Assembly: GCA_033439255.1 (NCBI GenBank)
Contig: CM065891.1
Location: forward strand, 1,953,741 to 2,017,740
From: Hericium rajendrae
Taxonomy: Eukaryota; Basidiomycota; Agaricomycetes; Russulales; Hericiaceae
Reading direction: 5' to 3'
Length of the DNA: 64,000 nucleotides
Of this stretch, positions 1 through 64,000 are shown piece after piece. Position 1 is the first letter of the stretch, and each line of letters starts with the position of its first letter. The translations under genes were made by a program, and so were the position numbers. The notes beneath the pieces were generated by a model. The model did no database searches, was not told the origin of the DNA, and saw nothing but the letters and a program-made list of their open reading frames with translations.

Positions 1-650
1 GTGCAGTGGGGCACCGTGGGGCATGGCGAACGTGCGCTCGGCGTGGCAGGCATGCGCGGGATGTGGCGGGCGTGCGCGGGACATGGCGGGCATGCGCGAG
101 ATGTGGCGGGTGTGCGTGAGGCGTGGCGGGCGTGTGTGAGGCGTGACGGGCGGATACGAGGCATGATGGGTGCGAGCGGGGTGCTGGCTCGTGCGTGAGG
201 TGCAGCGGGGAGCAGCAGGACACAGCGAGGCAGCAGGCCCGCGCATGGCCACGCACGACATGTGCGCATGCGTGTGCTGGCTGGCGTGCCCGCGCGAGGC
301 TGCGGCTATCAGCCTGCTGTACGTACGCTGGTGGGGCCACACGCAGCACAGCCGGGTTGCACGCAACCCATGGGCTCATGCACGAGATGGGCCACGCACA
401 GCACGCCTGGCCCGTGCGCCACGCAGCAGCACTGTGTGCTGGATCGCGAGGCCATGCGCGAGGCAACGGGCAGGCGTGGGCATTATTTGGCGAGATGCAT
501 GTGCTGGCGCATGCAGATGTGGGCGTTGGGAGACAGCATGCCAGCCACTGCGGGCGTGACAGCGATGTTGAGCGATGGGGAGGCGACGGCGAGGCGACGG
601 GAGGAGATGGCGGGAGGAGACGGCGGGAGGTGACGGTGAGGCGATGGCAG
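1..650. repeat. GC-rich island of copy A with 20-21-bp minisatellite
   Basis: The first 170 bases are an imperfect tandem repeat of about 20-21 bp, with core GCGNGATGTGGCGGGC rich in GCATGCGCG. The rest is GC-rich with scattered related motifs. Open frames on both strands here follow from the composition (few stop codons) and resemble no family, so they are not called as genes. Confidence 0.6.
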
Positions 651-689
651 GAGGGGGCAGGGAGAGGCACAGGAGAGAGCAGGTCGAGA

Positions 690-1320
690 GTACCACTCGT
701 ACGAGCAGTACTGTCTACATTAGCATGAATAGACACAGATAGTTTTTTTTTACTCACCTTATGGCCCCTCGTCACCCTACTACCCTCCTTCGGTGTTCGG
801 TTTGAGACGGGAGAGGACGGAGGGAGGGAGAAGGGTTGAGTGGTGGTGGGAGAAGAGTCGAACGTGGAACATTCGAACTTCGACGCACATTCAGCCATCG
901 AACGCGCGCGAGTTCGAATGTTTCGAGCGTAGTAAATCAATTTAAATAGAAAAAAATCAAATAAAAAGCGAGTAAATACAACTCATTGATAGAATGCAAT
1001 TTAATGAGCTCATTATCTATCTACTGTATTACAGGCTACCGGGCAGCGACACGAACTTAATGATGTCTGCTGCCTTAGCCTCTGATGCAGCGTCCAGCAG
1101 CGCCCGGGCCGAGTCGCGTCACCCACATTTGGCGCTCCGCTCGCCATGTCTATATAAGGCATGCGCGACTCGCTTTCTCTCTCTCTTCCTTACCACTACC
1201 ATCTCTCGTCTTTTGTCATCCCTCTTCTTCTACTTTGACTTTCTTATGTTTGATTACGATTCCTTAGAATCGTTTACTCTATACCGGCTTTTCCTATCGA
1301 AAACGACACCAAAACGATGA
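690..1320. promoter_or_regulatory. Divergent promoter module, copy A
   Basis: On the plus strand a CCACATTTGGCGCTCCGC box (1123-1140) precedes a TATATAAGG element (1151-1159) and a CT-rich presumed start region (about 1170-1240). On the minus strand, the complement of ACTCACCT near 750-760 gives a splice donor AGGTGAGT that would end an outgoing leftward exon. The same boxes in the same order recur near 18.2-18.8 kb (inverted), 22.4-22.95 kb and 23.7-24.26 kb. That conservation argues for a functional Pol II promoter rather than chance. Promoter activity is inferred. Confidence 0.55.
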
Positions 1321-2238
1321 CCATCCCCATTTGGCAGTTGGCTTATATAATCACAAGTCAACAATCTGACGAGTTTGCAGGTTCAATTCCAGTTCAACCT
1401 TGAATTCTTTTCTTTCATTTTACAATCAACATATCTCACTGTTACTGTTCACAATCATTATATAGAACATTTATATCTCATTATGATTTCTTGGAATCAT
1501 TTACTCTAACTAATTTCTCATATAAAGTGAGGTTATAAGTTTGATTCTGCCAATTGCCATTCTTATAATTTTGGATATTTCTTAGAGATGTTCAGTCTTT
1601 CAAATCTAACTAAATCATTGTTAGACTATATGCATATTTAAATCAATGCTAGTCATATTAGGACCAGAAGTTCTCAGTATGAAAAAGTGCAAACTTGTTA
1701 CAAGATAGTGAATAAATGTACTTCATAGTAAAGTCTGTATCTTTTTATTGATGTAAGTGAGTGTGATATATGGTAATATAATGAGAGCAAATTTTACCTC
1801 CTCAGAACATTTGTTTTCATAACAATAGGTCCAGAAATGACTGAGATATGAGCAAATCACTTCAAAAGATATCCTTGAGAAGGAGATCATAGTGATTGCA
1901 TTGTAGTGGAGCAATGAGTGGTGCTATTTACACGCTAAAGATACCGTTGGAAAGGTCTGATTTGCACCTTTCCAACGGCATATTATACAAGACGATCGGA
2001 TAAGTATTGAGAAAACGCGGTAGTGATTACTGAAGGGTTGGTATTAGAGGTAGGGGCAAACTTGTTGAGGCCATATCTTTTTATCGACTCATCCAATTGT
2101 AGTGTACCTAGTGTTGTTGAAAAGGTATAATGGAGATCTTTCTGACGCAATCAAGGGACCGATGATATCTCCAGTACTTAAGGAGGTACACTCGAATTAT
2201 CACAAAACCTCCTATTTGCCTATTTTCAAGGTCTTACA
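1321..2238. other. AT-rich non-coding stretch
   Basis: The sequence is A+T-rich with stop codons in all frames and no recognisable gene. It lies between the copy A promoter and its mini-exon block. It probably belongs to extra insertions, because the same interval is only about 100-150 bp in copies D and E. Confidence 0.4.
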
Positions 2239-2240
2239 TA

Positions 2241-2326
2241 ATCCGCAGCACGGGCAAAATGACATACTCCCGTCCCATGACATCATGAGGGGGACGGGAG
2301 TACGTCATTTTGCCCGTGCTGCGGAT
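2241..2326. mobile_element. 86-bp hairpin MITE flanked by TA
   Basis: The sequence begins ATCCGCAGCACGGGC and ends with its reverse complement, forming a nearly perfect stem of about 37 bp around a short loop. A TA dinucleotide sits on each side (2239-2240 and 2327-2328). TA flanks and a short palindromic body are what Tc1/mariner-derived MITEs show. No coding capacity. Confidence 0.6.
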
Positions 2327-2645
2327 TACATAAGCAATTTATAAGCAGGAAAAAATCGAAAAAATCATTCAAGTCTAGGGCAAATCATCAGATCATCTGA
2401 GAATAGACACATACTGAGTAGTATAAAAAATCAGTAAAAATCGTGTTAATATGGCCATTGATAGTACTATTTAGAAACACTTGAGTTTATGTTTATAGCT
2501 AGAGAATTGACAGAGATATAGCCAAATTACTGATTCAGACCCCTAGAAGGCAAAAATAAAATCAATCTAGACAACATACAACAGTTGACAGACCTTCAAA
2601 GGCCACACTTATGTACTTCATAAATGTAAACACAATTAATGAGAA

Positions 2646-2691
2646 GTCACGTGCAACAGCGAGCCTGACCGAGCTCGCTGTTGCACGTGAC
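2646..2691. repeat. Perfect 19-bp-stem hairpin
   Basis: GTCACGTGCAACAGCGAGC at 2646-2664 is followed after about 8 bases by its exact reverse complement (2673-2691). It could be a very short MITE remnant or a structured RNA segment. No target duplication was found. Confidence 0.5.
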
Positions 2692-2853
2692 CATTATTTT
2701 GTCATTAGTTCAACTCTTGCTGGTAGCAAAGTTTAAAAATAAGAGATAAGTGTAAAACAATATACTTTGAAGATGGAGATCTTTGCAGTATGACAATACT
2801 AGTATATTCAATTCTCTGTTATCTTATTAATTCTGTGAGCATAACACTACAAA

Positions 2854-3254
2854 CATCAGGAACCTCCAAAACTTTCTGATGGATCCTGCAGAGTCTGATC
2901 AACTGCAAGATCTGATTCAGCTGCAGGCTCTAATTAGAGGACAATTTTTGATCAGAGATTTTATATTTTGAAGTCAATAACTATTGGCAGATATAGTAGT
3001 CATCCAACTCTAATCATTGGATGCAACAAAGTTTTCAATATCTAAAATTTATATGAATCTGATCAGTTCTGATCAGTCTGCAAGCATTCTGCATTGATAC
3101 TTTTTTGAATCTTGAGGTCAAATATTCTGCAGCTAGCTGAGAGTAGCTGATGCTGTCTGAGAGTGTCTGATGTGTCTGATGCAACTGCTGCAGATCATGC
3201 AGACACTGTCAGATGCCTCGCAGGTCAAACAGAAAGTTTTGAAGGTTCCTGATG
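2854..3254. mobile_element. 401-bp CATCAG MITE with 2-bp AA duplication
   Basis: The left end CATCAGGAACCTCCAAAAC is matched in inverted orientation by the right end with one mismatch over about 25 bp. AA flanks both ends (2852-2853 and 3255-3256). The interior is packed with short CTGAT, TCTGAT and CTGCAG motifs, a subterminal-repeat style, and has no open frame. The termini match the larger family (CATCWG ends, 2-bp duplication), so it is read as a miniature relative. Confidence 0.6.
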
Positions 3255-3299
3255 AAGTTAGAACAATTTAAAAGGAATCGTATTGCCGTGCAGAGCATC

Positions 3300-3580
3300 G
3301 GCCCTCTTCCCCCAAGTAAGTTGTTATATTGTTTTATTATCTCTAACCTTATATTATTTGTGGCCTTTGCATTTTCGCTTTTTTATTTTTTTGATATGTT
3401 GTTATATTGTTTGATTGCTTCTAACCCTATTGTTCTTTGTAGACTTTGGGAGCATTTTCGCTTTTATTTTCTTAGGTAAGCCTTATGTTTCATTTTATTT
3501 TCTTGTCTTGTAATACTAATTTGTTGACTTCTTTTGTAGATCATTTTCGCTTTTTCTTATCTTTATAGTAAGTCTTATCT
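3300..3580 (+). ncRNA. Mini-exon block of copy A (putative spliced leader transcript)
   Basis: A pyrimidine-rich end of exon 1 is followed by donor GTAAG at 3316. Three segments containing ATTTTCGC follow (about 3371, 3454, 3543). Most have a TTTGTAG-like acceptor upstream and GTAAG or a variant downstream. Equivalent blocks occur at 18.04-18.20 kb (minus), 22.94-23.13 kb and 24.25-24.44 kb. No reading frame is kept, so a non-coding or untranslated leader transcript is inferred. RNA evidence is not available here. Confidence 0.4.
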
Positions 3581-3769
3581 TTCTTATCTTTTATCTATCT
3601 TATCTTTTATCTTATCTTATCTTATAGTCTAATCATATTTTGTAGTTTATTATAGATAGTATATTATAGATTTATTAGTAATGTTTGTAATAGTGTACAA
3701 GATGTATTCCTTGAAATTTAATGCTTTTAAATCTTTGATATTTTGAATATTTGAGATATGCTAGCATCC

Positions 3770-4120
3770 TATGAGCAAGATTGTTGGTAGAGGTAACATA
3801 GAGTAGATAGCAGTCTTACTAGCTAGATATAATATGATACTAAGGATATATCATATAGATAATATAGCTACAATAACCATCATATACTATGATAGCTATA
3901 ATAACTATTGTCCTATAGTAGATGACTATGATGGCTATAATAGTTAGTGCTTCATCTTATGATAGCTATGATAGCTATGATAGCCCTAGATAGATTGCCT
4001 TGCTGCTATGAGAAGCTATGTAGAAAAGAAGACTGCTATGAGGAGCTATATAGAAAAGGAGACTGCTATGGCCCTATCAGAGCTATATAAGCTATATAGT
4101 GTTATATACCACTGTTATAT
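3770..4120. repeat. TAGCTAT-type subterminal array (copy A, right end)
   Basis: Dozens of imperfect TAGCTATGA/TATAGCTA motifs lie just inside the element's right terminus. Arrays of the same motif lie inside the ends of X, D and E. Arrays of short motifs next to the termini are typical of transposase-binding subterminal regions, for example in CACTA elements. Confidence 0.55.
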
Positions 4121-4130
4121 TTTTCAGATG

Positions 4131-4529
4131 GAGGCTCGGGGCCCGTGCGCGACAGGGCGGACACGCGCACGATGCGCGGCTGGCCTGTGTGCAGGAGGCT
4201 TCTGGGCGTGAGGTCCGTGCGCAAAGCGCGGAGGGCCGGCACGAGGCATTGAGCTGCGGCGGGTCTGTGCGCGCAATGCGGCAGACCTGCACGCAGGAGG
4301 TGCAGGATGTGAGGTTCACGCACAAGGCAGCGGGCCTGTGCGCGAGGCACGAGAGGCATGCGTGGGGCATGGGATGCTGGCATGGGGCGTTAGGTCCATG
4401 CGCGAGATATCGGGCTGAGGCGGGCCCATGCGTGAGACAAAGGCTTGCGCGCAAGGTGCGATGGCCGCACACAGGAAAGTGGCATGGGGCGCAAGGTGTG
4501 GGGCCCGCGTGCGAGCATCGCACTGCCAC
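4131..4529. repeat. GC-rich island of copy E, segment 1
   Basis: About 400 bp of GC-rich DNA, rich in GTGCGCG motifs, sits between the right end of copy A and the left end of copy X. Removing X and one AC joins it directly to 20442-21025, which has the same composition. It is therefore read as part of the E island rather than host gene sequence. Open frames on both strands (about 80-166 codons) reflect composition only. Confidence 0.45.
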
Positions 4530-4929
4530 CATCTGAGAAAAACACCAGAGGTATATTGCACTATGTAGTCTACATAGTTCTAATAGGGCCATAGCAGTCC
4601 CCTTTTCTTCATAGCCATCTCATAGTAGCAAGATAATCTATATAGGGCTACATAGCTACCATAGGAAAAGGCAGTAGCTATGATAGCTATTATAGCTATC
4701 ATAGCATAGAGCATATGCTATCATAGCTACTATAGCTATCGAGCCCATTCAGTACTAATTCCTGTACAGGAATGGTGAGCCAAACTGACACCGTCGCATT
4801 CTAGATTGGCGAGCTCACGTTGGCCAACATCCCAGTGTAGTCATAGTAGTATGGCCAGAATGACAGTCTTAATTATCATACCCCATTGCCCGGGAATGTT
4901 TGCCTATGCCCCTATACCTGACAGTTAGT

Positions 4930-5935
4930 TACCATGCAGTATTGTCTGGCCAACTATGCCATTTCTGCAATCAAATATGCCTGGCCAAGTGCAAAATATT
5001 CCTCGGCCTGTATGTATGCTGAAATGGTTGGCCAAAGTATAATCCAATACACTGCGGCATCCCACGGCATACCAGTATGCTTGGCCAATATCCAATATGC
5101 TGTGAGGCTGCATGACTGTATGGTTGGCCAATGTGCATATCCTTTCGGCACTGACATGCCGCTATGGTTGGCCAAAGTCCCATATAATTATGCACTACCA
5201 TTTCGGCTTGATTGGCCAACATCACATATATTTAACTGCGGCATGCCACTATGGTTGTCCAGCATCTGATACATCTACCTGCAGCATGCCGCTATGGTTG
5301 GCCAATGTCTTGTATAATTATGCACGAGCATTCTGCCTTGGTTGGCCAGCATCTGATATTATATACCCTATCATTGCACCTTGATTGGCCAACATTTGAA
5401 ATATTTTACCGCAGCATGCCGCTATGATTGGCCAACATCTGAAATATTTTACCGCGGCATGCCACTATGGTTGGCCAACATCTGAAATATTTTACCGCAG
5501 CATACCACTATGGGTGGCCAACATCTGAAATATTTTACCGCAGCATGCCACTATGGCTGGCCAACATCTGAAATATTTTACCGCAGCATGCCACTATGGC
5601 TGGCCAACATCTGAAATATTTTACTGCAGCATACTGCTATGGTTGGCCAATGTCTCGAGTATTTAACTCAACTGTTCCAGCTTGGTTGGCCAGCATCTGA
5701 TATTATATATCCTACTATTGCACCTTGATTGGCCAACATTTGAAATATTTTACCACAGCATGCCACTATGATTGGCCAACATCTGAAATATTTTACCGCG
5801 GCATGCCACTATGGCTGGCCAACATCTGAAATATTTTACTGTAGCATACTGCTATGGTTGGCCAACATCTCACATATTTAACTTTATCATCCTGCCTTGG
5901 TTGGCCAACATACACATCTGTTCTGTATTATTATT
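4930..5935 (+). repeat. 43-bp TTGGCCAAC satellite, left arm
   Basis: Units run TTGGCCAACATCTGAAATAT, then TTTACCGCAGCATGCCACTA and TGG. They are near-regular at 43 bp between about 5390 and 5660, and more diverged with 31-48-bp spacing toward the outer end. The whole array is reproduced in inverted orientation at about 16.52-17.50 kb. Confidence 0.75.
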
Positions 5936-6292
5936 CTGCAGCATTTTCAGATATCCTGTGGCATTTTCAGACATCCTATGGCATTTTTGAATATCTCACA
6001 GCATTCCTCAATATCTCGCAGCATTCTCAGATATCTTGCAGCATTTCTAGACATCCTGCAGCATACCTGCATATCCCACAGCATACCGGCATATTCTGTG
6101 GCATCTCTGGATATCCTGTGGCATTTTCAGATATCCTGCAGCATTTTCGGATATCCCACAGCATTCCTTGATATTTCACAGCACTCTCAGATACCTTGCA
6201 GCATTTCTGGATATCTTGCAGCATTCCCGGACATCCAGCAGCATACCTGCATATCCCGCGGCATTTCATAATATCCCATGACATTCTCCAAT
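5936..6292 (+). repeat. 20-bp GCATTYYYRATATCYYRYRG satellite, left arm (outer part)
   Basis: Tandem 20-bp units of the form GCATTTCTGAATATCCCGCA repeat with point variation. The array is cut by the Gypsy element after 6292 and continues at 13396 once the CCAAT duplication is accounted for. Confidence 0.8.
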
Positions 6293-6715
6293 TGTCAAGA
6301 CTCGGTCGTAGACAGCAGAGAACCACCCAAGTCACCAGCGATGATGGGAGCGAGAGAGCAGAGAGCGACTAGCAGCGCAGTGACCTGTATTGGAGGTACA
6401 GTACGGTACAGACGAAATGGACAATCTAGGGAAATAGGCGAGCGACAGGGAGCCTATAAGTACTGGGACGACAATGGGAAAAGAACAATGGACACCATAA
6501 CGGGTCGAACAATAGAGTGAGAACAATGGTGGCCAAAAGGAGAACAATGGGAGGGAGAACAATAGGATGTCCCAAAGGAGAACAAGGGCATGGGTGAAGG
6601 ATAGCCCCAGGTCATGTGAGGAAGTGAACATGTGATGGGGCTGCTGGAGCACATGACCGACGCGATGCCTTGATGGCAGAGAAGAAGGCGGAGAGAAATG
6701 GAGCGATCCGTGACA
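6293..6715 (-). repeat. 3' LTR of the Gypsy element
   Basis: The LTR is 423 bp and starts TGTCA, ends TGACA in element orientation. It is nearly identical to 12973-13395; I see C/T near 6349 and A/G near 6578 as the only differences. A purine-rich tract (complement of 6716-6731, AGAGAGGGGGTGA) lies next to it as the expected polypurine tract. Confidence 0.93.
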
Positions 6716-9700
6716 TCACCCCCTCTCTAAGACGCACTTTCGCCTGGAGTGCGTGATGAGCATGGACGGGATCGAGGTAGATGAGTCCACGAAGATTGGG
6801 AGCCTTGAGTGCATGCGGATGGCGGGTGTAGAAGTCGGTGATTGCACCATGGGCATTGGAAAGGGAGGTACGTGAAAGCCACTGATTTTCTGAATCAGGG
6901 TAGCCTGCCCATTTGACGAGATATTCAATGCCGCGTTTGTTCCGAGTGAGACGAGCATCGAGGACAGACTCAACTTCGTACTCTTCCTCGCCCTCCACAA
7001 GGTCAGGTGGTGGTGCAGGGAAGTTGGGACCATGAGCATCGGTTTCCTTGTAAGGGGACAACAGGGACGTGTGGAACACCGGGTGGATATGCTAGGTGGG
7101 TGGTAGCTTCAGTCGATAAGAGACTGGGCCCAGGACGTCAGTGATTTTGAAAGGTCCCAGGCGTCGATCAGCAAGCTTAGCTTTGGGTCGTGTGGTTTTG
7201 ATGTTCTTGCCATCGAGCCAGACCTTGTCACCAACCTGGAAGTGGATGGTGTCATGCATATGGTCCTGGTTGTTGCGCTTCATGAGATCAGCAGCTGTTT
7301 GAAGGCTGGCCTGGACCTCAGTGCAAAGTTGTTCGAGGTGACGGAAACGATCCTCGACGGCGGGTGTAGACGATGTGGGGTTGACAGTGGGGATGGCAGT
7401 GGGAATATAGCCGAGGAGCATTTCAAATGGAGCTCGGTTAGTGGCGCTGTGGATACGGTGGTTGTGCGAGAACTCAGCGTAAGGGAGCCATTGGACCCAA
7501 TCATCCTGACGGTAGTTGCAGAAGGTACGAAGGAACTGCTCGAGTTCTTGATTGACGCGTTCTGACTCACCATCGGTCTGTGGATGATAGGCGGTGCTGA
7601 GGGAGGACTTGATACCAAGTTTGTCAAAGACGCCACGCATGACTTTGCCTGCATACTGTGGGCCACGATCAGAGATGAGGCGTTCCCAGAGGCCGTAGTT
7701 CCGATAAATCCTGTCAAAAAGGATGTCGACTGTGCCATCACTGGTAATGGTCTCGTTACAAGGAGTGAAGGAGACGTGCTTTGTAAAACGGTCGACGACC
7801 ACATTGATAGAGTCATAGCCTTGGCATTCTGGGAGTTTGACGATGAAGTCCGAGGTAATGTCTTGGAAGGGACAGGTAGGGATGGCATTGGGGATTGTTT
7901 CAACATGGGGGCGGTGATTTTGAACCTTGGTGGCCTGGCAGGTAGCACAGCCATCGACATAATCACGAATGAAGACAGACATACCGGGCCACCAGTAGTT
8001 GCGACTGAGGAGCTCATAGGTCTTGTAGCGTCCGGGGTGACCAGCCATGGGAGTGTCGTGATGCAGCTTGACGATATCTCGCCGAAGGTCCTTGTCAGCA
8101 GGGATGTAGACTTTGCCACGAAAGAGGATGAGGCCATCCTCATAGTTCCATTCTTGGAGGTTCTTGACGAGGGAGCGAGGACCGTTGTTCAGGATCACGT
8201 CAAGGGCTTGAACGACCTCAATATCCTTGGTCTTGGCATTGCGAATGCGTTGGCGAAGATCAGCATTGCCAATGGACTTGACAGCGGCTGGATGTGTAGC
8301 ACGAATCTGGAAGTACTTGGGGTCGAGGAGGACACGATCTGAGTTGTCGTCGTCCACCCCCTCTCTATGGTCAGGTCATCTCGACATGGCATCTGGCCGG
8401 TGATGAATACCGGGTTTGTGGATCAAGGTGAAGTCAAAACGAGTGAGGAAGAGAGCCCAGCGAGCCTGACGACGACTCAGCTTTTGGGCAGACTTGAAGT
8501 ATTCCAGGTTCTTATGGTCGGTTCAGATCTCCACAGTATGGGGAGAGCCTTCCAGGTAGTGGCGCCAGGCTTCGAGGGCACGGATGATGGCCAGGAGTTC
8601 CTTGTCATAAATGTCGTAGTTGCATTCAGGGGCAATGAAGGCCTTGGAGATGTAAGCAACAGGGTGCCATTGCTCGTCCTCCCTGCGCTGGGATAGGATA
8701 CCTCCTGTGGCATAGTCTGAGGCATCGACCTCAACCAAGTAGGGTTTGGACGGGTCAGGCATGATAAGGACTGGGGACGAGGTGAACGCAGCTTTAAGAG
8801 CCTCAAAGGCATGTTGACATTTAGCAGACCAGGCCCAAGGATGGTCTTTCTTGGTAAGGTCAAACATGGGATGGGCGACTTTGGAGAAGTCCTGGATGAA
8901 GCGTCGATAGAAGTTGCCAAAGCCAACAAAGGACTGGACATCCTTGACGTTACGGGGGGCAGGCCATTCAGCGATGCCTGCAACCTTGACGGGGTCCATG
9001 GCAAGCGTGTTATGGGAGACGATGAGACCGAGGAACTCAACGGAGGGCTGCTCGAAAGAGCACTTCTCTGGTTTGAGGAAGAGGTCATTGTCCTGGAGGC
9101 GTTGGAGGACCTTGCGCACAAGGTCGCGATGTTCTTCGAGGGTTTCGGTGAAAATGAGGATATCGTCCATGTAGATGACGACTTTGCCCGTGTCGATGAG
9201 ATCCTTGAAGAGTTCATTCATCATTCCTTGGAACGTGGCAGGGGAGTTTGTAAGACCAAAAAACATCACCAGGGGTTCAAAGAGACCGCGGTTGGTTTTG
9301 AAGGTGGCTTTCCATTCGTCGCCCTCCTTGATGCAAACGTTGTTGTAACCCCAACGAACGTCCATCTTGGAGAAGACTTTGGCACCCTTGAGCTTGTCAA
9401 CGAGTTCAGAGATGAGGGGCAGGGGGTATTCATTCTTGATGGTGCCCTTGTTGAGGGTGCGATAGTCCTGGACGGGGCGTAGTTTTCCATCTTTTTTCTT
9501 GATAAAGAAGAAGGGACTCGCCATAGGGGATTTGGAAGGACGGATGTAGCCTTTTTTGACCTGGTCATCAAGGAACGAATCGAGGTCCTCCTGCTCAGTG
9601 GGAGCCATGGGATAGACCTTGCATGAACGGGGTTCAAAACCATCTTTCAGGTCAATGGCGTGATCCTGGCAAGGGCGACGTTCAGGAAGGTGATGGGAGG

Positions 9701-10720
9701 ATTCCTCATCGAAGACGGGTTGGAAATCCTGGTACTGAGGGGGAACCATCTCAGCAAAGGACTTCTCCGCAACATGGGCGGCCACACGCTCAGCCAGTTT
9801 CTGAGCATTGGTGAAAGAGCGACGGATACGGATGGTATGTTGGTAGTCAGGGTCATCGTCTGGTGGGGGTGGTGTGTCCCAGTCAGGGAGAACACCAGCT
9901 AGGTGAAGGCCCTCTTCAACCCAGTCATCGTCGACATTAGGTCGTGGGTCATCGTCCTCGGTGAATAGACGTGCAGGGACTTTGGACAGGTGGATGTGGC
10001 GAAGACGGACACCTTGGACTCGGCGAGCAGGGATCACGTATTTGGGAAGTGGGGCAGGAACAAATGGCGGGGGCAGTGGGAGCAATGGAGGGGGCAAGGT
10101 GGGGGGAGCAGTACAGCAGCGGTACTGAGGACTGGTGGACGAGGGGCTGATTGGCGGCGTTCTGAGCGAGTGGACAGGTTTTTGACCGGGGGCTTATTCA
10201 GGGTGCAAGAGGGAGGGCAGCGAGTCATGTCAACACGACGAGAGACCCAATCAATTTCAGGGTTGTGTTCCTGTAACCAATCGGTCCCAAGGATAATGTC
10301 ATAGTCGCCAATATCAACGAGATAGAACTCAGCTGTCTCCTCATGGAAGGACGTCGAGTCCTTGGCGTAAATGCAGATGTTCTGGTTGACTGAATAGCGG
10401 ACCCAGCCCATGATGTTTTCGGAGTTGTCCACGTTGCGAACGGGAAAGGGTTTAGGGAGTTTCTTGAGGGGGAACTGGTGTTTCTTGGCAAACTCGGGGT
10501 GCATAATGATGCCTTCTGCACCACTATCGAGAAGTGCCTCAGCGTCGATTTGTTTCTTGATCGGGGCAGTGATAATCTTGGCCTGGAGCGTAATGGACGG
10601 TGTCTGATGGTTGGGTGTGATAGCGGACATGCGCAAAGACGATGGATATGATTGCTCACAGGGGTCGGATAGTACAGAGAAGTGATTCGACGGATCAAAG
10701 AAATGTTTCTTGCCACCCAC
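6612..10720 (-). pseudogene. pol: Gypsy pol: protease, RT, RNase H, integrase, chromodomain (disrupted)
   Basis: Protease lies in the first frame (10720-10034), with active-site LLDSGAEG. RT/RNase H follows in another frame from 10097, with the YMDD catalytic box and the FFIKKKDGKLRPVQDYR motif. Integrase (from about 8357) has the zinc-binding HHCC region ending CATCQ, then D, D (SDRGPQY) and E of the catalytic core. The chromodomain (about 7000-6830) contains EYLVKWAGYPDSENQW. RNase H, integrase and chromodomain share one frame broken by three stops. At 8522 and 7080 a conserved Trp should stand, and at about 8386 an Arg. All three fit G:C to A:T transitions. The frame change after protease could be programmed or a mutation. 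The last frame ends inside the LTR. Confidence 0.9.
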
Positions 10721-10743
10721 GGATGACGTGACCGGGGGGCGCT

Positions 10744-12671
10744 TTAAAAACCCTCAACCATATCCTTTAATGCAGCCTTTGCCTCTTCCCTCTCTTCCTC
10801 GCTCAAGTCCTTCAACTGCGACGATAAGTTGGCGATGGACCTGTTGATGGCGGGGACAGCGAGGGCGGCGGCTGCATCTTCTGGAGCTACTCCCGGGGCA
10901 GAGCCGGTTTCTAGCGCTTGGACACAAGGGGTTGGGGCACGGGGGTTGGAGTCAGCATTGAGGGGGCAGTCGCAGAAGCCATGGCCCTTCTGGCGGTAGC
11001 GGAAGCAACCGCCCTCACGCCTGAGGTGCTCACGGTCAGGCTCCGAGAGTTTGGACAGTGGGGCACCTGTAGCAGCGACTGTGCGGGATCGGCCAGTAGA
11101 TGTGGACTGAGGGGAGCGAGTGCTCACCGGGGTGCGCCCAGTTGTAGGGCGGGGACTCTGGAACCGGGTGCGCATGAGGTAGGCAGCATTCCTGTCACGG
11201 GCCCTTGCCTTCCACTCAGCCAGGGTGGTGGGCGTGGGGTAGCTGCGCTGGCAATCATCGCGCAGGGCGCTGTTGAGGCCATGCAGGAACCAGTCGATCA
11301 GGGCCACGTCATTGTAGCCGGTGCGAGGGGCGAAGGACTCAAACTCGGTGATGTAGTCGACTACCGGGCGCATACCCATCTGGAGGGTCTGGATAGCATG
11401 GGAGGCATCCTTGGAGTCGTCAAGGGAAGAGAAGTCCAAGTTGAAGCGAGTTCGAAGGGCGGTGAGGTTGGCGTAACGGGGAACATGAGCTGGAGATGTT
11501 TTTGCAGCCACGAGATCGTCATCCTCAAGGATCTCCTCGACGCGCTGGGTGGCCCACTGGCCGGTGATAGGGCCCTGGCAGAGGTCGAGGAAGAGGGAGA
11601 TCTGGGCGGTATCATCTTTATACCGGGTAGAGTTGGCGCGAAGGAATAAGCGAATACGCAGCTGGAATTCCTTGGACTTGGAACGATCTCCCTCAAAGGG
11701 AGCAGGTTTGATGCCGATCTCAGGGTTGGACATGTCGATGGATGGCTGAACAGGGGGGGTTGTGGCAATGATTGGTTTGACGTTGACGGTGGATGTCAAT
11801 GCAACAGCGGCAACGGGTGGAGCAGGTGAGGGGACTGGTACTGGGGTAGGCGTCGAAACAGGTGGTGGTGGTGGGGCCCGAAGGGTATTGAGGCGGGTAG
11901 CTTGTTGCTGAGCAAGATTCTCTATAACTGCTTGAGAGAGTGCGAGTTCTGCAGTGGTTAAGAAGAGGGTACTGGCCTGCCAAAACCACAGGTCACTTTC
12001 TTCTACGAGGCTGGGTCTCCAACTGACTACAAGCCGATTGGTGTCGGAGCGGTATGCGTAGTAGTTGTTGGTTACCGGGTTGAAGGTAATACCTGGGGGA
12101 ACAACAAGTGGGGTGGTGCGAGCAGGGGGAGAATCTGCACTAGGAAGGGCGACGGTGGGAAGCGGTGGGGTAGCGGGGTGTTGGCGACGGTGTTCTGTAG
12201 CTGCGACGTCGAAGTCGTTAAGCTCGAGGTCTGCCTGGTCGTCACGATCGGCGAAGTACCACTGTGCGGGACCGTCGTCGTCCTCGTCCGGAGTGACGAA
12301 GTCTATTCGAACGATGCCAGAAAGGGTGTAGATGAAGTATTCGTCGAGCGAGGCGAAGACGCCGAGTGGGTATGGTTCTGTGGTCTGGAAACGGGGGTCG
12401 GTGGGATCAATGGTGAGGTCTAGAAGAAGTCAGCCGCAACTGGGCGACGACCAAGAGCACGAGGGTACAGGGGGTCCGAGTACGGGTTTCTGAGGAATTG
12501 GTGGCTGAGGCGTTCTCTGGCCCACACAGGCTCAGGTGAGGGTTCGGGGGTGAAGAGACCTAGTGTGCAAAAGGGGAACGAGGTCGATGGTAGGATACTT
12601 GCAGGGGATCCTCGGTTGGGTTGGCGACAGTGGTAAGCGATATCCGAGGCACCGAACGTGAATTCTTGCAA
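10744..12671 (-). pseudogene. gag: Gypsy gag, with zinc-knuckle substitution and N-terminal frame break
   Basis: The frame ending at 10744 is open upstream to about 12437, with no early in-frame ATG. It contains a Pro-rich linker, the Gag core (about 11700-11200, with PFEGDRSKSKEFQLRIRLF) and one CCHC knuckle near the C-terminus. The knuckle reads CFRYRQKGHGFCDC: the second cysteine of C-x2-C-x4-H-x4-C is tyrosine, as from TGC to TAC. Upstream, a different frame (12671-12420) is coding-like and seems to be the true N-terminus, joined by a one-base shift near 12435. Gag should coat element RNA. This copy probably cannot bind nucleic acid normally. Confidence 0.75.
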
Positions 12672-12972
12672 GTCGACGTCAAAGGAAACTCGAATTCGAA
12701 CGTATAAGGCAATGGAGATAGCACCTGCACGTGGTTTTCACGACCTCAATCGAAACCAAACTCCTTCGGCTTCCCAATGCTTCACAGCACAATAGCGGAG
12801 GAGGGGGATGAGTGCACTGCCCTCGATGGTGTTGGCGATGGGAAAGGGGAGATGAGGTTGATGGAATGGATGTCGGGACTCGGTGAAGATGTCGGCGGTG
12901 AAGGGTTCAAAGAAGAAAGGTATGATGGGCGATAGTAGGGAGGTGAGGCGGGTGTACGAGAGATTGTCCAGG

Positions 12973-13395
12973 TGTCAAGACTCGGTCGTAGACAGCAGAG
13001 AACCACCCAAGTCACCAGTGATGATGGGAGCGAGAGAGCAGAGAGCGACTAGCAGCGCAGTGACCTGTATTGGAGGTACAGTACGGTACAGACGAAATGG
13101 ACAATCTAGGGAAATAGGCGAGCGACAGGGAGCCTATAAGTACTGGGACGACAATGGGAAAAGAACAATGGACACCATAACGGGTCGAACAATAGAGTGA
13201 GAACAATGGTGGCCAAAAGGAGAACAATGGGAGGGAGAACAATAGGATGTCCCAAAGGGGAACAAGGGCATGGGTGAAGGATAGCCCCAGGTCATGTGAG
13301 GAAGTGAACATGTGATGGGGCTGCTGGAGCACATGACCGACGCGATGCCTTGATGGCAGAGAAGAAGGCGGAGAGAAATGGAGCGATCCGTGACA
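12973..13395 (-). repeat. 5' LTR of the Gypsy element
   Basis: Same 423-bp LTR as at 6293. In element orientation it is followed by CCTGGACAATCTC (complement of about 12960-12972), the position of a tRNA primer binding site. The tRNA was not identified. CCAAT follows at 13396-13400. Confidence 0.93.
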
Positions 13396-14430
13396 CCAAT
13401 ATCCTGCAGCATTTTCTAATATCCTGCAGCATTCTCCATATCCTGTGGCACTCTCAGATATCTTGCAGCATTTCTGGATATCCTGTAGCATTCTCAAACA
13501 TCCAGCAGCATACCTGCATGTCCTGCAGCATTTTTCAATATTTCATGGTATTCTCCAATATCCCACGGTATTCTCTAATATCCCACGGCATTCCTCAATA
13601 TTCTGCGGCACTCTCAGATACCTTGCAGCATTTCTGGATATCTTGCGGCATTTCTAGACATCCAGCAGCATACCTGCATATCCCGCAGCATTTCTGAATA
13701 TCCCGCGGCATTTCTGAATATCCCATGACATTTTCCAATATCCCACGGCATTCCTCAATATTCTGCGGCACTCTCAGATACCTTGCAGCATTTCCGGATA
13801 TCTTGCAACATTCCCAGACATCCAGCAGCATACCTGCATATCCCGCAGCATTTCTCAATATCTCGCAGCATTTCTCAATATCCTGTGGCATTTCTGAATA
13901 TCCCGCAGCATTTCTGAATATCCCGCAGCATTTCTGAATATCCCATGACATTCTCCAATATCCCGCGGCATTCCCTAATATCTCACGGCATTCCCCAATA
14001 TCCCGCGGCATTCCCCAATATCCTGCGGCATTCTCAGATATCTTGTAGCATTTTCTAATATCTCGTGGCATTTCCTAATATTCCACGGCATTCTCTAATA
14101 TCCCGCGGCATTCTGTAATATCCTGTGGCATTTTCAGATATCTTGCAGCATTTCTGGACATCCAGCAACATACCTGCATATCTCACGGCATTTCTCAATG
14201 TATCATGGCATTCCTCAATATCCTGCAGCATTCTCAGATATCTCACAGCATTTTCAGATATCCTACATTGTGAGATTTCTAAATATCCTCTGACATTCCT
14301 GGATATTTTACTGCATTTTCTAGATATCCTATGGAATTCCTGCATATCCTGTGGCATTACTGCATATTCTCAAGCATGCCAGTCATATCTCACAGCATGT
14401 TGACATATCCTACAACCTGTCTAGATATCC
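13396..14430 (+). repeat. 20-bp satellite, left arm (inner part)
   Basis: Continuation of the 20-bp array after the Gypsy insertion, with higher-order blocks such as CATCCAGCAGCATACCTGCA recurring several times. The order of variants matches the inverted array at about 15.1-16.2 kb. Open frames of 70-160 codons here are by-products of repeats without stops. Confidence 0.8.
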
Positions 14431-14921
14431 CACAGCACACCTATATATATTTTTAGCATATCCATATGCATCTTGAGCATCTTAAAATAATCATATAATA
14501 CAATGTATTGACATCTAATGTGCCATAGGCATAATTAGTTACACTTGCAATAATCAGATACATCTGATGGAGCTATAATTTCAGACTCCGGAGATTGCCG
14601 AGCCATAACAGAGGCTAATTTTGCAGACCTGCACTAAGTAATATACATTGTCCAGTACTCTACTAAACATTGGTTACAAATCTATCACATTTCATAACAC
14701 TATATGAATTGAAGGTATGTACTATTGTTTGCTTGAATTTTTTATCATTTGATTTGATTTATTGAAGCTCAAACATCAAAGGTTTGCAGAGAAGCATTGT
14801 AGCTGTACAACTAAACACGTGTCAAGAAGCCTGACTGCCATTAGCTACCATCCTTTTTTATTTTATCCTATTCTCTGTCATTCCCTTGCACTCACTCTTT
14901 AACATTACTCTCTGCTATAGA
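14431..14921. other. Non-repetitive loop of the foldback element
   Basis: About 490 bp of AT-rich sequence separates the two satellite arms. No open frame, RNA gene or protein similarity was seen. It could be the remains of an internal coding segment. Confidence 0.5.
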
Positions 14922-16500
14922 ATATCCTGACATGTCATAGTATATGCCAGTTTGCTGCTGGATATCTGAGAATGCTGTGGGATATTTAAAGATGCTACGG
15001 GATATGCACGTACACTGTGGGATATTAGGAAATGCCGCGGGATATGCAGGTATGCTGCCAGATGTTCAGAAATGCTGCCAGATATCTGGGAATGCTGCGA
15101 GATATCTGAGAATGCTGCAGGATATTGGGGAATGCCATGATACATTGAGAAATGCCGTGAGATATGCAGGTATGTTGCTGGATGTCCAGAAATGCCGCAA
15201 GATATCTGAAAATGCCACAGGATATTAGAGAATGCCGTGGGATATTAGAGAATGCTGTGGGATATTAGGAAATGCTGCGGGATATTGAGAAATGCCACAA
15301 GATATTAGAAAATGCTGTGGGATATGCAGGTATGCTGCCAGATATCTGAAAATGCTGCCAGATATCTGAAAATGCTGCAGGATATTCAAAAATGCCGCAG
15401 GATATTAGAAAATGCCATGGGATATCTGAAAATGCTACAGGATATCCAAAGATGCTGTGGGATATGCCAATATGCTGTGGGATATGCAGGTATGTTGCAG
15501 GATATGCAGGTATGCTATGAGATGTTTAGAAATGCTGCAGGATGTCCAGAAATGCTGCAAGATATCTGAGAATGCCACAGGATATTGGGGAATGCCGCGG
15601 GATATTGAGGAATGCCGTGAGATATTAGAGAATGCCGCAGGATATTGGAGAATGTCATGGGATATTCAGAAATGCTGCGGGATATTGAGAAATGCTGCGG
15701 GATATGCAGGTATGCTGCTGGATGTCTGGGAATGCTGCAAGATATCCGAAAATGCTGCAAGGTATCTGAGAGTGCCGCAGAATATTGAGGAATGCCGTGG
15801 GATATTGGAGAATGTCATGGGATATTCAGAAATGCCGCGGGATATTCAGAAATGCTGCGGGATATGCAGGTATGCTGCTGGATGTCTAGAAATGCCGCAA
15901 GATATCCGGAAATGCTGCAAGGTATCTGAGAGTGCCGCAGAATATTGAGGAATGCCGTGGGATATTAGAGAATACCGTGGGATATTGGAGAATACCATGA
16001 AATATTGAAAAATGCTGCAGGACATGCAGGTATGCTGCTGGATGTTTGAGAATGCTACAGGATATCCAGAAATGCTGCAAGATATCTGAGAGTGCCACAG
16101 GATATGGAGAATGCCGCAGGATATTAGAAAATGCTACGGGATATTGGAGAATGTCATGGGATATTATGAAATGCCGCAGGATATGCAGGTATGCTGCTGG
16201 ATGTCCGGGAATGCTGCAAGATATCCAGAAATGCTGCAAGATATCTGAGAGTGCTGTGAAATATCAAGGAATGCTGTGGGATATCCGAAAATGCTGCAGG
16301 ATATCTGAAAATGCCACAGGATATCCAGAGATGCCACAGAATATGCCGGTATGCTGTGGGATATGCAGGTATGCTGCAGGATGTCTAGAAATGCTGCAAG
16401 ATATCTGAGAATGCTGCGAGATATTGAGGAATGCTGTGAGATATTCAAAAATGCCATAGGATGTCTGAAAATGCCACAGGATATCTGAAAATGCTGCAGA
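14922..16500 (-). repeat. 20-bp satellite, right arm (inverted)
   Basis: The same 20-bp satellite in reverse orientation (GATATTCAGAAATGCYGCGG units). The order of variants mirrors the left arm, including the intact counterpart of the Gypsy insertion site around 16140-16170. Confidence 0.8.
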
Positions 16501-17510
16501 ATAATAATACAGAACAGATGTGTATGTTGGCCAACCAAGGCAGGATGATAAAGTTAAATATGTGAGATGTTGGCCAACCATAGCAGTATGCTACAGTAAA
16601 ATATTTCAGATGTTGGCCAGCCATAGTGGCATGCCGCGGTAAAATATTTCAGATGTTGGCCAATCATAGTGGCATGCTGTGGTAAAATATTTCAAATGTT
16701 GGCCAATCAAGGTGCAATAGTAGGATATATAATATCAGATGCTGGCCAACCAAGCTGGAACAGTTGAGTTAAATACTCGAGACATTGGCCAACCATAGCA
16801 GTATGCTGCAGTAAAATATTTCAGATGTTGGCCAGCCATAGTGGCATGCTGCGGTAAAATATTTCAGATGTTGGCCAGCCATAGTGGCATGCTGCGGTAA
16901 AATATTTCAGATGTTGGCCACCCATAGTGGTATGCTGCGGTAAAATATTTCAGATGTTGGCCAACCATAGTGGCATGCCGCGGTAAAATATTTCAGATGT
17001 TGGCCAATCATAGCGGCATGCTGCGGTAAAATATTTCAAATGTTGGCCAATCAAGGTGCAATGATAGGGTATATAATATCAGATGCTGGCCAACCAAGGC
17101 AGAATGCTCGTGCATAATTATACAAGACATTGGCCAACCATAGCGGCATGCTGCAGGTAGATGTATCAGATGCTGGACAACCATAGTGGCATGCCGCAGT
17201 TAAATATATGTGATGTTGGCCAATCAAGCCGAAATGGTAGTGCATAATTATATGGGACTTTGGCCAACCATAGCGGCATGTCAGTGCCGAAAGGATATGC
17301 ACATTGGCCAACCATACAGTCATGCAGCCTCACAGCATATTGGATATTGGCCAAGCATACTGGTATGCCGTGGGATGCCGCAGTGTATTGGATTATACTT
17401 TGGCCAACCATTTCAGCATACATACAGGCCGAGGAATATTTTGCACTTGGCCAGGCATATTTGATTGCAGAAATGGCATAGTTGGCCAGACAATACTGTA
17501 TGGTAACTAA
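16501..17510 (-). repeat. 43-bp TTGGCCAAC satellite, right arm (inverted)
   Basis: Mirror copy of 4930-5935, nearly identical unit by unit. It ends in the unique outer arm segment that continues to 17689. Confidence 0.75.
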
Positions 17511-18039
17511 CTGTCAGGTATAGGGGCATAGGCAAACATTCCCGGGCAATGGGGTATGATAATTAAGACTGTCATTCTGGCCATACTACTATGACTACAC
17601 TGGGATGTTGGCCAACGTGAGCTTGCCAATCTAGAATGCGACGGTGTCAGTTTGGCTCACCATGGTCTTATGGAAAATTAGTACTGAATCATGTGAGCTA
17701 TCATAGTATAAGATAGCTATAAGAGCTATGTTCGCTATGTAATATATTCTCATTATCATATTATATCTAGTTCTTTAGACTTCTATCTAACCTATATTAT
17801 CTCTGTTAAGTATATAGCTCAGAGGTACTATCAATACATTATAAAATATAAAATATCATACATTTATCTTATTATATTTGAAGCCTTCAGAATATCGAAA
17901 ATCAAAAAGTATTATGTTATAAACAATATCTCATTGCAACATATTAATATAAGACTACAGATTATCACAAAACTACAATAAACTACAATAGATAATAACT
18001 TACAATCAGCTCAAGCTAGATAAGATAAGATAAAACTAA

Positions 18040-18780
18040 GATAAGATGAAATATAAGATAAGACTTATCTCAAAGATAAGAAAAAGCGAAAATATGATCT
18101 AAACATAGATTAATAAATTAGTACAAGACAAAAGAGATATATACATAAGAATATAAGACATACCAAAGAAAAAAAAAAGCGAAAATGTAAAGTCTACAAA
18201 GAACATTAGAGTTAGTGGACAAGAAGACAACATAGCAACCTACCGAACATAAGAAGGTAAGAGCAGAAGAGGAGCGAATGACGAAAGATGGAAGATGGTA
18301 GTGGTAGGAAAGAGAGAGAGACAGCGCGTCGCGCAGGCCTTATATAGACGTGGCAAGCGGAGCGCCAAATGTGGCTGCCGAGACCGGGCCGGTCATTGCC
18401 GGGCGTCACGCCAGAGGCTGGTCGTTAGATTCTGTTAAGTAGATTGCTATACCTCTGAGCGTATTGTGCAGTAGGTACATAGGTAGCTCATCCATTGTGT
18501 TAGTATGTACATTTTGTACATCTGGCCTTTTTATTTAAATTAAGCCGATTTTATTTGATTTGTTGGAGTCCAAACCGCCAGGCGCGCGAGTCCGTGGCTT
18601 CAGCATTCGACGCGACTTCGTGCTTTCTACAACACTCCCTTCAGCTCTCCTCGTCCCTTCGTCTTCCCGTCTTCACTCCCTTCAACACACGATACCGGGC
18701 GTCGTTGGAAAACCGGGAGGGCAAAGAGATAGTACGAGGGCCGAAAGGTAAGTAAGAAAATACTTCTTTTGTCATCTTGT
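18040..18780. promoter_or_regulatory. Divergent promoter module with mini-exons, copy X
   Basis: Reading leftward (minus), the box complementary to 18357-18374 (CCACATTTGGCGCTCCGC) precedes TATATAA (complement of 18340-18346), a CT-rich leader and two TTTTCGC mini-exons (complements of about 18181-18172 and 18093-18086). Reading rightward (plus), a CT-rich exon at about 18600-18748 ends in a strong donor (GGTAAGTAAG, 18748-18757). A GTACTAATAAA sequence follows at 18782, resembling a branch-point motif. Transcription is inferred from conservation among four copies. Confidence 0.5.
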
Positions 18781-18792
18781 CGTACTAATAAA

Positions 18793-18830
18793 GCGAGTAT
18801 CGCTCATGCAACGAAACGAGCGATACTCGC
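18793..18830. repeat. GCGAGTATCGCTC hairpin, copy X
   Basis: A 13-bp perfect inverted repeat with a 12-base loop lies between the outgoing splice donor and the GC island. The same stem with another loop occurs at 22339-22372. A sequence variant of the stem occurs at 23683-23714. Confidence 0.6.
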
Positions 18831-20090
18831 CCTTGCATTCTCGCGACCCTGCGCACCGCACCGCACCGTCCCACCTTCGACATCCCACGCCGATATCCAC
18901 GAGCCCGCCGTGGCCCCGTCCCCCGACAACGCCATCCGCATCCACGTCGTCGTGTCCCATTGCCGTGGCAACGAGGTGCGACTATGTTGCTCGCTCGGCC
19001 TCCCGCAGCCCTCGCATCCACTCAAACGCCTCCGAACGCCCTCAACAGGTCCTTGCAAGTCCACCACCTCACCAGCTCCATGCGCAAGCACCTCCGCGCC
19101 GTCGACAACACATTCGCGGCCACGACGGATGGATGTACGCGCGCACGGCCACACACGCCTACGGACGGCATCGCCAGCGCCAGCGCAGAGAGCAGGGTCA
19201 CGCATGGCGCGAAGGCCTGCGCAATCCCTGGTCCCAGCCGTATCAATACATGCGCACGCTGTCGCATGCGGGTGCGAGGCCCCACGGAGGCACCTTCAAC
19301 GCTGCACGGCGCGCATGCCCGCGCGAGGCTCCGAGTGCGCGTGCATATCCTCGCATGCCCGGACAACGCGGGCACGTCCATATCAGCTCCGCATGCAGAC
19401 GGTGGGTCCACATGAGCATGCGCGGAGCCACGCAACAACCCGCGCACCCCATCTGCCCTGGTATGGCCTGTGCGCCAACGCCCCGCTCTGCCCACGGCCT
19501 CCCATGGTCATTTCGCCCCGCCCGCGCGAGCAAGACCATCCATGATGGTGTCAGCTCGCGCGCGGCCACGCATGATCCGCAACAACCCGCCCCGCCCTGC
19601 GAATGGCCCGTGCCCCGATGCCATGTCCCGCATACTGCTGCATCACCCCATGCACGCGCGTACGGCCACGCACGGTGGCGCGAGCTCGCTCCAGCCACGC
19701 AGACTCGCGCATCCCGCGCCACCTCATGCATGGCCCGTGCACCGATGCGCCAGCCCGCGTACGGCCCTCGCATGACCACTTCGCCCTGCCCGCATGAGCA
19801 AGGTTGTGCACGGTGGCCCCAGCTCGCGTGCGGCCATGCACGACCCCGCATGACCCCGCATCCCGCCCTGCCCGTGCATCGCCCCGTGCACGTGCTCACG
19901 GCCAAGCACGGTCGTGCCAGCTCATGCGCGGCCTCGTCGCACGACCCGCGCACCCCGCCCTGTCGTGCTGCGACTGCCTGCGACAGCTGTCCGTGCTGCG
20001 CGTATCCCTCCGTATCATTTGTGCCGGTGCGGTAGTGCATGCACTGCTGTGTTGTTACCGCGCGGGGGTGCGGGGCCCATTTGGGGTCTT
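18831..20090. repeat. GC-rich island of copy X
   Basis: About 1.25 kb of GC-rich DNA built of degenerate short motifs (CATGCGCG, CCCGTGC, CACGCACG). A degenerate GTTGCC-GGCAAC palindrome lies near 18955-18977, about 120 bp from the hairpin as in copy D. Long frames such as 18806-20035 (plus, 409 codons) and their antisense partners have Arg/Ala/Pro/His-rich, low-complexity content and no recognisable domain. I regard them as composition artefacts. Confidence 0.55.
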
Positions 20091-20094
20091 TATT

Positions 20095-20430
20095 TACTAG
20101 TCAGTCAGTGTACATTTTGTACTTGCCTTGCCTGTAGTAGTCTACACTTGAATATAATAAATTTTTGACTTGATATCTTGATTGCCTGTCTGACATATGA
20201 TACTGGTTATAGTTATCATAGTACCTGTAGTTTCTCTAAATAAGTATGATAGTCCTATGTATATGACACCTCTAGCTATAAAGGCTATGACACACTATGG
20301 ATTTGACACTTCATGCTATAGAGGCTATCATAGGCCCCATAGCTCCACATAGCTGGATAGGTCAGCTTCATAGCCCCCATAGCTTATTGATAGGGCCCAT
20401 AATAAGACTTGCTGCTATATAAAAATCCTT
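20095..20430. repeat. TAGCTAT-type subterminal array, copy X right end
   Basis: AT-rich DNA with repeated CTATGATAG and GGCTATCATAG motifs lies immediately inside the right terminus. Its counterpart lies at 4560-4745 and continues beyond the foldback insertion at 17690-17800. Confidence 0.5.
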
Positions 20431-20441
20431 TTTCTCAGATG

Positions 20442-21025
20442 ACAGGCCTGCGCACAACACACGGCAACATGCGCAGGTGGGCAGGACCACGCGCGACATG
20501 TGTGTGCGTGTGCTGGCTTGCGTGCATTCCCATGCGTGGTTGGGGCCATGCATGAGCCAGTGAGAGTCCCCGCACCGACATGTGCGCCATACACATCAAG
20601 GACTGGCCACAAGCCAGCATGTGCACGCATTCGTGGCGTTGCACTGGCGCTGTCGTGCAGGGCCATGCGTGTGGGCATGTGAGGGCAGGCGGCGCAGTGT
20701 GTGGCTGCATGACGCGTTGTTGAGTCTCGTTGTCATGGCAACGAGACTCGACGCTGGCCTTGCGGGCCACCCATGGCTCTTGAGGCCATGAGCGTGGTCG
20801 TTGGGTGTGTTCGACGTGATTGGGGCCCTGCCCGAGCCGGTGGGAGCCCCCGCGCATTGTCGCAGCTGTGTGCGCAGGAAGGGGCCCGTCGATATCGCGT
20901 GTGGGTGACGTGTGTCAGCAGTGCAGGCGTGGGTTGTCAAAGGCATGAGAGGTGACAGGAACGGGGAGTGGGGACAAGCGCGGACAGTGCGCGAGAGGCG
21001 ATGCGAGGTGTCGGAGGGCATGCAG
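20442..21025. repeat. GC-rich island of copy E, segment 2
   Basis: GC-rich DNA between the right end of X and the left end of D. It contains a palindrome GAGTCTCGTTG-tcatgg-CAACGAGACTC (20722-20749), the counterpart of the copy D palindrome at 22183-22214. It is contiguous with 4131-4529 on the left and with 23648 onward on the right once X and D are removed. Confidence 0.45.
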
Positions 21026-21399
21026 CATCAGGGAAATTGGAATTCTACATAGCTCAGTGTTGGGTTATGTGGCCTATCAGAGTGCTATGAGATCTATGTA
21101 TCTATTCTTCTCAGCTATGTAGAGCTATAAGATTTATCATAGCTTCCATAGCAGTAGATGGGAGCTATATAGTGCTATATACTTCTGAGGGACAGATATG
21201 ATTGCTATATAAACTTGTTAGATTGCTATGGTCCCTATAGCTCCTATAACCCCTATAGTTAGTGAGTTAGACTCCATAAGCATCCAGTCAAAATTTTCAT
21301 ATTGCACACTCGAAAGCATGGCAAAAATTATATATTTATTGACTCCTACTAAGGGACATTGTAGCTACAACATAGAAGTAATTACAGTAGTGAACACTA

Positions 21400-22330
21400 T
21401 ATCACGAGGCACACGGACTGTGCATGACACGGCACAGCCATGCGCGAGGAGCGGCGGCTGTGCACACGCACGAAATGCGAGGGCCGCAGCAAAGCTCCGC
21501 GTGCGTCGTGAGGGCAATGGGGCCACACGCGAGTCGGCGGGGGTACATGCGAGGTGCGAGAGCCATGCACGAAGCACGGCGGCGTCACGCGCGAAACACG
21601 AAGGCCGTCGCCACGCAACAAAGCCTCCCGCGCATCGCGGGGGCCGAAAATGTGACGGCGGGGCGTGCGCGAAGCATGGAGGGCGTGCGAGCAGCGCGAG
21701 GGCGTGCGCAGTCAGCTGGGCCATGCACGAGTCGCGCGTGGCCGTGCGCGCGACAGCGGGACCATGCATGCGACTGAAATGCTGCGCGCACGACGATGAG
21801 GTCATGCACGCGACGGTGGAGCCATTGGTGCAGCGACGGGGTCACACGCGCGACCGTGGGTGCATATGTGGGTGCCTTGGGCATTCGGGGACGTGCGTGG
21901 GCGCGGGCGCGCTAGTCGGGGGCAGCCACGGGTGCTTGAGCGAGCCGGGGGTGCGAGGGTGCTGTCGGGGACTGAGCGCGGGTGGGCGGAGATGGACGCG
22001 TGAGCAGACAGATGGAGGCGCCGCCGTGTCCGGGTCCGAGCACGCTGTCGCGGGCTTGCGTGGGCTGTCGACGTTGTTCCTGGCGCACTGTTGGCGGCTG
22101 GGGCCATGCCCGCGATGTGGGGCCGAGCGTGGGCGCGCGGACTGCTGGGGCCGTCACGCGTGTCGTACTGGACGAAATTCGCTCGAGCCTCGTTGCCACG
22201 GCAACGAGGCTCGATGAGGTGGGCGGCGTGTACGCCATTGTTGAGGGATGTGGTAGGGGGAGTCCGTGAGCGAGCGTGGGCGTGACGGGTTGTAGTCGAG
22301 GGGGGATGGGTTGGTGTGGGGCGAGAAGAC
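21400..22330. repeat. GC-rich island of copy D with GTTGCC-GGCAAC palindrome
   Basis: GC-rich and low-complexity, with frames open on both strands (up to 329 codons from 21228 plus). It contains the perfect palindrome TCGAGCCTCGTTGCC with inverted partner (22183-22214), 125 bp before the hairpin. No protein family is recognisable. Confidence 0.55.
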
Positions 22331-22338
22331 ACAAGCAT

Positions 22339-22372
22339 GCGAGTATCGCTCGAATAAACGAGCGATACTCGC
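22339..22372. repeat. GCGAGTATCGCTC hairpin, copy D
   Basis: Perfect 13-bp stem with an 8-base loop, next to GTTAGTAC (complement of the GTACTAAT motif) and the minus-strand donor near 22412. Position and stem are shared with copy X. Confidence 0.6.
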
Positions 22373-23130
22373 TTTGTTAGTACAAAGAGATAAAGACAAA
22401 ACTGTAAATACTTACCTTACATGGCCCTCTCCGCATCTGCTAGCCCACCGGAGCATCGAACGACGCTTAGCGTCGTGTGTTGAGCGAGGTTGAGCGAAGG
22501 AAGGCCAGAGTGGAGAGAGGAAAGTGAGAAGTCGTGCCGAAGTCCCTCAGCCACAGAGCACTTGACGCGAGCCCAGGTTTCTTCGACGTCAGAAAATAAA
22601 ATAAAATCGGGATAAATACAGAAAAAAAGAACCTGGTACATATCATTCGTAAGACCAAATTAAATGAGCCAACTAGATACCTCACGGACAGTAGGCTCGC
22701 GAGCAGGGAAGTCAACTTAACCAAGTCTAATTCCTAGCCTTGCTTGCGGTTCTCGGCAGCGCCCGGCAGCCACATTTATGGCTCTGACCGGGCACGTCCG
22801 GGCTCACCCTTATAACGACGCGCTTCGCGCGTCGTCTCTTTCCTCTCAACCACAACAATCTCTTCTGCCACGTCATCATCTTTGCTCGTCGCTGTTTGCT
22901 CGTCGATATCTGCTCGTTGTCCTCTCTGCTTGTCATCCTTAAGGTAAAGTTGCCATTGCTTTCTTTCTTATATTCCTCTACTAACATTAATGTAGAGTAT
23001 TGTTGTAATAGATTTTCGCTTTTTTAATGCTTTGGTAAGTCTACCTTGTAGTCTTGAGTTGTTATATTACTGACTAGTGTTTGTATCCTTATTAGATTTT
23101 CGCTTTTTTGTCACTTTGAGGTAAGTTTCT
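22373..23130. promoter_or_regulatory. Divergent promoter module with mini-exons, copy D
   Basis: Minus direction: a CT-rich exon ends in GGTAAGTA (complement near 22405-22412). Plus direction: CCACATTT (22770-22777) and TTATAAC (22810) precede a CT-rich leader ending at donor GTAAAG (22944). Mini-exons follow: acceptor TAATAG, ATTTTCGCTTTTTT, GGTAAGT (23012-23040), then ATTAG, ATTTTCGCTTTTTT, GAGGTAAGT (23096-23126). These are the cleanest mini-exon boundaries in the window. Confidence 0.5.
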
Positions 23131-23647
23131 TTTGTAGTCTTTTGTAATGACTTTTAGCTAATGCTTATCTTTTTGTAGTGCTTGCATTTAAATTTTTATA
23201 GCTTTTATAGAATGTTTATTAGATTTATTATGTTGTAGTTAAGCAGAGTATAGTAACAAAAATATATTTTGATCAATAATTTGATTGACTTTAATCTGTT
23301 GATGTGATCTTTTATTAAATATGTAAAATTCTACTTGTTGTCTAATTGTAAATTGGATAGTGTAACTAGAGTTTATTGCTTGTATAGATGTGTCAACTCT
23401 ATCTTGTGAATATAGCTCATATCAATGATATAGCTTCTATAGCTCTTATAGCTATGTGTTCTATGATAGTTACATAGTCAGCTATGAGAGCTATGATAGC
23501 ACTTCATAGCATCCTCCATGAGCTTTATAGCACCATATAGCATCTCTCCTTGGCTATATAGGCTATGGAGTAAAGGGCAATGCTATGGCCCTAGGAACTC
23601 TATATAACTCTGATAGGACTATGTAGCACCTCTACATTTTCCTGATG

Positions 23648-24905
23648 AGGGGGTTGTGAAGTGTCGAAGAACAGGCAAAAATGAGAGTCTCGCTCAACAA
23701 CGAGCGAGACTCTCGAGATTAGTACAATAAGAAAAGAATATAAGTCATTTTTTACTCACCTGGATCCCTCTAACTCCTTCTCAAACTATCCAACCTTTAT
23801 GCTGACGGGAATGGTGAGGAATGACGAGTGAGGAAGGCTTGAGAGAGGGAGTTATGAGATGAAGTCGAACGACGCATCGTTCGGTGCTTCAGCCACCGAA
23901 TGAGCACGAGTTCGAATGTTTTCGAACTTAGTAAATCAAATAAAACCATAACAATTAATAAAAAAAAGACCACATATAGCATTTGCTAATAGAATATAAT
24001 TGAATGAGCTTTACATCTATCAAAGGTGTTGAAAGCTGTCGGGCAGTGAGGCAACGTTATTGCAATCTGGCACTTAGCCTCTGACGCGATGCCTGGGCCG
24101 GGCGCCGGCAGACACATTTGGTGCTCCGTCAGGCAAACCCGTGCTCACCTATATAATCCTCGCACGACACACGTTCTCTCTTTCTCTTCAACCACCACAT
24201 TCCCTCTTCGCTCCGACTTTTCTCGGGACTTCATCTTTCATTTCTCGACCTTCGGTAAGTTCTTATCCTTCATCTTTATTGTTCTATACTTATCTTATTA
24301 ATGTCTTAGACTTATATCTCCGCTTTTTTTAACATTTTTGGTATGTTTCAATGTCTTATTATTGTTGGATTAGTACTAACTAATCTACTGCTTTATAGAT
24401 TATATATTTTCGCTTTTTGTAATCTTGGTAAGCTTACTATAATTCTCTTCTTTAGTAGTAAGTGTTAGTAGTGTTGAATTTTATATTAGTGTGTTTATAT
24501 AATAAAATGAATATAATTATGATGGATTAAACAAAGTTTACAATTGTGTGATCCTTTTAATTTAGAATCTGCTGTATAGATGAAATGAAGATTTATAATT
24601 GTAATATGTTCTATTGCTTCAATAGATATATTTAATCTACATATTCAATATAATATATATAAATGATATAAGTGTCATGACTTTGGTAGACACTCATAGC
24701 CTTTATAGCTAGAGATACTATGATAGCTACATAGTTGGCTATGATAGCTATGATAGCACTTCATAGCACTGCCTTTCAGCTCTATAGCACTATATAGCTT
24801 TCCTCTTTAGCTATGAGAGCCTATGCAATAAAGGGCAGTGCTATGAATCTAGGAAAGCTATGTAGGACTTATAGAGCTATGTAACACTTGCAGATATTCC
24901 TGATG
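23648..24905. mobile_element. Copy E of the CATCWG family, right part
   Basis: After the D insertion the E sequence resumes with a GAGAGTCTCGCTC hairpin (23683-23714), minus-strand donor (about 23752), and promoter with ACACATTTGGTGCTCCG (24112-24128) and TATATAA (24150-24156). The leader ends at donor GTAAGT (24255). Two mini-exon motifs (about 24318 and 24405), a TAGCTAT array (24690-24880) and the terminus TATTCCTGATG ending at 24905 follow. The left terminus is not visible and would lie beyond copy A, outside the window. Immediately downstream is hAT transposase coding sequence, so an outward transcript would run into it. Confidence 0.5.
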
Positions 24906-25507
24906 CAAGCTTACATACTTCAAGAATGTGAAATGGGAGCAAGAGTGGATTGATACAGCTTGGGACGTTGTGCGTGACGAGTTCGAGCGCTCGTATGCAT
25001 CCCGTGAGGTCGAGGGCGATGAGGATGGGCAACCAGAAGTGGCGCATGAGGAAAACGAGGTGCGTAGTGTGGTTGTCTAACATTTTTCGTCGTTGCTCAT
25101 ACAATGAAACCTAGGCTACCAAAACCAACATTTTCGATAACCTTCCCGCTCTTTCAGCACCAATGGCAGATGATGGCCGTGACGAGCTCGAGCGATACCT
25201 CAGCACAGACCCCGAGCCCATTGGAGATGTGCTCACTTGGTGGAGTCACCCAAAACGTGCCACTGACTTTCCTCGCCTCTCTCGCATGGCTCTCGACTAT
25301 TTGAGTATTCCAGGTGCGTATTCAACATATATTCTTTTTGATGACTGTTCCTCATTGTACACTACTATAGCAACATCCATCGCTGTTGAACGAGTCTTCA
25401 GCCATGGTCGTTTACTTCTTACGCATGTGCGCAATCGTCTTTCAGCACAAATGATGCGCACGCTGTTACATCAGCGAAAAAGTGATCCAGTAGGGAAAGC
25501 TTTATAA
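24906..25507 (+). pseudogene. hAT transposase C-terminal remnant
   Basis: Coding begins abruptly after the E terminus with YFKNVKWEQEWIDTAWDVV (about 24912 on). One intron separates it from a second exon containing WWSHPKRATDFPRLSRMAL. After another intron-like gap (about 25312-25376) comes VERVFSHGRLLLTHVRNRLS, ending at 25507. The W-W, S-x-ERVFS and R-x-L-S motifs are those of the hAT C-terminal dimerisation domain. The zinc-finger N-terminus and most of the DDE core are absent, so this is a 5'-truncated relic. A hAT transposase would cut and paste elements with 8-bp duplications. Confidence 0.8.
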
Positions 25508-26205
25508 AGCATTGCAGAGCTCACAATGGTCACATAATTACGAGCTCTGTAGCGATTGCTACCCACGTATATAGAGATCCTATAGTAAATGCAGTCACAC
25601 GGAATCCGTCATAAAATCTGCCAGATTGGCGAGCATCTGACAATACACCGTCTATTGCGTGTGCAATCGAAAGCGAGGCAATGCTCAAAGAGCATCAACA
25701 TGATATATAACGATCCTATAGTTATCGGCATAATCGGCCAGGTTGGCGAGCATCTGACAATTTAATACCCATTGTTTGCATAATCGCGAGTGAGACAATG
25801 CTCAAAGAGCGTCAACATGGTATATAATGATCCTATAGCTATTGGCATAGTCAGACCAGACGATCTGACATACCAATGCACATTCAGAATTGTGTGCTCG
25901 TCAGCGACACTGCCGGCAGGCAAAGCTCGGGAGCAGCTGACATGATTTGTGACATTTTCATGGCCTTTGCAATACTAGACATCTTTGTGATATGTTACAG
26001 ACCTCGACTGCCATGGAATTACTTTACATAGGTGTATGACCATACATTAATCCATGCGAATCCCAATTGCAGGCTAGCCCATTCATGCTTGAAACATGCA
26101 GCTGATTTTTTTTAAATTGGATATTCGGGGACTCAACATCATTTATTCACTACTTAGGGCATAGCTACGATACACGGAGATACCCTGTGCATATGGCTCT
26201 AAGAA
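25508..26205. repeat. Intergenic DNA with two about 115-bp direct repeats
   Basis: Segments near 25625-25735 and 25743-25855 repeat the same order: TTGGCGAGCATCTGACAAT, CAATGCTCAAAGAGC, ATATAA-GATCCTATAG. A weaker relative precedes them at 25570. They lie just 3' of the hAT remnant and may be its subterminal repeats. Nothing coding is seen. Confidence 0.45.
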
Positions 26206-27771
26206 CTATGCAGCACCCGTGCTGGCAAGGCGAGCATGCTTCTCAGCATGCTGCGCTTTGATGCGTTGAACGGAAGACGCAACCTGTGGCGCCTGCGAGA
26301 TGTTCGTGGTGGACTCTTCGCCAGGTAAACCAAGAACTTGCCTATACCGGTGTAAGCGACCAAAGCGAAACAAGTATATCATTACGCACTGGTCATAGAA
26401 TGTAAGGATGTCCTTTCCCTCCTTGCCGCTCAAAAGCTCGATCAAGTTCCAGAAGAAAACCTCGTAGTTGAAGTCACGGTCAAGGTTATGCCATTCCTGT
26501 GCATCAGATATGGCAAAGCAAGCCTACAGATGGTTCATTCACTGGTATACGACGTTGAAACAGCAATGACTTACCTGGACAGCAACATAAGCCAGTGTGT
26601 GAGGCGTCATCTTCCACATCTGGATTATGTCGCAGACAGGACGCCGGCTGCCCCGCCTGAATTCTGGTGGTCGAAAGACTGACTTGGGGCCACGATAGAT
26701 ATGTTTCGCAACCTAAGAGATGACGCGTAAGTGAATGATCAATGATAGTTAACAATACACACCCTGATCATCAGATGGCCATAGAACAAGCCCTCATCGA
26801 GGTTCTCCTTGTTGTACTGATAGTTATTGGGGTAGAGGAATCGTGGCAGTTGGTCGCCGGTCACCTTTATGCGGCCTGATATCACATCGGCGAAAGTCCT
26901 GAATATGACAATAAGTATTGACTAGTAAATTCTGAGAGAATAAACAACATACACAGCGTTTGCCTCCAATTCAATTGGAGTCAGAAGGGCAGCGAGTGAT
27001 GGATGCTTCCATCCTCGAATACCCTTGTTCGTGTCGTTGACATGAATCGGCAGATCAAGCGGTATGCTGGGATCTTCATGAACGTAGCCAAGGATCATGG
27101 CCTTGAGACCAGCGGTATCATCGCCGCGAGCATGTTCAACACCGAAGTTAATCTATCAACGAAAGGTAAGCACAATCAAGTTAATACGACAGGACAGCAA
27201 CTCTAAGAAACTTACCTGCAGACATACACCACACCTCAGCTTCCGCTGTTCAGCTATGGCAATGATTTGGGATTGAAAATTTGGGATTATCTTGCACAAG
27301 ATGATCCAGCTGTTCAGCAGTCGATTGTCCCTGTTATGCCGCATGCGAATGTGAGCCTGCATACGATGAAGTGCCACTGGCACCAGTCTTGGCTACTCAC
27401 CTCGGGCTGCTTGACTCAGTCTCGGCCTCGTCATCAGTGTCCCGATTCTCGTAGCGCAAACCGTGCTCAACGATTGTGGAGATGCTGGTGAAAGGCTCGC
27501 CCAAGCGTGTGAAACAGTGACCGTAATCACCAAAGTCGCTTTGTTGGTTTGTAGTGTTGTCGTCGTCATCGCTCCCTTCGGATCTATCCCACCAATGTGT
27601 GAATGATGTGAGTCTCATTACACTCTGCACGTTAGTGAAAATAACTGACGCTCTTCTCTTTCTAGCACCTCTCAGCAAGACTTGGATCACGTCTTGAACC
27701 TTGGGGGGGAGCGGGAGCTCACTTGAGGGTGACTCTGCAGCAGGAGACTCTGAGCGCGATGGGTTGGACAT
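26206..27771 (-). CDS. DUF6698-like protein of basidiomycetes
   Basis: Six exons are read on the minus strand: 27771-27401, 27356-27216, 27152-26953, 26898-26763, 26712-26575 and 26523-26206, joined by short GT-AG introns. Exon 1 is acidic and low-complexity. Exon 3 has the IRGWKHPSLAALLTP motif. Exons 4-5 contain LFYGHLMIRV and HTLAYVAVQ, and exon 6 contains ACFAISDAQEW. This order is what I know from the DUF6698 family, common and often multicopy in Agaricomycetes; function unknown. Exons 2-6 splice in phase. The exon 1/2 junction does not (phase 2 into phase 0), so there is either a frameshift or a mis-chosen splice site. It is divergent from the next gene. Confidence 0.6.
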
Positions 27772-27999
27772 TATGGGGAAAGACAGAGGTCAGCTTCCTG
27801 TCCGTTATCCTGTTTGACCTTTCCACTATATGGTATTCTGACTATCTGCATTTCTAAGCATTTTTTCCAAGAGATTCCATCCGCATGGGTTTACTATTTA
27901 CTACTCGCTCAGTGGACTGATCTCGCCTCGGTGAGCACTTTTACTGCTCATTGTGTCTTAGTAAATATTACTGATCATTCTCCAAGGAGAGTCAGCTTC

Positions 28000-29052
28000 A
28001 TGTACCCACCGCCACCTTCCGAATATGTCGGCAGCCTGATAGTCGCTTTTAGCAGCACTGTCTCGACTGATTGCGCACCCTTTGAATTTGCCTCAGCCAT
28101 GTCGAGGACCGTGCCTATTCTTCCACGCGCTATTGTGCGTCGCCTTGTCCTTGAAGGATCTATTATCTACATTCGCTCACATCTGGCTACCATAAACCCT
28201 TTCTCTCGTACGAGAGACAAGATGTTCTCACTTCTCGGAGGAGCAGTCCTTCAGAGTTCCCGTAAATTCACGTCAACCGAGCGCGCTGCAGGGGCTTTGC
28301 TAGGTTCAACTGTCAATGTAACGGAGGACGAGTTCAACTTGGTGAGTGAATAGCTCTCGCATCTTTTATCCTCTCTCTTATCGTGTCAATACAAAGTTAT
28401 ACGGGGCCATCGGCACCATCAGGGCTGAGCTGGAAGACATGGCTCGCGAGCTTGTGGTGAAGCATTTTGGCTTCATCAATCCTCTCGGATATCCAGATCC
28501 CGCATATGCCATTGCCGAGAACCAGCAGAAGGCAAAGGATCTGAACCGATGGGATACATTATTTGATCGGGTAGGTGGTTCGCTCTTGTAGCTTGGAATA
28601 CTCATCATTGTTTGTAGCCTCGTCAGGATGGGAGACCATCGCCGTGGTCATCACGCAAGTATCAGCATCCCATCATCAAGGAATTCATATTCCGTGCATG
28701 GTTCAGTCAAGGCCGTGAGTCTGCCGGCCATCGAGTGTCGTCCGACTTTGACGATGGTGGGATCCCAATTACTACCATTGCATTTGTTATGAGCACAGTG
28801 CGTAGTCAAAATACCTTACTCAATCTATCTACTAGGACCAACTCGTCTTCACAGCTTTTTGCTGCTATACATGAATGGGACAGCGGCAATCTGGAGAAAT
28901 CTGACTTTCTGAGGGGCCATGCCTCGGTCACTGTCAGCAATTATCATCATGCTCGGAACATGGTCTCCCAGTGGGAGATGCATACGGAGCGCAGTGGGTC
29001 ACCGCTGACCTATTCTGCAATGCGTACTCTCATGCTGCATAATGTGAGGTGA
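28000..29052 (+). CDS. DUF6532-like basidiomycete protein
   Basis: Four exons splice in phase: 28000-28341, 28397-28570, 28618-28797 and 28855-29052. The C-terminal half has the pattern I associate with DUF6532: KYQHPIIKEFIFRAWF, then IPITTIAFVMSTLFAAIHEW across the last junction, then a helical segment with SNYHHARNMV. Function of that family is unknown. The start is uncertain; the frame is open upstream to 27814, but 28000 is the first ATG giving a compact protein of about 297 residues. It shares a short intergenic region with the DUF6698-like gene, suggesting a bidirectional promoter. Confidence 0.55.
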
Positions 29053-29330
29053 GAATTGGTTATTGTTGAGGCGCTCCACATTTTCATACTGATCGTACTC
29101 ACCGAAGGGATGATTGCTCCGGCTTTTGAGACACGGATGCAAGTTTCGCTGGTCGTGCATAATTTTGTAATCAATTTATCTCGTGCCAACTCGTATGAGG
29201 GCTAGGTTTCGCCAAAGGCTCTTCCCGCTGTCTTCTTGTTGTTCGACTCTGTCAGAGTTGTGCTATGCGACTTCTTTGTACTCGGCTGTTGTACTTCACA
29301 TTCTTTCTTGCTATACTGCTGATATCAACA

Positions 29331-30193
29331 ATGAAATATCGATGTGTCTCGCCATGCAACCGGAGTTTTGACAAAGAGATGGCTCTGGTATTGCATCAGA
29401 AGAAATGCGCCGACTTCGCAAGGAATGATACAACATACTCTGGTCTGGCCGAAAAGGTTGCGAGGCGGAAGGCGAAGCGGCGGCGTCTACAAGGGCCAAG
29501 TCCTGAGGTGATAAATTTCATCCGCTCTTGGATTGCCATCTGCTGACTGCGCTCTTTGCTAGCGATCAGAACATGTTGATGTGGAGGATGCCAACCCACC
29601 ATCTGGCATCTTGCAGCCAGTTGCAGTAGGTAATGCGGACAACTCGGACGTTCCACGGTCCGACATTACAACAAATCCCAGCGATGGACATTCAGACATG
29701 CCATTGGGTCGTGGGATGCGAAACAAGCGGCCGACTTGGAAGATTCTCGAACAGCTTCCACAGCCGCCATTGTCTGTTCCCGATGCAGTTGACATGGATC
29801 CTCCTACCTCATCGTCACAGACTCCTGCATCGCATACCATCTCGTGGGCTTGGCGAGCTGTTAGGACTGCGCTCAACATCTTCGGACTCTTCAGAGAGTA
29901 TCCAAGCACTCCGTCACATGCCCCCGACGACACACTCTCTCTGGAGGACATATCCTACATAGCTGGTTCCATGGTAGCAGGCCATGACACCATCCATTCT
30001 CGTTTATCGCCTACAGGTGGCGTCACTGGAATCGGTGCCACGGCTGAGTCGTCTTCTGGTCCATTTGCGAACATGTCAATTTTCCGTTTTATGAACTGGT
30101 TATGGACTGGTTCACATCTCAAGTCCATCTCTGAAGCTGAGAGACTGCTGCACGACGTCATTCTTGCTGACAATTTTTGCGCTGCAGATCTCA
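29331..30193 (+). pseudogene. Plavaka-type (CACTA superfamily) transposase, N-terminal coding region, interrupted
   Basis: Exon 1 (29331-29507) encodes a C2H2-like finger, CVSPCNRSFDKEMALVLHQK followed by KC, and a basic stretch. Exon 2 (29563 on) contains a Pro-rich RPTWKILEQLPQPPL segment, FGLFREYPSTPSHAPDDTLS, and GPFANMSIFRFMNWLW. That order is the N-terminal signature of Plavaka proteins in mushrooms. The frame is cut at 30193 by the element 30194-32750. The DDE catalytic region is absent from the window. Confidence 0.75.
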
Positions 30194-30599
30194 CATCTGG
30201 AAAAACAGGAAGAGCTACAGTGGGCTACCATGAGCTACAGTAGTGATCAGAATCCTACCGTAGTGACCTGTAGCTCCCATAGCTCCTGTAGTACTCGTAG
30301 GACCCTCCCCTACTACCGTGGCTCTGATAGTGAGCCGTAGTGACCTGTAGTGAATATGTCTCTACTGTAGCAATGAATCTCTTTACAGTAGTTATACAAT
30401 TCAATGTATAAACAACTGTTGATATCCTTATATTTCACTCAATTGCAATATATCAGAACATTCAGAAACTTTATTTAAGAATAACTACATAACATGAGCT
30501 AGCTAATCACTACTCCATACTACATTAGGCCACTTGTGCTGTCATCTCACAGATATATAAACACCAGCCCCCTCTACTGTAGTACATACATAGGTCAGA

Positions 30600-30960
30600 C
30601 AGACATGCAAGTGAGCAGGTGGGCATGTGAGTGAGCAGGTGGGCATGCGAGTGAGCAGGTGGGCATGTAGGCAAGCAGGTGAGTGGACGAGCATGCAAAC
30701 AAGCAGGTGAGCAGACGAGCATGTGAACAAGTGGAAAGGTACATAGGTGAGCAGGCAGGTGTGCAGATGAGCAGGCAGGCAAGCAGATTGTGAGCAAGCC
30801 ATTGGGCAAGCGAGCAAGCCATTGGGCAAGCGGGCAAGCCATTGGGCAAGCAGGCAAGCTATTGGGCAAGCGGGCAAGCCATCAGGCAAGTGAGCAGGCA
30901 AGCAGGCAGGCATGCATGTGGATGGTTGCATGGGCAAGCGGGCAGGTAGAGGGCAGATGA
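30600..30960. repeat. Minisatellite of GAGCAGGTGGGCATG and CAAGCCATTGGGCAAGCG units
   Basis: Two blocks of short tandem repeats: about 16 bp in 30600-30790 and about 18 bp in 30790-30890. Cys/Leu/Pro-rich frames on the minus strand come from the repeat itself. Confidence 0.7.
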
Positions 30961-31210
30961 GCAAGCATGTCAGCGCTGAAACAACCAATAAAATAAAAAC
31001 AAACATACATACAATGTACCAGTATCACTCTTGTAGCCTTCTCTTACACCCTTCTAACCTGAAAAGAGATGAGAACAAAAGAATAACAGACTTACAATAA
31101 AACAAGAGAGAGAGAAGTGAGAGAGTGAGAGAGTGAGAGAGAAGAGACTTAGAAAGAGTGGCAAAGACGACGTGCTGCTGGCAAATCCTGAGGCCAAATA
31201 ACACCAAAGG

Positions 31211-31249
31211 CAGAAACCAGATTGTCATATTTGGCAATCTGGTTTCTGG
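31211..31249. repeat. Hairpin CAGAAACCAGATTG, with diverged second copy at 31354-31397
   Basis: A 14-bp perfect stem with a short loop. About 140 bp downstream, GGCAGAAATCAGATTGCC with a partly matching inverted half is a decayed relative. The pair suggests a duplicated structured unit inside the 30194-32750 element. Confidence 0.4.
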
Positions 31250-31509
31250 CTCCTGCACGAAAAATGAAAACATTGCAAGTTATATTACTTACAAAATTTC
31301 CTTCAGTGTTTATAGATATGAACTCTACACTGACTTACACTTGTCCAATGCTGGCAGAAATCAGATTGCCAGATATGGCCATCTGTGTTCTGCCCTGTTG
31401 TGCGCCTTAGCTGCAAGGAGCGTGGGAGAGTATCCGGGTCCCCTGGAGAGTTCTGCATTTCTCTGCTACAAACATCAGTTTTCATCTGATTAACACGTAC
31501 CTAGTACTG

Positions 31510-32170
31510 ACCGAGCCGGACGAATCGTTGCTTTCGAACGATGCCTTGTATGCCATGATCTGTTGGATATTAAAGGCGCTATGGCCAGAATGCTATAAGT
31601 GACATTTAGTAGATACAAAAAGTGATATAACTTTATTAATATTGCATGCACCACATATCTTTTTGGCTCATCTGAATGTTCTTATTCGTAGCTTCCAAGC
31701 AAGCCCTCATACGCTACGTTAGGTGCAGAACTCGTGCACCAGCGGCAAAATCTCTGAAAATGGGGGTCAAACAGCAGTTTTGGCATATCTTCACAACGAG
31801 AACACGCACCGCTGACGTTTCAGACATTCCTGAATGCGGTTGAGCGTAGCTTTCGAACGGTGCCCTACACAACCTGATCCAAGAAGATTTAAAAATCGTC
31901 CCTTTGAGCGAAAATTGGATATATCATGATGAATATTGGACATACCACAAAAATCTTTATCTCGTTAAAAGGAGCTCATCAAGAGCTTTCGATCGAGTTA
32001 TTGTGCACCCTGATGGGTGAAAAACTCGAGGCACTACAACAGAATCTCTGAAACTGTCAGCAAGAACATGTTTTGAGGATATCTTTACAACGAGTAAACG
32101 CACCGGCAACATTTCTGGTGTTTCAGAAAGCAGCAATCAGTAGCTTTCGAACGCATGTACATACATGCAA
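31510..32170. repeat. Degenerate direct repeats ending in CTTTCGAACG
   Basis: Segments near 31785-31870 and 32078-32160 share the order ATATCTT-ACAACGAG, ACGCACCG, TTTCAGA, GTAGCTTTCGAACG. A third CTTTCGAACG occurs at 31532. Spacing is about 290-310 bp. No coding frame is evident. Confidence 0.45.
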
Positions 32171-32750
32171 ATCGGTGCAGTGCTTGGTGCACAACATCAA
32201 AATCTATGGTATCAAAGCGTCAGCCACACATACCTTTTGAAACTTGAAGTCGTCTATGCAAGGGTGTTATCCTAGACTTGTTGAAAAGTGTTAGTCAAGA
32301 GTATTTTAATACACTCACATTTGTTCTGAGTTATTTCCTGCTTGCCTTGGAACCGCAAAAAATGCAGACACACAGTATGAGCAGGACTTGCTTAGAGGCA
32401 CATATGTGTGCGTAACATGTCACTAGTGGTGATAGCACATTAGTAATCAAAACTGGCAGATCATATGATGAAATACAAGCCTCACATCACTTTTGAAAGA
32501 CTTTTGAGCAATGTAATGGATTAAAAAGACAGTGTCACTACAGAAAACTACAGGAGACTACGGTAGGACAAGACAAGCTATGGGACCTGAATGCAGTCAT
32601 ACAGTATGTAATAGAAGAGCTACAGGATCAGCCGGAAAACACCGGTAGCTACCATCAGTGCTTCTATATCTACATCAGTGCTTCTATAGGCACATCAATG
32701 CTTCTATAGGCACATCATCTGATTTAGTAAAACTCCGGTTTTTCCTGATG

Positions 32751-32943
32751 CAAGTCATTGGACGTTGGCCGTGAGACAGCAGCATTTGATCGAGCAATAG
32801 CTGATGGCGACACACGTCTCCCCACGTCGCCTGCAGATGGATGGAAGGAGTCCGAGGTTGTAATATCTGTTCCTGACGGAACACACAATACATTGACTTT
32901 CGCCGCAACCTACGGGCCAGACAAAAGTGGCCTAAGGCCGTAA
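32751..32943 (+). pseudogene. Plavaka-type coding fragment 3' of the insertion
   Basis: The frame that continues from 30193 after removing the insertion reads KSLDVGRETAAFDRAIADGD and then ADGWKESEVVISVPDGTHN, ending in a stop at 32943. The DGWKE-VxIxVPDG segment is a known part of Plavaka proteins after the N-terminal GPF-W-W motif. The remainder of the protein does not follow, so the gene is 3'-truncated as well as interrupted. Confidence 0.65.
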
Positions 32944-33499
32944 GTTACGGACTGGTCAAAGCCAGCTGGAATCACCGTTTTTGGTCCGTAAGCCACGAAC
33001 CAGCTGGATTTGGGAATAGACCGTAGGTTACGGGTCGGCTTGCATAGATATGTACCGCAGTTTACGGTGCAGCTCGGTCACCCATATTTAATGCCTCGCA
33101 AACTACGGCCCAGCTCAACTGGCCTCGTCCCTGTCCGGATTCACCAGCCCGGTCTCGGACCACTGCATGCACATTCGGACTCGGACTCGGACTCGGATTC
33201 GGACTTATATTATTCGGACTAGGGTTCGGATTCGGACTCGGAATTTCAGATTCTCAGATCCTTAGGCCTCGGACTTATGCTCAAATCTGGCTGCAGATTC
33301 GGATTCACTCAACGGACTTGGGCCAACCGGTTTCAGCGTGCAATGGACCGGTATACGAGAATCAGAATACAATTGTATTGTCTGCGGACTACTACTTTCT
33401 CAGCCGGACTATCCACACGATGAAGGGAACTACTGATAAACGCGCACGAGAATCCATGCCTGACTAAATAAAATGTAAATAATGAGGAACTGACTGTGA
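32944..33499. repeat. Intergenic DNA with TCGGAC microsatellite
   Basis: Repeats of (G/T)CGGACT around 33170-33245 are embedded in non-coding DNA rich in TTACGG motifs (32920-33080). No gene is visible. Confidence 0.5.
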
Positions 33500-35357
33500 C
33501 TACGCACTCTCGACCTGGATCCTTGTGACGTGTGCCACCTGGTCCTTCAACGTGTTCTGGTCCACCTGGAGGTTTCGCATCTGGCCCTGCAGCACAACGT
33601 AGTCCTCCTCCAGGCGCTGCTGCCCCAAACTGTTGTCACGTGCGTGAGTCTTGATGAGCCCTCGGAGCTTGCACACTTCCTCCTTGAGGTCATCAACCTG
33701 GCTTTGGAGAGACTGCGCCGTTGACCATGAGCGTTGTGCGAGGTCCCGAATTGAGTGCAAGCTCACATCACTGGTCAGAGTGACACGACTATTAGAGCTG
33801 TTCTTGGCGCCTGGCAATCCTCTAGCTGCAGACGGACTACCCTCTCGGTCCGGGTGATGTGGGGGCAGCGTGCGGGGTTTCTTCCCCACAGGAGGTGCAG
33901 CAGGAATTGGTTCTGCTCCATCGTCGTCCGTGACAACATATTCCGCAGACTTCGGAGGGCCTAGAAATATGGTTAATGAGCCCCCATACTCTCGGCGATG
34001 GAGTGGATTACCTTTACGTTTCCGTCCCGAGACGTTGGTAGCTCGTTCTGCCGCTTGCTCCCCGGCTTCCCGCTCCCCGCCTTCTCCGTCGGAACCTCTC
34101 TTGCCTGTTCTACGGGTCTTGCCCCGCCCACCTGCCAAGGGACACTTAGCCCGGCGTTTCCAACACCACCAGCATGCTCCATTCGAATTTTCAGACCGTA
34201 CGCATCGAGTACCCTTTCGACTACAGGGGGAACAAGGTGGGGACTGAATGAAGACTTTAGCATGCAGGAACAAACAAGAGAAAGGCAGATATGCTTACCA
34301 CTACAGGTAGGTCGTCTGGGGGCCCATCGGGCATAGGACTCCCTTTACCCTTCTTTCCCGCTCCGTTACCTGCAGGAGGATCCTGCACGTCCGGAGAGCT
34401 CTCCGCTTCGGCGTGATGGGGTCGGTCCAGTTCCTGATCCCCGGACTGCCTGCCATAACCACATCGAGCTGTTCATTATGTGCGACTTGGAGGCCAGACT
34501 GGACTGGTGGAGCCGGCGCAGTCAGGGCCAGGGTCGTTGGAGCTCCAGAGGGAATCTGGGCTGGGATGCGGCGGTCTTCTGTAAATGTGATCGAAGATCC
34601 GGATGGCCTCTGCTCGTTTCTCTCCAGAGGATCATCAGTTGTTGCGCTCTGAGTAGTGCTTAGTGGTGCCGGATGGGGTGCAGATGTGAAACCAACAGGC
34701 TTAACGGCCATTTCAGTCGTTGCTAAGATGGCATGTCCCGCGGATTGTACAGCAGGGGGTCGGATCGGTCTGCTGGTTGACGCAGCAGGTGTCTTTCCAC
34801 CGTCAACGGACTCAGCAGACCGCACAGACTCGGTAGGAAGGCGTTCTGTGGCCCCACGTGATGTTCCCAGGACTGGGGGGGAGGGGGAGGGCACGGTTGT
34901 GTTGTGATCCAAATCTTCTGAAACCCACCAACGCTCTGACAATGGAATTCTCCCCACACACTTCGACCAATCATCCCTCCCCTCCGAAAAGGAGTCCACC
35001 GTGCCCGCGAAGGTCTTCGGATCCAACAATCTCTTCGCCCTTATGAGACCAACCAAATTCCTGCCAACACTCTGGATCAGCGGGGGTAATGCGAATGTCT
35101 TGTTCTTGTCCATCCCTTTGAGCATTTGAATGATGCAAGACGCTGTGTCCTAACAACATGACCCCAGTAAGCTAAATGTACAAGCTAAAAGCTAGAACAG
35201 AACTTACACATTCTTTCAACAATCGGCGGTGCCACCACTCCCGGCGCTTGTTCGACATCGGCTGAATCTCAATGGCCTTCTTCAAAGCGACCAGGGCACA
35301 CCCCACACGGGCCTCGTGCAATTGAAGGTTGCCGAGGAGTTCTGAAGTAGTAGTCAT
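33500..35357 (-). CDS. Zn2Cys6-like accessory protein, paralog 1
   Basis: The start at 35357 gives a 50-codon first exon (MTTTSELLGNLQ..., to 35208) matching the first exons of the genes starting at 53274 and 62327. Exon 2 starts at 35149 and contains a helical region ending SERWWVSEDL. A long Pro/Ser/Thr-rich stretch follows with at least one more intron. The last exon has CSPCSRKGTRC and CWWCWKRRAKC separated by nine residues, i.e. C-x2-C-x6-C-x9-C-x2-C-x6-C. This satisfies the Zn2Cys6 spacing of fungal DNA-binding proteins. A coiled coil (about 33720-33510) closes the protein. DNA binding is inferred. Internal splice sites are only partly resolved. Confidence 0.6.
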
Positions 35358-35750
35358 ACCGGGTGGGCGAACAATGTCAACGAAGTGAGCGTGGGAGGGG
35401 GAACAGTACAACTGTGCTGGCAGACACAGCATCCGGCAATAGCCGCTGGATGGGCGATCCGAGGTGACCGTGATGCGTGACTGTGACAACATATTGGCGA
35501 CACCTCCATGCAGACCGAGAACGCCTTTACTGGGTCCCGTCTGCTTGTCCTGTTCTTGTCCTCTCAAAACAATATGTCTGACAATACCACAAAACAAACA
35601 GTCCTGAACAAGGTTAGAATGCACTTGTAAACCTGTCACTATTAGTCCACTTAAACATGTCTCTTTTTGGACTCCATTGCTCCTGCCTCCTTGTGTTGCA
35701 TGTACAGGACTCCACCCTTGCTTCGCGCCAGTCGCCAAACCGCCGGAACC

Positions 35751-36129
35751 ATGTCTCAACCGAGTCCCATCAGCCTGGACAGAATTCATCTTTTCTGTCC
35801 TCGAGCCGGAATGATTCTGATATCACCCCACCTGAGGCAAGTTTCATCATTACGCTATAGAGCCGCATCTTCATCATTGGTACAGTGGCTCCGTATTACG
35901 TCGACATTGACCCTTCCGTCAGAACCGGACAGGAAGGCCTGGCAGCACCAGGTCCTGACCGGTGAGCGCCTACCCTTCACACCGGACTCAACTGAGCAGA
36001 CCGAGCCGATTAGAAGAAATTGGCGTTTTGCGTCGCTTGATTGCGTGGAAGACGGAGGAATTGCGGGAGCTCATCGAGCTCCATATTCAATTACAGAAAA
36101 CCTCGGAGCTTTTCTATGAAGAGCAGTAG
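35751..36129 (+). CDS. Small coiled-coil protein divergent from paralog 1
   Basis: It begins MSQPSPISLDRIH about 390 bp upstream of the divergent Zn2Cys6-like gene. The end of the region, in another frame joined by an unresolved intron, encodes a strong coiled coil: LEEIGVLRRLIAWKTEELRE and further heptads to a stop at 36129. The gene at 53760-54674 occupies the same relative position and also ends in a W-initiated coiled coil. Exon structure is uncertain and function unknown. Confidence 0.35.
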
Positions 36130-36138
36130 CTAAAATAT

Positions 36139-36908
36139 TCTGGTAGACTCAGTCAACTTATTAGAAGGCTTGGACGCTATCCTTAGATTGCAATGGGACA
36201 TGCTGCGGGTCATCTTATGTCAGGGTCCTAGTCCTAGCCGGAGCTGATCCGACATGCAAACACTCCTCCGGACGGCAACTGTCTTCGGATGTAGGCCACC
36301 CCAGCATCATGTCTAGAACGACGCTCGGTAAGCGGCTTGTCCCAGAGAACCATTCTTTCGGAAGCATGGCCAGATCCGGCAGACCATTCCGGCTTTCCGG
36401 ACAGGATCCCACTGACTCAGTCACCATCTAGAACATCGCCCGAGTCCTTCGATCTGCCACGGTGTCGCATCCACCATAATGACCCAGTGGAACCGTAGAA
36501 ATTGATGCCAGAGAATTGGTTATAGAGATTGGCATAGCTAGGGAATCATACCCCGGTGCGGTACTGGTATGACTGGGGATGATATAGCTCCGTCGCACTG
36601 GATGTTTCAGTCCGGTAAGGGCGTACCTGGGAAGTGGTAATGGACATTGCAATCGCTGGGGGACAATAACCGGACCATGTACGATTTCGGATTCAAATGA
36701 TAGGATAGCGTCAACCGTCGGGTCCGAGGGAGGTGTATATCATCATTTGCATCATAAGCCAGAATGGAGGTCCTTTTGGTAACAGGGTGAATAATCACAG
36801 ATGACATTCGATCCAGCAAAATGACAAGACGACACATGAGGTACAGGTACATGCGGTCACGGAATTGCATAATGCAAGCCGGGCTCCCCTGCAACTTCCT
36901 CATCCCCC
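36139..36908. other. Intergenic region rich in TCCGG motifs
   Basis: About 770 bp between the coiled-coil gene and the stop of the F-box gene. Several short frames are present but none has a supported structure. TCCGGA and related motifs are frequent. Confidence 0.3.
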
Positions 36909-38884
36909 CTAATCCTCTGCTGTCAACGGAGACTGCACAGAGTCCCATTCCACATCCGCAAGGGTTCGCAAGGCCTCCACCTGGCTGACTGTGATTGCAC
37001 AGTTCTGCATAACGAGAGTGAGCCGTGTCCCAAGCGCTGCATGGCGATAGGCCAGGGATTGCTTGAGAATGTAGCCAACAGCGTAAGAAGGACGAGGGGC
37101 AAAGAATTCACGGTTTTCAATCCTCGGATGCTCAGTGTCAAAATCCACTTCTGAAAAATGGATTTGGGTGACATTTCTGAAGAGATGCGGGAAGTCCGGG
37201 GGTATCGTTTCTTGGACTTCATCGTGCTCTAGCTTCGGCATGTACGAGCAGGGGGCAGCAAGTGCCATGCATAATGTGCGGCCAACGTCGCCCTTGACGG
37301 ATACAGTGTGAATATTGGTGTAACTGGCAAAATGGGAGATCCAGTTGCTCGACTGCAGGTTCTCGTGGCCGGACTTGCGGGCCCAGTTTAAACCGTGATC
37401 CTTGCCGGACTCCACGATCAGGTGTCGGATGGAGACCTTAGTCTCTGGGCTTGGACAATGGTCCAAGGGCTCGAGGAGGTGCCTGTGCAATACTCCCTCA
37501 GACCTCCCGCGGGCGACATGGGCGACCACACGTGCGCACGGGATATCTGCACTGCCAGGGGGATAGTCCGTGTCTTGAGGGAGAGGGACATCGGCCCAGA
37601 AAGACAGGTCCCAGGACTCAGATGACGAGACAGGCTTGACTCGCATCATCATAGGATAAGGTGCAACATGGTTATTGAGAAAATGGGTCACGGTGGAAAA
37701 ATCGTCCACCTCAGGGGCATAGCCTAGGATGAAGACATCGCATAAGGGAGGTATGTGGACATGCTGGATGACATTGCCGATGTGGAGGAATGAGTTTGAT
37801 TCACATGTGAAGTGACGGAGACGAGTCAGTTGGACCATGGGCACGTCCGGAGGGGGTCAGGCTGGGAAGGGAAGCAGTGAGACATGAACAATGTCTCTAG
37901 TGCATACATTTGCGATAAAGCAAGGATGAGATCGAGAAAGGCCTTCTCGGGGGATGGACCAGCAGCAGGGGGTGGCTCATGCTCGGATTCAGCGTAGGGA
38001 ATGCCATCATGTTCAGAATCAATGTTCATAACGTCGGAAATTGACGTGAAGTGATTATTTATGTGCAATTTGGTGAGGTTGCGCATGAATGATGCGGACC
38101 ATGTCGGGACAAGGTAATGTAGCGTCATCATGCGGAGCGAAGGCGCTTGCTCTTCAAAGAGGTCTGCGGGGAGGATACCCACACGGCCGCTCCGTAACCG
38201 GACTGCAAGAAATACCGATTCCAAGATCGGCGCCGGATGGACCAGGGATCGAATCAGGTTGAAGGAACCTGAGATAAAGTTGACAAGGGAAAGATGGCGG
38301 ATGCGACGCATGCATTGCGCCAGGAGTGCAACGGTATGCGGGGTGGGGATGTTATGCCTCCAATATACATCCCTGTAGGACAGGGGCAGTGAGTGGGAGC
38401 GTTCCACCAGGGCTTCTCTCCAGGGCTGAGATAATCCCGTGCAAATATTTGTCCACAGGCTGCCATCCTGTAATGCGGCGACTCGGAGAAAGGTGCAGGT
38501 ATGCGTGATGTGAAGCCACCCCAGGCCTTTCATGGATGCTGGCTCGTTAGCAGCGCAGAAGTGCAAGATACGATTTTGCAATTCAATGGGGATGCAGGCA
38601 AGAGGTGATAGTGTATTTCGCTTGGTGCAGATGGCAGTGCGGTCCGTCCTCAGTCTTCGGATGACGTCCCCCATGCCATGCGGGTCGTTGCCACAGGCGC
38701 GGACAGCAACGAGCTCTCCATCTACATTTTTTATTAATTTGTCCAGCCGACGTCGCTCTCGCTCGATATCATGCGGGTCGGTGTGCGTGGGGATCCTGTA
38801 ACAGGGATGTGAGACACTACCATTCATGGACAACGGATCGAGAGCAGACTTGCATTGTACCGTCAGACATGGTGTTCTTTTCAA
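36909..38884 (-). CDS. F-box protein, paralog 1 (frameshifted)
   Basis: The N-terminal half has an Arg/Glu-rich helix, then the F-box core (LSPLACIPIELQNRILHF), then leucine-rich repeat-like beta strands to about 37850. The frame changes near 37850 and continues with QLTRLRHFTCESNSF to the stop at 36909. The shift coincides with a run of five cytosines; one more would keep the frame, as the paralog at 55687-57670 shows. F-box proteins recruit targets to SCF ubiquitin ligases. Expanded, fast-evolving F-box families are common in mushrooms. The start is unsure: the frame opens at 38884, and an upstream mini-exon starting at 38870 is an alternative. Confidence 0.65.
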
Positions 38885-39146
38885 CGCACAGATATTTGGT
38901 AACGAAGAGAGAAATGGGAATTGAGTGGAGGAGGACTAAGTACACGAAGTGTCCGGCTTACACACAAGGGAGAATAACAGTCACACTACGTTACATCGAC
39001 ATGACAGGGCTGACAGTTGCGGACCTAGAGAATCAATAACAAGCAAACAGGCGGGCATCAAAACAAGGCGTGCATCAAAACACGACGCGTATCTAATAAT
39101 GAGGATCCTCTGAAAGCCACGTGGAGCCTGCCGCGATGGATGGACC

Positions 39147-40001
39147 CTACATGACATCCTCGGCATCCGGTGCATCCGGCGGGATCGTCGTGGGCTCAGT
39201 TGGAAAGGATCTCGCTCGGGAAATGAATATCTCCTCGAGACCGGCAATGAGGTTGTCGTTGATGCCACATCGAAGTAGGTGGTCGACGACTTGGGGAGGG
39301 GTGATGTGACCACAGTCCCCGGGATAAGGACGGGGAAAGCCAAAGTCAGACCGCGGTCGCGGACGAGTCATCGCAACTTCGATCTGGGCGAATAACCCAG
39401 CGACCGAGAAAATGCTGGCCAGCTCCATCATCCAAATCATCTCGAGCACCCCATCCCCTTCGTCCCCCTCATCCGGCCCCGTCTCTACGCCGAATCGCCA
39501 TGCGCGAACGAGATGCGGTGTTACGGTATTATCGAGACCGGAAATGCCAGCCGGTGCGAGATGCGGATACGTTGTGTAGAGGTATAACCAATATTCCACG
39601 CGGTCTTGTGGTGGAAAGGATCGGGCGGACGGGGTTCCCGGAGGCATGTTGTGACGAGGGAGGTCTGGGGGGGTGGTTGAACATGGTAAGGGAAGGGAAA
39701 TGCAGAGGAGAGACTGACCGGAATTCTGAGCTAGGCCATGACGTCGGTCACGGATGAGAAGATGGAGGATGTCAATCCTGTCTTGCGCGTCGTAGAAGTT
39801 GTGGATGACAGTGCCAAGGATTTCTTTCATTTCGCCACACTGTTCGCGAAGACGGTGTACTTGGCGAGAGGCGATGGCAACTGCTTGTTCCATCTGAGAA
39901 AGTTGCTCGCGCATCCGCTCGAATGAAGGTGAACGTCGGATCCCGGTGTGAGCAGTGTGGGCAGTTGCAGATGGCGAGGAAAAGGGAGAAAGAGACGGCA
40001 T
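39147..40001 (-). CDS. Hypothetical protein with N-terminal coiled coil
   Basis: It starts MPSLSPFSS at 40001. A predicted coiled coil (SFERMREQLSQMEQAVAIAS onward) follows, then an intron-like segment near 39720-39600, then a C-terminal part with RVEYWLYLYTTYPHL and a Pro/Asp-rich tail. I do not recognise a family. It lies upstream of, and in the same orientation as, the F-box gene. The intron is inferred from a low-complexity stretch between two coding-like parts. Confidence 0.45.
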   Translation of the reverse strand: MPSLSPFSSPSATAHTAHTGIRRSPSFERMREQLSQMEQAVAIASRQVHRLREQCGEMKEILGTVIHNFYDAQDRIDILHLLIRDRRHGLAQNSGQSLLCISLPLPCSTTPPDLPRHNMPPGTPSARSFPPQDRVEYWLYLYTTYPHLAPAGISGLDNTVTPHLVRAWRFGVETGPDEGDEGDGVLEMIWMMELASIFSVAGLFAQIEVAMTRPRPRSDFGFPRPYPGDCGHITPPQVVDHLLRCGINDNLIAGLEEIFISRARSFPTEPTTIPPDAPDAEDVM

Positions 40002-40267
40002 GATCAGCACGAAGAGCGAGTGGGTTGGGAGACGGGAAGCAGCGGGTGGAAGAGATAGCAGTGAAGAGAAAGAGGAGGAACAGGGACATATTTATACTAC
40101 TCACGAGCAGGCGACTGCGAAATGACTTGAGGTCGACACCCGGAATGTCCGTCTGCAGCTTGCAGGAAGAAGGGTGCAAAGGTGTTGGAAATCCGCCCGG
40201 ACCAACAGCCCAGACGGCAATGATCTTCAACGTGAAACGTCTACATGGGACCAGTTGTCCTGAGCAA

Positions 40268-40445
40268 GAACACATGAACAGTTGTCGCCTACACACGGCG
40301 AACAAGCGCCACATAGAACAGTTGTCGCCTATACACGGCGAACAAGCGCCACATAGAACAGTTGTCGCCTAAATGCACGGCGAACAAGCGCCACATAGAC
40401 CAATTCTAGCCTATACACGGCGAATAAGCATGACGTAGACGACAC
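40268..40445. repeat. About 41-bp tandem repeat with ACGGCGAACAAGCGCCACAT core
   Basis: Four successive units each contain CGCCTA, a short variable part, and CACGGCGAACAAGCG-CACATAGA. The fourth is diverged. It lies directly upstream of the LINE relic and may mark its 5' truncation junction. Confidence 0.65.
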
Positions 40446-41430
40446 GAGGCAGACAACCTTGCTCGCATCTTTGGAGCATGTTCAGCATGCATTTTTTCGC
40501 CGCTTATTAGGTCTCTCCGCCCGGTCGACGCTCGCCTTCCTCTATACCGAGACAAGTTTGGAACCGCTGCGCTATCGCCGCGTGCAACTCCTCCTCCTCC
40601 CATTCGTTCACTACGCCTCGCTGCAGCCGCGACCGCCTCGTATGCCATGCATTCCGCGCATTTCTCCACTTGGCGGCTGATGGCGTGCCCGGATGGGCTT
40701 CAGACGTTATTTATGTCCTGCACACTCTGCCTCTCCCGGTACACGTCATGCTGTCCGTTATTGACAGCAAAGCAAATACCAGACATTCTCGCACGTGTTA
40801 CCGCTTCCATGCGCACACATTGGTCTGCTGTCATCAACGCTTCCCCTCGTGCGACGCTTTTGAATGGACGGACGGAGATTGTACATCACGGTGAGTTGCC
40901 CAGCCAGCCGGTTTTCCATTTCAGGCCTTATCTCCAGGTCCGAATCCCACCACACCGACTAGCCCTCACACGCCTCCTCTTCACCGACCACCATCTGGCT
41001 TGCAAGGACCTGCGCCGTCCTTCTGCACATCAGCCTCGCATCCTGCGATGCTGACGCCTTTGTCGCTTCTGTAAAGCAGCTGTAGAATCCCCCGAACATG
41101 CCTTGTTGGAATGCTGTGCTCACCCGTCACTTTGCTCCCTCCGCACTTCCTTCCTCGAACGTGCCTCTCAGTTCCTGGGTCCAACGCGCTCTCGTACGCT
41201 GTTCGGGTCTCACGATACACGCTCGATCACAAAGAGCCTTGTGCGCGAGCGGGGCATCCTCGACATGCTTGCGAAGTTCACCTTCGATGTGCTCGAGGTC
41301 TTTGCTGCCTCGGCCGTGTTCATTCATGCTTCTGCACAAGTTTCGCATGTGGTATGTCTCTGTTTGCTCGTGCGCTGGCCGGTCCCTCACACTCTTGTCG
41401 TGTCTCTATGGGACGTTGTCTAGGATTGAC
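40446..41430 (+). pseudogene. Non-LTR (LINE) reverse transcriptase C-terminal relic
   Basis: The first piece encodes HVQHAFFRRLLGLSARSTLA and TETSLEPLRYRRVQLLLL, the region just after the thumb in fungal LINE reverse transcriptases. A second frame continues through ALTRLLFTDHHLACKDLR. A third gives the C-terminal zinc motif CRFCKAAVESPEHALLEC, with C-x2-C-x7-H-x4-C spacing. Frame changes and an in-frame TGA before the zinc motif show decay. The catalytic domain and endonuclease are missing, as expected of a 5'-truncated insertion. Confidence 0.7.
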
Positions 41431-42155
41431 CCGGTCTCATAGCCACGAGGTTCTCGCGCGCATGGGTTTACCCTCGCGGGAGGTTTTCCTGCCGCGGGCT
41501 CATCCCCGCTCGGTACTGACCCGGTTTTGCCATGGCGTCGGTTTTGGTCTCATCTGAGGTTTTCCTTTGCATGGATCTTTCATCGGGTCGTGATTCATGT
41601 GTCTTGTGGCGGCCTGGTTTACCCACACAGGTTTTTCCCTCAAAAAGAGATTTTCCTGGTGTGGGTTTTTCATCAGTTCACCCGCTACACTGCTCTCTCT
41701 GTTCAATTCTGTGTGTTTGTCTTTTCTACTTTGTCGTCTATGTGCGTCATCCTCGACAGCGATCGGAGTAGTTACATGACTTGAGTGTACATAGCGTAGT
41801 TTGTGCCTGACTATGTAGTATGAACACCGCTCTGTTCCGGAATGGGACCACTGCGGAATAAACCTTCCTTTCTTCCTTCCTTCATCACTCAAGCCGCGGG
41901 CTGCGGCTTTGGTATGGCCATCGACCATCTCATTGTCATGAACACTGACATGTCCTGGAACTCAGAGCAGAGTGATGCGGAGCAAGCGAATCAATACCAG
42001 TGCATTGTACTCTCATGACTGTGTTATTCGAAAGTACTCTAAGCCTATGCCGTAGGAACAAATAGCACATCATCGCAGACCGGTTGCCCATGCAGTTCAC
42101 AGAAATGCAGCAGACATTGTCCAAGCACCAAAACCTGGCTCTTGGATCAGAAGGC
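41431..42155. other. Non-coding region with iterated GGTTTTYCC motifs
   Basis: Between 41470 and 41680 the motif GGTTTT(C/A)CC or GGTTTTTCC occurs repeatedly with GC-rich spacers. A CTTCCTT microsatellite lies near 41865. It could be LINE 3' sequence or an LTR fragment. No pairing LTR was found. Confidence 0.3.
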
Positions 42156-44988
42156 TCACCGACGTGCAGCAGCCTTCTTTTTCTCCGCAGTCTCCTGTCT
42201 CTTCTTGTAAGCAGCGGCATTCTTTTCCCGTTGGGCCGTCTGCTCTGGAATGATCCTACGACAACAATGATTTTCGAATTTCCACCAGTCAATGACATGG
42301 CATACTCACATTGCCATCTTCTTAGTGGGCACCCGTGTGCGGCCGCTCCGCTTGCTGGGAGAGCCAAGCAGGGCTTCAGACAAGGCGGCTGGAGGGGGTG
42401 CAGCCCGGGACGACTGATGCTGTGACTTTTGCTTCTCAGGTGCAGCTGGGGCATCCGATGGTGATTGTACCTTTCCCCTCTTCTCGATCTGAGCCCGAGC
42501 AGGCAGAGCCTGTTTGCGAATTCTCTTGCTGGGACCAGCAGATGGTGCAGCTGCAGGCAACATATTCTTTCCAGTGGTTTCAGAGTATGCTGTGCGAGCA
42601 TTCTCTAGATCCTCCTTCATGGTAATGCATTGCGGTTCAACATACTTTCCGAGGTAACGGAACGGAATTGTAGAGTTCTGAACATAGTCCGGGACCCCTG
42701 CATCAGGCCGACTTTCATCATCAGAGTCCGATGCACCCATCTGTGCAGTTTCAAGATCCCGGAGCAGTTGCCCATACGCCAAGGCCACCTCCATCAGTGC
42801 TGGTTTGCTCAAGATGTCTCCATCGCAATTACGCCAAGGCGTCTTGGGGTCCAATAGCCACTGTATCTCAGACTTGGGATTCACATTGGCATGAACACGG
42901 CGCGGCAACCATGGCCTTGGATAGTCAAATGTAGCCCAGTCAGGATGGTCTGGGTCTGCTGTAGTGCGATGTCCCTGCTGAAGGTATGATCAAATAACCA
43001 ACATGACATATATTTTGGGACAGCGTACCCTGCACAATGAGATCTCCAGCACGAGGTCTTGATACAACTGCAGTCCAGAAAGACCGCTGAGGAAGGCAAA
43101 CTTGGCTTTTTCATTTTTTGCCGATTTCCTGGTGTTTTCAGCGGACTGCCATCTGAGTCCAGACCGACTTGTGGATCAATCCGAGCCTTGTTTTTGGACT
43201 TATTGTTCGAAGGCATGGTCCCCGCACGCCGTTCCCTAAGCTGTTGCAAAGCCTTAGCTTTCCCAGCATTTGTCACTCGTAGACTGGTTTCCAATGGCGT
43301 AACGTCTTCGACATCATCCACATCCTCCTCTTCAGATCCGAAAGAGCCCAGGTCGAAAAACTCTCCATGTTCGTCGTAACCATTATGATCCTTTGTCCGA
43401 GCATTTTTGCGACCCGAGGGAATGCCAACCATCTCGACATCCTTCTCAGCTTCCGCGTCCGAGACATCCTGAGGGTTGGGCACATCCCGGTCTGCAAACC
43501 GCGCTTGAATTTCCTTCCGTCGACGAATCCGGACAGTCTTTCCTCCCCCGGTGTTGCCCTCGCTGTCGGATGGAATCTCCATCACAGGGGTCCACTCGCC
43601 CTTCACGACGACCGCCTTGAACTCTAATACAGTGAGGCCATCGGACTCCCGGTTCTGCCAGAATTCGATGATGGGTTTGAGTTCCTGCCTATTAATGCGT
43701 GATGGATCTTCCCAAACGTATCCCGTAGGAAGGTACATCGGGTCAATGTAGTTCTCGAAGCCGTCAGCTTTTATCTTCGCCCAGGGAATTGCCGATGCCT
43801 TCGGATTGGCGCGTGCTGATGAATTAATGCATTAGCCGGGCCAAGCATGTTCATCACAGAAAATACACACCGTAATGAAAGGTTAGAAACTCCCTTATCA
43901 GCGATATCAACAAATCTGGCGTGTATTCTTCGAAATCCGCAGGTATTGTAACACCTCCGTCTGGATTGTAGATCAACTGTAGAGTTGGTTTCCTGGACTT
44001 CTTGACTGCGTGGCCCGGTTCATTGGAATCATCCCCGGGACCTTCTGGAGTCAGCACCGCAGACCAAAGCATGAAATTCTGCATACCATATAGAGCTTCG
44101 GCATAGGATGTCCAGGCCGACATCATTGGCTGCTCATCCCAGTCCTTCACTGCTTCTGCGAGGGTTGGCCGTCCGAGGTCACCGTTGTAATCGAACCTGG
44201 ATTCATTCAATATCACTCGACTATGGAAAAGGTTAGATCATACTTCCGGACCACCGCCGTCCCCTCTTCGTCTAGCCATGTCCCCAGGACCACTACGGAC
44301 ATCCCAAGATGTGACCGCATTTGTGTGGCGAACGACTTGGTGTACTCGCCAGCATGCTTAGATGCTTGTCTGCATAGAGACGACATGAGGACAGATACTG
44401 GACATACAGCAACAGTACGGACCTGGCCTGCACATCAGGAGGAGCCTCCGTCTTTGTCCACAATGCAGCATACTCCTCATATTGGGTCATCTTGTCCGGA
44501 GTAAGGTTGTTCATCACCTGACTCACTGCCCGGGAGTAGATCGCAATGTGGGCTTTGCTTCCAGGCTGCGCACCACCAGATAGTACTTTGGCATGCTCCA
44601 TGATGGCATCGCGTTCCATGTGCTGGACTACGGCCTTGAGTGTCCATGTTCGGACATACTTAAATGAGTCCGCCTTCCGAAGCCGGTGCCTGCCATGTTT
44701 TAGCAGCCACTCGTGTATCAACTATATAGCGAAAGTGAGTTAGCAGCGACAGCTCATCAACAGATGCAGGCATACCCGCTGGACCCTGGTCAACTCAAGA
44801 CCCCTGTATGAAAAACGGCCAAAGAATTGACCACCAGGTGCCTTGAGGTCCGTAATGATACGACGTCGTCCAGCCTTCCCGGTCTCCTTAAAGGCCTTCA
44901 ACTGTGTTTTGAGAAAGTCAATCTCGTCCTCCGACAGATCAGTCTTGACAGACTTGGACTTTTTCTGTGGAAGGGGACCTCTCGGCAT
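42156..44988 (-). CDS. Large orphan protein divergent from the TET/JBP gene
   Basis: It starts MPRGPLPQKKSKSVK at 44988. Successive exons encode a helical region (IHEWLLKHGRHRLRKADSF), a segment with SRKPTLQLIYNPDGGVTIP, a segment with YVWEDPSRINRQELKPIIEFW, and a long acidic linker. A conserved-looking part follows with EIQWLLDPKTPWRNCDGDIL. A last exon (42255-42156) is basic, ending KKRQETAEKKKAAARR. Introns are short GT-AG. I do not recognise a domain. The start lies about 170 bp from the TET/JBP start in divergent orientation, so the two probably share a promoter and may belong to one mobile unit. Confidence 0.6.
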
Positions 44989-45160
44989 TAAATTGAAAGT
45001 AGGAGGGGCGAACTGAGGGAAGGGGCGGAAGAAGGCAAACTGATCAGCAAATGGATTATAGTGCAGCGGAACGACATGGACTGACTTTTTTTTTGTTTTT
45101 CATGTACGTCCTCAGACATACGGTCTTCAAAGGTAACCAATATGATCCGATCTTTGTCCA

Positions 45161-46759
45161 ATGCTGTACAGGCCGAATGAGGAATCCATCACCGGCAATC
45201 TCCTGCCGAAGCACATGTGGATAGCCGAATGCTTGGTGACAAACCTCTGCCACATCAAAGACCGCGACCAACCAGCCTTACTTTCCGCGCTGATCCTCAT
45301 TTCCGCTCATTCCCCAAGTGAGATGTCCGAAGTCGAAGCAATCTCAATCTATCTGAAACACATGTTTCATTGCTATTTGGCTAACCACCAGAAGGTCGAC
45401 TTTGCCAATCCTGCCCCGATCCCATACTGGATGCTGTCATCCAGCCTGCGCTGCGAGCTGGATTATATTGCCCGGGAGTTGGTTGCTGCTTTTCTAAACC
45501 GTAGTATGTGTATCAATTTGAAAATGAGATGATTGAAAACTGATGTAACTTCAGTCCGGATGACTTGGGATGCACAGCGTTACGCCAGCCGCATTCCGAA
45601 GAAATACACCGGACTCAACTCACCGACAGAAGCATCCCTACACCGGCGTTACCCGGGCCTAACCTGGGGTACCAACAATACCTCGTGGCCTCTGATTGAT
45701 GTCCCAATGACGGTCTCGGATACACACACCAATCACCTGGTGTGGTACCTACCAGGTGTGCTGTCCCTGGAACGACAGGTGGCAACTCGCATTTGACATC
45801 ACCCGTCATTGTGTTGATCAATTGCTTGTGCAGGCCATCATGTTCAATGCTGCAAAGATCCTCGAGCCCCTCTTCCAAAGGAGCTGGACTGAAATTTACA
45901 GAAAGAATGGGCCGACGAATCCAGGACCAGCAGGATCGGGCATTGTCAAGTCCGCGAAGCAAGCAGCAGGCTCGAGGTCCAAGGGAACGAGGTCCGAAGC
46001 CATGAAGTCTCTGACTCGTCATGCTCAAAACCTTTATCATAATCCGGTAGTCTGCACCTTGCATCCTGGCTTTGTAGATTTGTCCCCAGCATGGTTTGCA
46101 CTCGGCCATGAGGTATGAGACCCTTCCTTCTATCGTCGATGTAGAATTCAGTGTGTACCTGGATTTCGCTGTAGGACACTCACTTTCCCCTCTACACGTC
46201 TGTCTCCCTCAAGACACAGCGGGCAAAAGAATGGCTGCTAGCATTCCAGGAATCAGGCGCGATCATGAGTGCAATTCTTGGGGTCATATACCCAGAATTA
46301 CACGAGGCTGGCATATGCACGTTGGAACGGCTCAGAGATATGCCGGAGTTTCGTGAAGTGATGTGCCACTGGACATCTGCATTTAGTGGTGTCTCGATCA
46401 TCTCTAACCGGGCCACCATGCCGCATAGAGATATGGGAGGTCGCGCCGAATGGCCAGATCTCCTGGCGACGATCGGCACATATCCTGATGCAGAACTGCA
46501 CCTCCAGAATCTCAACCTGAGGTTTGCATACAGGTCCGGGACACTAGCTGCGGTCTGCTCAAAAATGGTAATCCATGCAGTCCCAGAATGTGAACCGGAC
46601 AGGGTGTGTTATGCATTTTGGATGAGAGATGCAGTGCACGAGCGCATGATCGTCAAAGCACCGGACTGGTGCAATGACAGTCAGTTCAACATCCCATCCG
46701 AACCCGACGTAACGGACGAGTCATCGCAGACTCACGCATCATTACCTTTTTCATTGTAA
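45161..46759 (+). CDS. Fungal TET/JBP-family 2-oxoglutarate/Fe(II) dioxygenase
   Basis: Exons 45161-45503, 45555-45778, 45834-46112 and 46175-46759 splice in phase to about 476 residues. The last exon carries the double-stranded beta-helix: SGVSIISNRATMPHRDMGGR with the metal-binding H-x-D, then RFAYRSGTL, the distal histidine in KMVIHAV, and the 2-oxoglutarate-binding arginine in DRVCYAFWMRDAVHER. All expected catalytic residues are visible. TET/JBP enzymes oxidise 5-methylcytosine (or thymine in JBP); mushroom members form large families linked to KDZ transposons. It is followed 157 bp later by the KDZ gene on the same strand. Substrate here is inferred. An upstream 5' exon cannot be excluded. 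Confidence 0.85.
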
Positions 46760-46915
46760 TAGCATATTCTTATCCCCGATGCTGTGAGATTCCTTGTGTC
46801 CCCACAATCCCCTTCCTCTGCTGTTCCTCCGTCTGCAGTTCTTCAGTACCATTTTCTTCAGTTGCTGGCCTGACTTTGCTCCCCCTTCCCAATATCCTCT
46901 TTACCGCTTTAATAG

Positions 46916-49900
46916 ATGCCACCCAGAGTGAAGAAAGGCCGTGGCATACGGATCGTCGTGCAAGAAGAACTTGAGACTGGGCGTGGAACACGGAAAGTCA
47001 GTCGGCCAGCGGCTCAACCCAAGCAAACCAAGGAGGCCGATGATGCCTCATCAGACCGGAATGGAAGCGGAAAGTGTGCCCGTGCTGACAGAAAGGGTGA
47101 TTCGTCACGGACTACCCGCCAAGGATCTACAGCCAAGGCCGATGGAGCTGCACACGTCTCCCCAGAAGCTCCGGTCATGACCGAGCAAGACTGGGAGCTG
47201 TATCATGCCCAGTCACTTAAACCGCGGAAACCCCGTGTACGTCTCCAGCTTTGGAATTCATTTCTGTCCTAATATCATTCATGTAGACAGACCGAACATG
47301 GCTGACCGAATGGACAGACACCGAAGATGACTACATTCACACGATTCTCCAGGGTGAGGCCCGAGAGGACACATGCGCCACAGTGCAATGCAAACGGAAA
47401 CCCGAATGGCGGTGCAAGGACTGCTTCTCCAGTCCGCAATTCTGCGCAAAGTGTTGTAAAAGGTGCCACAGTCATTTGCCATTCCACCGTGTTCAAAAAT
47501 GGACCGGTACGCATTATGAGCCGGCTTGGCTCAGTGAACTCGGCGTTCTCATATATCTGGGACATGCTGGCTCACGCTGTCCGTCTATTGCTGGGAATGG
47601 CCATGATTCAGATAGCGCAGAATCCAGGACGACTGTTTCTTCCGGGATGACTCCTCGACCATCCAGCCATTCTATTCAAGACCCGAACCATTCATTCACA
47701 GCATTCCGTTCACCATCAAGTTCTTCCTCCCGAGGCCCTTCACCCCCTGCCACGAATGACATCCTATCAGGTTCAGAGGATGGGTACTCAGAGATCGGTA
47801 ATTCAGAAGTTGTGTCACGGGCTGCTACGACTTGTCCGCCGTCTCCAAGTGAATCGACTACCACCAGCAACACCAGCAGGTCACATATCCGGTCAGTCTT
47901 AGAGACCGTCCATGTTGGTAGAGGCCACCGGAAGGAGAAAGAAGGGACCATTTCTACTGTGACTTCCCAGGAACCCCACATTGATGACTCTGACACTGAT
48001 ACTCCAGCCACATCCATGCATTTACTCCCCAATCGTCGCATCACTAGTACTCATGGAGACACAGGGGATATTGGACGATCAGCCGGGCTGGTGTCCGATG
48101 TACTTTCAGAATCTGAGGGAGTCACTACCAGCTGCCTCCAAATCCATGCGCGGCCGCCTCATCACACGACCTCATCACAGCCGACAACCATCCCCATCAC
48201 CACCCACACCCTTATCATCAACCCGAAGGATGACTACACGCTCACATAATGGAGCTCAGTCCAACGACGACCACCGAGGACCGGGGCCCAATTGTAGGAC
48301 ACCAAGTCCGGTGCCTACCATCCACTTTGACGAGTTCCAACGTGCTTCTGCCTACATGGCGAAGACTGAACAGGAAGCCATAGAATGTGGTGTCTTCCAG
48401 AAGGACCGGCCATGTACGCTAGCTGCGAGCCTCCTTGATGACGATGATTATGTCCATGAGGATGATGGAGACACCGATTGGGAGCATGTCAACGAGGAAG
48501 ATACCTTGGCGGAGGCTGAACGTCAGGCCCGGAGTCAGAGGCTCCATGCTAGCGAAGATACACCGGATCATATCCTGACCATTGTTGATCGGTCCGGAGT
48601 GCACGAATTAGGAGTGGTGAACTGCTATTGCTCTACTGATGAACCACTGCACCGTCAACTCCTTCGGAGCAATCTATTTCCAGCATCATTCCGTCGGCCC
48701 CAGACTGCGTTCACATTCCAGGTGTTAGAAGACTGTCGTTTGGACAATCTTGAATGCAAAACCTCATTTTTCCAGTTCTTCGGAAAGCTCCGTCGACTAA
48801 CCAACCCTGCCTTTCCGGATTCGGTTCCTGTTGCGTTGCATGCCTTAACAGTTCTCTCATTGGCACTAACACATTCTCATAGGACCGTTATCGGGAACTT
48901 ATGCGGTCTCTGCGGGTATGGAGGCACCTGCAGTATATGCGATGGCATGGTTTCGGTCATCGCACTGACATGCCAGGAAATGGAGACTTGGCATTATTCT
49001 GTCCCACATGTCCTCAACCAGGAGAAAACATGCTGCCTGAAGACCGACTGTGAGTCCATTATTTCCCATCCAGTTCTCTTCGTTGACTGCTGGTTTTCAG
49101 TGACCTCGATGCACGTATACAAATGCAGGATGGCAACTTTACTGCCCAGCTGGAGAAGATGAGAAGACCGGACAACGATTTCGCTTTGAGCGATGGCACC
49201 GGGTTCATGGTCGAGAGCAAAAGATACCATCAACATCTCCGCAGCAATCGGGAGGTCAGGCAAGAGGTGCAACTAAGTAGCATATTGCATTATGTGGTCG
49301 GTAACCGTTTTGCCTGCAACAGCGATCCACATGCAATGACCACCGCGCGGTGAATCAAGCCAATGCCCGGAAGAGTAATTTATACTCATCCGGTTTGGGG
49401 TCCGCTGCCTGCATGCATGGGGCATTTATACCACACACGACAGTGGACTTTCAAAAGGGTGAACGGTAGGTGTATCTCTCTGTCAGTCCACAAAGATAAT
49501 GTTGTGCTGACAGATAGTCTGCAGTCAAGTCAATATGGATTACTCCGTCTGCCAAGGGTTGGGGTACAAGTCGCAAGGTCTGACTACAGCGAGACTCTTG
49601 TATGACATCGCTTGCCAGTGGTTTGTCAATTTCTACTCACGTGTGGACCGGAGCGAATTTTTGGAACTACCTCCGGACATGGAAATTATATCCGGTATTG
49701 GTCTTTTCCACATCCACGGTCACCGGCAAGAATGCCTCGCTCGGTTTTCACCAACGTTCATTCCGGGCGCACGCCAGGTGGATGGGGAGATATTGGAGAC
49801 ATTGTGGGCTCCTTTGAACGAGATCTCACGAAGTACGAGAGGGATGTCTATCTCTCACAGGAGGGAGATTTTGGATGATCACATGAATGACTCAAATTGG

Positions 49901-51426
49901 AAGAAGCTTGTACACAGCGGTATGCATGTTTCGATCATTGTATGAGCTCCCTGACCAGTACTGAAAGTCGGGAGCAGTGAAGTCATTGTGCAAGAAGTGG
50001 AAGAAGTCAGCAACAGGTCTCGAGATTGCTGAGACAGCATTCGCAGATTTTGATCACACAGTGCCTGACGACGTCCATGATGGATGGAAGAAGATAGAAG
50101 AGACTGCACAGAAGAACCGCTTACGGGATATAAAAGCAATGGACGTATATGATCTGCAGATCGACGGACGTATGCTCCCAGCCATCCTCAGCCTGGAGAA
50201 CAATTGCTAATGTCATAGACAGTACCAGGAAAAGCGGAAATGGAAAACCGACTTGTGGCTGCAGTGGAGTCTGACAGGCTTCGTGGTTGCGCTGCATGGA
50301 TTCACTCGGGACTCAAGATAGAAGAGGCTCAGTGCGTTGTCCGATTTACCATTCCTTTATTCTGACGGAGCCAATGGTCATGCTAGGCTACAGCTGGCAG
50401 CATACGTCCGAAGCGTTGGTAAAACTGCTACATTAAACCAGCAGAACACCATCGCAGAACGACGACGACGGCTGCAGACCCAAATTGATCAGTTTGAACG
50501 GCGGAGTCTGCCTTACATGTCCGAAGGCGAGGATTGGATCCCCGGATTCACTATCGGACGGATGATCGATGACGGCGCCGAATACGATGAACTATGGGAG
50601 GACGTCCGCACTGAATATTCGAGACCTCTCATCGACGACGATGCAGCAATTCCGCCAGAGCGCGTTGCCCTTCCATTGCCCTCCACTGTGGGAAAGGCAC
50701 TGGCCACTACTCATGGACTTCACGGCGTGTTGGAACAGGAAATTGACCTTCGGATCGGGCAAATGAACGATGCGCTTAGTCAGCTCCGTATAGCTCTCAG
50801 CGAGAAGGCATTCCAGTTCCGGACGAAGGTGCGGGCGGCCCGCGGATCACAACGAAAGCGGACAAGGGCTTGGGCAGATATTGAGACTACGGACAAGGTT
50901 GTCCAACAGCAGTGCCGTGTCTACAACCGAGCACGATGTGCTCTAAACAGCCTTGGGCTTGCAGATTCTGACACATTGAAGACTTATAAGGTCTTGCACC
51001 GGTCGGACTTACGGGCGCAGACATTTGTCATTGACTCAAGCATGCGGGGATCTCGTAATGAACCTCTTTCATGGTTCTGGAGACTGGGACGGAAAGGCGA
51101 GAATGACAGTAAATGGACAATGGAATGTGGGTCCGGTCTGCTGCATTCAACATGATCCCTGTCACTGATGGAGAATTGTAGTTTATCGTGTTCACTGGCT
51201 ACGGTCTCGGGCCCAGATGAAGCAATGGCGTGCGGAGCGGGAAGCCCTTCCAAGGGAGATGGCACGAACGATCAATTACTTCACCAAGAGGGCAGAACGG
51301 TGGGGAAAATGGAAGGCCAACAACACAGATCCAGGGCACCAAAGCTATGCCTCCAGACAGATGGCACTCTGGATTAGCATGGCCAATCAGGCAGAGAGTG
51401 CATTTGCAGAGGCATTGGCACAATAG
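46916..51426 (+). CDS. KDZ-family transposase (CxC2 cysteine cluster, RNase H-fold core)
   Basis: Roughly ten short introns interrupt the gene. The N-terminus is basic. A cysteine cluster (47380-47480) reads CKRKPEWRCKDC, then FCAKCCKRCH, followed by PFHRVQKWTG and LGVLIYLGHAGSRC, the CxC2 pattern. Then come LTIVDRSGVHELGVVNCYC, LFPASFRRPQTAFTFQVLED, a CPTCP-type motif and DFALSDGTGF. The catalytic region shows VDFQKGE, then YDIACQW, then HIHGHRQECLARFSP and ETLWAPLNEIS, supplying the acidic residues of a KDZ core. The helical C-terminus ends VHWLRSRAQMKQW and YFTKRAERWGKW. No unavoidable stop was found, so it may be intact. It should excise and integrate its own element. Termini were not located. 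Confidence 0.85.
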
Positions 51427-51722
51427 TACTTCAACAATGTTCATGCCTTTTTGATTTGTGGTATCAAACCCGGAGACGAAGAATGTGCATTAAAAACATC
51501 ACAAAAGAATGACTGTACAAGTAATATTATTCTCAGGCAGATGGCTGGACCAAAAATGGAGCACGCCTCACGGAAGGTCGGATTGAATCAGGAACAACAC
51601 AGTATCTCAAGCCAGTCCCGGTCCTACTGTGTGTACGTTTAGTTGCAGCATGACTTCCCTTTTTTGCTGTCCTTGGGTACATCTCACTGCAGTTGCTGGT
51701 GCGCCTCCCCCTCTACAAACCG

Positions 51723-53274
51723 TCACACAAATTCCAGGTCTGCTGAACTCGCCCGAGACATCTCCGCAAGTAGTGCTTGCAGATCAACCTCTGACGGGGG
51801 TTTGGCGGCCTGAATGCGCCCTTGTGTGGGTTCTTTCAGGATCTCTACAAGCAATGTTAGAAGGAAGGGGAATGATATGTACACACATACCGACAATGAC
51901 CTTGTTAGCCGCAGGCTTCCTGGGACGGGATGGGCCGGCAACGCTCGAGGAGCGGGAGGCAGCCGGATGCTGTGATTTGGATATGGATCCTGAATGCCTC
52001 CCCCGGTGTTGTGCTGCATTCCGGGCCCTACGATTCTGAGGTGTGTTGTGGCTGCAACGCTCCCGACGGATGTCACAACCGATACAGATATTTGGATGGC
52101 CCTCTTGGGTGGCACAGCGGTCACCGTGTTTCACGCAGCCATTGCATCGAAATGGCTATCCAGAACTCAACTGTCAGGAGGGGGGATCATCGGACAAGGA
52201 GATCCACCCACAAAAGGAATCTCGGTTAGGTACGGGTTGTACCAAGATTTCTTACTGGGCTGGCGCCGCCGATTATACAGGCCAAATTTGGGCGGCGGAG
52301 ACGGTTTTCGGAGTACTTCGCGTGGCCGAAGACCAGACCGCTGCATTGAACGACCCACCGCGACCGCCCTAGATGCGAATGTCGATGCAGATTGTGATGC
52401 GGGAACAACATCGGGATGCAGAACCTGACTTTCCGTGGAACTGGCCAATGAATGATAGGGCAGCTTGTGAACCATGCGTGACCGAGGAGGGCCAATCTTG
52501 GCACCGGGGGAGGCCTGACTGGCTTTCCTCGGTTTCCTCGCTCTCTTCGCCTGAACAAGCACATCGTCAGTAGACTGATTATATGGGGAAACTGTAAGGG
52601 ATACATGCGGGCAGGGAGCATACCCAGGTCGGACAATGACTGCATTGCTGGAGCGTCACAGGCTGGTCTGGTGGGGGAGTCATTCCCTGATTTGTCTCAT
52701 CCCCATTGCTGCACCACGAATTGACAAACCAATCGACGAGGGAGTCCGGAGTCGAATAGCGGACGGCATCATGTGCAGGGACAAGTAATTCCGCTATCAG
52801 GGACAATGTCAGGCTACATCCTTGCAGATTACAATAGCGAGCTTACGGTTCTCCCACCAGCGCAGGCCCAAATCCATATTTTGCGCCTTGACGTTCAAAT
52901 CGCGATCCTGAGGATCAAGAAAGCTTGCGAGCTGGCGTAGATCGAATAAGCCTTCCGGGTCCGTCTGGCTCTGCAAGAAGTTGAGGTAGCGGGCTGTGTG
53001 GCGCATATACCCGGGGGTCAGCATCATCATTTCCCTGACACCTGCCTCCATGGCCGACTCCCTGATCCTCTTTGCTGAGACCTGAACATAGTTTAGCAAC
53101 GTGGAGACCAGTGAATTGAAAAGAGCATACCATTTCTTTTGTGAATTCTGTCTGCCAGGCACGCCGTGCATGCTCTGACAACCGAACAGGTGCTCTGCTA
53201 GCAGCATGAAGTGCGAGCCCAACACGCACCGACAAGATCAAGTAGCTGGCATTCAGAACGTTGACACTGTCCAT
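51723..53274 (-). CDS. Zn2Cys6-like accessory protein, paralog 2
   Basis: Exon 1 (53274-53131, 48 codons, MDSVNVLNASYLIL...) and exon 2 (53081-52847, ending RWWEN) parallel the genes at 35357 and 62327. Exon 3 (52793-52624) has the CSHCPTW motif. A basic low-complexity exon follows (about 52545-52200). The cluster exon contains CNGCVKHGDRC and CIGCDIRRERC, again spaced C-x2-C-x6-C-x9-C-x2-C-x6-C. A final exon ends SRASSADLEFV at 51723. Spacing fits a Zn2Cys6 binuclear cluster, normally N-terminal in fungal regulators but internal to C-terminal here. It converges on the KDZ gene. DNA binding is inferred. Confidence 0.65.
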
Positions 53275-53759
53275 AGCAGCCAGAGGTAAGAAAGAATGAA
53301 AGTCTGAGAGAGAGAGAGTGACGCAGAAGGGGATCAAGATGCACAATTGGACTGCCAACGTGTCACCCATGCAGTGATTGTCATGTGTTACGTCATCGCA
53401 GGCGTGGACCGCAAGAGGTTTGAAATTTTGTTTCAAGCCACCATTGATCAGATGACTGATGTTGCGTAGTCCGGTGGGTCTGGATCATTCGTGTTTGTGT
53501 TGTCATTTTCGGACCGGAACCCCACGCCCCTAATCCGATCGGACCTACCTTGTGCATGCCCGTTACACGCGGTGTTAAGAGAGGTTCCGCATTATCACAG
53601 CTTCCATCTCCCCTTCCGCCCCTCGTCCTCACGTCCTGCAGCCTACCGTCCTTTGCTCAACTCTGGTCGTGAGCTCCGGAAGTAATATGGGTATGCCGCA
53701 TATTACATAGGTCTTTGTGTCTTTCTGACGATTGTTGAATAAATCGTACAATCCTTGCG

Positions 53760-54674
53760 GTGATGCCTATCAACACACATCGAGGATTTCAAGCTTTGGC
53801 GCATGACACAGAGCTTGTTGGTGAGAAGAATGTGGCCGGAGACATGAGTGGCCAGGATGCAGCGCCGAGCAGTGTGCCACCGCTTAGTCAGGAGTCGGAC
53901 TGGCAGTTGAAGGAAGGCATGGTACGTGGGATCACATTGGACATCAGCGAGAGGCAACTGACAATCTTCAGAACCTGATGATGGAGTTGGGTGATCAGTT
54001 CTCCGAAGTGGAGGGGAGCCAGGACAATTTACCGTATGTAGATCAGGTTTTCGGTGTGACATTTGACGTTTGACCATATTGTAGTAAAACAGATGGCACC
54101 ATCGATTCATTACCTCCAGTCCGCACCGAGTTAACTGACAGGGGAATGCCAGGGCATACTGACGGACGCCCCCTTGCCGACCTGGCCAATGCGGAGTCCA
54201 ATGTCGGAGATGTGCCGCCCTCTCAAGAGCAGGTTCCGACGTCTCAGGATGTTGAAATGGAGGATGGCTTACGCACCCCGGTTCCACATTCTGCATCGGT
54301 GTTGGCGGCCCTCGGCCAGGTGAGTTGAGCCAGGTGAAGATTTGAGAGACATCTCGCTGATGTTCTTCGTAGGATCTTCCCGATAGCGAATTCCTACCCC
54401 CGCCTCCGAGAGCACCGGTCGATGAGAAATCCCGGATTATCTGGATCAAAGGTGCACTTCGTGGTATGGTTCTTTCTCACTTTTTTTCGGAACCATATTC
54501 ATTTGCTATCTAGCTCATATCAGGTGGATAACGGATCGGAGAGAGTCCCTGCTCCGGGAGTTGCGGGACTTGGAATCTCGGGCAGCTCAATTAGAGTTAT
54601 TGAGTGCCTCATATACCATCCCTCCGGATGCCCAGGGTGAGAGAAACGCAAGCGAAGGCTCGTCAAATGTATGA
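53760..54674 (+). CDS. Coiled-coil protein divergent from paralog 2
   Basis: It starts MPINTHRGFQALAHDTE at 53760, about 490 bp from the divergent Zn2Cys6-like start. Acidic, Ser/Pro-rich exons (about 53972-54035, 54085-54318, 54374-54462) are separated by short introns. The last exon reads WITDRRESLLRELRDLESRA and ends in a stop at 54674; this is a heptad-rich coiled coil. It resembles 35751-36129 in position and C-terminal design. No family recognised. Confidence 0.5.
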
Positions 54675-55686
54675 TAGCTTTGGTGCTGAGTTCAGCTAAG
54701 CGCCAACGATTGAATATCAGTATGGAAGTATGGATCTTAGAATAGGAACTAGGAAATTGTAAGAAATTTCCAATGGGGACACGAAGGTGAGACAAAGTTA
54801 GGTTCGCGGTAGGTCAATGGGACACAATGGGTTGGCGGGGGTACTGAGTAAAACCGTGTTCATACTCCGGCCTCATTCCCTCGATATAGTGCTGTCTTCT
54901 CAGATTATGATACCCAGGTATTCCCATGTATATGCGAGCGTATCATGTCCACTTCCACAGAGCGCACCTGGTCCATACACGACCCTAACCTTGCAATTTA
55001 GAGAGAATGAAACTGAAAAGGCGTGGCGGAAAGAACCACCATCTCGATATCTCTCAGCGGGTACATGATGATGCCCACCATGGGACCTTCGCATTGGCTC
55101 TGTCTAGATATCCAGTGCGACATCCTTTCTAACCGAGCCCACGACGATGCAGCGGATTTGCCAGAGACCCCCAACACTGTCGATGTCTTGTAAGGTTAAG
55201 CTATAGCCGCGCGTGCTCCACATCAGCTAGGTTAGAGTGAAGACAAATTGGCCCAAGCTTGCCGGAAGCTGGGTTACTGTCCGGACATGGGGGCCTGCAG
55301 GGTTCCCGCCAAGGAGAAAAAATTGGGAGAAAATCTGAATTTCAGCGGATCAGGTACACAATCCCGACGAAATTGTACAACATCAGGCTGGAACCAAAGC
55401 TTTATCGGCACGGATTCGGGGCCTTCCGACTGGGCTGTCCGGACACGGGCTTTAAAAAAATTGACCCCGGTTGTATACCAGTCCATACCAATTATATGGG
55501 GTCTTCTCATGCACCGCCGCATCATGCAACTGTCAATCCGGTCAAATGTAGTCATAACGCCACACACCTGTCACCCTGGCCAGCTGTTTATAAACTGCTC
55601 ATCCATAGTCCACGTTTGTTAGTTTTTCTCTGCCTCGACGACTACCCTTACTTATTGTTGCTGTATCCGTCACCCGAAAATACATC
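54675..55686. other. Intergenic region, nothing recognised
   Basis: About 1 kb with only short unsupported frames (up to about 150 codons around 55260-55717). No repeat, RNA gene or homologous coding segment was seen. Confidence 0.3.
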
Positions 55687-57670
55687 ATGTCGACCGGATC
55701 AAGTTTCCAGATCTTGAGGCAAGTCCGGCGGGATCTTTCATCCATCAATGTTTGGATTACTGACTACTCGCATCCCCTTCCAGGATTCCTGTACACCCTG
55801 ACCCAGTTGATATAGAACAGCAGCGAGCTGCCATTGACGAGGAGCTAAACCAGCTACTCCTCCTCACCCTCGATGCTCGTGCCCGGCGAAACAGATTATC
55901 ACCCCTGATCTGCATCCCCACCGAAGTGTGCACGCGCATAGTCCATTTTCTCGCTGCCAACCAGCGGCCGGGTCCCAAAGACCTAGGGTGGGTCAATGTC
56001 ACCCATGTCTGCCGCACTTTGAGATCCAGGGCACTCGAGGATCCAAGCCTCTGGACTACCATCAGCGACGGACTCTGTACGCCATTGCGAAACGCAATGG
56101 TCATCCGGTCCCGGTCTCTGCCCCTCTCTTATTCTATCACCTACACCAGATGGAACCCCCTACCTTGGATACTGTCGAGCTGCTCTCCAGAACAATCCAT
56201 CGCATCCGCGACCTTTCCCTCCAAAACTTTTTTGTCAGCAGCATGCAAAACCTCTGGCCATCCATGGCCCATCCAGCCCCGATGATTGAATCGGTGATTT
56301 ATGCGCTCCCTAGATGGTCCTCCTATCAAGGTATCGATATGCTCCCCGCTGACCTCTTCGACAATCATGCTCCATTGCTACGTAAGATGACGCTTCGTTG
56401 CGTCGTCCCGGTGTGGTCCGGGAGTATTCTACGTGGTCTCACCAATCTCCACATTAATAATAAATCCACCCGATCAGATCTGCTAAATATTGATCCTGAC
56501 CACAAGATTATTTTCGACCATCCATCGGACTATGTAGCATCTGAAGAGGCACCTCCTGTTGCTCCACCCAGCGTCAACGCTTTTAGAGAGATGCTCGAAG
56601 CTCTCGGTCAGATGTCCAACCTTCAAATGCTGTTTCTCTCCCACTGCTTCCCTCCTCTCCCCTCCCCTCCTCCCGTCGTGCCTGTGGTCACATTCGGTTC
56701 TCTACAAAAATTCACATGTCAGGACAAATCATTCCTGCACATGGCGCATGTCATCAAGCACATCACTGTACCTCCCTCTTGCAATATCCTCATCCTCGGC
56801 GATCACCCTCAGGCCGGCGAATTTGCCCCACTCACAACATTCATTGATAGCCACATCTCACCCCATCCCCTGAGCATGCGCATCGGTTTTATCTCTTATA
56901 ACCTAGCCTGGGACATCTACTTATCAGGATATCCTCCCTTCTCCGATCACACCGGCCATCCCACCTTTGACCCAGATCTCCCGAACATCTCGGTTGTCGT
57001 GTACGCCAATACCGATGGGTATGACGATGAGAGACCTCCAGAGAGGCGCCCCATGATAGAGGACCTCAATCATGTCCCAAGCACAGAGACCAAACGTCAG
57101 ATACGGCATCTTGTTCTGGACTTTGGAGAGGACCACGGTTTGGAACACTGGGACAATTACATCATCGAGAAGATCACTTTTCGCGACTGGCTCTCTGGTT
57201 TCCATGCCTACACCGGCATTGAAACCATCGCGGTGAAGGGCGACAGTGGCCGTACGCTCTGTATGGCTTTAGCCGCACCCCGCTCCTTTATGCCCCCTCC
57301 TCCGGAGGAAGATGAAGTCGAGCCGATCACAATCCTGGACTCAGATGAAGTCGACGAGGTCCCAATGCCAGACTCGTTCCCGCACCTCTTCAGAAATCTA
57401 TTACGTATCGAGTTCATGGAAGTCGATTTTAATACAAGTTACCCCAGGCCTCGGGATAGTCCGTGGTCCATATATGAGGTTTCTCGTCCTTCCTATGCCA
57501 TTGGCTACATTCTCAAGCAATCCCTGTCCCATCGCTATGCGGCATTTGGGACACGGCTCACTCTCGTCATCAAGCATTGCACAATCACGATCAACCAGGT
57601 GGAGGAGCTGCGAAGCCTTGCAGATGTAGAATGGGACTATCTGCAGTCTCCGTTGACAGGAGAGGATTGA
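55687..57670 (+). CDS. F-box protein, paralog 2 (frameshifted)
   Basis: An ATG at 55687 begins a 32-nt first exon (MSTGSSFQIL) with a GC-AG type intron to 55784. Then follow IPVHPDPVDIEQQR, the F-box (LSPLICIPTEVCTRIVHFL), and strand-helix repeats to the stop at 57670. It is clearly paralogous to 36909-38884 along its whole length; both end SPLT-ED. The frame shifts near 56156-56160 at a five-cytosine run where a sixth base would keep the frame. Without it the protein is truncated after about 130 residues. Role: likely substrate receptor of an SCF ubiquitin ligase, inferred from the F-box only. Confidence 0.65.
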
Positions 57671-57839
57671 AGGGTGCGCGGAACCTGTGGGGGAGCCTGG
57701 CTCGAATTACGAAATTTGGTTACCACATGTATTTTTAATTCACGCATCGCCGAAAGGAACTCCTTCTCACTTATGATGTAAACATTGAGCATTCCTCCAA
57801 GTAAGAGCTCACCCCTGTTGCCTTGCCGGTGACCCCCGC

Positions 57840-58100
57840 ATAGTGCCAGCGGGGTGACCAGTTCAATACATGAAAGTAAGTAATCAATCCTGGAGCGACG
57901 GGCAGCTTTGCGAGCCTTTCGCTTTGGTATACCAAACACCGGTGGCGGGGCTGGCCTCCGCAGGGTAGCATGAGGACGAAGGCCATCTCGGACCAATGCG
58001 TGGTCAACCGGTGTGCTGTCCCGTGCACGGTCAGAGACTCTGCACGGTATCGGGACAATGGGTGCAGGCCGAGGGTGTTACAGTCCAGGAGCAAGCAATA
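57840..58100 (-). pseudogene. C-terminal fragment of the paralog-3 family
   Basis: The minus frame contains LVRDGLRPHATLRRPAPPPV and FGIPKRKARKAARRSRID. This nearly duplicates the end of the gene at 61290-62327 (LVREGLRPLAALRRPAPPPV, FGIPKRPMRKAAGRSRVD). Only the proline-rich tail is found, so it is read as a truncated duplicate. Confidence 0.55.
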
Positions 58101-58189
58101 GCTCTGTGGTGCGAGGCATGGAATAGGGGTGTCGAGTTGGTGCGGGGTGTCGAAGACATCATGAGATGCGGGAATGTGTCGATTGCAGG

Positions 58190-58676
58190 AGCTTCATCTG
58201 GGGCGCTGGTTGCGGTACTCGCCTCGCGTTTCGCGGCTTTGTATCCCTCCCGGTATGTGTCATTTCTGCCTTCTTTCCTCCCCATCGTTATCCCTGCTTC
58301 TAGTCCTTCCTCCCAGACCCCATACTCTGCCTCTTTGCATATGTGCATGAGGAAGTCAGTGTCGATCTCATCGATTGACATGGCGAGTGATGCGGGGGTG
58401 CTTACCTCAAGGCTACCCTGCTTAGTGCACTCGCTCGGACCCTCCTCATGACGCGCGCTCCGTCCTGCCTTCGTGCTTCCCACCAACCCCTCATGCCCTC
58501 GCGAAACCTGACTTTCGCCCAGCCATCAGACCTGCCTCGTAGCCGTTCTGGATCGCGGTGGTGACGATGTCGTTGTGGAGCGTGCGATCGACGAAGTCCG
58601 GCTCAGACTCTGGTGATTCGTAAGTGGCAGCCGTATGGGGCTCACCCAGTTCGATGCCAGTCGTCGGCGGTTTCAC
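58190..58676 (-). CDS. Possible small protein with glycine-spaced helical repeat
   Basis: Two adjacent minus frames contain NGYEAGLMAGRKSGF and EEGLEAGITMGRKEGR followed by YREGYKAAKREA. The G-(x)3-G spacing with charged residues recurs in poorly characterised basidiomycete proteins. An intron would have to join them near 58500-58400. Function is unknown, and the model is weak. Confidence 0.3.
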
Positions 58677-58839
58677 GTCGTTGTGCGTGGGTGCGGGGCA
58701 TTGTTAGACGCAGTCCAGGCCCCTACAGGGAGCGAGTTCTCGGGCTGGAGAGATGACCTTTCGAGGTCCGATTCAACAGGTGTCCGTTGATACCCCGAGC
58801 AGGGACGGCACATGCGAAGATTGACGCAGCCTAGCACCA

Positions 58840-59640
58840 TTATGACGCTGTTCTGGTGAGTTTGTCGTGGTAATTAGCTGAGAGAAACTGAAACTCACAA
58901 GAAGCTCGCAACAAGCAGCTTTTTTCGGCCCAAAATTCAACGCCAGATTCCCCACGGCGAGCGGCGAGCACCGTCATTAGGCCAAATAGTCGGAGTCGAT
59001 GTCCGTGAACGTCAACATTTACAGTCGCGCGAGCTCTGGGTGGAGCCCAGTGTGATCTGTGGTGTCATTCTCGTGAGTTCTTTTTCATTATTAGCCGAGG
59101 TGAATTGGAGCTCACCTTGAGGTCGCCAATAACAGTTATTTTGGTTTCAAAAATCGGGCCCAGAGGCCCCGCGGCGAGCGGGGACCGCTATCATTAGAGC
59201 AAATGTTCGTATTCCGCAAAAGTTCACGCGCTGTCAGCAACGGCACGGGCGTGGGGCGCAGCCCCGCGCATGCTTGATGCTGGTGAGTGTTCCGAGCGCG
59301 CGGTTTTGACGACGTTTCAGTTATTGACTTGATGTCTTCGTGGAAGGCGTTTGTCGCCTCGGAGTTTTGAGGTCCAGGCTCCCGAGGCTTGCGGCAGTTG
59401 GACGTGGTAGACGGAAGATATTCGTTGGCAATGCGAATGGACTTCCGTTCACACTGATCCGAGCGCTGGGCGTAGCCCAGCGCGTGCACTGACTCGCTAT
59501 GTGACGCGGTCAGTCTCTTTCATCGAAATGAACCGAGGGGAAGGTGGACAGACCAGGAGCTCGAAAAACAAATTTTCGTTGCCCGGACATGTGGCTTTCA
59601 GGCCCCGCGGCGAGCAGCAGTCACACTCCGAAGATGAAGT
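58840..59640. repeat. Degenerate about 215-bp tandem repeat with hairpins
   Basis: Three units end with a hairpin of the form CTGGG-GNAG-CCCAG: AGCTCTGGGTGGAGCCCAGT at about 59031, GCGTGGGGCGCAGCCCCGCG at about 59250, and GCGCTGGGCGTAGCCCAGCG at about 59463. Each contains variants of GTGAGTT, a GAGGTCNAG/CCCACGGCGAGC block and CAAATNTTCG. A partial fourth unit carries CCCCGCGGCGAGCAGC at 59602. No frame is shared. Confidence 0.5.
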
Positions 59641-60184
59641 GCTCATCGTCGTGGTGAGCGGTGGCGACACTGGGCGTATGTTCGCACGTGCTCGCAGGGC
59701 ACGTCATGGAGTTAGAAGTAAAGATTGGGGGAGGAGGCCTTTGCGCACGGGGATAATGTGGTACTCACCTCGTATTCCCGCTCTGCCAGTCCCCTCTTGC
59801 GCGGCACTTTCGAAATCCATACATCCGCTGTGCCGTCGCATTGCTGTCCGCCTGAGCACCTTGAGCTAGACATCTCGAGGGCGTCATCGTCAAGTATGTG
59901 GAGGCGGGACGCGTCTTCGCTCGTGGCGCCCGCTCTCCGCTGTTAGCGCGTGCACCAGAATGGCACCATTGTGGGCGCTCTGCGATGCCCGGGCGTGCTG
60001 AGTACGGGTCATGTCTGCGATTCGGGCGTCACGCGCTCCAGCTGGACATCGAGCGCGATGTGGTTTCCCAGCGTCCGTTGCATGCCCTGCACACTCTCGC
60101 ATTCTTGAATCCTTCGACATCACGTTCTATCCTCTCGATGACGCTGCTCACGGTGTGCATGTGTTCGAATCGGACTGGAGAATG

Positions 60185-60650
60185 CGGTGAGTGCCGCGTG
60201 CTTCATTCTGAGAAGGCGGTCTTGTTTACCATTTCCCCTTTGCGTACCCTACTGATCTCGCTCGCCTACAGACTCTGCGCCTGATCGCATACCCTTCCGC
60301 AGGACCAGTCTGGAGTGCCGTCCGCCAGTTCCAAACCGAAGGCGTCATCGTCAAGTTAGATGCGCGGATCTCATCTGGCATTCAGTTTCTGGCTGCTTTC
60401 GTTGCGCTTTTCGATCTCCCATGCGCTGACGCCTTTCCCGGATGAGCCGGTTCGGAGTTCGGCTGGATTCGACACCATGAGTGAGTTGTACTTTGCTTCG
60501 CGGAATGGGATCTTGCTTACCATTTCTCGTGCACATAGCCTGCCGATCTCGCTCATCCACCGACTCTGCCCCTGCGCCCGCGTCCTCGAGCGCCGTCTGC
60601 CAGTCTCGCGCACAGCTCCATGGCATGCCAAGGGCGTCATCGTCAAGTTC
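60185..60650. repeat. About 295-bp direct duplication
   Basis: The blocks at about 60195-60350 and 60490-60645 share TTGTTTACCATTTC or its variant, CTGATCTCGCTC, ACTCTGC-CC, a GTCCGCCAGT-type segment and GGCGTCATCGTCAAGTT. A third GGCGTCATCGTCAAGT occurs at 59880. Fragments of frame are open but nothing recognisable is encoded. Confidence 0.4.
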
Positions 60651-61289
60651 GAGAGGCCGCGCCTTGCTTGCCATGCAACCGCCGGGCATCACGTCCTTTC
60701 CCACACGGGTGTTGGACGTGTTCGGGGGTCGTTTGTGTGCGCTCGCTCTCGCGGTTCAAAGCGGACTGGAGGGGAGACTGGCGAGCGCTGTCTTCGTGGG
60801 CACGCGATGCGTTTGGGGGTCCAAAACGCGCCGGTCTTCACCGGACCACCAGACTGGTGGGTAGAGTTGCGGGACTTGCGAAGGGACGGGACTGGGGGCG
60901 TGGTGCTGATTAGCACTGGTCATGTCATCTGCGCGGACTCCACGGTGGTCCCCGGGCTCGTTGGCGGGCATATATGGGCGTGTGATGGGGCGGAGCGGGG
61001 CGGGCATGTTGTTCAATGTCTCGGCATGCGTATGCGATGCAAGAGGGGTGGGGTGCTTACCCGAGGTACGTGTCCTCCCTGCATGTTGCTCGCGGTGTGC
61101 TCACCTCCGTACGTGGCCCAAGGCCGCTCTGCGACTCGTTCTCCACGGCGATGGGATATGTTGCATGACAGCATAATGTGCACGAGTCGTTGGGTCGGGG
61201 GGAGAGGTTTTGGACGCGGGATAGGTCGTGCGGGGTGCAGGATATGGGTGAATTATGATAAATGCCTAGCTACTATTACATGCAAGAAA
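60651..61289. other. Region without a supported gene
   Basis: GC-rich, with frames open on both strands (60360-61409 plus is the longest). None shows family similarity or plausible splice structure. It is treated as unannotated. Confidence 0.25.
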
Positions 61290-62327
61290 TTAATCAACCC
61301 TGGAGCGACCGGCGGCTTTGCGCATCGGCCGCTTCGGTATACCGAACACGGGGGGCGGGGCTGGCCTCCGCAGTGCAGCAAGCGGTCGAAGACCCTCTCG
61401 GACCAATGAGCGGTCGACCGGCGTGTTGTCCGGCGTGCGCGCGGAGACTCCGCGCGGTGCCGGAACAACGCGCAAAGGCTGGGGCAGCCGCCCTCCGGAA
61501 CTCATCATTGCGGGTCGCTGCCGCCGCGCGGAGGCATGAGATTGATGTCCCATGTCGACATCCGGAGGCGTGCGACCCACAGCAGGCTGGTCCGGCTGGT
61601 CTGAGCGGTGCGATGTCAGTATAAAAGCAATGACAGAAGAGTTGAGGAGGGATACGTACTACTGGTAGCGCGATGCCCTTCATATTGCAGAGACTCCGGC
61701 GACTCTGCAAACAACCCGCGCCAGGCGTCAGCATTGATGGGGCCTGCGAGCGTGAGCTCCGGAGGAGGGAGGGTATAGGCGGAGGGGTGGGATCATATAT
61801 TGGATGGACCAGGTCTTCTGGAAGGTAAAAGATGGGGAAAGATGCGTCAGAGATCTGTACTGTGATGGACATCAGCTGACGCATTTGTTCATGACAATCA
61901 GGAACGCACCATCCTCCCACCAGCGATGACCACAGAACTGCTCCGACCTTGCCATCCAGTATGACGGACTGAGACCATCGATATACGCGTAATCGGAGAG
62001 CGCGTGGAGATCGACGTTCTCGGGCCGCATGGACGAGAGGACTCGCATGGTGTTGCGCATGAACGAGGGGACGGGGACTAGTGCGGTCTCCTCGGACACG
62101 TTGGCCGTGCTCGCTCGAATGGCGTCGGCATGCTTCTACAAAGCACTGAATAGAAGCGGAGATGGTAGCCGAGGGTGACACACCAAACACTGGATGAAGC
62201 CATGCACCCAGGCGACACGCATGCCCGGAGGCATCAACGGGGATGTTGCCCTTGCAGCAACAAGACCAAGACCGACCGAGTCACAAGCAGCGGAGTACGC
62301 TGCATTGAGGTCCGCAATGGAAGACAT
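61290..62327 (-). CDS. Accessory protein, paralog 3 (cysteine cluster absent)
   Basis: Exon 1 (62327 to about 62185, MSSIADLNAAYSAA...) and exon 2 (from 62136, KHADAIRASTANVSEET..., ending HRWWED) match the first two exons of the genes starting at 35357 and 53274. The shared features are a short helical exon and a RWWE/RWWEN junction followed by a donor. Later exons contain LPPPELTLAGPINADAW and a proline/arginine-rich tail (PAPPPVFGIPKRPMRK, GRSRVD). The C-x2-C-x6-C pair of paralogs 1 and 2 is not visible. Possibly a diverged or cluster-less family member. Confidence 0.55.
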
Positions 62328-62639
62328 GATAAAGCTAGGATGAGCGATGATTGAAAACAGAGACCGCAGGTTAATAGTGACTGAGGAAGGCAATGATGTG
62401 GGGGGAGGGAAGGAGACCGAGCGCGGACTTTGATGCTGCTTTGTTTGTCACGTGTTGCGCGTTTCATCGTCACAAAAATGATGTCACATCGTGCTGATGT
62501 AATCCGGTTCTGACCGTCCGGTCCTAGTCAAGTCGGTCCGGCCGGACCAGCCCGGTTATCTGGATCTTATGTCATCTAACCTTAACCTGACTCAAAACTG
62601 ACTTTGTCTCAAACCCGAATCAAAGGGCAGGCATTCCGT

Positions 62640-64000
62640 GGCATGCGGCAACTCCCGGTCGGAGATGGAATGACTTTGCGATGCATGGTCTGTCGTCTGT
62701 GAGTGTTAGGGAGGCCCATCGTGCGGAATGTCCTTGTCCAATGCCCTGCCACACTACCGCTTCTCGCTCTTCCACAAGCGTAACGTTCAACTGGACGACT
62801 CTCCGGGCCACTGTTGAGAGTATGGAATATCGGATTGGAAGAGATCTTGACGACGTGGCAGATGCGGGGATGGTAGACAGGCCGTGGTGCCTCGCTCGCA
62901 TTTGCAGTGACGCAGTAAGTGTCTATGCTATCTTCCAGCTACGTACACCCTGACGCGCATCGCAGGTCGTCATCGAAAAGGCGATTGCAGAAGTCAAGCG
63001 CCTCGAAGCTAGCACTCGGATTGACCGTCCCTCAGGTGGGAAATGCATCTTGGAGAGTTTCCCCCCTTTGCTCATCAAGGTTGCGGAGTGGTACAAGACT
63101 TGTTATGGTGGAGGCAGTGGGGTGATGCTAGCACCTGATGGAACCATTGTAGAGTCACTCCTACGGGCAATGGAGAGGTTCCGGATGTCGAGGGGAGGGA
63201 TCAGACCGACGACAATGTTGGAGGGAGGACAAGGTAATGACTTTGTTGTATGTTCCTTGTTCTGCACTGATTTCAGATTTAGGCCCTGCAGCTCCAGACA
63301 AGCGTCAGCATGGGGATAAGGAGGGCCTAATTGCAGTGGAGGATAAGCTGGGCAATGAGGATAATGGATCAACTCGCAAAGGTGTGTTGTCTCATAGTAA
63401 TCTTGTATTGCACATTAACAGCTGTTGTGTAGGAAGTCCGCAGGTCATCGGGAGTGGAGACGTGTTAATGCCGACGATGCCTATAGTACCGGCAAAGAGG
63501 CGGAATTGTGAACCTGCACTCCAACGACCGCCGCCGCCCAGTGCGATCACTGGCAGAGCATTCCACGGGCCAATCGTCCAGAGTCGTTATCTCCGGCTAG
63601 CAGTCCCAGCTCTCTGCCGCACGACAACATCGATCCGGACCGCCCGGGAAAAGGTTAGTTCATGTATCATTTCCGTCAGATGCATCCAGGCCAAGGATCT
63701 CATCAGACGCGGACCGACAAAGACCAAACTGGTGCGGGTCCAGATGTCGGCACCTGGTGTAGGATGGCCAAGGGACGACTCACCTCGGAGCTCAGCCGGT
63801 ACGAAAGAGGCAACGTCGCAGCTTCTTATGGCCAAACCGGCTTGGTTAACATGAATATGCTGCTGCATTGACCAGCACATCAAAGGGCTGCATAAGAATG
63901 TTGATCATGTGTCCATGCAATTGGAGAAAGACTTCAGCGGTATTCAGCTGCAGAGCAGGGCAACGTCATCCTCAATCGCATAGCTTCTCTGGAGCAGAGT
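62640..64000 (+). CDS. Hypothetical protein divergent from paralog 3 (runs off the window)
   Basis: The first clear coding part holds MEYRIGRDLDDVADAGMVDR (ATG at 62822). It ends at donor 62915 and resumes at 62966 with VVIEKAIAEVKRLEAST and LIKVAEWYKTCYGGGSGV. Another intron (about 63234-63276) leads to a charged exon with DKRQHGDKEGLIAVEDKLGN. Further downstream, GLHKNVDHVSMQLEKDFS is helical. The frame may begin as early as about 62681. It occupies the divergent position that the coiled-coil genes occupy next to paralogs 1 and 2. No family recognised; partial at the right edge. Confidence 0.4.

Follow-up and report, generated by a model that had tools for sequence, protein, structure and literature searches.

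Nested PlavakaB-like elements with GC-rich islands in a 64-kb stretch of Hericium rajendrae DNA

We found that the window, by which we mean the whole stretch of 64,000 nucleotides of Hericium rajendrae DNA that was analysed, contains a real chain of nested insertions. According to ends, target duplications and the logic of nesting, the chain runs from a hAT transposase gene to element E, element X, a foldback element and finally a Gypsy element (Table 1). Element D also lies inside E, and A probably does so, by one visible junction. We consider it likely that A, D, E, X and a further element, F, are non-autonomous elements of the PlavakaB type, and that the cluster formed by nested accumulation, no target preference being established. 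A preliminary description of this DNA had suggested that the family targets its own GC-rich islands; the small number of cases in the window gives this targeting no support.

Table 1. Features of the nested cluster and its surroundings (positions within the window)
Feature	Position	Strand	Remarks
Element A, right part	1-4130	+	Right end ...TTTTTCAGATG at 4130; aligns to X, D and E; island from 1 to about 690
2.07-kb block of A, missing from X	1251-3315		Gap in self-comparison; 1104-1250 and 3316-3411 match adjoining X stretches
401-bp element, PlavakaB-like ends	2854-3254		AA on either side; 13/14 end bases match
E island, first visible piece	4131-4529	+	Lies between A and X; GC 0.60 (bin 4001-4500)
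Element X	4530-20441	-	AC duplication 4528-4529 / 20442-20443; about 2969 bp without the foldback element
Foldback element inside X	4747-17689		Arms of 1546 and 1547 bp
Gypsy-type LTR element inside foldback	6293-13395	-	LTRs, CCAAT duplication and domains
Hairpin of X	18793-18830	+	Fold z -6.28
E island, second piece	20442-21025	+	Carries the palindrome of E
Palindrome of E	20722-20749		Fold z -3.93
Element D, complete, 2622 bp	21026-23647	+	AG duplication 21024-21025 / 23648-23649
Palindrome of D	22183-22214		Fold z -6.07
Hairpin of D	22339-22372		Fold z -6.87
Element E, last island bases, hairpin, promoter-like region and right end	23648-24905	+
Hairpin of E	23683-23714		Fold z -5.86
hAT transposase gene, 3' part, adjoining the right end of E	24906-25507	+	Dimer_Tnp_hAT in 25115-25507
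Element F, complete, 2557 bp	30194-32750	+	CA duplication 30192-30193 / 32751-32752
20-bp repeat region of F	about 30590-30985

Termini, duplications and order of insertion

D and X are complete elements, with inverted ends of the form CATC(A/T)G and 2-bp duplications. D starts with CATCAGGGAAATT and finishes with the inverse of CATCAGGAAAATG, between AG flanks, X carries CATCTGAGAAAAA at each end, with AC on both flanks, and the right ends of A (4130) and E (24905) are of the same type. The positions of these ends and the two duplications had been proposed in the preliminary description and were borne out by terminus comparison. The left end of A and the remainder of E fall outside the window, and each of these two elements displays one end. 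A paired-end scan that required matching 2-bp flanks returned four pairs, namely X, D, F and the 401-bp element, and the same scan on 20 shuffled sequences returned 7 pairs in total; a looser scan for CATC..GATG ends was uninformative (357 pairs, 17 with matching flanks). F, the 401-bp relative and the 2.07-kb block of A were absent from the earlier list. Two small inverted repeats within this block, at about 2241-2331 and 2646-2690, were spotted by eye.

According to section 3.2 of Kojima 2025 (PMC12730594), PlavakaB elements have CATCA..TGATG termini and duplications of 2 or 3 bp. Exactly these termini are found at both ends of D and of the 401-bp element and at the right end of E and F, and CATCT, which differs at the fifth base, takes the place of CATCA at both ends of X, at the right end of A and at the left end of F. 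Identical 2-bp flanks accompany X (AC), D (AG), the 401-bp element (AA) and F (CA); the scan itself demanded this identity, which was checked independently for F alone, through the host reading frame. A Pfam scan of 38 out of 118 open frames revealed no Plavaka transposase, which is compatible with non-autonomous elements, since these would lack it. Judged from ends and duplications alone, the elements are most likely non-autonomous PlavakaB-like DNA transposons, which would be moved by a transposase encoded elsewhere and insert with a 2-bp duplication. It seems very unlikely to us that they belong to another CA..TG-ended group with 2-bp duplications, either EnSpm/CACTA or an unnamed branch of the CMCT clade. 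The CMCT groups do have common CA..TG ends and duplications of 2-5 bp (PMC12730594, section 3.1.6), no transposase was seen in the window, and X and A end in CATCT; however, D and the 401-bp element end exactly as stated for PlavakaB.

A, D, E and X share their layout, their end type and subterminal words of the TATAGC/GCTATG type, and their identity over those parts of the right halves that can be aligned is 55-66%. From sequence comparison, they would represent diverged subfamilies with a common layout rather than near copies, and the earlier statement that they form one family should be taken with caution.

F is a true insertion. Removing it together with one CA leaves an open frame that continues beyond the junction, and the joined protein aligns across this point with 33% identity to P0001 of Meripilus lineatus (Polyporales), the source of the sole relative found for a host protein. 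The alignment spans query residues 10-165, and the junction lies at about residue 122-123. Therefore, F landed in a host coding gene, not in an island. Upstream of this gene, a DUF6532 domain was observed at 28618-29052. The hAT gene beside E contains the C-terminal dimerisation region (PF05699, E 5e-12), and its 5' half lies outside the window.

Within X, the arms of the foldback element (4747-6292 and 16143-17689) differ at 12 columns (9 mismatches and 3 gaps), of which 8 are among the first 27, and no clear target duplication was seen at its borders in X. The right end of A aligns with X on either side of the foldback site (score 148), indicating that the foldback element arrived after X. 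The foldback element consists of tandem repeats with units of 43 and 20 bp; it is poor in CpG, and its TpG and CpA are raised (1.37-1.61). The element that it contains has LTRs of 423 bp with 2 mismatches (2/423), CCAAT at 6288-6292 and 13396-13400, and Retrotrans_gag, RVT_1 and RT_RNaseH domains in two open frames (Pfam). By its LTRs, its duplication and its gag and RT/RNase H domains, it is classed as a Gypsy-type LTR retrotransposon; Gypsy and Copia are told apart by the order of integrase. Both containments had been proposed earlier and were confirmed. The nested history as a whole stands for E, then X, then the foldback and Gypsy elements, and for D in E, by ends, duplications and the logic of nesting, and the entry of A into E is probable from its single junction. 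Altogether, E would have landed in the hAT gene and later been entered by X, D and probably A, and the foldback element would have entered X before receiving the Gypsy element, as an ordinary nested accumulation within an already inert stretch.

Composition and folding of the islands

The islands, whose presence was confirmed, have 66-70% GC, a G skew and a strong alternation of purines and pyrimidines (z 7.4-8.8). Each looks like a decayed 20-bp tandem repeat, because lag 20 is the top period in A (z 5.1), E (3.7), D (4.9) and F (14.9) and is within the five strongest in X (2.0). The island is mostly not coding-like. The longest open frames over the islands are near the Markov-1 expectation in A, E and D (p 0.733, 0.220 and 0.367, respectively) and exceed it in X (p 0.037), and none of the 8 open frames over the islands matched a Pfam family above the curated cut-off, the weak matches below it being TT_ORF2-like (E 0.013) and Herpes_LMP1 (E 0.049). 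On these frame lengths and the Pfam result, coding sequence was set aside as an explanation of the island. Rfam, at the gathering threshold over positions 1-33500, returned 0 families.

The hairpins of D, X and E are listed in Table 1 together with the palindromes of D and E; the hairpin of A folds weakly (z -2.05) and the palindrome of X does not fold (z 0.21). Between D/X and E, hairpin pairing is kept while the arms and the loop length vary, an observation on four copies. As far as the sequences tell, such variation would fit a structure more than a binding site of fixed spacing. The palindrome of D and E, half of which occurs in X at about 18960, includes GTTGCCACGGCAAC-like sequence resembling GTTGCCATGGCAAC, the RFX-binding X-box described in PMC4168999, and would be a candidate site for a fungal RFX factor.

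By eye, A, D, E and X have in common a TATA-like box, a site on the minus strand that looks like a splice donor, and short stretches of TTTTCGCTTTTT after which donor-like GGTAAG follows. Allowing 1 mismatch at most, the window holds 9 copies of TTTTCGCTTTTT against an expectation of 0.20; eight are found at this place in A, X, D and E, and the ninth lies in the extra block of A. The GGTAAG/TTTTCGCTTTTT stretches may correspond to exons accompanied by divergent promoters. A promoter word was found in 7 stretches of viral_contigs, which were treated as chance since none of them holds TTTTCGCTTTTT, and a palindrome pattern and a splice-exon pattern each gave 0 matches there.

CpG is near expectation in the islands (0.93-1.24) and occurs 4 times in the element ends, where 69.7 are expected over 2735 bp. 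The repeat region of F is CpG-poor (0.29); thus a CpG-rich island is not universal. Plain methylation decay was rejected as the origin of the CpG-free ends: TpG (0.59-1.28) and CpA (0.67-1.15) are slightly raised at most, unlike in the foldback element, so repeat composition may explain the lack of CpG. We give very little credence to the idea that the elements are portable CpG islands, in which an island of 20-bp repeats would be combined with a conserved hairpin and with divergent promoters giving spliced transcripts, and whose CpG-free ends would shield the transposase sites from methylation while the open island would keep the element active and attract its own kind. If the layout of CpG-rich, promoter-bearing middles and nearly CpG-free ends were general, the way in which DNA transposons of fungi avoid methylation could be tested on a natural case, and the same window also holds Tet_JBP and KDZ domains. 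It is this layout, more than targeting, that deserves follow-up. Tet_JBP, CxC2 and KDZ domains were observed in successive same-strand open frames at 46175-49945, which probably form a TET-bearing KDZ transposon. These domains and the Meripilus relative would by themselves make an Agaricomycete the probable source of the window. A protein search with 55838-57670 found no relatives.

Continuity of the E island and choice of target

Once X and D are removed, the visible E island measures 1016 bp, in agreement with the earlier estimate of about 1.0 kb, and its palindrome and hairpin follow the order seen in D, as had also been stated. The complete ends and the two 2-bp duplications are the main reasons to think that 4131-4529, 20442-21025 and 23648 onward were formerly continuous. 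At the X junction, the A island aligns to the join with a score of 45, compared with 32 and 33 when either piece stands alone, 33 with the order swapped, 32 with one piece reversed and at most 32 in 500 shuffles; moreover, with pieces from the D or X islands as partners of 4131-4529, 45 was reached in 0/400 cases. However, rotating one true piece also reached 45, in 8/400 cases for the second piece and 86/400 for the first, so this alignment is not proof of a continuous island and was dropped as such. At the D junction, the A island supports the join, 0/400 rotations reaching the true score, and the D and X islands leave it unsupported (131/400 and 86/400). That the three pieces never formed one island, their junctions reflecting rearrangement or several partial copies, strikes us as highly improbable: a match over 2 bp arises by chance in roughly 1 case out of 16 and rotated joins frequently equal the true one, but both duplications match at complete inverted ends, the palindrome and hairpin keep the order of D, and the A island fits the true D junction better than 400/400 rotations.

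Six insertion events with this end type can be placed, and the island was struck in 3 of them (X, D and probably A), each time that of E. The other three led E into the hAT gene, F into the host gene and the 401-bp element into the extra block of A, at a place without island features. We simulated six sequential uniform insertions with a free target of 39, 15 or 8 kb. At least three island hits occurred unconditionally in 0.19%, 1.6% and 4.3% of runs, respectively, and in 5.7%, 8.0% and 9.8% of runs given at least three insertions in family DNA. These conditional values indicate that much of the clustering consists of landing in family DNA, which is also expected from nested accumulation in inert sequence. 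Furthermore, the case was picked for looking clustered, and the simulated figures therefore flatter targeting.

A preference for islands of the elements' own kind, whether through open unmethylated island or promoter DNA or through binding of the transposase there, seems rather unlikely to us. The presence of X, D and probably A within one island of about 1 kb, the low unconditional chance, and the CpG richness of islands that adjoin promoter-like sequence speak for it; the three events that struck no island, the conditional chance and the way the case was selected speak against it. Self-targeting, if true, would matter for the growth of transposon clusters, a conclusion for which the present evidence is insufficient. 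We favour ordinary nested accumulation of non-autonomous PlavakaB-type elements, against which count the CATCT ends of X, A and one end of F, the lack of a Plavaka transposase among the 38 frames scanned, and the position of X, D and A in one island at an unconditional chance of 0.19-4.3%.

Comparison with known systems

The closest likeness is to PlavakaB of Agaricomycetes (PMC12730594), in the CATCA..TGATG ends, in the 2-bp duplications (D and the 401-bp element) and in the host group. The elements described here differ in that a transposase was not seen and that CATCT is present in X, A and one end of F; they also have a long GC-rich island, hairpins and splice-like repeats, on which PMC12730594, in the sections cited, is silent. 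Judging by titles and the start of abstracts, the layout of island and CpG-free ends is not described among the matches listed for Plavaka and non-autonomous elements, nor among the matches for CpG islands with fungal transposons, none of which has Plavaka.

In maize, the CACTA element Spm/En has subterminal repeats and a GC-rich region near its promoter, and methylation of this region controls its activity. Likened by description only, the elements in the window resemble Spm/En in their subterminal repeats and in a GC-rich region beside promoter-like sequence, and differ from it in that Spm/En is a coding plant element with CACTA ends. In the FB foldback elements of Drosophila, short tandem repeats build up long inverted arms. 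The foldback element in X has similar arms, again likened by description only; it is fungal, with no duplication found, and its repeat units are of 43 and 20 bp.
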